DNA from: Obelidium mucronatum
Lineage: Eukaryota; Chytridiomycota; Chytridiomycetes; Chytridiales; Chytriomycetaceae
NCBI GenBank assembly: GCA_025765595.1
Contig: JAIVFH010000001.1
Location: 310,001 to 374,000, forward strand
Direction of reading: 5' to 3'
Length of the DNA stretch: 64,000 nt
A program made the translations under genes and the position numbers. Below, piece by piece: positions 1-64,000 of the stretch. Under the pieces are notes generated by a model. That model was not told the DNA's origin. It did no database searches and saw only the letters and a list, made by a program, of their open reading frames with translations. Each line of letters opens with the position of its first letter. Within the stretch, counting starts at the first letter, position 1.

Positions 1-26
1 AAACCCTCACCATCCCCGCCGTCCGT

Positions 27-704
27 ATGCCGATAGCATTCACCCGCAGTCTTTCTCTACCAGTGGCATCTTCTGGATCCAAGCCAAAGGGGATCACCAA
101 GATGAAGGCCTTTTGGTCAACTGGATCAAAGGATTCAAAACCACAATCGTCCTCCGATTCATTATTGACATCACCATCATCCAAAAGAAAAACACCCCCA
201 CCGGCCAATACCAAACCTGATCAACATCCAAACACCGACGCCAGATCGAGCCATGACACTAACCCGCTCGTCAAACCCGATCGGACTCGGTTAAGTGTCA
301 GTTTAGACTCTGACATCAAGACGGAAGGACGACTCAAGGCCTTCCTCAAAAGCCCTGCTTTCCAAAAGTCTCGTTCAATGGTTGATGATTCGGAATTATT
401 TTCAGAAGGCAGGAGTAATAAGGATTTGTTGCGGGAAAAACGATACTCATTGCAAGACTTGACGACATCCGCGAAAGCAAAAGCGACCTTGGAAGTAAAA
501 AAAGCAATGAAAGGATTCGCGTCAGAGTATAAACGGAAATACCTTGGTAATTCCTGCTTTTGTTTTGCGTCATTCACGTGTCTAAGCCTCACTCAACAAC
601 AATAACCTAAAATAGCTCAAATATCGTATGAAAAGTTGGAAAAAAAGAGACCTTTATACCAACAGCTTCTTGTCGCAAACTTGATTGTTGACTTCTTGGT
701 TTAA
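27..704 (+). CDS. Array family gene 1, copy A
   Basis: Two exons: 27-546, phase-1 GT-AG intron 547-615, then 616-704. This gives about 202 residues. The start MPIAFTRSLSLP is chosen because genes 3 and 4 open the same way (MAASIVRSPPPP, MPAALVRTASEP). The N-terminal motif KGITKMKAFWS follows at about residue 22. The middle is Ser/Lys-rich and contains RLSVSLDSDIK. The second exon encodes the family module, AQISYEKLEKKRPLYQQLL followed by VANLIVDFLV. There is no signal peptide or membrane segment, so a soluble, largely disordered protein is likely. Function is unknown. The sequence matches copy B at 5539-6216. Confidence 0.75.
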
Positions 705-1053
705 CGTTTTTTCCCTACATCGGTTTTTGTTTTTCCAATCCAGTTGGCCCGACTCATCCCCAGTATATTAAAGTAAATAAAGTGTATACATATGTATAAA
801 ATAAATGTGTTCTAAACATGATGTAAATCACGTGTTGGTCAGTTTTTAAGGGTTGAAGAATAGCCACAGTTAATCCGATTTCGTTGCCTGAACACTATTT
901 TGCGCACTAATCAAAGTCCACAGCCAATCAGCCTCTTTGTTATGCATACTGTAATTTAAGAACAAAAGCAAGGGGCTTGACTCCCCAGTTGAGCACCAGT
1001 AATATTTGAGATAAATAATAAAAAAAAAAGATCCAAAGAACCAAAACCCCGAA

Positions 1054-1734
1054 ATGGTGTCAATTGAACTTCGCCCGGAATCCTCCCTTTCAAGACGCTC
1101 TGGAATCTTGCTTTCAAAGATCAAGACCTTGTTTTCATGTCACACTGTTCCGCTAGAAACAAGACTGCCGCCAATGAGTGGCAGTGCCCAGGCCGCTCAT
1201 GATGCTGACATGCTTAACTCGCCCTGTATACCATCGCGATACCGTCGCCGATCCTCAAAGCCAAATTCGAATCTTTGCCAAACAGCTATGTGGCCGGAAA
1301 GCATGAGTAGCGGAGATGATGATATTGATGATGTTGGTGAGGGTGAAAAATATGATCAAGACAGCGTGCTGTCAGACTACAATCGACAATCATACCGACG
1401 AAAAGAACGACGTGTTGCGAGGCTGAGTGTCGCTTTGGACACAGACATTCGAAGCCTGAAGATTCAACGCGAATTCCAGTCTCAAGTCTTGACTACAAAC
1501 AAAACCCAATTCAATGAAGTCGTCGATGGGAGCCGAGCGCCGCCACTGTCTCCAGGATCTCTGTTTGAAGAATCCATGGAGCCGCTTTACATCAAACGCG
1601 TGTCTCTTCTACCTGGGTTTGAAAAGAAACTTGTTGCATTCACGTCGTTGGAGAAATTGAAGGAGCCGCGTTTTCGACCTCTTTGGCAACAAGTCTTGAT
1701 CGCCAATTTGGTTCTTGAATTACTCGACTGTTGA
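1054..1734 (+). CDS. Array family gene 2, copy A (intronless)
   Basis: A single 226-codon frame starting MVSIELRPES. The N-terminal motif appears as SGILLSKIKTLFS. The middle is acidic (SSGDDDIDDVGEGEKYDQD) and is followed by RLSVALDTDIRSLK, the same block as in gene 1. The C-terminus is LVAFTSLEKLKEPRFRPLWQ followed by QVLIANLVLELLDC, so the module is present. Unlike nearly all other members it lacks the intron before the module; the frame reads straight through. This is either intron loss or the ancestral state. The copy at 6566-7246 encodes an identical protein. Function is unknown. Confidence 0.8.
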   Translation: MVSIELRPESSLSRRSGILLSKIKTLFSCHTVPLETRLPPMSGSAQAAHDADMLNSPCIPSRYRRRSSKPNSNLCQTAMWPESMSSGDDDIDDVGEGEKYDQDSVLSDYNRQSYRRKERRVARLSVALDTDIRSLKIQREFQSQVLTTNKTQFNEVVDGSRAPPLSPGSLFEESMEPLYIKRVSLLPGFEKKLVAFTSLEKLKEPRFRPLWQQVLIANLVLELLDC

Positions 1735-1993
1735 ATGTGTTTTTTTTTTTGCTCCTTTGAATTTGTGCCTCTCTATCACCATACCTCTATCAATATGAAT
1801 GCCCAGTAAATCAGGTCAAATAATAGCTGCTTCTTTTAAGATATCTGTGGTCTCTTTCTTGGTACACTTTTTATCAGCTGATAATGTTTTGCCAAGGATT
1901 AAGGTTGATTGATGATGTTCACTGAAACGGAAACAAGCAAAAGACACAGAACCAACAAAGAAAGAACCAAACGCAAAAATAGAGGCTACAGAA

Positions 1994-2606
1994 ATGGCAG
2001 CTTCAATCGTTCGTTCACCGCCTCCTCCTCCTTCGGCACCTTCAGGCCTGAAAGCCAAAGGATTCGCGAAACTCCGCTCCTTTTGGTCAACAACAAATCT
2101 ACGAGCCACTGCAGCTGTCGAACCAAAACCAAACGAAAATTCTTCAAAGTCAATGTTACCAAAAATGGGATCGAGCGGGGTCTTGGTGAAGGCAAAGAGT
2201 CTTGATATACTCCGAACCGCCTTTGTTGTCCGCCAACAACCACCCCCTCCTCCAGAGCCCCCCAGCCGCCATCGATTAAGTGTTGCATTGAGCGCTGATG
2301 ATGGGGAATTAAGGTATAAGCCAAGCCTCCAGTTAATTGGGCAATCTTTGGCGGCATCCTATGGAATGGGGAATATCAGGCTTGCTGCCAATGCAAGAAA
2401 TCACAAGAGATATTCGCAGCAAATACCAACCCGCGTTTGAAAAAACATATTTGGGTGAGCAAGAACGCGTTCCCACAATTTCTTGCCAAACTTAACTCAT
2501 TCATCCAAAAGTTCGTGTCTCGTTTGCCAAGCTGGAGGATACTTTCAGCTCAAGATCACTGCACCAGCAGCTTTTAATTTCGAATCTCATATTGTACTTG
2601 AACTAA
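1994..2606 (+). CDS. Array family gene 3, copy A (frameshifted)
   Basis: Same gene as 7506-8117 but with one extra C near 2431, so the frame ends at 2440, just after QQIPT, before the conserved intron and module. The DNA of the intron and second exon (module RVSFAKLED...HQQLLISNLILYLN) is intact downstream. The N-terminus carries a proline run and KGFAKLRSFWS, and the middle carries RLSVALSADD. Because every difference between the copies is a single-base indel, a sequencing error is at least as likely as a real null allele. Confidence 0.7.
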
Positions 2607-3313
2607 CGTGACTTTCACCAACTTGACGCACCTCTTCTTGAATAAAACTTACCCTGTCGTACCTCATTTTGCTATGCAGACAGTGATTTCAGCTGAATAA
2701 AGAGAGTTGTTTTTGAAACATTTCTAGCAACATCGATTCGAACCCTAAACAAGGTTCGTTTCCAAGAAATCAAAGCCAAGTCCAACCTCAGCACGCGCTG
2801 AGGCAAGCACGCCAACTCATCGCAAATCTTGATCAAAGCTGGATGAGTCAGATAGACTCTTTAGGGCAACCTAAAAGATACAAATTAGTTTATTCATTGC
2901 TTATTAATCCTGTGGACGGGTAAGAATCCGTAATAGTGACTGGGAACGGTATAGATAATAGCCCGGCTGTTACATAAGGAAGTACTTGGTTGCGGATGTC
3001 GTTGAGTTGACCGGGATTGTGTATTTCTTTGATCTCCAACAGAAAAAACGTGTAGCGGACTAAGCCGTGGCGTCCTATTTTATTACCAGAGCTCTGTGGC
3101 CTGCCGTGCTCTCCATCCTCTCATTAGCGTGCTCATATTACACGACCTCGTTTTATATCGACAACCACTGAACAAGAGTATGTTCAGTTATGATAAGGGA
3201 AAAAGCGGATTGCGTCACAAACAAATTTTAATTGGAAATTTTTCTTTCAATGTGCTTGCATTTTGCGGCCTTATCATCACAAAAGAAAAGTTAGCCCAAA
3301 TCATAAAAAAACA
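2607..3313. other. Gene-free spacer between array genes 3 and 4 (copy A)
   Basis: About 700 bases with no convincing gene; the copy B counterpart is 8118-8824. One weak frame near 2790-2921 contains RQARQLIANLDQSW, which echoes the QQLLIANL part of the family module and might be a relic, though the match is short. The DNA close to gene 4 is A-rich, like the leaders of other array genes. No tRNA or other RNA gene was recognised. Confidence 0.4.
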
Positions 3314-3951
3314 ATGCCTGCAGCGCTTGTCCGCACAGCCTCTGAACCAGTGCCACCACAAAGTCAAGGGAATGGCGAAGCTCAAATCCCTTTGGTCTCC
3401 CGTCCCGAATGCGTCTACGCCTATTAATCAAGTTGGCACCAAAGAGTCAACTCCTGTCAAGCAAATCCCAAACAGCGTCAGAGACAGAGCTGCTTCTCCC
3501 CCACCAGAGTCTCTAGCAGCTTTCTCTTCTGAAGAGAAACACCCGAAGCGGAGATCGCAGAGCGTGGATCACCGCCGGACTCACCATCGATTGAGTGTAG
3601 ACGTCGAGGACCACTCACTGCAAAGCCTTGCGCACATGCTTCTCTCCAACGACCCAGATGCTTCTATGAGAATTCCAGGAAGGAAATCGAAGCGATCGCA
3701 GCCCCGCTCGGCATCAAAGCCGAGAATCTTGATGAAGAGAGACCCAAGTCTGTCTGGAGGCGAAATCGACAAGGCATATCTGAGTAAGTCTCCATCTTCA
3801 TTTTACAGCTCCTCCACCTTTTTGAAAAAGCCTGACGTTTCTTTCTTTTTCTTTTGTAGAAGACCTCTCATATGAGAAACTACGACAGACCGCAAGGCCT
3901 CTTTTGCAACAACTTCTTGTTGCATCATTTATTGTTGAATTGCTGGACTGA
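3314..3951 (+). CDS. Array family gene 4, copy A (frameshifted near the start)
   Basis: Starts MPAALVRTASEPVPP and is then thrown out of frame by one extra base near 3359. Downstream of that point the frame equals copy B (KGMAKLKSLWSP onward). The conserved phase-1 intron and the terminal exon are unchanged. Copy B at 8825-9461 reads cleanly, so this copy is either a frameshift allele or an assembly error. It is best annotated by reference to copy B. Confidence 0.7.
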
Positions 3952-4155
3952 TCCCAGCTAATTCCTTGTTTGTTCAGTTTTGTACTTAGCCACTTTTCGT
4001 TTTCAAACAATCGTATAATAAAAGCTCGCACGCCAACTTCATACTATTTCATTCACCAGTTCATGGGCTATTCAGTATCTTTAGTTTTGATTGCTTGAGT
4101 CCAAGCTGCAATTGACTTTGAGGAAAACACGTGCAAAAAAAAAAAAAAAAAAAAT

Positions 4156-5345
4156 ATGCCTTCAGCAACAGCTCATCACAACTATGATTCAACATCTACC
4201 ACGTCGTCATCAAAGACTACTCTGACCAATATTAAGGACAAGGGTCTCGCTACATTCAAAGCCCTGTTTCAAAGTGGGACCCAAAGTAGTGCTGGCAAAT
4301 GGAGTGGTCGAACGTCTGTCGACAATGAAACCAAGCTTCAAGTCGTCAATAGTGACAACGATTCACTTCAAACAGTTGGGATTCCTGTGACGCTTCTAAA
4401 TGGATCAAATCAAGTCGGTGACCCTATGCTGTTGGCAGAGAGCGATGAGAGTGATAGCGAAGATGATAAGGGATTCGACAGGCTAAGGAATGAACTCCTT
4501 TCAGGCGGAAGCTCATATCAATATGAACAGCAAGAGGAGCCTGTAGAAGATGTTCGATCGTCACTCTCTGATGTAGCGACTTTGAAACGAGCGTATTCAG
4601 AATCTGTGATGGGATTGAGATCATCAGTAGATGGTGATTTGCCACCCCCGCTTCGGAAAAAGGTTGTGAAGGAATTTATGGGTTATTATTTAGGTATTTG
4701 CTTTATTTGTCTTTGTGTAGTGGTTGGCGTGTTGTTTGGTGGTCAAGTTTCGGAGGTAGCAAAGATGATGAAACACAGTTATCCCTGCATCAAGCAGAAA
4801 ATTGGATGCAGCCATCAGATAACGATCTTCTCACTGAGCTTCTGAGTCGATCGATGGTTATGACACAAGAACCCACAACGATGGTTGGAGGAAACACTTC
4901 CAAATTTAGCGGGATTCTTGAAGTCGAAGTTGACCAACGGCCGTCACTGGAAGATTGGAATTGCATACCTAGGTCAACATCAGACCTTAATGAAATGGAT
5001 ATAGATGAAACACATGATTTGGACTTTTCTGGATCATCACAGGAGCTCGAGAGTCGGTTGGCAAGTCTTTTGCAGCCCGTTCGATCACATTCGCCAAGTT
5101 CTCTCTTTGATCGACAATCGAATTACTTGTTACGTGAGTTGTGTTTCTACACTGATTATCAACACCTTGTGTCTTTGTGCTTGGTTCTGATTCCTTTGAT
5201 TTTTATGGGTTTTGTACGTTTAGACGCAATCTCTCGACGAAAGCTCAACCAGTTACAAAGACCTTTATCGCAACAAGTTCATATTTCTAATTTACTCTCG
5301 CGATTGCAGTATTTTAGTGGTCCAGTGTACTCTTACACATTGTAG
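4156..5345 (+). CDS. Chimeric array gene: 5' half of gene 5 joined to the 3' half of another member
   Basis: Exon 1 (4156-4693) is that of gene 5 (KGLATFKALFQSG, acidic SDESDSEDDK, ending EFMGYYL). The repeat breaks at 4737, inside the following intron. Using the acceptor at 4755, exon 2 (4756-5133) stays open and in frame, starting GSKDDETQLSLHQAENW and ending in acidic, Ser-rich sequence. A phase-1 intron (5134-5223) then leads to the module AISRRKLNQLQRPLSQQVHI (5224-5345). All three exon phases agree, giving about 345 residues. The module differs from that of gene 5 proper at 10266-10351, so the protein looks like a product of recombination within the array. The first acceptor site is inferred. 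Confidence 0.6.
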
Positions 5346-5538
5346 GGGCTCAGATTGTCATTAGTTTATCTTTTTCAGCCCTCTTGAAATAAATCAGTAA
5401 TTCTAATTTCTTTTGTAACGGGAAGAAACTTAAAAAATGATAAGTCAGAGTTTGTGGCTCACCAAAAAAAAGCCAAGCACTGCCAATTTCTTATCATCCA
5501 AAACTATACGGAAAACCCTCACCATCCCCGCCGTCCGT

Positions 5539-6216
5539 ATGCCGATAGCATTCACCCGCAGTCTTTCTCTACCAGTGGCATCTTCTGGATCCAAGCCAAA
5601 GGGGATCACCAAGATGAAGGCCTTTTGGTCAACTGGATCAAAGGATTCAAAACCACAATCGTCCTCCGATTCATTATTGACATCACCATCATCCAAAAGA
5701 AAAACACCCCCACCGGCCAATACCAAACCTGATCAACATCCAAACACCGACGCCAGATCGAGCCATGACACTAACCCGCTCGTCAAACCCGATCGGACTC
5801 GGTTAAGTGTCAGTTTAGACTCTGACATCAAGACGGAAGGACGACTCAAGGCCTTCCTCAAAAGCCCTGCTTTCCAAAAGTCTCGTTCAATGGTTGATGA
5901 TTCGGAATTATTTTCAGAAGGCAGGAGTAATAAGGATTTGTTGCGGGAAAAACGATACTCATTGCAAGACTTGACGACATCCGCGAAAGCAAAAGCGACC
6001 TTGGAAGTAAAAAAAGCAATGAAAGGATTCGCGTCAGAGTATAAACGGAAATACCTTGGTAATTCCTGCTTTTGTTTTGCGTCATTCACGTGTCTAAGCC
6101 TCACTCAACAACAATAACCTAAAATAGCTCAAATATCGTATGAAAAGTTGGAAAAAAAGAGACCTTTATACCAACAGCTTCTTGTCGCAAACTTGATTGT
6201 TGACTTCTTGGTTTAA
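5539..6216 (+). CDS. Array family gene 1, copy B
   Basis: Exon 1 is 5539-6058 and exon 2 is 6128-6216, with the same sequence as copy A. Here the DNA upstream is visible: an in-frame ATG at 5437 would add 34 residues beginning MISQSLWLTKKK. I prefer 5539 because the opening MPIAFTRSLSLP aligns with the openings of genes 3 and 4. It is the first complete member after the 775-base unique spacer, and its promoter region is therefore that spacer, which also ends the chimeric gene. Confidence 0.75.
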
Positions 6217-6565
6217 CGTTTTTTCCCTACATCGGTTTTTGTTTTTCCAATCCAGTTGGCCCGACTCATCCCCAGTATATTAAAGTAAATAAAGTGTATA
6301 CATATGTATAAAATAAATGTGTTCTAAACATGATGTAAATCACGTGTTGGTCAGTTTTTAAGGGTTGAAGAATAGCCACAGTTAATCCGATTTCGTTGCC
6401 TGAACACTATTTTGCGCACTAATCAAAGTCCACAGCCAATCAGCCTCTTTGTTATGCATACTGTAATTTAAGAACAAAAGCAAGGGGCTTGACTCCCCAG
6501 TTGAGCACCAGTAATATTTGAGATAAATAATAAAAAAAAAAGATCCAAAGAACCAAAACCCCGAA

Positions 6566-7246
6566 ATGGTGTCAATTGAACTTCGCCCGGAATCCTCCCT
6601 TTCAAGACGCTCTGGAATCTTGCTTTCAAAGATCAAGACCTTGTTTTCATGTCACACTGTTCCGCTAGAAACAAGACTGCCGCCAATGAGTGGCAGTGCC
6701 CAGGCCGCTCATGATGCTGACATGCTTAACTCGCCCTGTATACCATCGCGATACCGTCGCCGATCCTCAAAGCCAAATTCGAATCTTTGCCAAACAGCTA
6801 TGTGGCCGGAAAGCATGAGTAGCGGAGATGATGATATTGATGATGTTGGTGAGGGTGAAAAATATGATCAAGACAGCGTGCTGTCAGACTACAATCGACA
6901 ATCATACCGACGAAAAGAACGACGTGTTGCGAGGCTGAGTGTCGCTTTGGACACAGACATTCGAAGCCTGAAGATTCAACGCGAATTCCAGTCTCAAGTC
7001 TTGACTACAAACAAAACCCAATTCAATGAAGTCGTCGATGGGAGCCGAGCGCCGCCACTGTCTCCAGGATCTCTGTTTGAAGAATCCATGGAGCCGCTTT
7101 ACATCAAACGCGTGTCTCTTCTACCTGGGTTTGAAAAGAAACTTGTTGCATTCACGTCGTTGGAGAAATTGAAGGAGCCGCGTTTTCGACCTCTTTGGCA
7201 ACAAGTCTTGATCGCCAATTTGGTTCTTGAATTACTCGACTGTTGA
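6566..7246 (+). CDS. Array family gene 2, copy B (intronless)
   Basis: Identical 226-residue product to 1054-1734. It starts 350 bases after gene 1 ends. Notable features are the absence of the conserved intron, an acidic stretch at about residues 89-108, RLSVALDTDI at about residues 122-131, and the module at the extreme C-terminus ending ANLVLELLDC. An A-rich leader with a run of ten A lies just upstream of the start codon. Confidence 0.8.
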   Translation: MVSIELRPESSLSRRSGILLSKIKTLFSCHTVPLETRLPPMSGSAQAAHDADMLNSPCIPSRYRRRSSKPNSNLCQTAMWPESMSSGDDDIDDVGEGEKYDQDSVLSDYNRQSYRRKERRVARLSVALDTDIRSLKIQREFQSQVLTTNKTQFNEVVDGSRAPPLSPGSLFEESMEPLYIKRVSLLPGFEKKLVAFTSLEKLKEPRFRPLWQQVLIANLVLELLDC

Positions 7247-7505
7247 ATGTGTTTTTTTTTTTGCTCCTTTGAATTTGTGCCTCTCTATCACCATACCTCT
7301 ATCAATATGAATGCCCAGTAAATCAGGTCAAATAATAGCTGCTTCTTTTAAGATATCTGTGGTCTCTTTCTTGGTACACTTTTTATCAGCTGATAATGTT
7401 TTGCCAAGGATTAAGGTTGATTGATGATGTTCACTGAAACGGAAACAAGCAAAAGACACAGAACCAACAAAGAAAGAACCAAACGCAAAAATAGAGGCTA
7501 CAGAA

Positions 7506-8117
7506 ATGGCAGCTTCAATCGTTCGTTCACCGCCTCCTCCTCCTTCGGCACCTTCAGGCCTGAAAGCCAAAGGATTCGCGAAACTCCGCTCCTTTTGGTC
7601 AACAACAAATCTACGAGCCACTGCAGCTGTCGAACCAAAACCAAACGAAAATTCTTCAAAGTCAATGTTACCAAAAATGGGATCGAGCGGGGTCTTGGTG
7701 AAGGCAAAGAGTCTTGATATACTCCGAACCGCCTTTGTTGTCCGCCAACAACCACCCCCTCCTCCAGAGCCCCCCAGCCGCCATCGATTAAGTGTTGCAT
7801 TGAGCGCTGATGATGGGGAATTAAGGTATAAGCCAAGCCTCCAGTTAATTGGGCAATCTTTGGCGGCATCCTATGGAATGGGGAATATCAGGCTTGCTGC
7901 CAATGCAAGAAATCACAAGAGATATTCGCAGCAAATACCAACCGCGTTTGAAAAAACATATTTGGGTGAGCAAGAACGCGTTCCCACAATTTCTTGCCAA
8001 ACTTAACTCATTCATCCAAAAGTTCGTGTCTCGTTTGCCAAGCTGGAGGATACTTTCAGCTCAAGATCACTGCACCAGCAGCTTTTAATTTCGAATCTCA
8101 TATTGTACTTGAACTAA
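7506..8117 (+). CDS. Array family gene 3, copy B
   Basis: Exon 1 is 7506-7965, the phase-1 intron 7966-8022 (57 nt, GTGAGC to AAAAG), and exon 2 8023-8117, for about 184 residues. It opens MAASIVRSPPPPPSAPSG, followed by KAKGFAKLRSFWSTT. The middle has a second proline run (PPPPPEPPSRHRLSVAL). The last exon gives VRVSFAKLEDTFSSRSLHQQ then LLISNLILYLN. This is the intact version of the gene that is frameshifted in copy A. Function is unknown. Confidence 0.75.
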
Positions 8118-8824
8118 CGTGACTTTCACCAACTTGACGCACCTCTTCTTGAATAAAACTTACCCTGTCGTACCTCATTTTGCTATGCAGACAGTGATTT
8201 CAGCTGAATAAAGAGAGTTGTTTTTGAAACATTTCTAGCAACATCGATTCGAACCCTAAACAAGGTTCGTTTCCAAGAAATCAAAGCCAAGTCCAACCTC
8301 AGCACGCGCTGAGGCAAGCACGCCAACTCATCGCAAATCTTGATCAAAGCTGGATGAGTCAGATAGACTCTTTAGGGCAACCTAAAAGATACAAATTAGT
8401 TTATTCATTGCTTATTAATCCTGTGGACGGGTAAGAATCCGTAATAGTGACTGGGAACGGTATAGATAATAGCCCGGCTGTTACATAAGGAAAGTACTTG
8501 GTTGCGGATGTCGTTGAGTTGACCGGGATTGTGTATTTCTTTGATCTCCAACAGAAAAAACGTGTAGCGGACTAAGCCGTGGCGTCCTATTTTATTACCA
8601 GAGCTCTGTGGCCTGCCGTGCTCTCCATCCTCTCATTAGCGTGCTCATATTACACGACCTCGTTTTATATCGACAACCACTGAACAAGAGTATGTTCAGT
8701 TATGATAAGGGAAAAAGCGGATTGCGTCACAAACAAATTTTAATTGGAAATTTTTCTTTCAATGTGCTTGCATTTTGCGGCCTTATCATCACAAAAGAAA
8801 AGTTAGCCCAAATCATAAAAAACA

Positions 8825-9461
8825 ATGCCTGCAGCGCTTGTCCGCACAGCCTCTGAACCAGTGCCACCAAAAGTCAAGGGAATGGCGAAGCTCAAATCCC
8901 TTTGGTCTCCCGTCCCGAATGCGTCTACGCCTATTAATCAAGTTGGCACCAAAGAGTCAACTCCTGTCAAGCAAATCCCAAACAGCGTCAGAGACAGAGC
9001 TGCTTCTCCCCCACCAGAGTCTCTAGCAGCTTTCTCTTCTGAAGAGAAACACCCGAAGCGGAGATCGCAGAGCGTGGATCACCGCCGGACTCACCATCGA
9101 TTGAGTGTAGACGTCGAGGACCACTCACTGCAAAGCCTTGCGCACATGCTTCTCTCCAACGACCCAGATGCTTCTATGAGAATTCCAGGAAGGAAATCGA
9201 AGCGATCGCAGCCCCGCTCGGCATCAAAGCCGAGAATCTTGATGAAGAGAGACCCAAGTCTGTCTGGAGGCGAAATCGACAAGGCATATCTGAGTAAGTC
9301 TCCATCTTCATTTTACAGCTCCTCCACCTTTTTGAAAAAGCCTGACGTTTCTTTCTTTTTCTTTTGTAGAAGACCTCTCATATGAGAAACTACGACAGAC
9401 CGCAAGGCCTCTTTTGCAACAACTTCTTGTTGCATCATTTATTGTTGAATTGCTGGACTGA
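8825..9461 (+). CDS. Array family gene 4, copy B
   Basis: Exon 1 is 8825-9293, the phase-1 intron 9294-9369 (GTAAGT to TTTGTAG with a strong pyrimidine tract), and exon 2 9370-9461, for about 186 residues. N-terminal motif VKGMAKLKSLWSPV; basic, Ser-rich middle with HRLSVDVEDHSLQ; several RRS/RKS sites that could be kinase targets (inference). The module is KDLSYEKLRQTARPLLQQLL then VASFIVELLD. It is the intact counterpart of 3314-3951. Confidence 0.78.
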
Positions 9462-9665
9462 TCCCAGCTAATTCCTTGTTTGTTCAGTTTTGTACTTAGC
9501 CACTTTTCGTTTTCAAACAATCGTATAATAAAAGCTCGCACGCCAACTTCATACTATTTCATTCACCAGTTCATGGGCTATTCAGTATCTTTAGTTTTGA
9601 TTGCTTGAGTCCAAGCTGCAATTGACTTTGAGGAAAACACGTGCAAAAAAAAAAAAAAAAAAAAT

Positions 9666-10351
9666 ATGCCTTCAGCAACAGCTCATCACAACTATGATTC
9701 AACATCTACCACGTCGTCATCAAAGACTACTCTGACCAATATTAAGGACAAGGGTCTCGCTACATTCAAAGCCCTGTTTCAAAGTGGGACCCAAAGTAGT
9801 GCTGGCAAATGGAGTGGTCGAACGTCTGTCGACAATGAAACCAAGCTTCAAGTCGTCAATAGTGACAACGATTCACTTCAAACAGTTGGGATTCCTGTGA
9901 CGCTTCTAAATGGATCAAATCAAGTCGGTGACCCTATGCTGTTGGCAGAGAGCGATGAGAGTGATAGCGAAGATGATAAGGGATTCGACAGGCTAAGGAA
10001 TGAACTCCTTTCAGGCGGAAGCTCATATCAATATGAACAGCAAGAGGAGCCTGTAGAAGATGTTCGATCGTCACTCTCTGATGTAGCGACTTTGAAACGA
10101 GCGTATTCAGAATCTGTGATGGGATTGAGATCATCAGTAGATGGTGATTTGCCACCCCGCTTCGGAAAAAAGGTTGTGAAGGAATTTATGGGTTATTATT
10201 TAGGTATTTGCTTTATTTGTCTTTGTGTAGTGGTTGGCGTGTTGTTTAACTGAAACCCATGAAAGCTCACATATCATACGACAAATTGGACGAAAAAGAC
10301 CGACCTATGGTGCAACAGTTACTCATTGCTCGTCTCATAACAAACCTGTAG
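9666..10351 (+). CDS. Array family gene 5 (parental form)
   Basis: Exon 1 is 9666-10203, the phase-1 intron 10204-10265, and exon 2 10266-10351, for about 207 residues. It starts directly after a 20-base poly-A run. The N-terminal motif is weaker (KGLATFKALFQSG). The middle is strongly acidic (ESDESDSEDDKGF). The module is AHISYDKLDEKDRPMVQQLL then IARLITNL. Compared with the chimeric copy, two offsetting homopolymer changes (C4/A6 here, C5/A5 there) swap PPPLRKK for PPRFGKK while keeping frame. Confidence 0.75.
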
Positions 10352-10634
10352 TAGTGTCCTATGGAATAATGAGAAACTCCCTATTCTATTCATAGCAGAC
10401 TTCATACAATCAGTTTAAGAATTCTATACCTAAATAAACAAGATATTTATTGAAAGAATACTGTGTCTATACTGCTTTGTTACTGAGTCCGCTGTAAATC
10501 GAACCTGACACAATCTGAGTCCAAAACTGAGTCTGGGCGAATTCCTTACAAATCACGTTTTTAAACTTCCAACCAAGCTCAGCCTCTCAAAAAAAGAACA
10601 CCACACACTCACTCAGTCACTCTCAATTCAAATC

Positions 10635-11279
10635 ATGGTGCTACACACTCGAATGCCTTCCTTCAAGTCGCTCTGGCCAAAGACAAAAGACACTGCGAGT
10701 CCAACTTCCAAGCAGGGAAAGACGTTGTGGCTATCTATCTCAAGCCATAGAGCCAAATCGAAGCTCGCTGTGGTTCCAAATGATTTAGAAAACTCTATTC
10801 CAAGCATGACTCGCTCATCAACTGATTCGGAGGATTCAGACTCCGATGAAGATTCCACCACACCTCAGCCACTCTTCAGCATCAACAAACAATCACACCC
10901 TTCTAAAGCGACCAAATCTAATTTTCCATCTGAATTCTTTGCTGTGAATGCGACGGATGGTATGGACTTGATTCTGTATAATGCTGCGCCTTCGGCTATA
11001 CCGGTACTATCGAAAACTGAATTCAAAGCACTCTCGAGAGCAATCAGCAAGATAATTGAACCAGCAACTCCTTATTCGTCACCCACAGATGTTCCTTCAC
11101 GACCAGAACAAGACGAGGATCCAACGGAATATTTAGGTGACTACTTTTTGACTTCACCAAAAGAATTGTCCCAACGTAGTCGCTGTTCTTTAGATTGGGT
11201 TTCTTTTCAAAAGCTGTCAAACAAGAAACGACCTCTTATTGAGATGGTTCTTATCCAGAACCTAATGTCAAACCTTTAA
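10635..11279 (+). CDS. Array family gene 6
   Basis: Exon 1 is 10635-11136, the phase-1 intron 11137-11193 (57 nt), and exon 2 11194-11279. The intron has no in-frame stop, so the frame also reads through it, but splicing restores the family layout: EYL, then DWVSFQKLSNKKRPLIEMVL, then IQNLMSNL. The N-terminus has the motif very early (MPSFKSLWPKTK). The middle contains SSTDSEDSDSDEDSTT. The spliced product is about 195 residues. Function is unknown. Confidence 0.72.
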   Translation: MVLHTRMPSFKSLWPKTKDTASPTSKQGKTLWLSISSHRAKSKLAVVPNDLENSIPSMTRSSTDSEDSDSDEDSTTPQPLFSINKQSHPSKATKSNFPSEFFAVNATDGMDLILYNAAPSAIPVLSKTEFKALSRAISKIIEPATPYSSPTDVPSRPEQDEDPTEYLGDYFLTSPKELSQRSRCSLDWVSFQKLSNKKRPLIEMVLIQNLMSNL

Positions 11280-11438
11280 GCCTCTTTCTTCTTCTTCTCT
11301 GCGCCTTGATATCCGTGTGTATATCATCATGAATATAATTAAGTGTATCATTTCTCATCGCGTTAATGCGGCATTCAAAGTAGTGAAAATTTTCCCTCAA
11401 ATTACAACCATTGGCGATCCCACGCTCACTCCCTTATT

Positions 11439-13010
11439 ATGTCAAGAACAACTCGGACAGATGCATCTCTCCGGTCTGGCTACTCAAGCTCCTCGAATGA
11501 TGCATCGACCATCATTCTTACTCGATCCAAGAAGAAGTTCTTTGCCGGCGGAGGCGGTGATGAGTTTACCACTCACGTCCAACCACAACACCCACAACAA
11601 CAGCACCAACAGCTTCCATCGACCCAGAAGCAGTCATTTATCAGCTCTTTAACCAAATCGTTTGCTCTGAAATCTGATTTGTCATGCTGTGGTCACAGCG
11701 CCGGAGAGAAGATTGCCAAACCAATCCAATATCCAGCACTTGTGTTGGTCAAGCCCAACCTCAGACCAGCCTTAAATTCAATCAATTTGAACGAACAGCC
11801 AATATACCCTCCTCTTACAACAAATCTGGGAATTGAAAGGCCATCTATTCCGACAAATCGAGGACCTACCCCCCCAAGACGAACCGTAAAGAAAAGAACT
11901 TCCAGCATCAGCCTAAAGTCGTCGTTCGAAACAGTAACGCTGGATACGGCCCGTTCCGACTCTGGAAGAAGTCGCTCATCGCCTTCACCCACAAGGTTCT
12001 TTCATGTTGAAACCACGGATGATTCCGTCCATGAACACAAACGGCAAGAGTTTAATAATCAGTTTATTATTGAGGAAACGGATAATGTTGTGCCTCCAAA
12101 GCGAAAGGAATCGCTTCCTAAAATCGAATGGATGAGGCAAGGGAGTTTTACGCATCGTATTCCCCCCCTTCGTTTTACCGAGCTATGTCTTGACGATCAT
12201 GACGAGATGGAGGAACAAGTTGGAATGAATTCAAACCCGGCATCCGTTTCGGCGTTACGAGCCCTGCCATTGACGGCGGTTGCGAATCCAGAGCGCCAAA
12301 ACCTGAGGTTGAGCACTTCTCCGCCCAAAGTGGAAGCGTTTTGGGAAGATGTATTTCATATCTATAATGCTGCGGATCGACCTAGTAGTGTCCGGGAGCG
12401 CCGAGAGAGTGCAGAGAGTGTGGAATCTTGGACATCTTCATCACTCGGGATATCGACAAGTAAAGTACCTCTGATTTTGGGTATGCGAAATCTTGGCGCT
12501 CTTCAGGACCAGTCCGGTACCGATCCTTGTGCTGAAATTCCTGGTGCGGAAGCCGACGAGGACTCCGATGGCTTATCCGATTCTTCATCCGGAATATCGA
12601 CATTAATTGAGGGCTGCTTGTCCAAGGATAATGGTTTGAGTCAGCAATTCTTGTGTTATTGTGTCTGTTGTTTGGATTCCAACCTTATTCAATCGAACTA
12701 GATAAAAACAAACTGTCAGCCTCAGTGTCTAAGCCATGTTCTTTCGATTTCACAGTGATTTCCAGGCGTGCTGTTCGTGAAATTTGTGAGTAGACACTTT
12801 TTTTTTACTTAGTGTGGCTCAATTAAACATCTCTTTGTGCCATTGATTAATGAATAAGGCCGGATTTCTCACGAGAAGCTTCATTTTGAAAACCGTCCGT
12901 TACTCCAGCAATTACACATCGGAAGTATTTTGGCGAAAGCTCCCTCTGAATTCCGGATCATCGTAAACGAAGATGTGTCTATGGCCAGAATCTTAAATTC
13001 ATATTTTTAA
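11439..13010 (+). CDS. Array family gene 7 (longest member)
   Basis: The first exon, 11439-12654, encodes about 405 residues. It has basic N-terminal RSKKKFFAGGGG, a His/Gln-rich stretch, several PP/RR Ser-rich segments, and an acidic tail rich in SSSGIS. The last exon, 12859-13010, gives CRISHEKLHFENRPLLQQLH then IGSILAKAPSEF plus a longer tail ending LNSYF. The intervening 204 bases are longer than other array introns and could hide a small extra exon. The phases agree for a direct join (L-C-R-I-S). Confidence 0.62.
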
Positions 13011-13263
13011 ACATACTATAATACGTGTATTCGTTTAGTTCATTTCTAGTCTGGTAATAAAGAGTTCGTTATTAATTGTTGCTTTGCCACGGTTTGTGTT
13101 CACGATAAGGAAAGTAGGGTTTCTGATTTCGAATGCCAATTTGCTTGTGCTCTCAAGCCGATTTTTGTGTCTATCCCCCCAACAACAATTGCGTCTTACT
13201 TCTATAAAAGCAAACGTCAACAAAAAAAAATCCCTCTCACCAGTATCCTCGCATTAAAAAGAA

Positions 13264-14082
13264 ATGTCAGTCATCTCTACCTCCGAGTTCATCTTTGTCG
13301 ATGCCAAACCTGTCAAGGACAGTAATCCCATCAGCAGACTCTTCTCCAGCTTCTCGAGCAGCAAGAAGAACAGCCACAAATCAAAGGCGAAGGCAAACCA
13401 GATTGCAGCCTCTGCCAAGAAGCAAAACAGCAAGAACCTGTCAGTGCTGCGTCTGCCGACAGACATCGGCCTCCAAAACACCAACATTGACGCCACTGTC
13501 GCCAACCACACCCTCTACTTCATTCTCTTCCTCTCAACTCTCAATTGTTGAATCGGATCGCGAATCAATCTGTTCAGACGCTTCGTCATTGTATTCGTTT
13601 GAAGAAAAGTCGGAAGATGAGCTGACGCTGGACGACAGCACTTCGAGCCGATTCAGCCTCTGTCTGGAAGACTCCAAATCTTCCAACCATCAAGTCGAGG
13701 TTCTCGATATTCCTTCTTATGAAGAAATGAAACGGATATCAAGCGATTCATCTTACAGTTGAGTGTTTAGTTTAATAGTGCGGCTGCTTTATTGAAGCTC
13801 GTGTGCTAACAATTTGTCTATTGTTTTTTAGGTGCTGGAACCCAATCTGCTCTAACACTGAATGATGCCGAGTTACCCTACTCTTATCGTGAACTCTGTA
13901 AGTAAAATTTGCTTTTTCGGCATGCAGAAAAAAGAAAATAATTTACTTATTTCTCTCGTTGCTTAGATATGATATCTTTTCACAAATTGTCATCGGAAAA
14001 GAAACCGATGCATCAGCAAGTTTTGATCTCGAACTTCATAATGACAACATTGGCGCCACATCTCCCTGAAGAGATCCTATAA
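13264..14082 (+). CDS. Array family gene 8 (one probable frameshift)
   Basis: Starts MSVISTSEFIFVDAKP and carries NPISRLFSSFSSSKK as its N-terminal motif. The coding signal moves by one frame somewhere in about 13450-13490, where one extra base must be removed to continue into TPLSPTTPSTSFSSSQ. Exons: 13264-13757, 13832-13897 (22 codons) and 13967-14082. The last exon encodes YMISFHKLSSEKKPMHQQVL then ISNFIMTTLAPHLPEEIL, after a phase-1 intron. It has one more intron than genes 1-6. Function is unknown. Confidence 0.6.
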
Positions 14083-14346
14083 AACCGAAAAAAAACGGAA
14101 ACCCCGAAGCCTAAGGCTGCCGCCAAGTCTCCTCTCCTGCTTCAGAATGACCTCATATTTAATCTGTTGCTTTTGTACAAAGTAAACCCCCTCGCCCTCT
14201 TCTTACGTTTAATTGTAGCCTTCTATTATTGAGAACATAATATATCCAATGATTACGCTTCTTTCAATTGCTTTTTCAACGGTTCTTTCAAGAGTGGCAG
14301 AACACGTCGTGTCGATTCTGTACAAAAAAAATACTTGTCATCGTGA

Positions 14347-15179
14347 ATGAACACCGCTGCCGCGGATGTCTATCCCTTAGACCCGTTGATGGCAGCTCTG
14401 TTTTCAGGTCATCAGTTGACCATGCTCTTTACATCCTTATTGAAGAAGGTATCTTGGAAATCGCGTTCAGGATACAAAACGAATTCAGGGAAGGAGGATT
14501 CCCCACCATTACCTCGCAATGCAGTCCAGTAGCATTGCTGCTGACAAGACGCGAAAAACTGTCAAGAAAAAGAATTCGATTTGGACAGTTGTGTTGCGGC
14601 ATCGAAAGTCGAATGAAACCCTGTATCCTCCCAATGACATCAATAACCCTTGGATTCCACCATTTCACCGCGATTTAACACCAAAATACCCACCGATTAC
14701 GTACGGAGCTTATGGGACAATAATGCTTCCAATGGACCTGTCACCCTTCACAGTTCTTTTATCCTTGAACATTACTCCTGTCGAATCAACTGAAGAAATG
14801 CAAGCTGACAGTGTTTTTCGGATCTGGTTGACAACGCAGAGAGTTACTCCGGATATTGTAGATCAAAGCTGGATGCAGGAAGACGATGGTGACTTTGACT
14901 CTGGGGCTTGCCTTTTTGAAGGAGGGAAAGTTCCGGAGATTTTGGTTCCTGACGGTTATACGTATTTTCAGCGACGCACTCTTCTTGCTTTGTGTAAGAC
15001 ACGTGCTATTTACTGTTTGTGTGGGCGATGGTCCTAATTGTTTCAATTCAGATGATTTATCAGTGCAAAAGTGGACTGCCCCACCTATCCGACCGACCAA
15101 AGATAAATCGCTGAGCCGAATTCTTGCAATCAATATAATCCTTAACAAAACAATCAGCGAGCTGAATAGATACTTATAA
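14347..15179 (+). CDS. Array family gene 9 (divergent; N-terminus uncertain)
   Basis: The last exon, 15052-15179, follows a phase-1 intron (14994-15051) and encodes YDLSVQKWTAPPIRPTKDKS then LSRILAINIILNKTISELN, a degenerate module in which KL is KW. The exon before it is open from 14519 (MQSSSIAADKTRKTVKKKNS). An upstream frame from ATG 14347 joins it if one base near 14528 is dropped, as in neighbouring genes. Unlike its neighbours the middle is folded-looking, with a Pro/Tyr-rich block and few acidic runs. It is the most divergent member. Confidence 0.5.
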
Positions 15180-15279
15180 GCATAGGTCGCGTTTTTTTTT
15201 CTTTTTTAAATTGGGGTTCATGCTTGGCTCATAACGAACTGAAAAGAAACCCTCAATCAACACGCCCCCGACGCAAACG

Positions 15280-16438
15280 ATGGAAACCCGGAGATACCAC
15301 GACATCCACAGCGCCAAACGCGCCAGTGATCGCACGCTGGCTGAGCTGATTTCGTGTTTACCGCCAGCCAATCCAGAAGTCTCGACCCGTCCAATTGGTC
15401 TATCGACTTTAGGCAACAACAAAGTGGGTGTGGCATCCCTTTCAGCTTCTGAATACCATCATCCTTCTCTCAAGAAGTCGCCCTCGTTTCCTGATTTGAA
15501 CGAGCGACTGCTCTCGCCTTCGATCCGATCGCCAACGGACTCTGTGAACTCTAGCTACAGACACAACACCCAATCAGCAACAGTTACTCCCACGACACCG
15601 TCGCTCGATGACGCTGTAGAATCATGTTTGGACTTTTACGAGAACGATTGCATGTCTGTGTTTTCGTTTGATGCAGATCGCGAAGAAGTGCTCGATGTTC
15701 GGTTATCGGTGGAGCCACCTGGCGTATTGCATGACGAGAAGCCCGTGATTCCAATTCGCACAGAGTCGCTGAATACAATCAGAGAGCCAATCTCTCTTCG
15801 GGCGTCAAAGAAACTGCGTCGGCTTCACCTGGAGTTGACTGTCCAATCGCAATTGGAAGTTGGGATTCCACCATATCAGCCCCAACTGCAAGAATCTTTT
15901 GCCCTACCAGAACTACTTGTGAATGAAAGCGAAGAGGATGATGATGAGGATGACGTTCCACTTGCGTCTATTCTTCAATGGAGACGCCCTTCCCCTGAAA
16001 ACAATATGATTGCCGAAGAGGCTGCAACTATTCGACCCAAACCAATTCCTTTGGGGGGGCTTTCAACAACGCCAATTGACATCGAATGCTTTGGAGAATT
16101 GTCGCTTAGAAGAGGATCTTGGCTCTCTTGAATCTCCAGCAGTCTCAGTTCATTGACTCATGTACACCAAGTCCATGTCATGACAATGATCGAGAAGCAG
16201 AAGAAATTGAATTAATTCAGAGGATAAGTGAGCTACTTGTAACGTTTTTTGTTTCTTCTTTTGTGTTCTCACATAGTTTCCCTAGGTGACATATCGTGCA
16301 CCAAACTCGGCGGAGAGGAATCGACCGTTGATTCAAATTATTACAATTATCAATATGATGACGCCTTTGTTGGAAAAGTACCCTGATCTGGTCACGGATT
16401 TCGCAGTGGACACATGCGAACCGGTCGACCTTAACTAA
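15280..16438 (+). CDS. Array family gene 10 (several single-base frame breaks)
   Basis: Opens METRRYHDIHSAKRASDRT and runs 283 codons, with Ser/Pro-rich sequence, LDVRLSVEPPG (the RLSV block) and an acidic run ESEEDDDEDDVPLAS. The frame then needs three one-base corrections: in the G7 run at 16053-16059, near 16149, and near 16309. With these it continues to a phase-1 intron (16228-16285) and the module SDISCTKL then RPLIQIITIINMMTPLL, plus the EKYPDLVTDF extension typical of members 10-15. I judge sequence error more likely than decay because the module is well kept. Confidence 0.5.
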
Positions 16439-16732
16439 AGATTGGTTTTGTGAATAATATGGTTGTGAATATTATGCTTCTATTGCTATTAAAAAAACCC
16501 CCTTCTTCATCCTTTCCATCGCGTTTTTGATATCCCATGAGAGGAAAGCAGTAAACTCCTGCAACTCCAGCGAGAAACAACATCCGAATCCTCGATAACG
16601 TAAATTGAATATTTAAAAAATTCAGTTGAGGTTTTCGATTTGTGTGTTCACAAACAAGCACCCTCAAGCAAAAAAAAAAAACACAACTGAAGCATCGCCT
16701 CGCTTGGCCCTCTTTTTTTATTTTCAGTCACA

Positions 16733-17877
16733 ATGAAGCATCAGCCACTGGAATTCTCGGGCATTGCCCTTCCCTGCAAACCGTTTCTCAGCAAACTGTT
16801 TCTTGGAAAGCAAGCCTCTATGACTACGAGCACAACTGTGACTGAAGCATCGACAGCATCTGAGGCTCAGCCGAAATCCAACGCAATTGCTCCTCACTTT
16901 TCGATACTATTGCAACCGAAATGTGCGTCGAATGGCGGGAAAGTTATCGAATCAGGAGACGCTCGAACACAGCGGCAGTGGCGCACTTCAAGGAGGCACC
17001 AGTCGAAGCACCTCACAGAAAATAAAACAATCAGCGAAAATACAATTCCTTTAGGTGATTACTTCTCCCACTTCATAGCACTTGGAGAACTGACTCACTA
17101 ACTTTTTAAAATCAACTGTAGAGCCTGAGGCTGCTACCAACCAGTCTGACGTTTCGCTGCCTTTGTTCAAACAAGCTTTTCAAATTGCGTCTCGAAAATA
17201 CTCGGGCGTACTATCACATACACAAGTTAATGTCTCAACCGCAGTCATATCGGACACTCCACAGTGTCGGAATGAAACGAGATTCTATTTGACGCGAGAA
17301 CAACTCCCCCAACGATGCGCCTCTTTAATTGTACCTGCTCGCTATGCTACACTACTGGAAAGTCAGGATCCACAACTATATATGTCATTGCATTCCGATG
17401 TTGATGATTGCGCTGCTAATGACGACGAGGATGACGCGGAAACGATCGAAGACGACGCATTCCACCTATCCGACAGTGATGATTCCGAAAACACACTTGT
17501 CTGTCATGATTATGAGATTCACTTTGAAGATCCCACGAACTTGGACTTGACGTTCTCATTTCACCACCATCCGAAAAGCAACCAACACCCGACCAAATCA
17601 CCCGAGTCAATAAGTTTGGAAACTGCGAAACGGCTATGTATGTGCCAAAGATTTTTTTTAATTATTAATTCTATTGGCGACTGTTTTCTAACGTTCTTGA
17701 AACGTTTTTACAGATTTAAACTCTTACTCTAAATTATGCTATGGAAGCCGGTCGAATGAACGACTAATCGCGATCAGGGGGCTGATGGTCAAGTTGGTTA
17801 AAGCGCATCCGGCGTTGATTCTCGCTCTTCAACAGGACCAAACAACAACGAAGCCCCGACCTGAGATTCACGACTGA
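16733..17877 (+). CDS. Array family gene 11
   Basis: Three exons with consistent phases and no frame problem: 16733-17054, 17122-17637 and 17714-17877, for 333 residues. It starts MKHQPLEFSGIALP and has FLSKLFLGKQ as its N-terminal motif. A long acidic block (ANDDEDDAETIEDD) lies before the last intron. The last exon gives YLNSYSKLCYGSRSNERLIA then IRGLMVKLVKAHPALI. It belongs to the second subgroup, in which RPLxQQ is replaced by SNERxIA-like sequence. Function is unknown. Confidence 0.7.
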
Positions 17878-18090
17878 CACGATATAGATAGAATTTTAGT
17901 GTTATTTTAGTGTATATGAATTGAAAATTCTTTAGATCTTTTGTTGTGTCTGTGTCTTGTGTCTGTGCTTGCTTGCTGCTTGGCACCCCTGGGTTGAAAA
18001 AAAAAAAAAGTGAAGGAACACAGCGGCTCATTGCCTGCCCTAAACCTTACCTGAGTCTGATCCCGCCCCATCAACAAATTACACATACGA

Positions 18091-19235
18091 ATGTCCTCCA
18101 GCTTCCCACCACAGACAACGTCAAGTCCTCGCGAATCGATAGGCATGAGACAAAGACTCGTGCTACAATTTGGGTCTTTGAAATCCAAACTCCAACAGCA
18201 ACATGGTGGCCACTTGAATGACGAAAGTGATACTTTGCCAGAATCGAAGCGACTTACGTTGATCCGATCTTCCTTGGATGCATTGTCGCAAGTCTGGAAT
18301 AAACGGTCGCCAAAGTCTCGACATCAAGCCCCCATCACGAGCGCGAGCGCTGCAAAAAACCTCATCGAGAAAGAAAACGATCAAGCATTCTCATTTGTTC
18401 GGCTGGATCGTGCGCAGTCATCGTTTCGGCGCGGAATGATTTACCTTTGGATGCCGATGCTGACAGCAAACCAACTCCAAAGCCCGAAAGAATGGAAACA
18501 ACGCGAACCATGCCATCGAATGTCGCTAAAAGGCGTTTTATTAGTGAGAATGACCGCCCTGTCATTCCAAAAGTTCAATCCCACGCCGAAACAGCAAGAG
18601 AGCTCGTTGCCAGTGCGCTGGATGGAGGTTATCCGGTCAAGCCAAAAGTACGCGGAAAAATCAATGCAAAAACCCAAAGGTTTAGTAAATTCCGGAGAGA
18701 TAGTGTCGACTTTGAGCAAGACCCCGCGGTTGCTTGGTTTTTGTTTCATGGGCGTGCGCTGAAGTCCAGACCAAGGAGTCGGTTGCTACAACCACAATAC
18801 TTGAATGCAAACGACAACGAGGAGAGTGATGGTAATCTTGTCACGTTAGGAAACGCGAGGCGATTGTGTATGTTATTTTTCTGGGCCAGGAAGGCGCTTA
18901 CGTAATCAAAACACTCATTCGAAATTTACTTCTATTTAGACCTTATATCTCACACGAAATTGAGTTACGCGAGGAAACGCAGTCACGAAAGAGCCCTTGC
19001 CATTCATCAGTTTATGTCAAGACTGATGGACGAGTTTCCAGCCGTTATAGGACCTCTGCAAAATGGTCCACCGTCCAAGATAAAGATGCTCGTTCCACCG
19101 CCGGCATCTGCTACTGTTGCTCAATTATATAGGGGCGGTTCTGGACGCGGAGGCGGTGGTAGATTGCTACGTTCGAAAAGCGCTGTCATTGACGAAGATG
19201 ATATTCCACTGGCGTTATTGGGTGGAAAGTCATAA
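18091..19235 (+). CDS. Array family gene 12 (one frame break)
   Basis: Starts MSSSFPPQTTSSPRESIGM with FGSLKSKLQQQ as its N-terminal motif. The coding frame shifts once in about 18420-18435; one missing base fits. It then continues as DLPLDADADSKPTPKPERM through a basic and acidic middle to NARRL. A phase-1 intron (18868-18939) precedes the module YLISHTKLSYARKRSHERAL then AIHQFMSRLMDEFPAVI. The protein carries on with a glycine-rich tail (RGGSGRGGGGRLLRSKS) not seen in other members. Confidence 0.58.
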
Positions 19236-19447
19236 AGTTTGGGAAGGTGGTGCTAATCATTGACATTCTTTTCGGTGCATATTTAAAATAAACGAAAACC
19301 GACTTTTATCGGTCAAATTAACAAATGTATTGTTTGTTTCGACCCATACCAGTTTTGAATACCATACTTATCTACTCCAAAACAAAAACAAAATCATGTT
19401 CCACCACCACTGGGCGGGAAACTCAAATGATTGCACCTTTTTGATTC

Positions 19448-19471
19448 TTTTTTTTTTTTTTTTTTTTTTTT
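19448..19471. repeat. 24-base poly-T tract
   Basis: Uninterrupted T run about 65 bases upstream of array gene 13, within the 300-base spacer after gene 12. A similar 26-base run follows gene 13. Such tracts are common in AT-rich fungal spacers and may act as nucleosome-excluding promoter DNA (inference). Confidence 0.9.
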
Positions 19472-19534
19472 AGTTCTTTTGATTAAATAAATCAACTCGT
19501 CTTTTGCCGAAATTCACTCAAAAGCCCCCAACAA

Positions 19535-20232
19535 ATGCCAGTACGCAGCTGGAAACTAAAAATCAGTAGCAGCAGCTTGATCAAGAAGCTGGGCGGCGGC
19601 GGCGTAGAGCAGGACCGGCCGAAGGATGACGTTGTCAACAGCCACACAGCCACATTTGGTGGTGGTGCTTCAGTTGTAAAGCCGACAACGTTTACTTCAA
19701 CAGCCTCAGTTCAACTAGTCCAGGAGCCAAACAGCAGTACATCTGCGGCTCCGACGAGGTCAATGTGGGAGCACGGGTGCTGCAGTGGAACTGATAATCC
19801 TGACGCCGACGTTGGCCATGGGGATAATCAAGTCAAGCAGCTTCAAGAAAGCAAAGAAAGAGAAGATGCGCATCAAGAATCTCGGCTGGTCTCTTTGGAT
19901 GATGTGCAGGATATATGTATGTATATGAGATGACTAATACAAAAAACGTCAAAATCAATCAATCAAAGGTTTTTTGACCTTCTCTTGCTCTCTCTCGCTT
20001 TCTTCTTATAGATCTTATTTCGTATTCGAAACTGATAAATGGACAATGCTCTAATGAACGTATGATTGCTGTCAAGAGAATCATGAAACGCGTTATGCAG
20101 GACTACCCAGAAGTCATGTGGACGGTCCGACAAAACGTGAAAAGGATGTCTCGTGTAGGAGGATTGAATGTGGAAGAAGGCGTTGCCAGTGAAGACCCAT
20201 TTGACCAACTTTTATACCAGCTCATGCGCTGA
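19535..20232 (+). CDS. Array family gene 13
   Basis: Two clean exons, 19535-19916 and 20012-20232, with a phase-1 intron that has a long pyrimidine tract, for 200 residues. It begins MPVRSWKLKISSSSLIKKLG. The exon ends ESRLVSLDDVQDI, which resembles ESRVVSLEDGQDI in gene 14 and marks the two as closest relatives. The module is YLISYSKLINGQCSNERMIA then VKRIMKRVMQDYPEVM, followed by a 40-residue tail. Function is unknown. Confidence 0.72.
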
Positions 20233-20246
20233 TTTGTCTGATACTC

Positions 20247-20272
20247 TTTTTTTTTTTTTTTTTTTTTTTTTT
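20247..20272. repeat. 26-base poly-T tract
   Basis: Uninterrupted T run 15 bases after the stop codon of array gene 13, at the head of the 300-base spacer leading to gene 14. The rest of the spacer (20273-20544) holds no gene I recognise. Confidence 0.9.
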
Positions 20273-20544
20273 GAATCCCTTCTCATAATCCCTTAATTCA
20301 TGGCGAACAAACTGCGTCGTTTCTTTTAAATAAAGTTTGCATCAGATAAAAAGGCTGCCGCGGCATTTTGCAACTTGTGTCTTTTGCTGCACGCACTTGA
20401 TTAAAAAAAATTGTGTCCTGATTTGATTTGTGTCTCCCAAATCTTGGAAAGGCCTTTTTTTTTGACTAATACAGACCAGGGCCTTTCGGGAGCTGAAAAA
20501 AAACGAGAACTCCTAGGATACCGCTTTCTCTCTCTCCCTCTTCC

Positions 20545-21829
20545 ATGGTCAGCCGCTCTTAGTTCAACATCTGCCCTTAATCGAAGGCCTTCTCTCTTTG
20601 CGGCTTTCAAGTCGACTCTCAAGAGAAGCACATCGCTCTCTGAACCTCATACATCTACTTCTACTTCTTCTTCTTCTCCAGGTTCCTCCTCCTCCTCTTT
20701 GCTCTTGAAAGAACGGTCACCTTCATTAGACGCTTTCTTGTCTAAAAAATCAATGAGCATTTCCAACCAAGACCGGAAGCATGGATCAGCAGCCTCTTCC
20801 GACGGAACTCAAGCGCCAGCGTAGTCTCAAACCCGGAACAGAGTCAACTATACTTGGACGGTAAACGGTGAGTTCGGAATGAAAGGGAAAAAAATAAGAA
20901 GGGTTGGGACATTGAACACACTTTTTGCTCTCTCTCCCTCTTATCATCACAGATCGCTTACTGTTTCAAGAAGGTGCATGTACTGAAGATTCAGACTCAT
21001 TCGATGGAGATACGCTTGTTTCGAATGGAAGCGATGTGTCGGTTGACGATGTGGATGAAATCGGGTTGGAAAAACACCCTGGATCAGGAACAATTCTTAC
21101 AACGGCAGAGATCCCGCAACAACAACAACAACAACAGCGGCAGCAACAGCGGCTACAGCAACAAGAGGAGTATGCGGATGAATCGAATCATCCTGTGCTG
21201 CAACGGAAAAACTCACGAAAAGAAGAACGGTCAATTCGTCGTCGGTTTGCTGATGAGTTGATTACAGTGCATACTCCGCTGTTGGTTCATGTTATTTCAG
21301 CTGTAACTCAGTATGAAGACGATGGAGCCAGGGTCGCTGCATCTGTTGATCAAGAGGTGGCTGTATTGGAATCACGTGTTGTCTCTCTCGAAGACGGTCA
21401 AGACATTCTTCCAGTAGATCTACCACGCACAAATTCTGAAGAAACACTGGTAGATTTCTGTGGAGAGGAAGACGGTTCATTAGTCAATGCTGTTAGCAAG
21501 GATGCTGTTGATGATGAGGAGGAACATGTTTTCCAAAATGAGACGCCGGTTTTCCAAGAATTGGACATTGCGACTGTCAAACGAATATGTAAGTTTTACT
21601 TGAATTTTGAATTTCTATTCCCATGTTTTTTGATATTTTTTTTTCGTCAGATTTATCTTCTTTCATGAAATTATATACTGTGAAGCCCGTTAAACATCGC
21701 GAGAGGCTTCTCTTTATAAATTCAATCATGTGGAGACTGGTTTACGAATACCCGGAGCTTGGTGATGCGCTAGCGAGAGACTGCCAGGTTCCTGCACCGC
21801 CTTACCCGCCTCCAACAGCCATCTCTTGA
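20545..21829 (+). CDS. Array family gene 14
   Basis: The last two exons are clear: roughly 20953-21588, then a phase-1 intron (21589-21650) and 21651-21829. The module reads YLSSFMKLYTVK, then RERLLFINSIMWRLVYEYPEL, with a proline-rich end. The middle exon has a Gln run (eight CAA/CAG codons) and acidic DVDEIGLEK. The first exon (RRPSLFAAFKSTLKRS as N-terminal motif, then poly-Ser) has no in-frame ATG. ATG 20545 fits if one T is removed near 20555, and a second correction is needed near 20805. The first exon-exon join is unresolved. Confidence 0.55.
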
Positions 21830-21968
21830 GAATAGGGATATGCTGGTGTATTTCGAGAATCCGTGATATATATATCTATCTAATAAACTTAATTCCCATT
21901 CCATCTTATTCAATGTTTAATAGTATATTTTTAAATTATTGTTAAATTGAGGTTTTTCTTCTTTGAGA

Positions 21969-23520
21969 ATGGTAAACGGCAAAGAGACCATCATCCCACC
22001 ACTGGACACAAAGTTCGAGCCGCTCTCCTTCACGCAATTATTCGTTGTGACTTATTGGGTGTGCAATGCTTTAATTCTGATTGGCGGCACTCCTATCGTT
22101 GCGTTTGTCTGTCTCTACCTGTACCCATACTACACACTCCCAGTCATCATTGCGTACTCAATCTGGGCCTATCTCATTGAAGGCAACATCCACAACAAGG
22201 GAGGTTGGGGACGCAATTATTATGGATACGGATTATGGTGGTCAGGCCTACCCATCTGGAAACACTTTCGTCACTACTTCCAAGCGCATTTGGTTAAAAC
22301 GGCGGATCTCCCTTCAGACAAGAATTATATTTTCAGTATCCATCCGCATGGGGTGTATCTGTTGGGTATCTTTGCCAATGTGACGGGGAACCGGAAGGTG
22401 TTTTATGAGGCTTTTGGGAAGGGGTTGAGTCTGCGGTTGGCGACTTTGCCGATTAACTTTAGGTGAGGGGTTTTTGTGAGTTTTTTTTTCTCTCGTATCG
22501 ATTGTTTTTTATCGGATGGAAGGGGTGGAGGAAAGGCGGGGATTTCAATCAGATTGGCAATGAGACGATGGTCGGGATATTCCTGCCAAACTCATGGGAT
22601 TGTGATTGTGTTTGAAATTGAAAAACTATCAAGGGGGGTTTCGATTGAATTGAGATGGATATACTTACTTGACGACTAGGCAAAAACTGGATTGGAAAAA
22701 AAAAAGAGAACCTGTCGATTACTGACTACTTCATCGTCCACAAAAATAGACTTCCCGTATGGCGCGAGTTCTTTTTGAGTCTTGGCGGAATTGGAGTTGA
22801 TCGCAAGTCTCTTGAATACGTCTTGAAAGAAAAGTCTAGAAAGGATCCATCCAAGGGGGCCGGAAATATTGTAACGCTTGTAGTGGGTGGTGCAGAAGAG
22901 TTTACGTACATGGCACCGAAAACCCTGGATCTTGTTTTGGAAAAGAGGAAAGGATTCGTAAAGTTGGCGTTGACTACAGGGTGAGTTAGGGTTTTGTATG
23001 GAGACAGAGACAGACAGTAGATATTGGGTTTTTGACCGTACAAAACCGTATTTCCAGAGCTTCATTAGTCCCTGTCATTACTTTTAATGAAAATGACACT
23101 TGGAAGCAGTCGCAGGATGGTTGGGTTAAGAAGTTGAATGCCATAACGCACAAGCTTGCTCGATTTGCATTTCCGGCTCTGGAAGGAAGATATGGAATTC
23201 CTGTTATTCCGTTTTCGGCGAAACTGGTTACCGTGAGTGAGTAGTATACCATTGGCTGGCATCAAATTTTCCTGACTTCCGAACTTTTGAATAGTTGGAT
23301 CTCCAATTGATGTAGAACTGACTCCCAATCCTACTGATAAGGAAATTGAAGATCTCCACAAGAGGTAAACTCTACTGTTTTGTTTCAGTTTTTTTGTTCT
23401 CCTTGTTTTAACTTCCAATAACCTCCCACCAGATATATCAAAGAGCTCTTTGTGTTGTACGAAACTTATAAGGACGACTTTTTCAAGGATCGTATTCGGG
23501 ATATGCGTCTTGTCAAGTGA
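21969..23520 (+). CDS. Diacylglycerol acyltransferase, DGAT2 family (copy 1)
   Basis: Transfers an acyl group from acyl-CoA to diacylglycerol, the last step of triacylglycerol synthesis, at the endoplasmic reticulum and lipid droplets (family knowledge). Five exons: 21969-22462, 22750-22980, 23058-23236, 23295-23364 and 23433-23520. Seen in the protein: two N-terminal hydrophobic segments, the signature IHPHGVYLLG, the block LPVWREFFLSLGGIGV, the GGAEEF motif, and a C-terminal HKRYIKELFVLYETYKD helix. Total length is about 353 residues, normal for the family. It stands directly beside a second, diverged DGAT2 gene. Substrate could also be monoacylglycerol or a wax alcohol. Confidence 0.9.
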
Positions 23521-23748
23521 ATGGCAAGACTGGGACATTTTGTTGAAGAAGGTCGTGTGATATTGTTATTGTTCTTGGAGCATTGTAGGAGCATGGGCAG
23601 ACAGTATACGAAAAACAGTATTAGTAAAGTCCTGTTTTCGTGCTGCGCCATCTCAGCATTCCTCACAATTTTTCCGACTGATCGAGCCAAGCACAAACCC
23701 TCATTTTTGCCATTGTCTTCTTCTTTGATCGAAAACAAAACACTGCCA

Positions 23749-25096
23749 ATGCCGCACATCGACGCCGACGACAGCGACTGCGAAAGCGACGCCACGCTGA
23801 CGGGTTCGCCCGCGCGCCGCGGCTTGCGGCGCCGAAGCAGCGACGGCGCGCGCGACACGTTTGCGGTGTTTGTGTTTCTTGCGGCGACGCTGCTGCTGAT
23901 GGTTTGCGCGCCGCTCGCTGCGGCCGCCGCCGTCGTGCTGGCGCCGCCGAGCGTCGCGGCGCCGGCCGTGGCGGCGTACGCGTTGTGGCTGGCCTTCGAC
24001 GCCGGCGCGGCGGTGCGCGGCGGCCGGGGCGCCGTCTGCGGGGTGAGTGTCTGTGCCTTCGAAGTTCGAAGGTTTTCGTGACCGTGGAATACACAGCTGG
24101 GCCGCACAATCATGGACCTGCCCATCTGGCACAACTACAGAAACTACTTTAGCGCTGAACTCATCAAAACTGCTCATCTGCCCGCTGACAGGAACTACAT
24201 CTTTGGAGGCCACCCACATGGCGTCTACTGTCTCGGACTGTTTGCAAACATTCTCTCCAACCAGCCAAGCTTTGAATCTCTATTCCCCGATATCAAAGTT
24301 ACAAGTGCCACACTTCCCATCAACTTCTGGCTTCCCATTTGGAGAGAGTTTATGCTTTCTCTTGGTTTTGTTTCGTGCGAGAGGAAGGCATTAACGGCTG
24401 TTGTGGCGCCTGTGAAGCCAAAGTCTGGGTCGAAGCTTGATCACATGAACAAGACAAAAGTGAGACATTCTTCACCGTATAACAAAGACGTTTTTTCTGA
24501 ATCTGATGACGCGACGACCGCTCGGGGTACTGGTAGAGCATTGTACATTGCAATTGGTGGTGCTGAGGAATTTCTCTTGATGGAGCCTGGGACTATGGAT
24601 CTTGTTGTCTTGAAACGAAAGGGGTTCGCGAAGATGGCATTGGTCACAGGGTGAGTTTTATTCTGATGAGGGGGATTGATGAAATTTTGTTCTGAAACCA
24701 AACCTTAGAGCATCTCTCGTTCCTGTCCTGACATTTGGTGAAACAGACTATGTTAATCGAATCGATACGCCATTCACTCGAAAATTGGCCGAAGTGACTC
24801 AATGGCTGGCCCATTTTGCTTTTCCTGTGTTTGAAGGGAGATGGGGAACTGCTTTTCCGCGTCGGTCGCGACTCGTGACTGTAGTCGGAGAGCCTTTGCA
24901 TACCGAAATTATTGAAAATCCATCAGAAAAGGAAGTGGACGAGTTGCATTCACGGTAGCGTTAAAAGTCCATCACTGAAGTACGCATTGCTTAAAAAAAA
25001 TCTAATAGGTACTTGGACTCTCTTCGATCTTTGTATGACAGGCATAAGGATGAATACTTTGAGCACAGAATCCGTGATATGTGTTTTGCAAAGTGA
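23749..25096 (+). CDS. Diacylglycerol acyltransferase, DGAT2 family (copy 2)
   Basis: Four exons: 23749-24042, 24097-24650, 24709-24954 and 25009-25096. It carries GGHPHGVYCLG, LPIWREFMLSLGFVSC, GGAEEFLLM and a C-terminal RYLDSLRSLYDRHKDEYF. An insertion between the LGF block and the GGAEEF motif contains a charged, Ser-rich stretch absent from copy 1. Exon 1 is strikingly GC-rich and Ala-rich, with two predicted membrane segments, unlike the AT-rich surroundings and unlike copy 1. It starts 229 bases after copy 1 ends. Role as for copy 1; the pair probably differ in acyl preference or regulation (inference). Confidence 0.88.
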
Positions 25097-25307
25097 TTAT
25101 CCATTTCTCACACTCTCTTCTTCTTTCTGGTCGTGGTCTACGACAAGAAATGTGCCATATATTGACTTTTTCTGTTTGCCTCTTTTTTTTTATTTTCTTG
25201 TGCTGTGGTTTGCAAAAGTAAAAAACATGTTTTGTTTCAGTGATGTAGTTTATTGCTGGCCCCCATTACTTTGTACTCTCGCCTTTTCTTTTTCGTACCT
25301 CCTTTTA

Positions 25308-25949
25308 TCAATTTCTTGTAACAGTAAGTATTTCTAAGATCCTTGTTGATGAGTATTTACACATATTTTTATAAGAAAGTCCCACCTGCACTTCTTCCTC
25401 TGGAAGCCTTGCCCAAAGAGCCGAAAGAACTTTCCCCCATTGTGAAAACCCGATTCCTGGGTTCTCTTTCCGAATCCGCTCTCGATTCGCATTCCCAAAC
25501 AAAACGTATGCTGAACGCGGTTTGATGGGTTTAATCACTTTGGTGACCCATTTAGTAAAGCCTGGCAGACTAGGATCCACAATATCGGGCAATTTCATGC
25601 GGCGCAGACCGCTGTATGAACAGCGGGGACACACGCGGCGTAGTTCGAACCATTCGATAGTCTTTGTTTGTGGAGCAGAATCACAAAACTGGCAGCCGAC
25701 TCTTGTGACCAAAAGCACGAGGAGTTTATAAGATACGAATGGTACAACAGAGATGGGTAATTGGGGGTATTCCATGTTGATCCATGCAGTTCGCCAGATT
25801 TGGGAGGTTTCGATGGTCAAACTGGCTAGGCGTTTGCTGCAGCAGCTGAGGGCGAGCAAGCAAGACGGAGTTGCGTGAAAACAGATTTCGTTGAATATCT
25901 CTACAGGAATTGTGTCGATGCTATGGCGCGTGAAGGTGGGTCTGATCAT
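25308..25949 (-). CDS. F-box protein with a C-terminal HMG-box-like domain
   Basis: A single exon of 213 residues. Residues about 12-50 match an F-box (IPVEIFNEICFHATPSCLLA, then CCSKRLASL and W), which normally binds Skp1 in SCF ubiquitin ligases. Residues about 90-115 have two CxxC pairs (CQFC, CPRC) that could hold zinc. Residues about 145-190 resemble an HMG box (KPRSAYVLFGNANRERIRKE, then FSQWGKVLSALWARLPEEE). The combination suggests a DNA- or chromatin-linked F-box adaptor (inference). It is transcribed convergently with the second DGAT2 gene. Confidence 0.7.
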   Translation of the reverse strand: MIRPTFTRHSIDTIPVEIFNEICFHATPSCLLALSCCSKRLASLTIETSQIWRTAWINMEYPQLPISVVPFVSYKLLVLLVTRVGCQFCDSAPQTKTIEWFELRRVCPRCSYSGLRRMKLPDIVDPSLPGFTKWVTKVIKPIKPRSAYVLFGNANRERIRKENPGIGFSQWGKVLSALWARLPEEEVQVGLSYKNMCKYSSTRILEILTVTRN

Positions 25950-25987
25950 TTTTTTTGTGTGGTTGGAGGAAATTTATTTTTACCGAA

Positions 25988-27593
25988 ATGCAACTCCTTC
26001 ACAATATAAACCACATTAAATTGAAAGTGTCTGGTTTTAAACGTATCATTTCCTTTCTAGGGCTCGCTTTTGGGCTCTTTGTCTTTTCCTTTGGAGTGTC
26101 GTCGCTCCTCGGATTCCCCAGCAAACAACAACCAGACCACTTGATAAACAAAGACACCACCACTCTGGCGTCCCAATCGAAATGCAAAAACAAAACCATC
26201 CCGTCAATAATTTTCAACGTGGACTCTCTCAAAGAAACAGAAAGTCGCACTTGGTTCGCAGAGAGCGAGTATTCTGACAACCTTGTTAGCCCATCAGAAA
26301 CTCAACTTCCCAAAAGCTACTGCAAAACATTTACTGTTCCCTCTATAATCAATGCTACTAAAAATTGCAATCAAGTTTTCAAGATGAAAGATTTCGTTTT
26401 TGGTATGGCCACGACACCGAAACGGTTGGAACGCGTTTTGCCTGCCGTTTCGCATTGGCTTGCCCCAAGAACAAATGAATCTCCCAATAATTCGGCAACA
26501 TTACTTGTACTCCATAATATTCTGTTGGCAGAGAATGGGGATGAAGCTAAAAGTGAAGGTAATCACCTATAATCACACTCTATTCAAAATTAAAAAAAAA
26601 ACAAAAAAAAGCACGAATCCGCAACACTTCAACACAAAAAAGAATGAACATTTCTTTCCAATACACAAACATCAACCGTTATGAACAAAGAGTCGTATTC
26701 CTGATCCAATCGCTCTGGAAACTATCCCTTCCCGCCAAATGGTACATTATCCAAGACGACGACACGTTCTGGATAACACGGGATTCCATATTGGATTTAG
26801 TCGCATCCTATTCAGAAGATCCCATGGCAAGGAATATATTTATCGGTGCCAACACGGAAAGTCGAGCACAAAAGAGTCACTTTGGGAATATAGCGTATGG
26901 GGGAGGTGGGATTGTTTTGTCCCATAAGCTGGTGGAGCTGTTGAATCAAGATGGGGTTTTGGAAAACTGTTTTGAAAAGTTTAAAACTCGTTTTGGAGGT
27001 AAACAGTCTGGTTTTTTTTTGTTGATTGGGGCAAACAGACTAAACTCTGTGTTTTTATTTTTTTATTCCAATAAGGCGACGATATTATTACTCAATGCAT
27101 CAAACTCGCTGCCAATCTCAATGTCATGTACGACAATCGTCTACACCAATGTGACTTCCATAACACAAGAGAATCCATTGAATTTTTTCAAAGCGGCGCC
27201 CCAATCAGTACACTTCATCATTGGAATGGAGGAGGTCCTGCTGAAAGAGGGTTCACACTATTTCCAGAATCACAAGGCTTGCCTTTTCACGCGAACCCGT
27301 TAGAGAGTATTCTACTACTAGGCGAAGCAGCAGCTGCCATCGGTCATCAAAACTTTGCGAGACGCCTTGTTTTGGAAGGTGGGAAAGTGGTTGTTAGTTT
27401 GGGGTATAGTGTTGTTGTGTATGAAGCAGGGTTTGTTGAGTTGAGTGGTTTTGAGAGGGTTTTCAATAAGGTGGTGTATTATTTGTATCGTGTTGAATGT
27501 AGTGAGGGTGGAACTGTTTCAATGTTGTATCGGAATGGAGACCGCGAGGTTGTGGTTGTGGGTTGGGTGTATAATGCCACGGAATTTTGTTGA
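25988..27593 (+). CDS. Fringe-like type II membrane glycosyltransferase
   Basis: Three exons: 25988-26558, 26612-26998 and 27076-27593, about 491 residues. A single N-terminal membrane anchor (RIISFLGLAFGLFVFSFGV) follows a short cytoplasmic tail, as in Golgi type II enzymes. FGMATTPKRLERVLP opens the catalytic region. IIQDDDTF supplies the DxD metal/nucleotide-sugar motif, then AYGGGGIVLS and GGDDIITQCI follow as in Fringe/DUF604-type beta-1,3-glycosyltransferases. Acceptor and sugar cannot be read from sequence. The protein likely modifies secreted or wall proteins, such as those encoded just downstream (inference). Confidence 0.75.
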
Positions 27594-27672
27594 TAAGAGT
27601 TAATCATTTTCTGGATGTGGAGATACTTTTGAGTTTATTGCTACAACCTTCTTTTTTTAAATACAACGAAAA

Positions 27673-28173
27673 TCAAATGAGAAGGGCTAAAGCAGCAGTC
27701 ATGAAAATGACCGAGGCACCCAATTCAATGGCTCCGCTTTTTGTGGTAAGAATGTTCACGATAGTGGTTGCGGTGGTAGATTTAGTCGTAGTACCAGCCA
27801 CAGTAGTAGTGACTGGCGCAGTAGTAGTGACTGGTGCAGCCGTGGCAGTTCCAGATGGGGAGAGTTGGCAAGAACCCTGAACGCCAGCCATGGGTGGGTC
27901 TACTGGAGCAGGTTTGACGCAGACAAGGCCTTGCTTGCAGATGGCACTGTTTGGGTAGACTTGCTGACATGGGCCGCCAACGTCGGAGACCTTGAGTGTG
28001 CATACTCCTTTGGCGCCGGGAAGAGAGCCGGTAGCGTAGATGCAGTCAACGTTCTGCTCGCACACTGGTGGGTCGGCGATACCGCCTCCACAAGCTCCTC
28101 CAATTGGAACGACTTCACCAGCAAGAGCGGTGGCGGAAAGAGCAGCAAGAGCGAAAAGGGAGATCAATTGCAT
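27673..28173 (-). CDS. Secreted cysteine-rich, probably GPI-anchored protein (copy 1)
   Basis: 166 residues. The start MQLISLFALAALSATALAG is chosen because it gives a textbook signal peptide and matches the start of the paralogue; an upstream in-frame ATG at 28320 would bury it. The mature part has eight cysteines in a compact domain (GGACGGGIADPPVCEQNVDC onward). A Thr/Ala-rich linker (TTTAPVTTTVAGTTTK) and a hydrophobic end (VIFMTAALALLI) suggest a GPI signal and an O-glycosylated stalk. It is likely a cell-surface or wall protein. Its neighbour at 28747-29262 is nearly identical in the cysteine domain. Confidence 0.82.
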   Translation of the reverse strand: MQLISLFALAALSATALAGEVVPIGGACGGGIADPPVCEQNVDCIYATGSLPGAKGVCTLKVSDVGGPCQQVYPNSAICKQGLVCVKPAPVDPPMAGVQGSCQLSPSGTATAAPVTTTAPVTTTVAGTTTKSTTATTIVNILTTKSGAIELGASVIFMTAALALLI

Positions 28174-28746
28174 TTTGTTTTGGGTTCGGTTTTTGGAATG
28201 GAGGGGGGAAAAGAGCCTTGCGTGAGCAACTTTATAGTGGTTTCCCGTAAATTTTTGAGGCTGGTCCCCACAATTTTGATTGGCAGTTACACCAAACCAA
28301 TAAAGGAGGCGCTCTCGCAATTCAACCTACTTCAAACCTCCGGGTATTCCGTAATGTACTACCTGCCGTTTAAATCAAGTAATTGTTGAGAACCGAGGCG
28401 CCCTTCGTTCACTGTACTTCTCCTTCGATTGCCGCCCATGTTCGAATTCAAACACAGCCACAAAAGCCACAACAAGTGGGCGAAGACATGCGTTGAAAAC
28501 TCCAGAAAGTGAGCAACTGCTTCAGTTTTCTTAAGTTCGGAGTTATCGCGAACTGCAGTGGGTAGTTCGGGACGACGCACGATGCGCTATTATTTGATAC
28601 CAGGTTTGAATATTGTTTATCTCTATTTCTCCAATTGTCGATCATCCAGGGCTTTATTCTTGAACGAAAAACTAAAGTTTTCTTAGAGACAAACAATCAG
28701 CATGTTAAATACACATTTTATTGCTACAACTATACTACACGTGGTC

Positions 28747-29262
28747 TCACAAAAGAAATGCAAAGGCAAAAGCAACAACACCAACGGGGACACCAAATTC
28801 AACGACCGAGCTCTTTGTAGTAAGAATATCCTTGATTGTAGAGATAGATCCACCAGTCGTTGTTGATGACGAACCAGCAGCTGTAGTGGTAGTAACAGGT
28901 GCAGAGGTAGTACTAATGGTTGGTACAGCAGTGGTAGTTTCAGATGGAGGAACTTTGCAAGTACCCTGAACTCCAGCCATGGGTGGGTCTACTGGAGCAG
29001 GCTTGACGCAGACAAGGCCTTGCTTGCAGACGGCACTGTTTGGGTAGACTTGCTGACATGGGCCGCCAACGTCGGAGACCTTGAGCGTGCATACTCCTTT
29101 GGCGCCGGGAAGAGAACCGGTAGCGTAGATGCAGTCAACGTTCTGCTCGCACACTGGTGGGTCGGCGATACCGCCTCCACAAGCTCCTCCAACTGGAACG
29201 ACTTCTCCAGCAAGAGCGGTGGCGGAAAGGGTGGCAAGAGCGAAAAGAGTGATCAAGTGCAT
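28747..29262 (-). CDS. Secreted cysteine-rich, probably GPI-anchored protein (copy 2)
   Basis: 171 residues, opening MHLITLFALATLSATALAG. The cysteine domain differs from copy 1 at only a few residues, and its DNA is almost identical. The Ser/Thr linker and hydrophobic C-terminus (VGVVAFAFAFLL) have diverged in sequence and length. This pattern fits tandem duplication followed by gene conversion or strong constraint on the domain only. The same strand and similar leader suggest parallel expression. Confidence 0.82.
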   Translation of the reverse strand: MHLITLFALATLSATALAGEVVPVGGACGGGIADPPVCEQNVDCIYATGSLPGAKGVCTLKVSDVGGPCQQVYPNSAVCKQGLVCVKPAPVDPPMAGVQGTCKVPPSETTTAVPTISTTSAPVTTTTAAGSSSTTTGGSISTIKDILTTKSSVVEFGVPVGVVAFAFAFLL

Positions 29263-29531
29263 TGGTTTCTCAGTTTTTCAGGTTTTGGAATTGAGGGAAG
29301 GAGTCCTCACTTGTATTTATACAAATTTTTGAGGCTGGGTCAATGAACGAAATATTGCGCGGCGGTTGTCGTCAACAGCAGTCGAACATGAGCGGTTAGT
29401 CGAAACTATGATTGATCAGTCGTGAGCGGGTACGACGAAAATTCACTCGGTTGAACAATTGGCTCTCGAGTTTACCTGCCAAACACACATTGTCCATTTA
29501 TATAGAATAATGAGTTTAAATAACAATTTAT

Positions 29532-30131
29532 TCATGCACCGATGCCAGAAAGTAATCCTGATGTAATAAACGCGCCCTCCAGTGATAAAGGACATTTGTG
29601 GACTGAATGTTCCGCCAACTTCATTACATGAACTACAGCATCCAAACCCGCCACATCAAGATTCCGCGGTCCTTCCGCAATGTCCCTCAATGCCTCTCGA
29701 TTGTGACGTTGCACATTAAAAATTAGATTCAATGTTTGGAAAAGTTGGTGAACAGCGCCCGACTTCTTGTCATCAGCATCCATCCATATTTCTATAGCTT
29801 CGCTTGGATAACTTTGGTAGACGTTGTTTCTCGAGCTGGCAATACTGAACGAAACGCCAATAAAACTCGTCCTCGTCAGGAGATTCACATCCTGAATAAG
29901 ATGACGAGCCAAGTCGAAGTGAGTTACTGTATTTGTTCCTCGAGAGTCAGCCGTCACTCGGACTAGAGCGAAGTTGGTGAACAGAAGTGACCTTTCGAGA
30001 TTTGCGAACAAGACTAATGGCTTCTCGCCTGGCGAAAGCAGCTTGAGAAGCGAAGGCGGAAACGGCTCATGCGCAAGAGTGCATGAAGATGCGTGGGTTT
30101 GCTGTTGTGTTTTGGATGGTGCGGATCCCAT
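29532..30131 (-). CDS. Hypothetical protein, possible PH-like fold (copy 1)
   Basis: 199 residues, no signal peptide, single exon. The region LLKLLSPGEKPLVLFANLER, then LLFTNFALVRVT, reads like the first strands of a PH-like barrel; the paralogue next door aligns there (EKPLIALTSKRGSYVFTDSG). The C-terminal third is helical. An N-terminal MGSAPSKTQQQ could be N-myristoylated (Gly2, Ser in position 6 context), which would fit membrane attachment, but this is inference. Function is unknown. Confidence 0.6.
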   Translation of the reverse strand: MGSAPSKTQQQTHASSCTLAHEPFPPSLLKLLSPGEKPLVLFANLERSLLFTNFALVRVTADSRGTNTVTHFDLARHLIQDVNLLTRTSFIGVSFSIASSRNNVYQSYPSEAIEIWMDADDKKSGAVHQLFQTLNLIFNVQRHNREALRDIAEGPRNLDVAGLDAVVHVMKLAEHSVHKCPLSLEGAFITSGLLSGIGA

Positions 30132-30196
30132 GATTTGGACTGTCTTTTAATTTTTTTTTTGGCACTGCCACATCAGTGACATCACCAATCGTTCAT

Positions 30197-30769
30197 TCAA
30201 AACCCACAGCGAGTGTACACGCTTTGGTAAGAAGTTGGACGGTATCCATTCAATAAAGCTTCTGTTGCACCTTGAATTGATGCCAACAGATCCTTATCAT
30301 CACCAACAACCATCTTCCCCATCAAGTCTCGAGCAACCTCCAACTTCTGCTTATTCCGCACAATTTCGCGATCCAACTCATTTACAAGTCGAAACAAGGA
30401 CTCAGCAAGGGCTTTTGATTGAACGCTGATCTCTTCCACTCCCCTTGTTGTTTGGAAAGACACAACTACGTCACGACCCTCGATGCCAGAGCCGGTCTCG
30501 ATTTTTGCATCATAAATTGGTCGTTCTGATGAGGAAAAGTCAAAGCGGTGAACATATGTGCGTGGCTCGACTGCTTCAGTGATACGAACAACAATCAAAC
30601 CACTGTCAGTGAACACGTAAGACCCTCTCTTGGAGGTGAGTGCAATCAACGGCTTCTCTTGCGGCAATAGATATTGCAGGAGATGGGCAATCAACGGTGA
30701 TTGCAGGTCGACTTGGTTGTGGACAGCAAGTTTGGCGGGCGCACTGTGGAACTTTGAAATTGATGACAT
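30197..30769 (-). CDS. Hypothetical protein, possible PH-like fold (copy 2)
   Basis: 190 residues, single exon, 65 bases from its paralogue on the same strand. Shared positions: a leucine-rich start (LIAHLLQYLLPQEKPL), GSYVFTDSGLIVVRI, HRFDFSS, and a helical C-terminal half with ELDREIVRNKQKLEVARDLM. The identity between the pair is low, so the duplication is old. Fold assignment is a guess from strand pattern; no catalytic motif is visible. Confidence 0.6.
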   Translation of the reverse strand: MSSISKFHSAPAKLAVHNQVDLQSPLIAHLLQYLLPQEKPLIALTSKRGSYVFTDSGLIVVRITEAVEPRTYVHRFDFSSSERPIYDAKIETGSGIEGRDVVVSFQTTRGVEEISVQSKALAESLFRLVNELDREIVRNKQKLEVARDLMGKMVVGDDKDLLASIQGATEALLNGYRPTSYQSVYTRCGF

Positions 30770-31034
30770 AATTATGAATTTATGTATTTATCTGTATTTA
30801 TTTATTTATCTATTTAAATAATATATTTAATGAGACCTTTGTTGGCGCCACATTCACCCTAAAGCTTATCTTCGAATTGCAACATCTACCGGCTCTTCTC
30901 GATCTTTTCTTGAGTTTGCTTGTATATGTTCGATACTGCTCCATCTGAATGGGGAGGTACAAGGTCAAGTAAACAATGCTGCTTAACCACCTTTCTTTAT
31001 AAGACAGTCCCAAAATCAACCTAAAAAAAAAGAA

Positions 31035-31802
31035 ATGAGCAAAATTCGGAACATTCGAATACCCGACTCAGATTCAGAATCAGATTCCTCAGACTCAGAA
31101 ACCGGCTTGACTTCGGCCGCCCCAGATTTCGATGTCTTTGACAGAGAGGCCAACCCAACAAAACAACCCTTTGACTACTACTGCGTCTTTGATGTCGAAG
31201 CGACTTGTGAAGAAAACAGAAAGGACTGGAAAAATGAAGTAATTGAGTTCCCCGTTGTGGTGATTGATTCTAAGACACTCCAAGTCGTAGCTGGTAATAT
31301 CCATCTCCATTTCGTCTGATCTGTTTATTCTATCTAATCATTCGTTTTTTCAGAATTTCAATCGTACGTGAGGCCAGTTCTGAACCCAACCTTGACAGCC
31401 TTTTGCACAAATCTGACTGGAATCACCCAAGATGTAGTGGACGCGTCTCCCACCTTTCCCCAAGTTCTCAAGAACTTTGAATCGTTCATGGCGGATAATA
31501 ATCTGTCGCACAACAACATGCGATTTGTGACTGATGGTCCTTGGGATATTCGTGATTTCGTCCGGAAACAGTGCAATCTCTCTGGCATTCGACCGCTTCC
31601 GGTATACTTCAAAGACTATATCGATTTAAGGCGGTTATTTAAGGACATCAAGAGGGATACGACCGTGAAGGCGAATTTGAATGGAATGTTGTCGGCTTTG
31701 GGGATGGAGTTTGTAGGAAGACCTCATTCTGGGATAGATGATACTAGGAATATTGCGCGAATCGCTCTCCGCTTAATGGAAGAAGGGTGGATATTTGAAT
31801 AA
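31035..31802 (+). CDS. ERI1-like DEDDh 3'-5' exoribonuclease
   Basis: Two exons, 31035-31293 and 31354-31802, about 236 residues. The N-terminus is acidic and Ser-rich (SDSESDSSDSET). The exonuclease motifs are visible: FDVEATCEE (Exo I, D and E), TDGPWDIRDF (Exo II, D) and HSGIDDTRNIARI (Exo III, H and D). This spacing is typical of the ERI1/ERI3/PRNP-interacting group, which trims structured RNA and histone mRNA or small-RNA 3' ends. It ends only 25 bases before the next nuclease gene on the same strand. Confidence 0.88.
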
Positions 31803-31827
31803 AAACTATTTATTTAATATTAATATA

Positions 31828-33299
31828 ATGACCACAGTAAAGTCACAACCCACAAAGGAAGATTTCGCCCACTTTAGCGTCCAAGATGAAACAGAAATGA
31901 TTCAAATCAATCAAATTGAATCAAATGAATCGAGCTTTATCAGGATCATGTCGTGGAACATCCTCGCTCGTGAGTTTTTTTTTTGCCTCAACGATTCGAC
32001 TAAAAAGAAAAAAAAAGAGTGCCTAATTAAACGAGAGCAGTTCCCATGGATAACAGTAGCTCCAAACTGTCCAAATCCGATAGCCCAAAAGACACGAGTC
32101 CCGCTGATACTTCGATGTCTTGATATCCACAAGTTTTCTATTGCTGCGCTTCAAGAAGTAGACTACGACCAATGGAATTCCCTCATCAAAGATAAATTAA
32201 GCAAATTGAACCTGGATGCTCTTCATTTCAGGAAAAGCGAGGAAAAGAGATCGGGTGGGCATGGACTTGCGGTTCTCTGGAATCAAGAAATGTGAGACAT
32301 CAAACGCCTGGTATTCATTGATCCTCCTCTCACACACACTCATGGTGAATTCCATATATTTCTTTTGTCAACACGATAGGTTTACATGCGTTGCATCCAA
32401 ACTGATCCATTTTGATGACCACCCGTTGATACATCCCACCGACTTCAACCCTTGCACGGGAAACATCGGGTGTCTGGCAGCCCTTAAATATATTGGCACG
32501 GATTCGCGACTTTTTGGGTTTGGACTTGTGGTTTCGAACCACCATTTATTCTGGTGGCCCAAAGCAAAGTTTGAAAAATTGCGACAAATGTATATTCTGT
32601 TAAATGAAGTGGAAGCGTTTCGGAAGGAGCTGGAATCCGTAGAGAATGGGGCGTCAAAGTGGCCTCATGTCATGTGTGGAGGTTCGTTTGTGTTGAAAAA
32701 AAAGAAGCTCGTTTTAAAAGCCGCTTCACTTAGATTTCAACACCACGCCATCTGATGCCCTTTACCATGTACTCACTTCTTCGAATGACCTTTCTCCTGA
32801 TCTTCTTAATTCGCTGGAACCAGTTGTAATGTCCAAACCCACAAAGTCGTCCTCCAGCATTGAATCTAGTCCGTCCATAACGCCAGCGATGACGACATCA
32901 GCGGTAATCGACCCGAATATATCTTACAAAATCGTATCAAAAGATTTCCTTCTTGAACAAGTCAAGAGTTTTGGCTTGTATTCTTCAGCCTATTGCACTT
33001 ATCGAACGCACCATGAATCGCACTCTGATTTATCGACAGTAGAATCTCCTTGGGATGGAGAACCGAGTTATACTTCTTTTGACGACTGGAGGGGTACATT
33101 GGATTACATCATGTATCGGAAAGAAGCAGAAAAGGATTCGGAGTGGGAGTTGCAGGTGAAGAGCGTGCTTAAAATACCAGAGGCCAAGTGGTTGGAGCCG
33201 GGGTTGCCGAATTTGCGGTTTCCGAGTGATCATGTTCCGATTTTAACGGAATTTCGAGTTGCTCGACTAGAATCACGCGCATTCTTGAAATCGTTATGA
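31828..33299 (+). CDS. EEP-family RNA exonuclease/deadenylase (CCR4/Ngl/Angel type)
   Basis: Four exons: 31828-31969, 32036-32291, 32380-32681 and 32734-33299, with phases that agree. Catalytic blocks are in order: IMSWNILA, IAALQEVDYD (Glu), GGHGLAVLW, GGDFNTTPSD (Asp/Asn), GTLDYIMY, and FPSDHVPILTEF (terminal Asp-His). This is the Mg-dependent endonuclease/exonuclease/phosphatase fold of poly(A) nucleases such as yeast Ngl2. No leucine-rich repeat domain precedes it, so it is Ngl/Angel-like rather than Ccr4 itself. About 421 residues. Confidence 0.85.
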
Positions 33300-33421
33300 A
33301 AATAAGTAGAAAGAATATATTTAATAGCCGTATAAGAATAATAATAATACACAGGTGATGCGCGTTTGAAAAAAAAAGAATGTAAAAATTCCAACACACA
33401 CACAAGGTTCAAGGCTTAATT

Positions 33422-34477
33422 TCACCAAACACTCACGAATAACTCTACAACACCACCATTTCCCCATGATTCAGCAACACAAACTCTCCATTCAACTTCA
33501 TCCTGTAAATCTACCCAAGCAAACGATTTCCTCCGAGACCCGCCAACCACAACACTCGCCTTGACAGAAGCCAGCGGTCGATAGTATCCAAACCTCTGAA
33601 AGATTCCAAACTCAATCAATTGAATCACGCTAGTGTATGGGGTGTTTACGCGCGACACCCAGAATTGCAAAGGCAACACCAATCCATCTTCTAGGTCAAC
33701 CATTGAAACACGGGCATTTACAAACACCCATGACCCATCAGGTTGTTGCGCTGCCGCTGTATTCTCGTTAAGCGAAGACAGAGTTTCGCAGCTAGAGTCT
33801 CGTTTCTTGAGGATTCCCTTCTTTGTTGTTGAAGGTTGTGTCTGGCCATTAATGATGTTGCTGGTCGCTGCCAAGCCAGCAAAGATTGTCTGTGTTGAAA
33901 GCTTCGCTGCATTCTCTTGAGGAGAAACAAGCGACTTTCGTCTCGTTGCAAGCGATTGGGTATCTTCTTCAACATTTGAGGCTTTCTCAAACTCAGACAC
34001 AGCACTATATGTGGCTGATGGGGCGAATCTCACGCTTTTCCGCTTCTCTGAGGCCACTTGTTGCTGCTGGCTCTGCGGTAAGAAGGATTCTTGCTGCGGC
34101 TGGCAGAGGGTGGTGTCACTGGTGAAACTTGAAACATTTGATGCGGCATCTTCTTCAGGAACGACGGCAAACTCGTTGGAGAATGCAACGTCAGCAGTCT
34201 TGGGGACTTTAGGACATGAAAGTATTGATGGAGACTTTAGTGAGGAGAGAGTATCCGTGTCGCGGCTCTGTTGAGTCTGACGATCCTTGCAAGATCCGCT
34301 TCGTTTCAGTGAGGGAAACCTGGATAGAAAGGCTGGAGAAACTGAATCCGATTGCTGATGTGAGATTGTGGCCTTGTCACGGCGTTGGAACATTGATTTC
34401 ATGGCGGCGGAGAACATGGTGGGACAAGGAGGGATTTTGGCGTGTCTAATTTTACTACACACGTTTTTGTGTTTCAT
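33422..34477 (-). CDS. Lineage-specific family K, member 1
   Basis: Up to 351 residues; the likely start is Met at 34417 (MFSAAMKSMFQRRDK), because the two paralogues begin with a similar short hydrophobic-basic motif. A long Ser/Gln-rich disordered region is followed by KKGILKKRDSS and a C-terminal domain of about 100 residues (WVFVNARVSM, FWVSRVNTPYTSVIQLIEFG, AWVDLQDEVEWRVCVAE, VVELFVSVW). The domain has alternating strands with one helix, and a ubiquitin-like/PB1-like fold is conceivable (inference). It is unknown to me. Members 2 and 3 follow at 35.7 and 36.7 kb. Confidence 0.65.
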   Translation of the reverse strand: MKHKNVCSKIRHAKIPPCPTMFSAAMKSMFQRRDKATISHQQSDSVSPAFLSRFPSLKRSGSCKDRQTQQSRDTDTLSSLKSPSILSCPKVPKTADVAFSNEFAVVPEEDAASNVSSFTSDTTLCQPQQESFLPQSQQQQVASEKRKSVRFAPSATYSAVSEFEKASNVEEDTQSLATRRKSLVSPQENAAKLSTQTIFAGLAATSNIINGQTQPSTTKKGILKKRDSSCETLSSLNENTAAAQQPDGSWVFVNARVSMVDLEDGLVLPLQFWVSRVNTPYTSVIQLIEFGIFQRFGYYRPLASVKASVVVGGSRRKSFAWVDLQDEVEWRVCVAESWGNGGVVELFVSVW

Positions 34478-34718
34478 ATGCGGCGATCATTTTATATATT
34501 TGAGACTTTGGGAAAATTCCATTGCTTTTATCAAGGACGGTTGTTTCCTTTTCGGCCTGATAAAAATGCCTGATAACTGTACCTGTGGTCATACTTGGAT
34601 CTACTTTACTTTCTGCCATTGTAAAAATAAATTACTCGACATATGAATCAGTACTATGTTTATGATTGTCTTTCTTTTCTCTTTGTCGTTGTTTTTTTCT
34701 TTCGAATCCTGCTTTGAA

Positions 34719-35601
34719 ATGGGTGACAGTCAACAAACCAATCGACAGATTGCCCTGGCCCGAATCGCCAGCAGCGCTATCGACGGATCATCCTCTCTTG
34801 CATATTCTTCTCAATCTTCGACTAGTACGAATGCGTCCAAACCAACCAACCAACAAGGAACCAAGCGGAAAGGACTCAGTCTTGACTACTGCGAATTCAA
34901 CCTATCAACCATGGTCGATACTCGAGGCGGATTTCTTCTTCCCGAATACTCTTTAGAGGAAAACCCAGCCGCCGCAACTGGTCTTGAATTGAGGAACCAG
35001 CCACCTGTCCAGATACCATCCAATGCAGTTTGTAGAGAGTGCGAAAGCATTGATCTGTGTTCCGACTTGTTTCGGCATTATTCAATGCAAGTGTGTCGGA
35101 GGTGTAAAGAAGAGTTTAAGGACAAGTACTCTTTGTTGACGAAAACTGAGGCCCGAGAGGATTATTTGTTGACGGATAGTGAATTGAGAGATCAAGAGAA
35201 ACTGCCGCATTGGATGAAAAAGAATCCACATAAGGATTCGTATGCTAACATGTTGCTGTATTTGCGTATGCATGTGAGTTTAGAGTTGTCGAAAAGAGTG
35301 TCTCTCAACAAATTTTGATTCTCACGATCAGGTGGAGCAGTTTGCTATAGAAAAGTGGGGATCACTTGAGAAGCTGGATGAGGAATTCGCACGTCGCCAA
35401 GAAGAGAAAACTGTCCGCAAAAAGAAAAAGTTTGAAACAAAACTCGTTGAACTCCGCAAAAAGACTTTGACGAGTACGTGGAAAAGACCAGAGAAAGAAC
35501 ATGTTCACGAATTCGGCGAGAAAGTCGCCATGGACGATGGTTTCACGTTCGAACAAACTTGTATTACGTGTGGGATTGTCACGTCATTTGAAGAGCTTTA
35601 A
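34719..35601 (+). CDS. RAD14: DNA damage recognition protein XPA/Rad14
   Basis: Two exons, 34719-35273 and 35332-35601, about 274 residues. The XPA zinc finger is present (CRECESIDLC, then VCRRCKEEF). It is followed by the DNA-binding domain signatures YSLLTKTEAREDYLLTD and PHWMKKNPHKDSYANMLLYL, EKWGSLEKLDEEF, and the C-terminal HVHEFG...CITCG. XPA verifies lesions and assembles the nucleotide excision repair pre-incision complex with RPA and TFIIH; RPA1 is encoded 10 kb away. It lies between members 1 and 2 of family K on the opposite strand. Confidence 0.93.
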
Positions 35602-35688
35602 AAGTAAATTTGGCTTGACTGCAAATTTATTGATGTTAATACAAATAAAAGGTGATTAAAAGAAAGAATAGTACAATTATATGGATTG

Positions 35689-36566
35689 TTAGACAATGCC
35701 TACAAGTAAGCGGACAACGTCCGTCTCCTTGGCTTCTGCGATACAAAGTCGCCAACCCAACTCATCCTCCAATTCACACCAATGCGAGGCATCATAATCT
35801 ACACCCGAGCAAATCATTCCCCGCACTGAAAGAAACACTCGTCCCTTCTCCGACGTGTTTCCGGAGCTCAATTTCCAGCAGTTTCATGACTTTAGTGAAG
35901 GGAGTGTCAGCCTTTGACACCCACACCTGCAGCACCAGCGGTTTTTGCGGCTTCTCGTACACTTCGCCCATGGTCCAAACGCGGGCGCTTACAAGGATCA
36001 GCCGCCCAGTTGTTATTATCTGCAGCATCGGGTGCCTTGAGAATACCCTTTGCGGGACCCGTCAAGGGGGTTGGGGGAGTGTCCACAATCAAGGGAGACT
36101 GCTTGCGCTGCAGGAGCATTGGCGCAACCTTTGACTTCAGGGAGCGCAGGGAGCGTGTCAGCGACGATCGGCGGGTCAGCGGCTCGGGCTCGAAGTGGTG
36201 GTCCAGCGAGCTGAACGACACGGACCGCCGCAGACTCGAGGCGGCTGCGGCGGGCGGTTGCGGCTGGTGGTGGTTTCCTGGTTGTTTGTGCCAAGAGTGT
36301 GTCTCACTGCTGTCAGTGTCGGTTTCGCTCTGCGACTCGGTGGAGTCGCTGCTGTCGCTGAAGACGCTGAAAGATGCTCTGGAGGCGAATGCCGTGGGCG
36401 CAGTGGAGCTCAAGGGCTGTGTTTTGTGTGAAGGAGGGGTCTCGGCCTGATGATGTTTCGATGATAGGCGGCGGAAGAGGCTGGGTTTGGATGTTGCGCC
36501 TGGCTGGGAGTTGCCACCGCGTTTCTTCTTTGACGACGGCAGAAGAGACTTGATTGATGCCATCAT
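35689..36566 (-). CDS. Lineage-specific family K, member 2 (two single-base frame breaks)
   Basis: Starts MMASIKSLLPSSKKKRGG. A basic, Ser-rich region leads to AKGILKAPDAADNNNW. The domain then continues in a second frame (RLILVSARVW, LQVWVSKADTPFTKVMKLLE) and a third (GMICSGVDYDASHWCELEDE then LGWRLCIAEAKETDVVRLLV). Removing one G from the run at 36005-36007 (CCC on the plus strand) and one from 35819-35822 (CCCC) gives an uninterrupted product aligning end to end with members 1 and 3. Both sites are homopolymers, so assembly error is the simpler reading than pseudogene. Confidence 0.6.
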
Positions 36567-36681
36567 TGTTGATTTGCTGTGTCTGTCTCACTGACGTGCT
36601 TACAGAAAAAAATCCAAGAAAATCAAGAAAAAAATAAGCGAGCACTGTCGGCGCCTTATCTTTGTGAATAAAAAAAAGCGA

Positions 36682-37377
36682 TCATATTGTCACAATCAGG
36701 GTGATCATTCGCGACTCTCCGCACTCTTTTAGGCAAATGTTCCACCCGAAATCGTTCTTTACAGTGCAGAGGGACGGTGTTTCCCAAATCCATCGAATAT
36801 TTGCTTGCACGCATGAAATCACAGAAACACCTTCCATCCGTTTACGGAGTTCATGCTCAAGTAAATGAATGAGATCTTCAAAGTGGGTTGAAGAAGGTAT
36901 CCATGTTTGTAGCAGAGTCTCCTTGCCCGGCCCAAATTGGCTCCCAATCACTCTGGCGTAGATAAGGATCAGATCGCCAGTCTCATCTACATCGTCTCCT
37001 ACAAGTGTCTCGAAACTGAAAGGGCATTTTTTGAGTTGGCTGGCTGGTCGTGGACGGGATGGGTTCGTTGGGCTTCCAGTGTCAATTGACAGTCTTGGTC
37101 GTTTGTCCAAGGACGTTCGGGGCGATTTACGAGGACAAGTGCCATTAAACGACTTGATACTGTCTGCGGTTTCTGACGGAGAGTTGTACTGAGACGGTGA
37201 AAGAGAAGCGATAGAGTGACGGTTGTTTGGTTCATCCAATGATGCTTCATTCGGGTAAAATCGGCTGAGGATGCTCTTTCGACGAGACTGTGAATTCGAA
37301 GCGCTCTTCTTGGTTTGCTTCCTTCTTTTTGAATGTGATTGTGATTGTGGTAGGAAGGAGAAGAGTGCTGACAGCAT
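36682..37377 (-). CDS. Lineage-specific family K, member 3
   Basis: A clean single exon of 231 residues. It begins MLSALFSFLPQSQSHSKRRK, then a Ser/Asn/Arg-rich linker. The C-terminal domain is LILIYARVIGSQF, LLQTWIPSSTHFEDLIHLLE, HELRKRMEGV, NDFGWNICLKECGESRMITL. Conserved positions with members 1 and 2 are the AR pair, the aromatic-W start of the third strand, the threonine-hydrophobic helix, and W before the penultimate strand. No enzyme motif is visible. Function is unknown. Confidence 0.68.
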   Translation of the reverse strand: MLSALFSFLPQSQSHSKRRKQTKKSASNSQSRRKSILSRFYPNEASLDEPNNRHSIASLSPSQYNSPSETADSIKSFNGTCPRKSPRTSLDKRPRLSIDTGSPTNPSRPRPASQLKKCPFSFETLVGDDVDETGDLILIYARVIGSQFGPGKETLLQTWIPSSTHFEDLIHLLEHELRKRMEGVSVISCVQANIRWIWETPSLCTVKNDFGWNICLKECGESRMITLIVTI

Positions 37378-37539
37378 TTGAAATTTGGTGTGGAGATCAA
37401 ATTAGAAAGCGATTTCGGCTACTGTATTAATTATTAGTATTGGAAAGCACAAAAACACGTGTCTTGTTAGTAAGATTGGTCTGAATAAGGTTAATGAGCT
37501 GGCAGCTTGGCAAACCAATTAAAGGTATTGCCGTCAGTC

Positions 37540-38330
37540 CATAGCCGGCAAGCTTTCTTATTGAAACCCTCTTTGATGACACAAAATCCTGAACCAGAAA
37601 CATATCAGTTTCAATGTTGGCAGTTCTTTGTTTGAACGTTATGCGAGGAATTCTTTATCGGACAGATTTCCAAATACTAATGCCAGCCACTTCAGCTGCC
37701 AAAACCCTTAATGGCCCATATATCAGACTTCACTGCATTAAAGCTCGGTGCTAAACCATCCTGGTCAATCCAGTGGGCCAGGAAACACTTGGGTGCACGA
37801 TATGCAATGGTTCCAATCCATCACCTGTGATACTTCAACGCGCAATGTTCCGAAGTCACAGTTCATGTACCGCAATGCTTACTTGGTGCTTTTTTATTAT
37901 GATGTTTGCCGACTTAATGTCGTTGTGGAATATTCCTCTTTTGTTGAAGAAATGCTAAAACTGGCTCCAATTTCGCCCAACCCCCTCTTTGATTACCAGC
38001 ATCGAGACTCCTTACATGAAGAATTTGAAATAAGTACTAAGTATATCACAAAGCCGTCGTGAAAATTCTTTCACCTGTGCACAAAACTCACTCACCACGT
38101 ACCAGTGTCGCACAACTCCATCATGATGAAGAAATGCAGCCGAGTACGGTTGCTGTATCCGTAGAACTCAACAATATTCTCATGGTGTCCGAGTTTACTC
38201 ATAACTGCCACTTCCTTGTAGAAGTAGTGGCCTGATGGGTCGCTTTTCTTCATTTGGACTTTGACGGCTATGTCTGCTTTAGGAAACACGCCTTCCCAAC
38301 CAGCGGTTTTTGGGAGCGGCCCGCAAACAA
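37540..38330 (-). pseudogene. Decayed kinase copy
   Basis: A damaged relative of the kinase at 38933-40036. The N-lobe survives at 38092-38330 (IAVKVQMKKSDPSGHYFYKE, then KLGHHENIVEFYGYSN). The C-lobe is recognisable around 37690-37990, including FHNDIKSANIII for the catalytic loop and a CDFGT-like remnant. Stops and frame changes accumulate after that, including in the activation segment and the helix that reads YNAIKSDIWALGV in the intact gene. The damage is spread over substitutions and stops, not just single indels, so I call this a true pseudogene. Confidence 0.75.
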
Positions 38331-38614
38331 AAAACCATTGCCGCCTGCAAAGATGTATTTTCGGATATCCGCGTTTGTGTAAAACATATTGCTGAACAAG
38401 TTATTATATAAAGTAGATGCACCATATTTTCTTAAATATTGACATTAAGTTAAGCTGATAATGATTTGTATTGTTTACTTAGGTTTTCTTATTACAAAGT
38501 GTTTTATTTTCAGGGTTCCAGCCCACCAAAACAAATGAAAACACCTCATGTTATTATTGCGTTGAACCAAGTGGCTACTTTTTTGCAACTTGCTTTGACT
38601 ATATGATTGAAAAT

Positions 38615-38870
38615 CTATAAGCTCTGGTTATCGAACAAGAGTTTTGCACTAACCATATTTTCCGAACTTGGTTTCCTTGAAACAGCAGCATCCTGACAGC
38701 TCAGGTAAAATCTGGTACTACTTCCGATGAGACCTGTTGGTGGATTAGCTTCCTTGTCTTGTGGCAAATCCTCTTGAATGGTTATGTCACTTTCCATGAC
38801 AGGTTTCGGCCTCCTGCGGCTGTTCGATCTGCTGGTTGAGAAATGGTTTGAACTGAAAACAAAGTATTGA
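38615..38870 (-). other. Possible C-terminal exon of the adjacent kinase gene
   Basis: An open frame of about 80 codons follows a good acceptor (TTTGTTTTCAG on the minus strand, ending near 38860). It reads SNHFSTSRSNSRRRPKP, then VMESDITIQEDLPQD, ending LLFDNQSL. It lies just after the stop codon proposed for the kinase at 38933. Composition suggests coding, but I could not find a donor in the right phase, so it may be an alternative end of the kinase or a remnant. Confidence 0.35.
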
Positions 38871-38932
38871 CAGCTATGGCATATCATTACCCCAGAAATG
38901 CTGTCTTCGACCGCAACTGGTGGATTAGGTTT

Positions 38933-40036
38933 CAGTCACAACTGTCAATGTAATTCCTTGAATTGCCTGTTCGGAATTCCTCTAAAGACGACCGCACTGT
39001 TACAGCGGTGAGAGTGCCTTGAACGGCAGTGTAAAATTCCAATGACATTTTGTGAATAGCTTGAATTGATTGAGGGGAAGAATCTGTAAGTTAAAGGTGT
39101 ATTTAATTTCACACAATTTAAACAATATATTTTGGGCTGTTTACAGTATGCAAGGAATTCTGGATCAGACATCTCGGCAGATGTCCAAAGATTAATGCCA
39201 GCCATTTCAGCTACCAAAACACCTAAAGCCCATATATCTGACTTAATGGCATTATAGCTTGGAATTACATCATCCTGCCCGACCCAGTGGGCCAAAAAGC
39301 ACTCGGGTGCACGATATGTGATGCTTCCTGAATCCATCATCTGTGTCTCTTCGGAACACGAGACTCCAAAGTCACACAGCAAATACCGAACTGTGCCCTG
39401 TACAATCTTGAGGAGTACATTTGAAGCTTTGATGTCGTTGTGACAGATTCCTTCATGATGGAGGAATGAGACACCAGCTCCAATTTGGTGCACACCTTCC
39501 TTGAGCTCTACAACATCCAGGCTTCGATCTTTCAAAATCTGAAGCAAGTCTGGGGAGATAAGGAATTGGTGCAAAGATTAAAAGTTGCCGATTTTGGAAA
39601 AAGATTTTTTCCACGTACCAGTGTCGCACAACTCCATCATGATGAAGAAATGCAGTCGAGTACGGTCGCCGTATCCGTAAAACTCAACGATATTCTCGTG
39701 GTTTCCGAGTTTACTCATAACCGCCACTTCCTTGTAGAAGTAGTGACCTGATGGGTCGCTTTTCTTCATTTGGACTTTCACGGCCATGTCAGCTTCATCA
39801 AATACGCCTTCCCAACCAGCGGGTTTTTGAGAGCGACCCTCAAACAAGAAACCATTGCCACCTGCATTGATGTATTTGATGATGGTGACAGGAATACGTC
39901 TATCTTCCTTGCTGCTGTAGAACATGTTATTGTTGATAAGTTGCTTCTTGAGCTTCATGATATTTAAGTTCTTCAATATTGCAAGGTCAGGCTGATCAAT
40001 TGTTGAGAGCACGAAAATTTGAGAACTAACATTCAT
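38933..40036 (-). CDS. Protein kinase with HND catalytic loop
   Basis: Exons 40036-39619, 39549-39145 and 39083-38933. N-lobe: AGGNGFLFEGRS (glycine loop, atypical first Gly), MAVKVQM (Lys), FYKEVAVMSKL (Glu). C-lobe: GICHNDIKASNVLL (HRD replaced by HND), LLCDFGVS (Mg-binding DFG), ITYRAPECFL (APE), KSDIWALGVLVAEM. All catalytic residues are kept, so activity is likely; the Arg-to-Asn change removes the residue that normally contacts activation-loop phosphate. The substrate is unknown. The C-terminal end is tentative. A decayed copy lies directly downstream and a related kinase at 52.8-54.4 kb. Confidence 0.78.
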
Positions 40037-40533
40037 TATGTTCCTTTTTTTATGTTCGGATATTGACAGGATATTGAGACGGTTTCACTATTTCAAGATT
40101 GCGTGGAGAATGGATAGAAGATGCTGCAAAACGCGTGACTCTGAAAAGTTAAGCGATTGAAAGACTGTTGGATTGGTGTTACGAGAAAACTACTTAAATG
40201 AATTTTGACGAAATACGAACCGTTTACTTTTTATACGAGAGGATATTTCTATTACTTAGGGTTAGATAGACCGGTGATTTAACTGACGCGTCGGTGTGTG
40301 TATTTTCTTGAGTGTTTTTGAAGGGAGTAAATCTTAATAAAGAATCACGTTAAGAATCACTCCATTTTTCAATTACTCTGTTAAAAACTAAAACATCGGG
40401 TACAGTGGATCCGATAAATAATATGATGCATTTTTAATCATATCGGACCTCTCGCCGATATTAATTTTTTGGTATTTCTCTGTTTATTTTTATGATCATC
40501 TGTTTATTTATTTATCCAAAAAAAACACGTCTC
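40037..40533. other. Divergent intergenic region
   Basis: About 500 AT-rich bases between the start codons of the kinase (minus strand) and the F-box protein (plus strand), so it presumably holds both promoters. I see no gene, RNA or repeat here. Short T-rich runs precede the F-box start. Confidence 0.5.
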
Positions 40534-41571
40534 ATGCAAATGGCCGATTGCCCAAATGACGCTCATTATTGCTCCTGCTGCGCGAAAGTAACCCAGCTTG
40601 AACAGCAAAACGCATTCCTTCGCACTCAATTGAATTTGGCTCTTGCTGTTCTCAAAGCGGACGTCTCACCCACCATCGCAGCCAGACCCTTTATCGGGTC
40701 ACTTCCACCTGAAATCTTAGACAGGATCGTCACCTATATGGACTCCGCAAACATAATGACGCTCTGCCATGCCGTGCCATCGTTAAAGTACATATCCCAA
40801 GCAATTTTTGATGTCGGCACAGCATTCGATATGGATATCGAGTATCTCTTCCCCGAGTTTTGGTTTCCGATCCGCTTTAAAGTCAATACTGATATCCAGC
40901 GAGGCGAAATACCAGGGGCACCTTTGGAACTTGTGGGTGATGACCGTGAGAAAGTCGCGCTGCTGGCGCGGCTTGTGACGAGGCATGGTGGAATCTCAAA
41001 AGTTCAAGCGCATTCTGTTGAATATACCCGATCGGTTTCTCGCCTGTTGCCCAGTATGATCGATGTGTACATGGAAACCTGTGATGTTTTTGGGTGTGCG
41101 GAAAATTTTCGTGGTGTGGATTCTTACGAAGCCATACTCGTCGCGTTTTTGGAAACCGGAGTTGGCATCAGGCGGTTGGATATTCCTCAAGTGGCTCCAG
41201 GAGAAACCGGGTATATGAATCGACCCGAATTCCTTGCAATTGCGGCGAACGTTGAACAACTGAGATCCTTCACATTCTTCCCTTCCATTTTCTTACTCTC
41301 GTGTCCTCTCCTTGTTTCCATTGAATTTAACTGCAGTAGCTTTGAGTCTTATTCATTTTCAATGCTTTTGGAGCTTCTTCCCAATCACCCGTCGTTGCTG
41401 CGGGTGGTGTTTGAGGCAATGCTGAACAGTAAGACGCTTGAACCCGCCTTATTGCTGATAGAGAAACTGGGAAAAGTGGGTTGGAATTGTTCAAGGGGAT
41501 CTGGGGAATTCTTTGGTTGGAATTGCGTGGTGTGGGAGAAGAAGGAAGTAAAAGACGCAAATCCCTCGTGA
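40534..41571 (+). CDS. F-box protein of a lineage-specific family, member 1
   Basis: A single exon of about 345 residues from MQMADCPNDAHYCSCC; the two Met codons at 40534 and 40540 are both plausible starts, and the DNA before them is AT-rich leader. A short coiled-coil follows (VTQLEQQNAFLRTQLNLALA), then an F-box (SLPPEILDRIVTYMDSANIM, VPSLKYIS). The family block is LFPEFWFPIRF, then RHGGISKVQAHSVEYTRS and LLPSMIDVYM. The C-terminal half is leucine-rich without clear LRR periodicity. It probably recruits substrates to an SCF ligase. Paralogues lie at 51.2 and 56 kb. Confidence 0.75.
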   Translation: MQMADCPNDAHYCSCCAKVTQLEQQNAFLRTQLNLALAVLKADVSPTIAARPFIGSLPPEILDRIVTYMDSANIMTLCHAVPSLKYISQAIFDVGTAFDMDIEYLFPEFWFPIRFKVNTDIQRGEIPGAPLELVGDDREKVALLARLVTRHGGISKVQAHSVEYTRSVSRLLPSMIDVYMETCDVFGCAENFRGVDSYEAILVAFLETGVGIRRLDIPQVAPGETGYMNRPEFLAIAANVEQLRSFTFFPSIFLLSCPLLVSIEFNCSSFESYSFSMLLELLPNHPSLLRVVFEAMLNSKTLEPALLLIEKLGKVGWNCSRGSGEFFGWNCVVWEKKEVKDANPS

Positions 41572-41654
41572 AAAGAGGTTTTGATTTTGCTGTGCAGTTG
41601 GCCAAAGTATGAATGATGGCGGAAAGACGAGAATAATATGTATACCTGTTGTGT

Positions 41655-42812
41655 TTATTGAAACTCATATCTCAATGTGTGTTTGAAATTTGCCGCGATT
41701 TCCTGATCAATAATTGCGACGATGTTTCCCTTACTCTTGCCTTGTTTGACGTATTCCAGCGCTTTATCAATGTGGTCCACGTCAACAACAGCCTCCACAA
41801 AAGGATCGATTTTCCCTTGGTCCAAGTATCCAACCAACGTAATCAAATCCTTTGCAAAAACTTCCGGTTTCTTTTCTTTTTCCAGGATAACTCCAAAGAA
41901 AGAAGTCTTCTTGTTGGAAAAGACATTCAAGTTCTTGATTAATTGTCCTGCCAATGGGCCAACTAGCCCGCCACCGCCGGTGTCCCCATATCCAAGCAAC
42001 TCACTAGGAACGTTACAAGCAAGACACGCGTAGCTACGCCCCAAGTTATCCCCTCCAACACCATCAAAAGCAACGCGAACTCCCGTTGCAGAGCTATTCT
42101 GCTCCTTCAGGATCCTGGCAACCCCTTCCTCAAACTTTTCGGCGCGATAGTCAATTGGGAGTCCACCGCGCTGCTTGACAAAGTCCATTTTTGCGGCCGA
42201 GCAAGTCCCAATCACTTTCACACCTGGGTACTCGAGGTGGATTAATTCCATCAAGGCTGTACCCACACCTCCCGCAATACTGTGAACAAGTACAAAGTCC
42301 CCGGAGTTCATGGGGACGCTGATCTTGTTGAGCATTTGTTTGGCGGTTGTGGTGTTGAGAATCAAGGATGTGAGTTGGGCGAGGTTGATGCTAGAGGTAT
42401 TATCTTCAGCAGCGTTTGACGGGAATCTGGAGATTGGAAACGGGACCTTGACGATACTCTTCAGAGGGTTCTTTGTGGGCTGGATGGAATGAGTTGCCCA
42501 TCCACCAATCGAGTTCATGCAAGCAACAAGGTCTCCCTTTTGGAGGGGAGGGCAGCCGCGTGGGTAAGGGTTTTTACTTTCTGGGCCAAGAGCTTCGACG
42601 ACTCCGATGAATGAGTATCCAGGTGTAATGGGGGCCGGATAGCTTCGGAAATAAGATCCCTCGACGATTTTGGCATCGGTAAAGGAGATGATCGCAGAAA
42701 AGTGGCGAAGTAAGGCAGTGTCGGGAGCCAGTTGGGTAGCATCAAGTTGTGGCAGCTTGGCCAAGTTTAAAGCGTTCAAGCCTCCGACTTTTGTAGCTGT
42801 CCAGTGCTTCAT
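41655..42812 (-). CDS. Zinc-independent MDR oxidoreductase (quinone reductase-like)
   Basis: About 385 residues from MKHWTATKVGGLNALN; upstream in-frame Mets exist to 43076 but the sequence there is not domain-like. The N-terminal GroES-like half has TPGYSFIGVVEALGPES and LQKGDLVACM. The Rossmann half has GDFVLVHSIAGGVGTALMEL (glycine-rich NAD(P)-binding turn), VIGTCSAAKMDFVKQ, IDYR and GVRVAFDGVGGDN. The structural and catalytic zinc cysteines of alcohol dehydrogenases are absent, so it is likely an NADPH-dependent quinone/enone reductase. The substrate is unknown. Confidence 0.82.
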   Translation of the reverse strand: MKHWTATKVGGLNALNLAKLPQLDATQLAPDTALLRHFSAIISFTDAKIVEGSYFRSYPAPITPGYSFIGVVEALGPESKNPYPRGCPPLQKGDLVACMNSIGGWATHSIQPTKNPLKSIVKVPFPISRFPSNAAEDNTSSINLAQLTSLILNTTTAKQMLNKISVPMNSGDFVLVHSIAGGVGTALMELIHLEYPGVKVIGTCSAAKMDFVKQRGGLPIDYRAEKFEEGVARILKEQNSSATGVRVAFDGVGGDNLGRSYACLACNVPSELLGYGDTGGGGLVGPLAGQLIKNLNVFSNKKTSFFGVILEKEKKPEVFAKDLITLVGYLDQGKIDPFVEAVVDVDHIDKALEYVKQGKSKGNIVAIIDQEIAANFKHTLRYEFQ

Positions 42813-43130
42813 ATTTTGTGATGTGTTGTCTGCATAGCTTAATCTTGGCAGTTTTATACTTGTTTTTGATCCATTAGATTTCATTTGAATTGGATGAGTC
42901 AGCGACGTAAGCCAGAAAATAGAAAATCGTGTGGAAGTGCTACAGGAAAAATTGGTCTTCGCATCGTCATGCCAAACAAAGCTCAAGGACAAAGTAGCTC
43001 CTCGCCATTTGCCGGTCCAGATTGAATACAACGGCGAAAGGTGATTAAGGCTGAACTCGATTGCAAAAGATGCCAACGGTATTCAAAGAACGTGCAAAGA
43101 GCACAGCAAACAGTTAACGACTAAAAGAAA

Positions 43131-43289
43131 ATGCGGTCTTTGGCCTCCGACTTGGCTAGAAGGAATAGTATGCTTGGCTTCAAGGGGTATGAATGGGAGT
43201 TTTCGCCCATCATCAAGACCGAGAACGGCTTCCACTTAATTACGGTCGACAAGAAGGCATTGTGGCAGTCGGCATCTCATTTCAATTAA
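43131..43289 (+). pseudogene. Relic of a parvulin C-terminal half
   Basis: A 52-codon open frame beginning MRSLASDLARRNSMLG. The end, EFSPIIKTENGFHLITVDKK, matches the last strand-helix-strand of a PpiC domain and aligns with SPVISTKFGYHLVILTKK in the complete gene that starts ten bases downstream. The catalytic front half is missing, so it is best read as the remnant of a tandem duplicate. Alternatively it may be an upstream exon, but its position before the real start and its C-terminal homology argue against that. Confidence 0.6.
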
Positions 43290-43298
43290 AACCCAAAA

Positions 43299-43811
43299 AT
43301 GGATGCAGAATTCGTTGAACAAATCAAGACTTCTCTTGCACCTCTCCTCAAGTTTCTGGCGTATCTCGAACCAATTCACGAAGTTTTACGGCAGCAAGTC
43401 GTTGGGCCTTTGAACGGATACACAGCCATCGTGCTTGGTATTCAGTTGATCTTGCAACTCAGAAAACTGTTTGTTGCCAACGGCAACGACTCGGAGAGCA
43501 AAGATGATGGCAACAAAGCCGCCAAAGCAACTGCCAGTCACATTCTCGTGAAGACTGAGGCGAAGATCAAGGAGCTTGAGGCTATTCTGATGAAGGAACC
43601 AGAGCGTTTTGTTCCATTGGCTTTAAAACACTCCATTTGTCCATCAGCAGAGTATGGCGGATCACTGGGCTCCTTTCCAAGAGGTCTAATGGCTAAAGAA
43701 CTTGAAGCGTACTGCTTTGACCCGGAAACCAAGGAGAACGTTGTTTCGCCAGTGATCTCAACAAAGTTTGGATACCACTTGGTCATCCTCACCAAGAAGC
43801 CTGATGTTTAA
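43299..43811 (+). CDS. Membrane-anchored parvulin-type peptidyl-prolyl isomerase
   Basis: A single exon of 170 residues. An N-terminal helical region with one hydrophobic segment (YTAIVLGIQLILQL) precedes the PpiC/parvulin domain: ASHILVKTEAKIKELEAIL, RFVPLALKHSICPSAEYGGS, LGSFPRGLMAKELEAYCFD, then SPVISTKFGYHLVIL. There is no WW domain, so it is not a Pin1 orthologue. A hydrophobic anchor on a parvulin suggests an organelle or ER membrane location (inference). It catalyses proline cis-trans isomerisation. Confidence 0.85.
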   Translation: MDAEFVEQIKTSLAPLLKFLAYLEPIHEVLRQQVVGPLNGYTAIVLGIQLILQLRKLFVANGNDSESKDDGNKAAKATASHILVKTEAKIKELEAILMKEPERFVPLALKHSICPSAEYGGSLGSFPRGLMAKELEAYCFDPETKENVVSPVISTKFGYHLVILTKKPDV

Positions 43812-43932
43812 ATAAATTCTGCTGATTCGATCCAGTATGTAACCTTCGTATTGATAGCTGCAATAAAAGGACTTTTTCCGTCATCTATTTGTTTACTTAG
43901 AAACCGCCGATAATGTTTTTATTAACTCTTGA

Positions 43933-45610
43933 TTACAACTGAAACTTGCTTTCATCCACCTCCAACTTCTCATGTAAATACTCCTTTTTGCCCACTCCAT
44001 AATCAAGTGTGCACTGCCCTTGCCCATGCAATCGGAACTTGTAAATCAATAATCCTTCCAGACCGACAGGGCCTCTTGCGTGAGTTTTGTTTGTACTCAC
44101 GCCAATCTCGGCTCCGAACCCAAACCTAAAACCATCTGCGAATCGAGTACTCGCATTCCAAAACACATCTGCGCTATCAACACTGCGCATGAATTGATCA
44201 GCGTGGTCTGCGTTTGAAGTGATGATTGCATCCGTGTGGTGCGACCCGTGACTATTAATGTGACTGATGGCATCCTCAACACTTGAAACTGCACATACTG
44301 CGAGGATGGTGTCGAGGAACTCTGTTGTAAAGTCTTCCTCAGTGGCTTCACTGATAAGCTTGTTTGTCTCCTTCTCTTCAGAAGTCAAGAGGTTGTACAG
44401 GGACGCGTCAAGTCGGAGTTGAATGTTTGCAAGTGTGAGTCTAGAGATGAGTGAGCGGAAGAAGGGGGTTTTGAGGTGCGAGTAGTGGAGAAGGAGGGTC
44501 TCTGTGCTGTTGCATGCACTAGGGTAGCTGGTTTTAGCGTCAATGAGTACGCGGATAGCCATTTCGGTATCCAGGGTTTCATCGAAATAGGTTGTGCAGA
44601 TTCCATCGGCGTGGCCGAGTACAGGGATTCGTGTATTTCCTTGTACGTGTCTTGAAAGAATTCAAATGAGACGGAGAAAAAAGAGGCTGCAGAATACTTT
44701 TGATGTACCTGACCAAAGCGTTTGATCCTCTTGGAATAACTAAATCCACATATCGATCCATCTTCAACAGTGTATCAATGGCAGTTCTCGACTCCACAAG
44801 ACAGACAGCATCCTTGCTAACATTTGAGTCCGGAGAAGATAAAGCTTCGGCAATAATCCGATGCAAAATTGCATTTGAATACTGTGCTTCCTTTCCACCT
44901 TTTAAAACATTGGGTAAATAAATTAGGATGGAAAGAGATTCAAGATTTTGCCACCTTTGAGAATCACTGCATTCCCACTTTTGATTGCCAATGAAGCAAT
45001 ATTCACAACAACTTCGGGTCTCGCCTCGAAAATAATTAAGACAACACCAATTGGACAAGCGACGCGGAATAAATCAAGACCAGTATCCAACCTATTATAA
45101 TTTCCAGTTGTTTTTTGAGGGAATTTTTTTTATGATGGTTGTTGGAGCAATGGTAAGTTGATCTGAGTGAGATAAAGTGCTTATCTAAACATTGAGATAA
45201 AAACCTTGTTGCGAGGCTAGTTTTCCCAACTGGATCTTCCATCTTTTCAATGTCCAAAACACCTTGAAGCATGCTTTCGAACTTGTCTTTTGTGGACAGA
45301 TCGAGGCGCTTGATGAGCTGCTTCGACAGGTTGTTTTTAGCAGCAGCCTGAGTGTTGATGCAGTGTTACCAAACCAATACCAACAAACACAGTATTCAAT
45401 TAAATGAAATAATACCTCCAAGTCTTTCTTGTTTTCCTCCAGAATCAAAGCAGAGTTTTCCTTCAGTTTCCTGTGAATTTCCCGCAGTGCCGCGTTTCGA
45501 ACCCCGCCGGTTGCAGTTTGCAGTTTAAGGGCGGCACCTCGTGCCGCAACCGCAAGTGATGTTATTTGTTCGTCGTCGTCGATTTCAAGTTTGCGTTTTT
45601 GCTGCGTCAT
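43933..45610 (-). CDS. PRO2: Glutamate-5-semialdehyde dehydrogenase (gamma-glutamyl phosphate reductase)
   Basis: Reduces gamma-glutamyl phosphate with NADPH, the second step of proline synthesis, in the cytosol. At least five exons. In order: [116 protein letters not shown] (catalytic Cys region), and [20 protein letters not shown]. It starts with [15 protein letters not shown]. Length about 455 residues, normal for the family. Intron borders were set by family continuity and are approximate. Confidence 0.9.
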
Positions 45611-45680
45611 TTTTTATAAAAAATTTGCTTTGTCTCCCAACCAAAAATTCAGAACTGTTTTATTTTGTAAGATAATTCCT

Positions 45681-48143
45681 TCAACCAAAAGTGGCAATTG
45701 CGTCAGCCAAATCATGCGACGCTGCAGCAAAGTTGATTGGCTCCAAACTCTGTCCCTGAACACGCAGACGGCCTTCGTCCTAAGAGGCAAAGCAATGTCA
45801 AAGTCAGAAAAAACAACAGGAGGCTTAATTCTTACCCCGAAGTTCTCCACTTTGCAATTGGCACGAACTGTTACTTGCTTCCACAAAGCCGCTTGCACAA
45901 TCGCATTGAACCGGTCCTCATCCGTTTCCTAATAATCCCCATAAGTATGCATGACAACGGAATCATGAAGATCTTATAAAAACCTGAATCGCCTGCAGCT
46001 CATTCGCACTCACACCCAACAAAGTTTCCGCAGTGTCATTAAAGAATGAAATCCACTGTTCACCAGAAGCATCAATTGTCTTACAACTCATCATGTATCT
46101 GTACTTGGGACTGGGGAACGCTTTCTGACACTTTTCGCATCTCCACCCCGAATCTGCTTCCACAACCTTCTTCTGGCAGCCTTCGCTTTGACATGCCGGG
46201 TACCACAAACGGTCGGCTTTGATGAATGCCACAGTAACACGGAGTGACAGCCAGTCGGCCTTAAAACGAGAACAGTCAGCAAATATCTTTCAACCATATA
46301 ATCAAGGCGCACCTTTTCTCCATGTCCCAAATTCTCTTCTGCAATCTTACTAATCAGCTTAACTCCAAGAATACCTGTAACCCTCTCGCCACCTCCTCCT
46401 CCAGAACCACTGCCAGTACTACTAACCAATCCACCCTTTACACCTTGGCTGAGCCACCAGCCCTTTACTCCGTGAACCTCTCGGCAATCAACTCCTTCCA
46501 ACAAACTAGCCCCCATCGCAACACTTAAGCTACGACCGCCAAAGTCACCCACCCTCAAACCCTTCATTACGTATACAGGGTTCAAACTCCCATCGGTGGA
46601 AGGTGGCAAATCCGCAAAGGACTCCGCCTGCGCACCCCAGAGGGTGAGTCGACAGCTGTGTCCGGATTCATCTGCGATTGTTACATCGCGCTTGGAAAGC
46701 TGTTTCCCAGCTTTGGTAGTGAGTGAAGAGACAGGGTTCACTTCAGTGACAACAGCAACAACATCTGTTTTCAGGATAAAACAACATTTAAGCAACAAAA
46801 AAAAAAAAAAAAGTAGAACAAACCAATCATGGCATCCTTCTCATGCTCTCCAAGTTGATCCAACATAACCCGGCGGAAATGGACTTGAGGCGCTGCCGCC
46901 CCATCGTTACACTAGGGGGTATAGACGTAAGTGAGTGAATTCAGAAAGGTAAATGGCAGAATTAGAGCTCGTTACCTCTGTAACCATGCTCCCCAAATCA
47001 AGAGTCATCTCGTAGTCGTTATTCACACCCCCACTAAACTGCTTATTTGCAATCTTGATGGCAGCTTTACTCACATAATACACCTTGTTGATCACAAGCA
47101 TATCGTAGAATTGAGTCACGACATCATTGAATCCTGTGGCACGGATTTCACCCTTAATGATGTCCGAACAAGTGTTAGAGCTTCGCAATTAAAACACACA
47201 ACATTTACTTACACTGTCATCACCAAACGTGACACTAAACAGCTGCCCAGGACCTTTGGCGTTATTGTATGTGCGAATATCGCTCTTATTGACAACACGT
47301 GCACGGATAGTCCACCTGCCAAAGTCGTTAGTGGGATTTTTTGTCTGCTTTGATTTGCTACGTACTTGTTTTGGTATGGACTCAAACTCTTGATGGGGAA
47401 TACAGCAACATCTGACGCATTCGATTGATGCGGTTGAGCGTGTTGGCGCTGCTGTTGTTGCTGCATTGCTGGCCGTTGTTGTTGAAACTGTTGGTTGTGT
47501 TGGGGAGCAGAAGGTGCGGCCTGTTGGTAAGGCTGCTGTTGTTGTTTCTGTTGTTGATGAGCGGGTTGTTGTTGGTTGTAAAATTGCTGAGGCTGCTGTT
47601 GGTGTTGCTGCTGTTGGGGAGGCGCGGCATTGTTCGTGGGGGGAGGACCTTGAATATCCATGCCTGGATTGCCGATTCGCTCACAATTAGTGACTCCTGG
47701 ATTCAAGCACTCGATTTCAAGGATAATCAAGATACTATCGTGAATGGTGTAAATGCATTGTAACGCTACAACAGCAAAAATAGACGTACAGTTTTCCCGC
47801 GACTTGGTTACAGAGCAGTTTATTGACTTGGACAATCGAGTGTTTGACGATTGTTCCGTTCTCTGCGAGTGGGTTCAGTTGAGTTGCCAGCATGCCTAGA
47901 AAACCCCAAGGGTCGACGGAACAAGTCAACGAAAAGAACGTAAGGTTGAGTTTTGTTGCTTAAGTTTAAAGTACCCTGCATTCCGTGGTAGCCGTCAGAC
48001 AGAATGAGCTTCCATCTCTCTGGAGCACCAGGAGTTGTCTGGTTCATCTTCTTGACGTTAAGCACTTGCAAAACACACGGCGAGTCTTCGATTGCACCAT
48101 TTGCCAGTGCATAGATTCGACCAGTTGTGAGTGGAGAAGTCAT
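45681..48143 (-). CDS. RFA1: Replication protein A large subunit (RPA1/Rfa1)
   Basis: Single-stranded DNA binding protein of replication and repair. About nine exons. It starts [16 protein letters not shown], giving the DBD-F OB fold. A Gln/Pro-rich linker of about 80 residues (47400-47650) follows, unusually polyglutamine-rich. DBD-A begins near [12 protein letters not shown] and [20 protein letters not shown] contains [15 protein letters not shown] and [15 protein letters not shown] carries the zinc ribbon CQSEGC then WRCEKC. It ends LADAIATFG. The neighbouring array and repair gene XPA are functionally related only in the latter case. Confidence 0.92.
47400..47650 (-). repeat. CAG/CAA microsatellite encoding the RPA1 glutamine linker
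   Basis: On the minus strand, mixed CAA/CAG codons with interspersed Pro and His codons encode runs such as [18 protein letters not shown]. The run lies between the N-terminal OB fold and DBD-A of RPA1, a position that is a flexible linker in all eukaryotes. Confidence 0.85.
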
Positions 48144-48795
48144 TTCTGGAGTTTTTTTAATTTGTTGTTTGTCCGAACACAAAAGCAAACAGACTAAAAA
48201 GCTCTAAAAAGTAAACAAATAGAAAAAGACATGCAGTGTATGTCCCTCTGAATAACCCTTTCGTTCTTTTCATTCGTAGAAGCCACGTGTCCCTTTGTGT
48301 TTTTTTTCATATTTTTCAATATTTTTTTATTTTGTGACGAAAAAAAAAGCAGGTGAGACCTCCCCCCTCTCACTAGAGAGGCTCCACTAGGGAGAAGACC
48401 AGTGAGAGTGGCAAATTTGTGACCACCCAACCGACCCACCAGCAACCCAACACTCTGCCAACCACCACCGATCCCTCCTGCCAATCGTTCCACCAGTGAT
48501 CGATCTAACTACCAGATCAACTGGCTCTAATGAACTCCGCCCTCTCCTCCGCTTCTGCCCCCCTTCACTCCCTTCAAAATACTTGGAATTGTCCGAACTT
48601 CCGGACCAAAAAACGCAAACCCCGCTTGTCTCTCTCCCTCCCAAAAAAATAGAGTCAAAAATCATCCTTTTCACTTCTCTCTTGAAACCACACAACTTTC
48701 CTCCCCGTCAGTCTTTCACCAACAAAACTTCAACCAGTTTCTAAACAACTGCTCTTCTTCTTCCTTCATCAACTAGTCAAACTACTCAATCAAAG
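48144..48795. promoter_or_regulatory. Divergent promoter region between RPA1 and NHP6
   Basis: 650 bases separating two divergent start codons. The half next to the NHP6-like gene is rich in C and T on the plus strand (48520-48790), a typical fungal promoter pyrimidine tract. A palindrome-like stretch of short repeats (CCACCAG, ACCACC) occurs near 48440-48500. I see no gene. No specific factor site is claimed. Confidence 0.45.
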
Positions 48796-49379
48796 ATGCC
48801 GAGAGTGAGTGTTCTTTGTTTAAGTCCAGCTGACTCTTCAACTAACTGCGCTTCCGCTGTTTACAGGCCACTAAAGGAAAGGTCGCTAAATCTCCAAAGG
48901 CCAAGGCCAAGAAGGACCCAAACGCGCCAAAGAAGGCCCTCTCTGTGAGTGTTTCGTTGCTTGACGGGCGGGGAGACAATGACACTCAGTTTCTAAACTT
49001 CGGACATTCTTTGCACACACAACACCAACTTTAAACTCAGGCATACTTCCACTTTGCCGCTGACAACCGTGCCCGAATTAAGGAGGAAAACCCAAGCGCG
49101 ACTTTTGGTGAAATTGGAAAGATTCTGGGAGCCGAATGGAAAGAAGCGGACGAAGCAACAAAACAGGTATGACGTAACAGATTTTTGCAACTCTTTATTG
49201 ATGCTTTGTTGGTTTTTTAACCCCTTTTTGTATTCCCATTTTAGAAATACACTGCCCAGCAGGAGAAAGACAAGGCGCGTTACGTCAAGGAACTCGAAGC
49301 ATACAAGGAAGCACCTGCTGCTGCTGAAGATGATGAAGAAGCGGACGCTGATGCTGCTGCTGACGAAGATGACGAATGA
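48796..49379 (+). CDS. NHP6: Nhp6/HMGB-like single HMG-box protein
   Basis: Four exons with intact splice sites: 48796-48804, 48867-48944, 49041-49166 and 49245-49379, giving 115 residues. The first coding exon is only three codons. A basic lead (AKAKKDPNAPKKALSAYFHF) runs into the HMG box (ADNRARIKEENPSATFGEIG, KILGAEWKEADEATKQKYTA). The tail is acidic (AAAEDDEEADADAAADEDDE), as in animal HMGB1 rather than yeast Nhp6, which has none. It bends DNA and assists chromatin remodelling and FACT. Confidence 0.92.
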
Positions 49380-49524
49380 ATAATTGTCCTCTAGTCTATT
49401 TTTCTTTTGTGATTCGTATTATTTCTTAATGTTTATCTGTTTTGCGTTCTTTTGTAATCAAGAAAGGATGTGTTGCTTGGGGATTTAATTTGTTTCTTTC
49501 TTTTTTTTCTTCTATTTTCTCTGA

Positions 49525-51041
49525 ATGGGCAAAAAAGAGACTGGCGATGCAGACAGATTTCTTGCATCGATTGGGATCAATACCCTCGATGATGAAGTAG
49601 ATAGCCCTGGTTAGTTCGCAGAGTATTTTCAATGGGGTGGGGTGCTGAGGTCACTCCCTCATCCAGTGTCAAAAGCTGTTGCCGATCAAGTCAAGAAAGA
49701 CTCACCACTCCTCGTGAAAAACCTTACAACTCTCGCGGAAAGCATCAAATCAACAAAACGGAAATTATGCGCACTGCAGCAGCTTCTTTCTGGCTCCAAG
49801 TTACCGACCTCAAAAGGTGTATCGTTGCTCGAAGTCAAACTGCATAGTCTCCTATCGTACCTCACCCACCTTTCCTTCTTTATTCTCTTGAAATTGAACG
49901 GAGTGTCGACCGCAGAGGGCCATGGCTCTGTAGATCGCTTGATTGAGTTGCGAGTCGTCTTGGAAAAGATGAAGCCCATTGAAGCAAAGCTCAAATACCA
50001 GATTGATAAAGTAGTCAAGGCTGCAAACGAGGCAGATGGTGGAAGTGGAGCTAGTTCAAAGAATACTCCGGGATCCATTGTTGGGTGGGAGGGCGAAGTT
50101 GACGATTCCAAACGAGGAAGTGGGGGTGCTGGATTGACGGATTATGAGCTCCAAGCAGCGGGTGTTGCAGATCCTTTGCAGTTTAAACCGAACCCAATGA
50201 ACTTGGTGGGCGCAATGGCGTGTAAGTATCCTTTAGTCTGTTACAAAAGCATACGTTCCTGATTCTAATCAATATACACCCTTAGTAAAAGACACGTCTG
50301 CAACGGTCGCAAATGAATCTGAACAGGGAGTCTATCGTCCACCTAAAATTGCACCTGTAAAATACTCTGAAGAATCCCGCTCTTCAAAGAGCAAACTCTC
50401 CAACCAAACCCGAGAATCCCTCTCCAAATCACGTCTCTTCCGGGATATGCGTGAAACTTTTGATAATTCGCGTCCAGAGCAGGTTACTTCTCATGGAACT
50501 GGCTACGGCCTCCGTGAAATCAGAGATGCCAAAGATGAAGAATTGGAGAAAATTGAAGAGTTTGAGTTGGATAATTATCAGAGATTGGGTGCTACCAAAG
50601 ATCGGAATAAGAGAGAAAAGGCTGCAATGCGACGGAGTGGTACCAGTGGAATCGTTGATGAAATGGAGGTTGGTACCAGACAACACGTTCTCTTTATCCT
50701 TTTTCCTAACTTTCAATGAATTTATTCTTTGTTAGAACTTGGAAACTGACTTTCTGCATATGGAATCTTTGGACCGTGCTGTCGCTTTTGACGATCGTCA
50801 ACGATACGGGGCTGGAGGAGTCTTGGCAAAGAGGAACATCCGCGCCGAGCAAATGTTTTCTGGAGCTCCAGCAGAAGATGATGAAGAAGGATTGGGTCGG
50901 AAAAAGAGGAGAGTGTACACAGGTGCCGACGATTTGCTCAGTCATATGGCCACCCATCGTTCCAGCAAAACTGGTTATGATAAGACACTAAGAAACATGA
51001 CTCGGCCAAAGGGAAAAGGAAAAGCGAAAGGGAAAAAATAA
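49525..51041 (+). CDS. LCP5: Lcp5/neuroguidin-like U3 snoRNP protein (Sas10/Utp3/C1D family)
   Basis: Exons 49525-49609, 49667-50221, 50286-50668 and 50736-51041, all in phase. The start MGKKETGDADRFLASIG was found by splicing across a 57-nt intron; without it the second exon has no ATG. The N-terminal half carries the Sas10/C1D helical domain (LLVKNLTTLAESIKSTKRKL, RLIELRVVLEKMKPIEAKLK, YQIDKVVKAA). The middle has DPLQFKPNPMNL and VYRPPKIAPVKY, both family hallmarks. The C-terminus is Lys/Gly-rich. It acts in 18S rRNA processing in the nucleolus. Confidence 0.86.
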
Positions 51042-51182
51042 TTGGCGATCTGTCATCCAATATATTCAGTTCGATATTTTACTTCGTTTAGTACACGTAC
51101 TTAATTCAAGAACAATTAACAAGTTATATCAGTTGAAAATGAAGAAAAATCCAATCGTATCTTACAAATCAAACCGGTCCCA

Positions 51183-52361
51183 TCAATCACATTTTTCCCA
51201 CACAACACACGGACTCCCAAAAAAACTATCACATTCTCCAAACCTTACCTTCCACCCAATCGCACCCAGCTCCTCAATCCACTGGTATCCACCTTCATCC
51301 AACACCTCAAAAGACACCCTCTTCAAATTCTTCATGAACGGTAACTTGTCAATTACCTTCCTCGAGCAATTCATCTCCAAATCGAAGCGAAATTCAATCC
51401 CCTTTAAATTCTGGAACTCTTCTAACCGGTCCGCTACTTCTTCATCAAATTGTGATGGATCAAAACACCGCCAAAACTCGGCTTGTCTGCCAACATTTGA
51501 TTCGGCAATCGCCAACATATCTCCGGTGTTCTCCATGGACGGCAAGTCAAGCATACGAATCGCGAGAGTTTTGACCGTGTGTTTAACTTGTTGCAGCTGC
51601 TGGTTTTGAAGGTTTTCAATCCAGGTAAGAATATCGAGATATGAATCGTTTCGTCTGTTTGTTGTTGATATAGCTGCTGGAACTCGGAAATACTCGTCTG
51701 CGCTCTCGGCGCCAATATACAAGTCAATCACACGTGGTAACAAGTCTGTCATGGATTCTAGGTGTTGTATTGAATACGCTTGGACTTTGGCGACTCCATT
51801 ATACCGCGTCAAGAGACGGGTAAGGTTTGCAATGACAGATAAATCGCGGGACGAAAGGAATAAAGGTGGGCCGGGTGGACCCTTCAATGCAGTTGTATCG
51901 TTGGAGGGGCATGGATTGTTGTTCACTTGGTGAAACTCCACAGGGAACCAGAATGTGGGCCAGATTCGGCTTATTCCCAAAAAAGGAAAGGCTCTCGCGG
52001 TTTCAATGATAGCAGAGCGCAATTTGTGGAGGGACGGAATTGCTTGACAGAGCGGAAGAATTGTTTCGGACGTTGTGTAGCAGACAATTCGGCTCATTGC
52101 TTCAGGTGGAAGCGACTCGAAGATGCAATTGTGTGGATTGCTCGTCAAGGAGGTGTTGCCATTCGTTCTATTGTCTACTAATTTGGGTGACTGAAGGACA
52201 ATTCCATGTTCTTGTAAAAGCGCCAGACTTGCGTCAAGCTCGGATTTCAATGCTGTAATTTGTGCCGAGCATGGTGTAGTTGTATCATTTCCTGTGGTGT
52301 GGCAACAACAGGATCTATGGTTTGGATCAGCAGCTGGTGCGCGTGGGTTGTAATCCACCAT
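51183..52361 (-). CDS. F-box protein of the lineage-specific family, member 2
   Basis: A single exon of 392 residues from MVDYNPRAPAADPNHRSCCC, chosen because member 1 also opens with a Cys-rich segment and coiled coil (AQITALKSELDASLALLQEH). F-box: SLPPEAMSRIVCYTTSETIL, IPSLHKLRSA. Family block: IWPTFWFPVEF, then YNGVAKVQAYSIQHLESMTD and LLPRVIDLYIG. Ending WKVRFGECDSFFGSPCVVWE parallels WNCVVWEKK in member 1. Likely SCF substrate adaptor. It faces the start-side of the kinase gene at 52.8 kb across a 440-base AT-rich spacer. Confidence 0.75.
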   Translation of the reverse strand: MVDYNPRAPAADPNHRSCCCHTTGNDTTTPCSAQITALKSELDASLALLQEHGIVLQSPKLVDNRTNGNTSLTSNPHNCIFESLPPEAMSRIVCYTTSETILPLCQAIPSLHKLRSAIIETARAFPFLGISRIWPTFWFPVEFHQVNNNPCPSNDTTALKGPPGPPLFLSSRDLSVIANLTRLLTRYNGVAKVQAYSIQHLESMTDLLPRVIDLYIGAESADEYFRVPAAISTTNRRNDSYLDILTWIENLQNQQLQQVKHTVKTLAIRMLDLPSMENTGDMLAIAESNVGRQAEFWRCFDPSQFDEEVADRLEEFQNLKGIEFRFDLEMNCSRKVIDKLPFMKNLKRVSFEVLDEGGYQWIEELGAIGWKVRFGECDSFFGSPCVVWEKCD

Positions 52362-52799
52362 TTTTACCCCTAAAAATTTGTTACGTAAAGAGCACCAGGT
52401 TGTAAAAAAGTGTAGAGATACAAGCCAAGAAGAGCCAAATTGATGACATTTTTTCATTTTCATTGTCCGTGAGTTAAAATTGCTCGTTTATTTCCAGAAA
52501 GCAGGAGTGTCTTAATTTTTGTTTTTCCCCTTGCCATCAGGTGTCTTTCATTGTAATTATTCTTTTAATAATTCATTTTCTATTCTTAGTGTGTGCATTT
52601 GCGTTTTTATGCTTTGTATTTTTATGATGAAATTCATTTATCCTGTGGCTTCGCAGTCAGCCGAAATGTCTTCACATGCAGATTGATGTCTCTCTCTATT
52701 CTATTTTAATGAATGCAATATTTTGTTTGCGAATGAATGTATTGATTTCTGTGAACAGCTGGATCTGATTTGAGTTGTGTTGAGATTTCGATTTATTAT
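52362..52799. other. Gene-free AT-rich spacer
   Basis: About 440 bases between the start of F-box member 2 and the stop of the third kinase, both on the minus strand. T-rich, with no open frame of note, no repeat and no RNA gene recognised. It presumably carries the kinase 3' end signals and the F-box promoter. Confidence 0.45.
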
Positions 52800-54386
52800 T
52801 TACCATGTTTTCCAAAACATCAGCTTTGCCAATGCATTCTTCACAATCAAGTACCAAGAGAACAAGTTAAAGCAACTGGACGGCTTTGGGTCACTGTCTA
52901 CCTCAGTCCCATTGCATGCATTTCCCTCAACATTGTTAACAAGACCGGAATCTCTGCTTGATGTTCCGGCATCGCGGGTCGGTGAAAGCAGAGTTGGCAA
53001 TTTCTCATTGCTGTCGTCCGTTGCTGGGACACGATAAGCTTCAACCAGACTGGAATCATTATTTGGTATTCCAGTTTCGCAGGTTGGTAAAGGCTGAGAA
53101 GACACTAATGTCTCATTACTGTCGTCTTTTTCTAGTAAACAAGAAGCTTCAACCAGACCGGAATCCCTGCTTGGTATTTCAGTATCGCAAGTCTTCATCG
53201 CCAATGCCGGATAGCTGTCATCATTTTCTGACATAGACGAAGCTTCGACACAACGGATCTGCTTGTATAATCCAAGTTCCACAGGCCTAAAAATAAATTA
53301 TCAGAATGCGTAATGGCGAAGAATGTTTTTTTTTACCGTGTGGGGGATTCAACGGCAATCACAGATTCTTCGGTAAACACAGATTCTTCGGCAAACACAG
53401 ACAACACCTCTTGAAAAATAGATGCGAACCCCTTCAAAGTACGTGCCTTTGGATCGATGTGAACTAAACTGCTCAGTGCCTTGCCAAAGGTTGAAGTCAA
53501 CTTGTGCACTGATTGCAAACTTGACTGATCGGACACTGAAATATGTCATCAGAAAAGGGGGTGAACCGAATCAAAACTTACCGAACGCCGCAAAGTGGGA
53601 ATTCGTGGGCTCTGCCGAATCCCACAAGTAGACACCACCAAGTCTATAGATTAGAATCCCCATCGCCCAATGGTCGGATGAGTTGGTATTGTACACCAAA
53701 TTTTCACCGTCAATCAATAATCGATGCTCTGAAAAGTTCTCAGGAGCGAGATAAAACTCCGTCCCTCTGTCAAGACGGGATGACTCGCGGTCTTCTGTGG
53801 CCATGCCGAAGTCGCACCATTTGTAAACACGACCGCCAAACTTATCCTGATAAAGAACATTGGCCATCTTGATGTCTCCATGAGCAATGCCACGGGAATG
53901 CATAAACTCTAAGGCAGGACAAATCTTGCTGACGAATACCTTCAAATCATCAATGCCCATTCCGAGCAGGTCAGAAACATCTGTGAAAATCCATTATTCC
54001 AAAAAAAAAAAAAATTACAGAAAAAAAAAACAAAGTAATTGTACAAAACCTGCATCGCATGCCTCCAAAATGAGAAAGAAGTGATCAACATTTTGATGCA
54101 CCCCAAAAAGTTTGATAATATGTGGATGAGATCCAATTGTTCTCATAGAGTCAACTTCGTTTTTTAAAACGGCGTACTTGACTCCTCTTTTACAAATAAT
54201 CTTTACAGCACGTGGTTTTCCAGTGAATTTTCCGGCTTGGTGGGCTGGTTTGACTGTAGTTGCACGAAATACTGTAGCAAAAGCCCCTTCGCCAATAACA
54301 CCTCTTTTGGAGATTTTAACTTCCGATTTCGAGCTGTCGAACGAAATCACGTTGTCGTAGAAGTGAGATTTGATAATTTTTCCCAT
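52800..54386 (-). CDS. Protein kinase with repeat-bearing tail and hydrophobic C-terminus
   Basis: Exons 54386-54050, 53980-53582, 53535-53338 and 53287-52800, about 473 residues from MGKIIKSHFYDNVISF. Kinase motifs: GVIGEGAFATVF, RAVKIICK, KNEVDSM, GIAHGDIKMANVL (HGD loop), WCDFGMA, FYLAPENF, SDHWAMGILIY. The tail has three repeats of about 35 residues built around VEAS...EKDDSNET...C-E-T-G-I-P...RDSG. It ends in a hydrophobic, aromatic segment (CFNLFSWYLIVKNALAKLMF), possibly a membrane-binding tail. It is related to the HND kinase at 39 kb. Substrate unknown. Confidence 0.8.
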
Positions 54387-54719
54387 TTTCCGTTTTAGCA
54401 GTTTTCTTGCAGTGATTATATGAGACTTAGGAGTTAGATTGATAAACAAGCAGGTGCCGATGTTGCGCGTGAAAAAATAAGATATAGACTTGAGTGCTGA
54501 AGGATGGATAGAAGGCTGTAAAGGAGGCGTTTGTAAAGAAGAACAAATGTGCTGGTCGCAAGGGAGGAGACTGGCTTTTGCTGTTGTTTTTTTGCAATTG
54601 AGGGAATCCCTGAAAACTCGAAACAACAAAGGAGGGAAATCTGAGGCCGAAGATCTCATCGCGATATTAACTTGATGAAAGAATAAAGCGTGGATTTATG
54701 AATTGCCTCTTTTGTCCAA

Positions 54720-55400
54720 ACAACTTGATGAAAACTCACATGAGGCATCAGATGCTATCTAGTCCAGACCATGGCACATTTTGTCGGAAGATAATGTCCA
54801 AGTCTTCCTTCAACAGGATGCGATTAATCTGCGTGCATTTGTCGTCGATGCCTCAGGCTGAGAATAGCACCTGCTTCCAAATACATCTCAAACCACCTCA
54901 AGTCGCTAACATTCGCAATAATCACAAACACCATTTTCGAAATAGGTGAAAGAAACTTCCATGCCTAAACTCAACAGTGTGAACTCCGCGCCACTCGAAA
55001 ATTCAAATGAGTCCAAAACGCATCTCCTTGAAGAGTACTCTCGGACAAATTCATTCGCAGTTAAAAATTCCAACCAATGAATGTAGCCATGGTTAGCTGT
55101 CGTTCGTTTGCCTCGGAATTCCCAAGAATTATTGAATATGGCGCTGTCATAAATTCACGAGAGATCTGTTTGGATCAAGCAAAGGCACGACAGAAAACTA
55201 CAGAAATTTGGCTTTGCTCATAAAAACAATAGCGGTGCGCCTTCTTAATGCGTGATGCCGATAATGTTGGAAGATTGTAACAGGTTCAATTGAACTTCGT
55301 GGTTGATAGATTGCGGGTGACGGCTCCAAAACATTCGATTCGCAGTACCGAAATCAAAGGCGCATACGAAATCATTGATCTATAGCAGCATGGATTGTGG
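54720..55400 (-). pseudogene. Decayed coding remnant, possibly of the F-box family
   Basis: On the minus strand, broken frames read FDFGTANRMFWSRHPQSINH (about 55290-55350), GYIHWLEFLTANEFVREYSS (about 55020-55090) and IIANVSDLRWF (about 54890). The last resembles IAANVEQLRSF of F-box member 1. Stops interrupt every frame. The next intact gene on this strand is F-box member 3. The assignment is weak; the rest of 54.7-55.9 kb holds nothing I recognise. Confidence 0.35.
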
Positions 55401-55969
55401 GTCATCATTGGTATTTATGCTGTGATTTTTCCAAAAATAGTCCTATACTTGAAAAAAAAACGACAGGCGGGATAGAAAGAAGAAACAAAGAAGTATGAAG
55501 TATCAGACAATGAACAAAAAAAGTGTGTCTTTCGAAGAATATTGTTGAAGCCCTCTTGTTGCAAGACACAGCTGGCCGGGTAAGGGGATTTTCTGGGTTG
55601 AAATGAAGTCAAAATCACTCTAAATGCCATTGGACGATTAAAGGCTGGGCTATTGATTGAAAAAAGACTATGAGGGCAAGCCTGCTCTTTGCATTCTTTC
55701 CTGGGGATCTTAATTTTTGATCCAAAAACCTAAAACCTGAACTCTTGGCTGCCGTTTTGATTTTCCCCATTAATAATCTTAGCTTATAATAGGGCGTAAA
55801 ATACTAAATTGTATATATGTATTTACAAGTGGAGCTGTCAGACTAATAAGAGGCAAAAGTTACTCAACATGACAACTTCTTCCCTTTCTCTACTCAATAT
55901 GGACTTAAAAAAAGGTGTGTCTTCACACAAGAGATTCTCTTCATCATTTTTTTATTGCAGCCAGTGTAC

Positions 55970-56977
55970 TTAATCCTTCCGTGACAATCGTATCTTTGTC
56001 CACACGAGACAATATCGAATGTCGTCCATCGTACTCGCGCAATCGGGTTGCGCTCCGTGGCATCTCCATCGAATTCCATTTAACTGCTGAAAATTGGTTT
56101 GGCGATAGTAACCGACCAATTGTAGAGCACTACGTTCATAACGTTTGAACGAGATAATCTCGAAAAAGACCTTTGATAGGGATTTATGATGGTGTATACA
56201 ATCCATCAATGATATAAAGCAAGTCTTGTTGACGACATAAGGGAGGTCTACTTTCAGTTCTTTCAAGTTCGGATACTGAAACAACGCGTCAAAGGGCTGG
56301 GCAGGGAATCCAAAGAGTCTGATTGCCTTGACATCTTTTGTAACGCGTTGGAACCACTCTTGATGTAAATAATCATCATCTGCTTGATCTTGAGGCACTT
56401 CAAGGTTGCGGACTTTGAATTTGGCTTCAAATATAGCCAACAACACGGTCTTATATGAGTCTTTTCCACAGTAAAGACCGTTGCTTTCATTCTTCTCTCC
56501 GACAGATTTCAAAAAGTAAACGTCAATGACTTTTGGAAGCACAGCGACTATTGCGTTAAAATAGTCCAGAGAATACGCCAGGACTTTCGCCACTCCTCCA
56601 TATCTCGCCAATAGTTTGCTTAACTTCCCCATAATTTCAAGCTTTTTATCCGAAATAATGAGTTGGTTGGCAGAATCATTTGGGCGGTATGCCCTTTGGG
56701 CGGTATGTCTCGAACGATTGTGGCGTTCAAACTTGACCGGAATCCAAAACTCAGGCCAGATTTTGTCCACGTCAAGGCAAAACTCGTCGCTGGCAGCGTA
56801 GATGACTTCTGATATATGGTTGAGTGACGGCAAAGCACTCGAGATTTGAAGCAAGCTCTGTAAATCCAAGTAGGATACGACTTTGTCCAACAACTCTTGA
56901 GGCATTCGCTGTAGAGTAGAATGGGCAACTGGAACTTCATTGAGAGGAACGTCGGCCTTTCTTCTCTTGTTACTCAT
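55970..56977 (-). CDS. F-box protein of the lineage-specific family, member 3
   Basis: A single exon of 335 residues from MSNKRRKADVPLNEVP, preceded by an A-rich leader; in-frame Mets further upstream give a poor, hydrophobic extension. It lacks the Cys-rich and coiled-coil start of members 1 and 2. F-box: MPQELLDKVVSYLDLQSLLQ, LPSLNHISEV. Family block: IWPEFWIPVKF, then RYGGVAKVLAYSLDYFNAIV and LPKVIDVYFL. It ends IRYCLVWTKIRLSRKD, echoing the terminal VVWE/VVWEK of the other two. Likely SCF adaptor. It is divergent from the outlying array gene next door. Confidence 0.75.
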   Translation of the reverse strand: MSNKRRKADVPLNEVPVAHSTLQRMPQELLDKVVSYLDLQSLLQISSALPSLNHISEVIYAASDEFCLDVDKIWPEFWIPVKFERHNRSRHTAQRAYRPNDSANQLIISDKKLEIMGKLSKLLARYGGVAKVLAYSLDYFNAIVAVLPKVIDVYFLKSVGEKNESNGLYCGKDSYKTVLLAIFEAKFKVRNLEVPQDQADDDYLHQEWFQRVTKDVKAIRLFGFPAQPFDALFQYPNLKELKVDLPYVVNKTCFISLMDCIHHHKSLSKVFFEIISFKRYERSALQLVGYYRQTNFQQLNGIRWRCHGAQPDCASTMDDIRYCLVWTKIRLSRKD

Positions 56978-57348
56978 TTTTATGAAAAAAAAGGTATTGT
57001 ACCAGAAAAGAAACTTCAAAAATGGCAACCGTTTCGTGTCACTAAATCGCGAAACCTTCCCAAGAAGTTGACCAAAGTCCACGCTCTCTCGCGCTTCCGA
57101 ATGTACCTTGCCGAAAGGATCACCGTGAACAAGTGTGAAACACGCTCGCGCAAGAAAGGCACATCAAGCACAAAGAATCTGCAACGCAGCAACCGAGTTA
57201 CAAAAAAACAACAACCAAAGGATTCCATCGACTATGTTCCTTCCTTTCTCTTTCAAGATTAGCTGGTTTGAGCCATTGATTCAAAGAGAAGCCTCCAACA
57301 TCAGCACTCCAACATTCCTTGTCTCATTTAGAGGAAAGTATCTCTGAA

Positions 57349-57935
57349 ATGACCTTGACAGACAATCGAAGTTATATGGATTGCGACGTGATCCCAAGAA
57401 TGGCGGATGCGACAACTGACACGACACTTTCCATGGGAGGGGATAATTCATCGATGGAATCATGTGAAAGTAGGAAGTCCTGTTATTCATTTGATTATGA
57501 GCTTTGTCCTTGATTCGTGGTCAAGCTGTCACTGATGAAGGAGAAAACTCCAAGAAAACCACATCCGACTCCACATCTATCGAGACAATCAGCAGTCAAG
57601 AATCTTATTTTTCATTTGAAAACACCGAGGAAGAAGTTCTGTATGTGCATCCGTCGCGTCGCTGTAGCTCGGGACATCCAAGACTCCTTGGGTTGGATTC
57701 GGAATCGCGTGAACTGTATTCCATGCTGAATCAAATTCAAGCCATTAGGAAGATCCGTAAGTTTGGAAATTGCATCGTGGTTTTTTTGTTTGTTTTCTCC
57801 CTCCTCTGAAATCAAGAAACAGATTCCTTGTCGGACCACAAACTCCTGTTTTCAACACATCGACCACTTTCGCAATTAGTCGCAATATCAAATACTATGG
57901 CAAGAATTATTGAACAGCATCCTGATTTATTCTAA
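57349..57935 (+). CDS. Outlying member of the array family (gene 15)
   Basis: It lies 35 kb from the array but ends in the same module behind the same phase-1 intron (57757-57822): KI, then HSLSDHKLLFSTHRPLSQLV then AISNTMARIIEQHPDLF. The YP/HPDL ending places it with members 10-15. Upstream the protein is Ser/Thr/Glu-rich (SSQESYFSFENTEEEVLY). One base is missing near 57503, where ELCP-stop must shift into LSLIRGQAV. The start at 57349 is the nearest ATG; ATG 57234 (MFLPFSFKISWFEP, resembling the KLKSFW motif) joins if another base near 57315 is dropped. Confidence 0.6.
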
Positions 57936-57957
57936 AGTTTGCAAATAAAAAGGCGGT

Positions 57958-59904
57958 TTATGAAATAAAAGTGTCATCCCACGGAAACTCATCTTCCTCA
58001 TTCAAACCAGCCGCCAAGGTGTTTCCATTAGATGATAAATCGTTTCCTTGTTGTTGACTTGTTTCAAGTGACTCAAGCAAGGCATCTTCCAAAGAATCGG
58101 GTTGAAAGAAGACGGCGCTTGGTCCTGAATTGAAATTATTTTGGAACCGAGCAATAATTTCATTTGCAATGTTGATGGGTTGGAGTTGTTGTTCTTGTGG
58201 AATCAATGGTGGTTGGAAATTGAACAAAGGGGGCCCTCCCGTGGACGATGAGGGTGACAGGATACCCTGCTGCGAGATTAATTGTGTGGAATTATACATG
58301 TTTAGCGGATGTTGGATTGCCGATGGATCCATTTGGACTGCGGCTTGAGAATCGGAGAAAACGGTTTGGTATGGGAATAGCGACGGCAAGGACGGCTGCG
58401 GTAATACTCCGTGAGAACGTAAGACTTGCGGCATCGGGCGACGTTCGACAAGCTGAAGCGGTGGTATGTTTGGGGTTTGAGTAAGTGCCGGATGTTGCTG
58501 CTTCCCAGTCACTCCTTTTCTATGAGCTCCTTGGGTACCTACGCCCTGGCGAATAGCATCCAAAATATTCTGATTCATTTCTTGATCAGCCAAATTCAAG
58601 ATGCCACCGCAATGTGGGCAATGTATCTTAAAAACGAATGTCAGCATTCATCAGCAAAAAAAAAAAAAAAAAAAAAAACTTCATCACCATAATCAGTGCT
58701 TTATAAGCCGCCTTTCTCCAAATGGACCAGCATTCAGAGTGGACATTTCCTCCGCACGAAACTTGACACCAAGTGCAGTCATCGCCAGTAACGTAGTTAT
58801 CGAAACATAGTGGACAAACGCCACCTATCATTGAAGATCTGGTTGGAGGCCGATTTCTTTCAATCTCTCCATTTTCTTTTCTTCTGTTGGATTCCTTTTC
58901 AAACTGATATTGTGGGGTGGTGGTTGATTATGACCCAGCAAAACAACAAATTTAAACTAACCAAAACCCGTGGATCGCGATTTTGACTTTCCTTGAACAA
59001 AATATCCAGTTCTGTAGATAAGAGTGCCTTTTGGAATATAAGAGGATCTGACGTTGCACGCCCCAACACTTTGAGAAAAACAAATAGCTGAACGGCAAGG
59101 AAAAAAAAACAAACGAATAAGGCTTTAGTTATTGGCAGCAGTTTTGGAAAGAATACCCTGAATGTGATTTTTACCAAGTGTTTACAATTCATGCCTGGCT
59201 TCCAATCGTGGCATTCACACTCGGGGTCTTCTTTCAACGCACACGTGTACGTAGCGCCATAAATTGATGACATTACTTTGTACTCGACGTGCCGTTCGGA
59301 AATGGTAGATTTCGACAAGAGGCGTTGCCGAAATGAAAGGGCACGTTGAATACGGTGAGTCATAACAACTGTGGGTTTATCACGGTATCCAAAGGAGCGT
59401 TTTAAATTCGTTGGGTGTAATTCGCCTATTGCATGGCCACCAGCTTGATCATCAGCATCTATTTCACCGACTTTTCGAATCTTTCTGTTGTTGGCAAACC
59501 ATTGCTGCAGCCATTTTTTCAGCTGCATTTCTTCTGATCTTTAAAATGAAAATCAAGATTTCAAGTACCCTTATTCGCTCATGGTCAGTTCGCAGTTTCT
59601 TTGCAAGTTCCTCTCGTTGAGCCCTTGATTCTGCCTTTGCATCACAACCCGCCCGCATCGCTTTCATTAGGATTTCCTTCTCTTCTTTAGTGAAACGCTG
59701 TTGCTTTCCCTGTTTTGTTTCTGGAAGTTCAGTTTGTGTCCCTCTTTGGTGTGTTGGGAACTGATTTTTTACCACTGCTTTGAAGGGCGTGGGACTTTCC
59801 TCCCGGCGATCCAGCGACTGATTGGAATCTTCTCCTCCGTGCTCCTCACTTTGTCTGCCGTGGGAGGACAGATGGAAGTCAGATGACGGCGGCGGGTCTG
59901 CCAT
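57958..59904 (-). CDS. SWIM and RING finger protein with homeodomain-like N-terminus
   Basis: Starts MADPPPSSDFHLSSHG (59904). At least five exons. Residues about 70-140 resemble a homeodomain: FTKEEKEILMKAMRAG, REELAKKL, then after a 46-nt intron KKWLQQWFANNRKIRK, where WFxNxRK is the recognition-helix signature. Next a SWIM zinc finger (CECHDWKPGMNCKHL) continuing LFVFLKVLGR. Then a RING-type finger: CPLCFDNYVTGDDCTWCQVS, CGGNVHSECW, and CPHCGG after an intron with a 23-base poly-A. SWIM plus RING is the MEX/ZSWIM2 ubiquitin-ligase layout. The tail is Gln/Pro-rich. Confidence 0.72.
58656..58678. repeat. 23-base poly-A tract in an intron
   Basis: On the coding (minus) strand this is a T23 run inside the intron that splits the RING finger of the SWIM/RING gene, close to the acceptor, so it may serve as its polypyrimidine tract. 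Confidence 0.85.
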
Positions 59905-59994
59905 TGTCCAAACAACCAATCGCTTTACAAAGATTAAAAAAACCAAGTTTAACCTAATTATTTATAGCCATCATCACCATACCCCCCACTCTTC

Positions 59995-62010
59995 TCAGTT
60001 CCCAAAACTCCTCCCAAACAGCCTACTCCCCAACCCTCTCCCCTTCCCACCCCCCAAACCATACCCATCAACCTTCCCCTTCATTCCACTTCTCAAAAAC
60101 AAGTCCCCACCAAGGCCCCACTCTCTCACACGTTCATCCAACGCATACATGGCATCTTTGGGAGACGACAACGGCCCATGAACCAACACTGTAGGCCCCC
60201 CATCTCCCGTCCGCGTCCAATTCTGCATCACGCCCCCTTCCTTCCCGTCTCCAAACCGCAGAGGGCTTTCACAGTCCAACCCTTTAAACAACCTCTGTGC
60301 GACCCTTGCAATATCCTCCGGCGTCACAGAATCCACCCGCTTACACATTTCCGAAACCGACACCCGCTCACCATCCTGTGCAGTCACTTGCCGCGAAATA
60401 TCCTCCAACTCAACGCTGCGCGACTCCAAACTCATCAACAAGTTGGATTTGAGTTGGTTCTTGGCGCGAGAGAGCGGGACTGCAGAGAGGGATGTCGGAG
60501 AGGTTGTCTGATGCAGGTGGGAGAGAAGGATGGGGAGAATATGAGCGTGGGTTTCTGGGTGTGGTGGGACGGAGGCTGAGATTCCAAATAGGGATGTGGG
60601 TTGGTATGAGTAGGAGAGCATGTTGCAGTTTTCAACCCAGTGGTATCTGTTTAGGACTTCAGTGTAGAGGCGTGTGTACATTCCTTTTCCGGGACCGCCG
60701 GCGCTGAATGATCCACCGCCACCCTTTCCAAAAAGGAAAAAAAAAAAAACGAGGAAAAAAACATGGGGTTAGTTTGATTGACTTAAAGAGGTCTTTTTTT
60801 TTTTTTTTTGGAGAGGAGAGAAACCTTACCATCAAAGAGGCAAGTGTTGCCATTGCATACACATCCGGGTCCAACATCCCCGGCGCTTCAAACCCAATAT
60901 AAACATGCGTCAAGAGCCGATCATCAGGGTTCGGTGAAACAGGCTGCCCATTCGTATCCACCAACGCAATCCCACCTTTATATTTCACAGGAATTTCGAG
61001 TACTTTTTTCTGCGCTGCTTGAATCTCGGGGGTCGCCGGTTTCAAGGATCCAAAATGCTTTTCGGCAAGTTCAACGAGTTGTTGGTGTGGCATGCCGACG
61101 CCTGCTATAACGATTCGATCCGGTGTGTACCAAGTTTGGTGGAATTGTTTGAGTGTTTTGGGGGAGAGGGCGGCGAGGGATTTTGCATCGTCGCAGAAGA
61201 GGGGGGTGCCGATTGTGGATGTTGGGGTGCATAGGGATGCGATATCGTTGGTATGTTTGACGGTTTGGATCGCGTAGCTGTCAAAAGATGCTGTTTAAAA
61301 AAAAAACCCCCAAAGCTAGAGGAAGAAAGAAAAGAAACAAAAAAAGAAAAACACACACCGATCATTCAACTTATTCCCAAAAGCCAATTGATGAAGTTTT
61401 TCTGGTAGTAGTTGAGGATAGTTCCATTGCATTGCATCAGTCTCATAGGCAATCTGCGTTTTGACGTCATTCAACTCTTCGGGAAGAAACAGCGGTTCCC
61501 TAATACATATTTTTTTTTTGTCTTTCGTATAAGTGACGTGGTTTCCTTTGAGTTCTTCAATATTTCTTACTTGACAACAGAAGCCAAAATGGAAATAGCA
61601 TCCCCCAAATGCTTTGGAAACACAGATGATTGATACATGATTGCTTCTCTCGATGAATGCGCAAGCATATTTCCTCCAATTGATTCGATTGCTTGTATTA
61701 GTGTGTTGGCTGGCATGGAAGCAGTAGACTGTAAACAAAAAAAAAGCCAAGCCTGATTTTAGCACACACAGGGGAGGGGGCTTTCAATTCGGGTTTTAAA
61801 ACAACGACACCTTGAAAGCCATCCGATCGAGGAAATGCGCTGAGCCCCGAGTCTCTTCCGTTTCCTTGGCTGATCCTGCAGTTGACCAACACTCCGCACG
61901 GACACAAAGTGGCCTGGAGAAGGCGATGAAGCGACAGTGACTCCGTTTGATAGTTTAGTGACGAGCGAGTTGTGTGCCTTTGTAGACAGTTTTCGGTGGA
62001 AACGCAGCAT
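59995..62010 (-). CDS. MAS2: Mitochondrial processing peptidase alpha subunit
   Basis: Non-catalytic subunit that binds presequences for cleavage in the mitochondrial matrix. It starts MLRFHRKLSTKAHNS, itself a plausible presequence. HFLDRMAF replaces the zinc motif HxxEH of the beta subunit. The glycine-rich loop GGGGSFSAGGPGKGMYTRLY is the alpha-subunit signature. IAYETDAMQWNYPQLLPE and SYQPTSLFGISASVPP also fit. In the first exon the frame needs two single extra bases removed (near 61897 and 61880) to read GVLVNAGSAKETEETRGSAH. As the gene is essential, these are most likely sequence errors. About five exons. Confidence 0.9.
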
Positions 62011-62218
62011 GATGTGGATGATTGAAGGTGCTGATTTTTTTTTTGGATTGATTTCAAAAAGCAAACAGAAAAGCTCCCTCGATCCATTATTAATGCGACA
62101 AATAGGAACTAATTCCGTTTATTTGTGTCATATCGATACTGATAATAAATAATCTCATGCTCTTATACCCAAATACATTAAAAAAAAATAATCCCAAAAT
62201 TAAAAAAACTTATTAATA

Positions 62219-63961
62219 ATGGGCCCTCCACCAGTAACACTCCTTCGCAGCACAAACAATCCACAACTATTTGATGCATCTGGAAACACAACGACATTGC
62301 TTTCAGAAGCAAACCAAGTCTTTTTTCCAACCGCCAACACGAAGCTAGCAGCAAATGCCCCAGCGGGATACAAGAATTACACTCTTCTAGCCCTTCTGTT
62401 TTTCTTGCAAGAAAAGAATATAGATCATACGCAGTATATCCAAAAGTCATCGGCCTACTGGTGAGGACTCCCTTCTTATTTTTATATAGATTAAAAGACA
62501 ACCACTCTACATACTTGAAAACAAAATTAGGGGTTCCCGCGAAGTACCGTCCGTCTCTTTTGTGGACCGAAGAGATTTACTTGATTATTTAACTGGCGTT
62601 TCCGAGTCCAGTGCCTTCGTTATCGCAGATCCCGCAACAACAACAGCAGCAGCAGCAACAACCGACTCAAACTCCGCCTCCTCTGCGGCTGTTCCCAAAA
62701 CAGGTCAAAAGAGACACCGTGACGATGAAATCTCCACCAAATTGATGGATCACAAAAAAGACGGGGCGAATGGTGGTGGTCATGATGATGATGATCAAGG
62801 GGAAGCCCTCAAGAAACTGAAAACTGAAATGGAACTGGACTTTGAACTCATTAAAAACGTGGTGTTGGCAAAAGAGCGGACGATTGTGAATCTGGGGAAT
62901 TTCATGTCAGCTAAATCTACCAAGGTTGTTTTTTTTTTTTTGTATGTTTTTTCTCCAGCACTCTTCAATTTTCATCTGCGGTCCTTTTATTAAACCATCT
63001 TTTCTGGATATATAGAGCTTCACGTTTGCTATAAAGTACGCCGCAGAGATTCTGAGACCAGGCCAAATATCAACGACTGCTGCACCAGTTCCTGGAGCAA
63101 GGCCGGGATCGAGACCAGTAGATCCAAAAGCACGTGTTCCTTCCTCGTCTCAACACCCATCCGCAGTAGCTGCTGCTAAACCTGCGACAGCTCCATCAAA
63201 AGATGTACGACAATCTTCATCAAAGTCGACTAGCGCACCACCACCGCCAGCAGCACCATCGGGTGCCCGCTCTTCCTCGAAACCCACTGCGAAGCCGTCG
63301 CCAAGTATATATTCCTCTTTTTTTTACTGTTGAATTTTTTCTCTCTAGTCTATTTCTGACAGTATATCCGCTTTTTATTTTTTCATTTTCCACTGAAAGA
63401 CTCCAAAATCCCAATCATTATCGTTCCACCAAGTGTCACATCCGTCATTACTCTTTATAACGCGAAAGGGTTACTTTGTGATTTGAAGTGAGTAGATTTC
63501 ATTTTTGGTTCATATCGATATTATTTTTTTTTTTAAATGTCACAAAAAAAAAAAAAAAAAAGATTCCAAACAACAGAAGAAGCCGTGAAATCAAGTCAAG
63601 GCGACAAACCCAGCATGATAATTCTGGACCGCAAGAACGCACCTCCTGGGTTCCCAAAAACATATCACGTGTACGACAGTGTGGATCGGTTAAAGACTGA
63701 GGATTGGGATCGGATTGTGGCAGTGTTTGCGACTGGTCAGGAATGGCAGTTCAAGAATTGGCGGTTTGGGGCTCCAGTGAATATTTTTTCGAAAGGTGTG
63801 TGTGTGTTGTTTGTTGTTTGTAAGGGTATTATTATGTTTGTTTTTCATTTACTGGCGTTACGTTAGTGAAGGGATTCTGTCTAAAGTATGTCGATGAGCC
63901 AGTGCATGAAAAGATCAAGACGTGGAATGTGATTCAATTGAATGTAAGTTTTTTGTTCTTC

Positions 63962-64000
<39 letters not shown>
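62219..64000 (+). CDS. CDC73: Cdc73/parafibromin, Paf1 complex subunit (3' end cut by window)
   Basis: Exons 62219-62460, 62531-62924, 63016-63304, 63400-63487, 63563-63795 and 63867-63943; it continues beyond the window. It starts MGPPPVTLLRSTNNPQLFDA. A low-complexity Thr/Ala/Ser-rich middle contains a basic QKRHRDDEIS. The conserved C-terminal Ras-like domain is visible: PIIIVPPSVTSVITLYNAKG, LLCDLK, WDRIVAVFATGQEWQFKNW, then FGAPVNIFSKVKGFCLKYVD. It acts in RNA polymerase II elongation and histone modification in the nucleus. The last visible intron begins at 63944 and ends the window in poly-A. Confidence 0.93.
63965..64000. repeat. Poly-A run of at least 36 bases at the window edge
   Basis: Lies 22 bases into an intron of CDC73 and runs to the end of the window. 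Its true length cannot be seen. If it marks a contig end, the homopolymer may have stopped the assembly. Confidence 0.85.

Follow-up and report, generated by a model that had tools for sequence, protein, structure and literature searches.

Between positions 27 and 21829 of the window (the whole 64,000-nucleotide stretch analysed) lies a row of short genes that all point in one direction, most of them with a small last exon bearing S-x-x-K-L (Table 1). This arrangement bears out an earlier note on this DNA, which had described 15 co-directional genes ending in one common module. The array stands, but the module is shared by most genes and not by all, and the count becomes 14 distinct genes, one chimera and four repeat copies, plus an isolated member at 57.8 kb. 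The bounds given at first were too narrow. At least 10.5 kb more of the array precedes the window, and five further members lie there: three on contig C1, at 299.4, 300.9 and 302.1 kb, and g0a and g0b, intact copies of which occur on contig C247 only. About 19 small genes in one row, 13 clear and about six divergent short paralogues, encode largely disordered proteins whose bodies vary gene by gene (184–458 aa in resolved models). Scans of the window returned no structural RNA at the Rfam gathering threshold and no tRNA.

Table 1. Features of the array in window coordinates
Feature	Position	Strand	Details
Gene 1, repeat copy B	27..704	+	Exons 27-546, 616-704; module AQISYEKLEKKRPLYQQLLVANLIVDFLV; Zds_C 18.3 bits (module), under cut-off
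Gene 2, copy B	1054..1734	+	Single exon; Zds_C match at protein 201-223; 19.7 / 17.4 bits
Gene 3, copy B	1994..2606	+	Reading frame broken in copy B
Gene 4, copy B	3314..3951	+	Reading frame broken in copy B
Chimera	4156..5345	+	Gene 5 5' half (to 4737) fused to g0b 3' half; module DAISRRKLNQLQRPLSQQVHISNLL
Repeat of window 1-4737	5513..10247	+	Near-exact; 0 mismatches, gaps only
Gene 1, copy C	5539..6216	+	
Gene 2, copy C	6566..7246	+	
Gene 3, copy C	7506..8117	+	Exons 7506-7965, 8023-8117; module VRVSFAKLEDTFSSRSLHQQLLISNLILYLN; Zds_C 19.7 bits (module)
Gene 4, copy C	8825..9461	+	Exons 8825-9293, 9370-9461; module KDLSYEKLRQTARPLLQQLLVASFIVELLD; Zds_C 15.4 bits
Gene 5	9666..10351	+	Exons 9666-10203, 10266-10351; module AHISYDKLDEKDRPMVQQLLIARLITNL; no Pfam match; own profile leave-one-out 35.9 bits
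Gene 6	10635..11279	+	Exons 10635-11136, 11194-11279; module DWVSFQKLSNKKRPLIEMVLIQNLMSNL; Zds_C 23.7 bits (unspliced segment), 20.2 (spliced full model)
Gene 7	11439..13010	+	Exons 11439-12633, 12756-12785, 12859-13010; module CRISHEKLHFENRPLLQQLHIGSILAK; Zds_C 17.0 bits (C-terminal part), 13.0 (full length)
Gene 8	13301..14082	+	Exons 13301-13757, 13832-13897, 13967-14082; 5' end uncertain, alternative ORF start 13264; module YMISFHKLSSEKKPMHQQVLISNFIM; Zds_C 34.5 bits (module), 31.7 (full model)
Gene 9	14519..15179	+	Start uncertain; exons 14519-14993, 15052-15179; divergent module
Gene 10	15280..16438	+	Divergent; SxxKL half and RPL...YPDL half in different frames
Gene 11	16733..17877	+	Three exons; divergent group-B module YLNSYSKLCYGSRSNERLIAIRGLMVKLVKAHPALI
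Gene 12	18091..19235	+	Last exon 18940-19235; protein end DEDDIPLALLGGKS; 5' part provisional
Gene 13	19535..20232	+	Exons 19535-19916, 20012-20232; group-B module
Gene 14	20916..21829	+	Open frame from 20916, 5' end provisional; last exon 21651-21829; group-B module
Isolated 57.8-kb member	57702..57935	+	Last exons; end SLSDHKLLFSTHRPLSQLVAISNTMARIIEQHPDLF; intermediate between groups A and B

Overlooked at first reading was the identity of window 1-4737 with 5513-10247 (six gaps), part of a 5.5-kb block present in three tandem units on the contig; the window therefore holds two sets of genes 1-4, and the contig three. Contig C247, which looks like a second haplotype of the array, has the unit once. 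Between the haplotypes, genes 1-8 show a pN/pS of 0.25 (46 synonymous and 37 non-synonymous differences; binomial p 5e-10); judged from these alleles, purifying selection acts on genes 1-8. The protein middles, described earlier as nearly free to vary, are indeed not alignable by eye between paralogues, but this ratio speaks against such freedom between haplotypes. Allele lengths differ by non-multiples of three inside modelled exons of genes 7, 8, 12 and 14, and the models of these four genes are therefore insecure. That the array is degenerate, non-coding or mostly an assembly artefact is very improbable. In its favour, the only differences among the three units are one-base changes in the length of short runs, C247 holds a single unit, and gene 10 and copy B have broken frames; against it, C247 independently carries genes 1-8 at the pN/pS given above, and it follows that these genes are genuine and only their copy number is doubtful.

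Assignment of the last-exon module to Zds_C

The family is not the unrecognised one proposed in the earlier note: by sequence comparison it bears a name, Zds_C (PF08632), and the array most probably arose by its tandem expansion. Against Pfam's curated cut-off of 25 bits, the gene 8 module scores 34.5 bits (E 1.7e-8), alone among the scanned array modules in passing it; a significant match to a named family was what the earlier note itself had accepted as refutation. Six of seven group-A modules scanned match Zds_C, five of them under the cut-off, and gene 5 has no Pfam match in either module or full-model scans. Under the cut-off, the modules of genes 1, 2, 3, 4 and 6 score between 15.4 and 23.7 bits, gene 7 scores 17.0 and the upstream member gm2 22.1. 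Zds_C is nonetheless the best match of gene 8, and no other family matches the modules of genes 1, 2, 3, 4 and 6, gene 7 or the 57.8-kb member. Matches to PAH, DUF5474, TAF1C, IPP-2, DUF3431, SR-25 and CDC26 all fell under their cut-offs and were dropped; no other Pfam family exceeded its cut-off in the scanned array proteins. A PDB sequence search with the array alignment gave three matches to designed or synthetic helices (E 0.67 or worse) and no relative. The group-A module sits in the last exon, at or close to the stop codon.

Genome-wide, Zds_C has 14 matches, five above the cut-off. Ten fall in the array (six) or on C247 (four), and the six array matches represent four genes: gm2, gene 2 (three times), gene 6 and gene 8. 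Three more lie on contig C6 (58.6, 39.4 and 39.4 bits), and a weak match on C433 (15.3 bits) was unconvincing on inspection; gm1, gm3, g0a and g0b are absent from the match list. A profile HMM was built from 11 modules picked by eye and run against 4858 ORFs, each 20 aa or longer, in a 94-kb stretch of C1 and parts of C247, C6 and C433. Recovery of its own 11 training modules is by construction. Beyond them it finds two further array members (iE 8e-8 and 5e-7), the C6 copies (iE 5e-10 to 1e-9) and the 57.8-kb member (iE 1e-3), and leave-one-out scores span 29.2–47.7 bits over 15 modules (13 array, two C6).

Divergent genes, intron position and N-terminal motif

The Zds_C Pfam search returned no match for genes 9, 10, 11, 12, 13 or 14. 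Genes 11-14 end in [YFH]-P-[AE]-[VL], as the earlier note had it for the later genes, which were said to keep SxxKL and gain a [YH]P ending. Gene 10 departs from this description: its module is split over two frames (ORFs 16243-16383 and 16286-16435), and YPDL is not in the SxxKL frame. Its RPL half, tested against the group-A profile, was matched by 0 of 1000 shuffles. Gene 9 has diverged too far for a verdict.

In each of the 18 array-type genes whose last intron could be resolved, it lies in front of the module, by prediction at the identical residue and in phase 1. Seventeen genes and C6 come from one comparison, in which a strong donor/acceptor pair was chosen among candidates, and gene 8 from a hand model; splice sites are predicted throughout. 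Genes 9 and 11-14 share this position, as does the C6 protein 239147. Gene 2 has no intron, the C6 protein 169140 has none at that position, and gene 10 stands outside the count. The N-terminal KLKSFW motif, claimed earlier for most genes, received mixed support. Across 16 sequences (seeds taken by eye from genes 1, 3, 4 and 5; gene 10, gm2 and gm3 left out), it is independently supported in genes 2 and 6 and in the upstream members gm1 and g0a (equalled by 1, 3, 0 and 10 of 500 shuffles), but does not rise above shuffles in genes 7, 8 (two versions), 9, 11, 12, 13 and 14 (47–314 of 500).

Two unrelated neighbouring families, with genes 1-8 of Zds_C descent and genes 9-14 of another that converged on SxxKL, are an improbable reading of these data. 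It would explain the missing Pfam matches of genes 9-14, a profile-profile probability of just 58% for genes 11-14, and the failure of genes 9, 11 and 14, each taken alone, to score above shuffled versions of themselves on the group-A profile (166, 78 and 242 of 1000 as good). Yet the same profile-profile match (E 1e-4) was equalled by 0 of 200 column shuffles, and genes 9 and 11-14 have the identical intron position and phase. The 57.8-kb member, whose Zds_C score of 15.9 bits is under the cut-off, is intermediate: it scores 17.2 bits against the group-A profile with 0 of 1000 shuffles as good, and again 0 of 1000 in the reverse direction, where gene 2 and gm2, set against group B, do not rise above shuffles (511 and 545 of 1000). 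The protein ends of gene 12 (DEDDIPLALL) and of C6 169140 (DDDIPLALL) are alike as well, a further point against two families.

Predicted fold and a candidate B55 docking surface

According to two papers, yeast Zds1 binds Cdc55, the B55 subunit of the cell-cycle phosphatase PP2A, through its Zds_C motif (PMC6981662), a helix-loop-helix B55 binder (PMC11446282). The array module is predicted to be a helix-loop-helix of the same kind: an alignment with the C6 protein 169140 as query and array modules as members folds into a helical hairpin of 55 residues, with helices at 3-23 and 29-45 joined by a loop (mean pLDDT 78.6, pTM 0.45). The bodies are predicted to be largely disordered, by composition and by one alignment-free model of full-length gene 2, a hint only, with mean pLDDT 51.7, 123 of 226 residues below 50, and helices at 13-28, 102-157 and 205-224. 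In form, these predictions and the published role of Zds_C support the picture drawn in the earlier note, in which a docking helix is carried on a disordered body that varies. When mapped to Zds1 numbering through the R23-E27 spacing, an assignment of our own, a hydrophobic i/i+4 contact pair is present in 13 of 13 group-A modules and a basic loop residue in 12 of 13. Genes 11-14 have a polar residue at i (N, H, N and R) and arginine at i+2 in all four; their binding to B55 may differ or be absent altogether. B55 itself gives four exon matches in the genome, two each on C29 and C361, which we read as one gene with two alleles.

Several known systems bracket the array. Yeast Zds1/Zds2 and fission yeast zds1 share with it a C-terminal Zds_C, the helix-loop-helix and presumed B55/Cdc55 docking. 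Zds1 and Zds2 are much longer than the array proteins, in which the rest of Zds is therefore probably absent or unrecognisable. Budding yeast has one Zds paralogue pair (PMC6506691), against the paralogues counted above. The C6 proteins (169140; 239147/248377) exceed the Zds_C cut-off at 58.6 and 39.4 bits, and their open frames both continue for ~190-240 aa after the domain, whereas group-A proteins stop with the module or shortly after it; the DDIPLALL-type end is common to 169140 and gene 12. Endosulfine/Igo proteins (PF04667), with one locus in the genome whose best exon is above the cut-off, are small PP2A-B55 regulators, but have an unrelated motif and act as phospho-dependent inhibitors.

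We consider it likely (probability about 0.7) that the array is an expansion of PP2A-B55 adaptors or regulators, with B55 binding inferred from Zds1 work. By analogy with Zds1, the second helix of the module would sit in the substrate groove of PP2A-B55 (Cdc55), the hydrophobic i/i+4 residues would fill a pocket, and the loop arginine would pair with an acidic B55 residue. The paralogue-specific bodies may then recruit different targets, bear phosphosites read by B55 or localise PP2A-B55 differently, and array members could act as adaptors that replace one another in competition for a single B55, tuning cell-cycle, nutrient or polarity phosphatase output.

Zds_C ancestry might instead be correct and the B55 role lost, with the hairpin repurposed for another partner or for homodimerisation and the bodies unrelated in function. 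We regard this as unlikely, though less so than two separate families. Loss of the hydrophobic i residue in four of four group-B modules, bodies unrelated between most paralogues and the solitary passing score of gene 8 all fit it, but contact residues kept so uniformly in group A would be unexpected on a free docking surface. Descent from SERTA-domain or CDCA4-type B55 binders rather than Zds is the least probable reading. The SxxKL pattern of the modules resembles SERTA, and PMC11446282 places SERTA/CDCA4/IER proteins beside Zds1 as helix-loop-helix proteins docking a hairpin on B55. Membership is nevertheless not detectable by sequence: none of the ten modules scanned had a listed SERTA (PF06031) match up to E 10, in a HMMER search whose filters drop most weak matches, and its two genome matches, on C51 and C11, are under the cut-off and outside the array.

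Returning to the preferred reading, so many adjacent variants of a B55 hook are unusual and suggest a set of interchangeable phosphatase adaptors. A more specific version, which we offer tentatively, is a combinatorial adaptor cassette around one PP2A-B55: a hairpin duplicated ~20 times onto independently evolved disordered bodies, its docking face re-engineered in genes 11-14 towards the arginine-at-i+2 of CDCA4, its copy number and composition still shifting between haplotypes through chimeras and block triplication. If the array faces B55, it would form a natural library of ~19 diverged docking modules on different bodies with one B55, in effect an experiment already set up to show what residues govern affinity for B55 and whether adaptors compete. 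One review calls Zds1/Zds2 Saccharomycetales-specific, yet names a fission-yeast orthologue; should the host belong to another part of the fungi, Zds would have both a broader distribution and a much greater capacity to expand than that view allows.

Family identity of the array

Gene models of the plus strand between 27 and 21829 revealed short genes, mostly of 2-3 exons, and for most of them bore out the common S-x-x-K-L last exon that an earlier note had described in co-directional genes. The last exons span ~28 to 98 residues and usually start x-x-x-S-x-x-K-L. The window corresponds to positions 310001-374000 of contig C1. The genome (48.3 Mb, 694 contigs) has intron-bearing genes of eukaryotic type, and a search for structural RNAs found none in the window.

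The same note had called the family unrecognised, a view that did not survive a Pfam scan of ten of these last-exon modules, seven from genes 1-6 and 8 and three from genes 10, 12 and 13. Six of the first seven matched Zds_C (PF08632), with gene 8 above the curated cut-off (34.5 against 25 bits) and the other five below it (15.4 to 23.7 bits). Gene 5 had no Pfam match as a module or a full-length model, and the modules of genes 10, 12 and 13 had no Zds_C match. Gene 7 (17.0 bits) and an isolated relative at window 57702-57935 (15.9 bits) also scored below the cut-off. Full-length models of genes 1, 2, 3, 4, 6 and 8 scored lower than their modules (13.5, 17.4, 17.0, 13.3, 20.2 and 31.7 bits).

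Across the whole genome, PF08632 gave 14 matches at E <=10, of which 5 exceed the cut-off (Table). A six-frame scan with a profile built from 11 modules located three clear members upstream on the window's contig, C1, at 299.43, 300.85 and 302.06 kb, two of them from the profile's own training set; a further member at window 57.8 kb; and two upstream members, g0a and g0b, intact on contig C247 only. Leave-one-out profile scores ran from 29.2 to 47.7 bits (13 array and two C6 modules). On contig C6, a near-identical Zds_C gene occurs as an inverted pair ~9 kb apart (239147, plus strand; 248377, minus strand), reflecting either an inverted duplication or an assembly effect.

Among the papers listed on Zds_C and the Zds family, PMC6981662 alone proved relevant; we found no report of a Zds_C tandem array there, nor any mention of PF08632 in such a context. 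No literature was found naming both Zds1 and a chytrid. Of the matches listed on Zds1 and tandem or expanded gene families, none carries Zds1, a result that does not establish absence.

Three minus-strand ORFs further along the window (Table) resemble a second family of this layout. They have a KSMF/KSLL/SALF-like N-terminal start and a middle of low complexity, which in two of them contains RKSVRF or RRSVSF stretches; by eye, their C-terminal parts are also similar, one of them lying in a downstream frame. None of the three has a Pfam match. Given their similar start, the N-terminal motif of the array may be independent of Zds_C. Elsewhere in the window, the ORFs bearing the 355-bp repeat resemble, by eye, small secreted cysteine-rich proteins (no Pfam match in the one scanned), and the better of two bPH_1 matches reached 27.3 bits, just below its cut-off of 27.7.

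PF08632 matches across the genome and further features of the window (window positions unless a contig is named)
Feature	Location	Strand	Detail
PF08632 matches	contig C6		three; 58.6, 39.4, 39.4 bits
PF08632 matches	C1, in the array		six; upstream member gm2, gene 2 (x3), gene 6, gene 8
PF08632 matches	contig C247		four
PF08632 match	contig C433		one, weak
Two adjoining diacylglycerol acyltransferase (PF03982) ORFs	21951-24651	same as array	downstream of array
355-bp repeat pair	27820-28174, 28909-29263		92.7% identical; inside two minus-strand ORFs
Two adjacent small proteins	29535-30787	-	related by eye; weak PH-like (bPH_1) similarity
Three adjoining ORFs of similar layout	33425-37401	-	candidate further family; C-terminal similarity by eye
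Local duplication, 267 bp	38095-38360, 39611-39877		91% identical

Probable diverged members at genes 9-14

We read genes 9-14, from their sequence, as probable diverged members of this family, mainly because of a shared intron; the Pfam test by itself is no demonstration of their membership. A predicted phase-1 intron ahead of the module, at the same residue, could be placed in 17 array-type genes, with a strong donor/acceptor pair chosen where several predicted candidates existed. The Zds gene at C6:239147 shares this predicted intron. The automatic intron rule missed gene 8, for which a hand model has the matching phase-1 intron. One alternative intron in gm2 is in phase 2, gene 2 is intronless, and the frame of the C6 gene at 169140 is open across the shared intron point. 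Gene 10 was left out of the comparison. Its module is divided between two frames: at window 16243-16438, SxxKL lies in one and RPLIQIITIINMMTPLLEKYPDLV in the other, a split that marks a sequencing error or a decayed gene.

Profile comparisons addressed the same genes. A profile of 15 Zds_C-type modules matched a profile of genes 11-14 at E 1e-4 and probability 58, and the score of 22.0 was reached by 0 of 200 column shuffles (best 14.8). Scored singly against the profile of clear Zds_C modules (group A), the 57.8-kb member, gene 12 and the RPL half of gene 10 outscored 1000 of 1000 shuffles, and gene 13 was equalled or outscored by 4; for genes 9, 11 and 14, 166, 78 and 242 of 1000 shuffles were as good. 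The reverse test, against the genes 11-14 profile, scored 11 of the 15 module rows and one more. None of 1000 shuffles did as well as the C6:169140 module, gene 6 or the 57.8-kb member, 1 did as well as gm3 (an upstream member) and 4 as well as C6:239147; five other modules stood at 21-35 per 1000, and gene 2 and gm2 failed (511 and 545 of 1000). The proteins of gene 12 (DEDDIPLALLGGKS) and C6:169140 (DDDIPLALLPTFRS) end alike.

Constraint and duplication

Contig C247 (39,931 bases) matches C1:283.4-324.7 kb piecewise at 92-98% identity, and on this similarity we read it as the likely other haplotype of the array region. The comparison between contigs covers genes 1-8 and 12-14. Between C247 and C1, genes 1-8 differ at 46 synonymous sites and 37 non-synonymous ones (pN 0.0087, pS 0.0349, ratio 0.25; binomial p 5e-10 against neutrality), with differences at 1.5% in coding sequence, 3.5% in introns and 2.4% in intergenic sequence. 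Per-gene ratios range from 0.12 to 0.63, gene 8 resting on 1 and 2 differences. Against contig C450, genes 12-14 gave 22 and 24 differences (ratio 0.33), with none in gene 12. The low pN/pS therefore indicates that the compared genes are coding and constrained, and the ratio in genes 1-8 refutes, within the species, the earlier description of their middles as nearly free to vary. In genes 7, 8, 12 and 14, allele length differences in modelled exons are not divisible by three, so parts of these models are wrong or the assembly is in error there.

Window 1-4737 equals 5513-10247 with 0 mismatches and six gaps. The repeat is part of a ~5.51-kb unit that is present in three copies on C1 (303.1-319.7 kb) and one on C247, and the copies differ by single-base length changes only, mostly within short runs. 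Each C1 unit is headed by a chimera: ~685 bp that run from the end of g0a into the start of g0b have given way to 591 bp from the 5' half of gene 5, and neither junction has long homology. Unequal exchange between identical gene-5 halves would give such a triplication, as would an assembly fault. Module similarity declines with distance along the array, as local tandem duplication predicts: Mantel r was -0.54 for 17 genes (none of 5000 permutations fell that low), largely a reflection of the clear and diverged groups, and -0.25 among the 13 group-A genes only (187 of 5000).

A probable docking module for B55

In the Zds literature, Zds_C is the Cdc55-binding part of Zds1 (PMC6981662), and Zds proteins bind PP2A-Cdc55 and alter its location and activity, being described both as inhibitors and as promoters of what PP2A-Cdc55 does (PMC6506691, PMC3701715). 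PMC11446282 presents Zds1, modelled and tested, as a helix-loop-helix that sits on a conserved pocket of B55; positions i and i+4 are hydrophobic, Zds1 has E27 at i+2, and its loop arginine R23 pairs with B55 D340. The predicted fold of the Zds_C alignment, with C6:169140 as query and array modules included, is a helix (3-23), a loop and a helix (29-45), at mean pLDDT 78.6 and pTM 0.45. From the R-to-E spacing of four, we infer that the RPL arginine is the R23 equivalent. With this registration, all 13 group-A modules have L or M at i and V or L at i+4, and 12 of the 13 have a basic loop residue. Genes 11-14 carry N, H, N and R at i and keep I or L at i+4, and all four have arginine at i+2, the position where CDCA4 has its arginine according to the same source (PMC11446282).

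Searching the genome with a stretch of human B55 gave exon matches on two contigs, C29 and C361, each set amounting to a single gene; we read the two as alleles of one gene. Endosulfine has one locus. With a single B55 gene, ~nineteen docking modules would thus face one B55. The array modules may dock on this single B55, and their bodies, we infer, would act as adaptors and compete for it.
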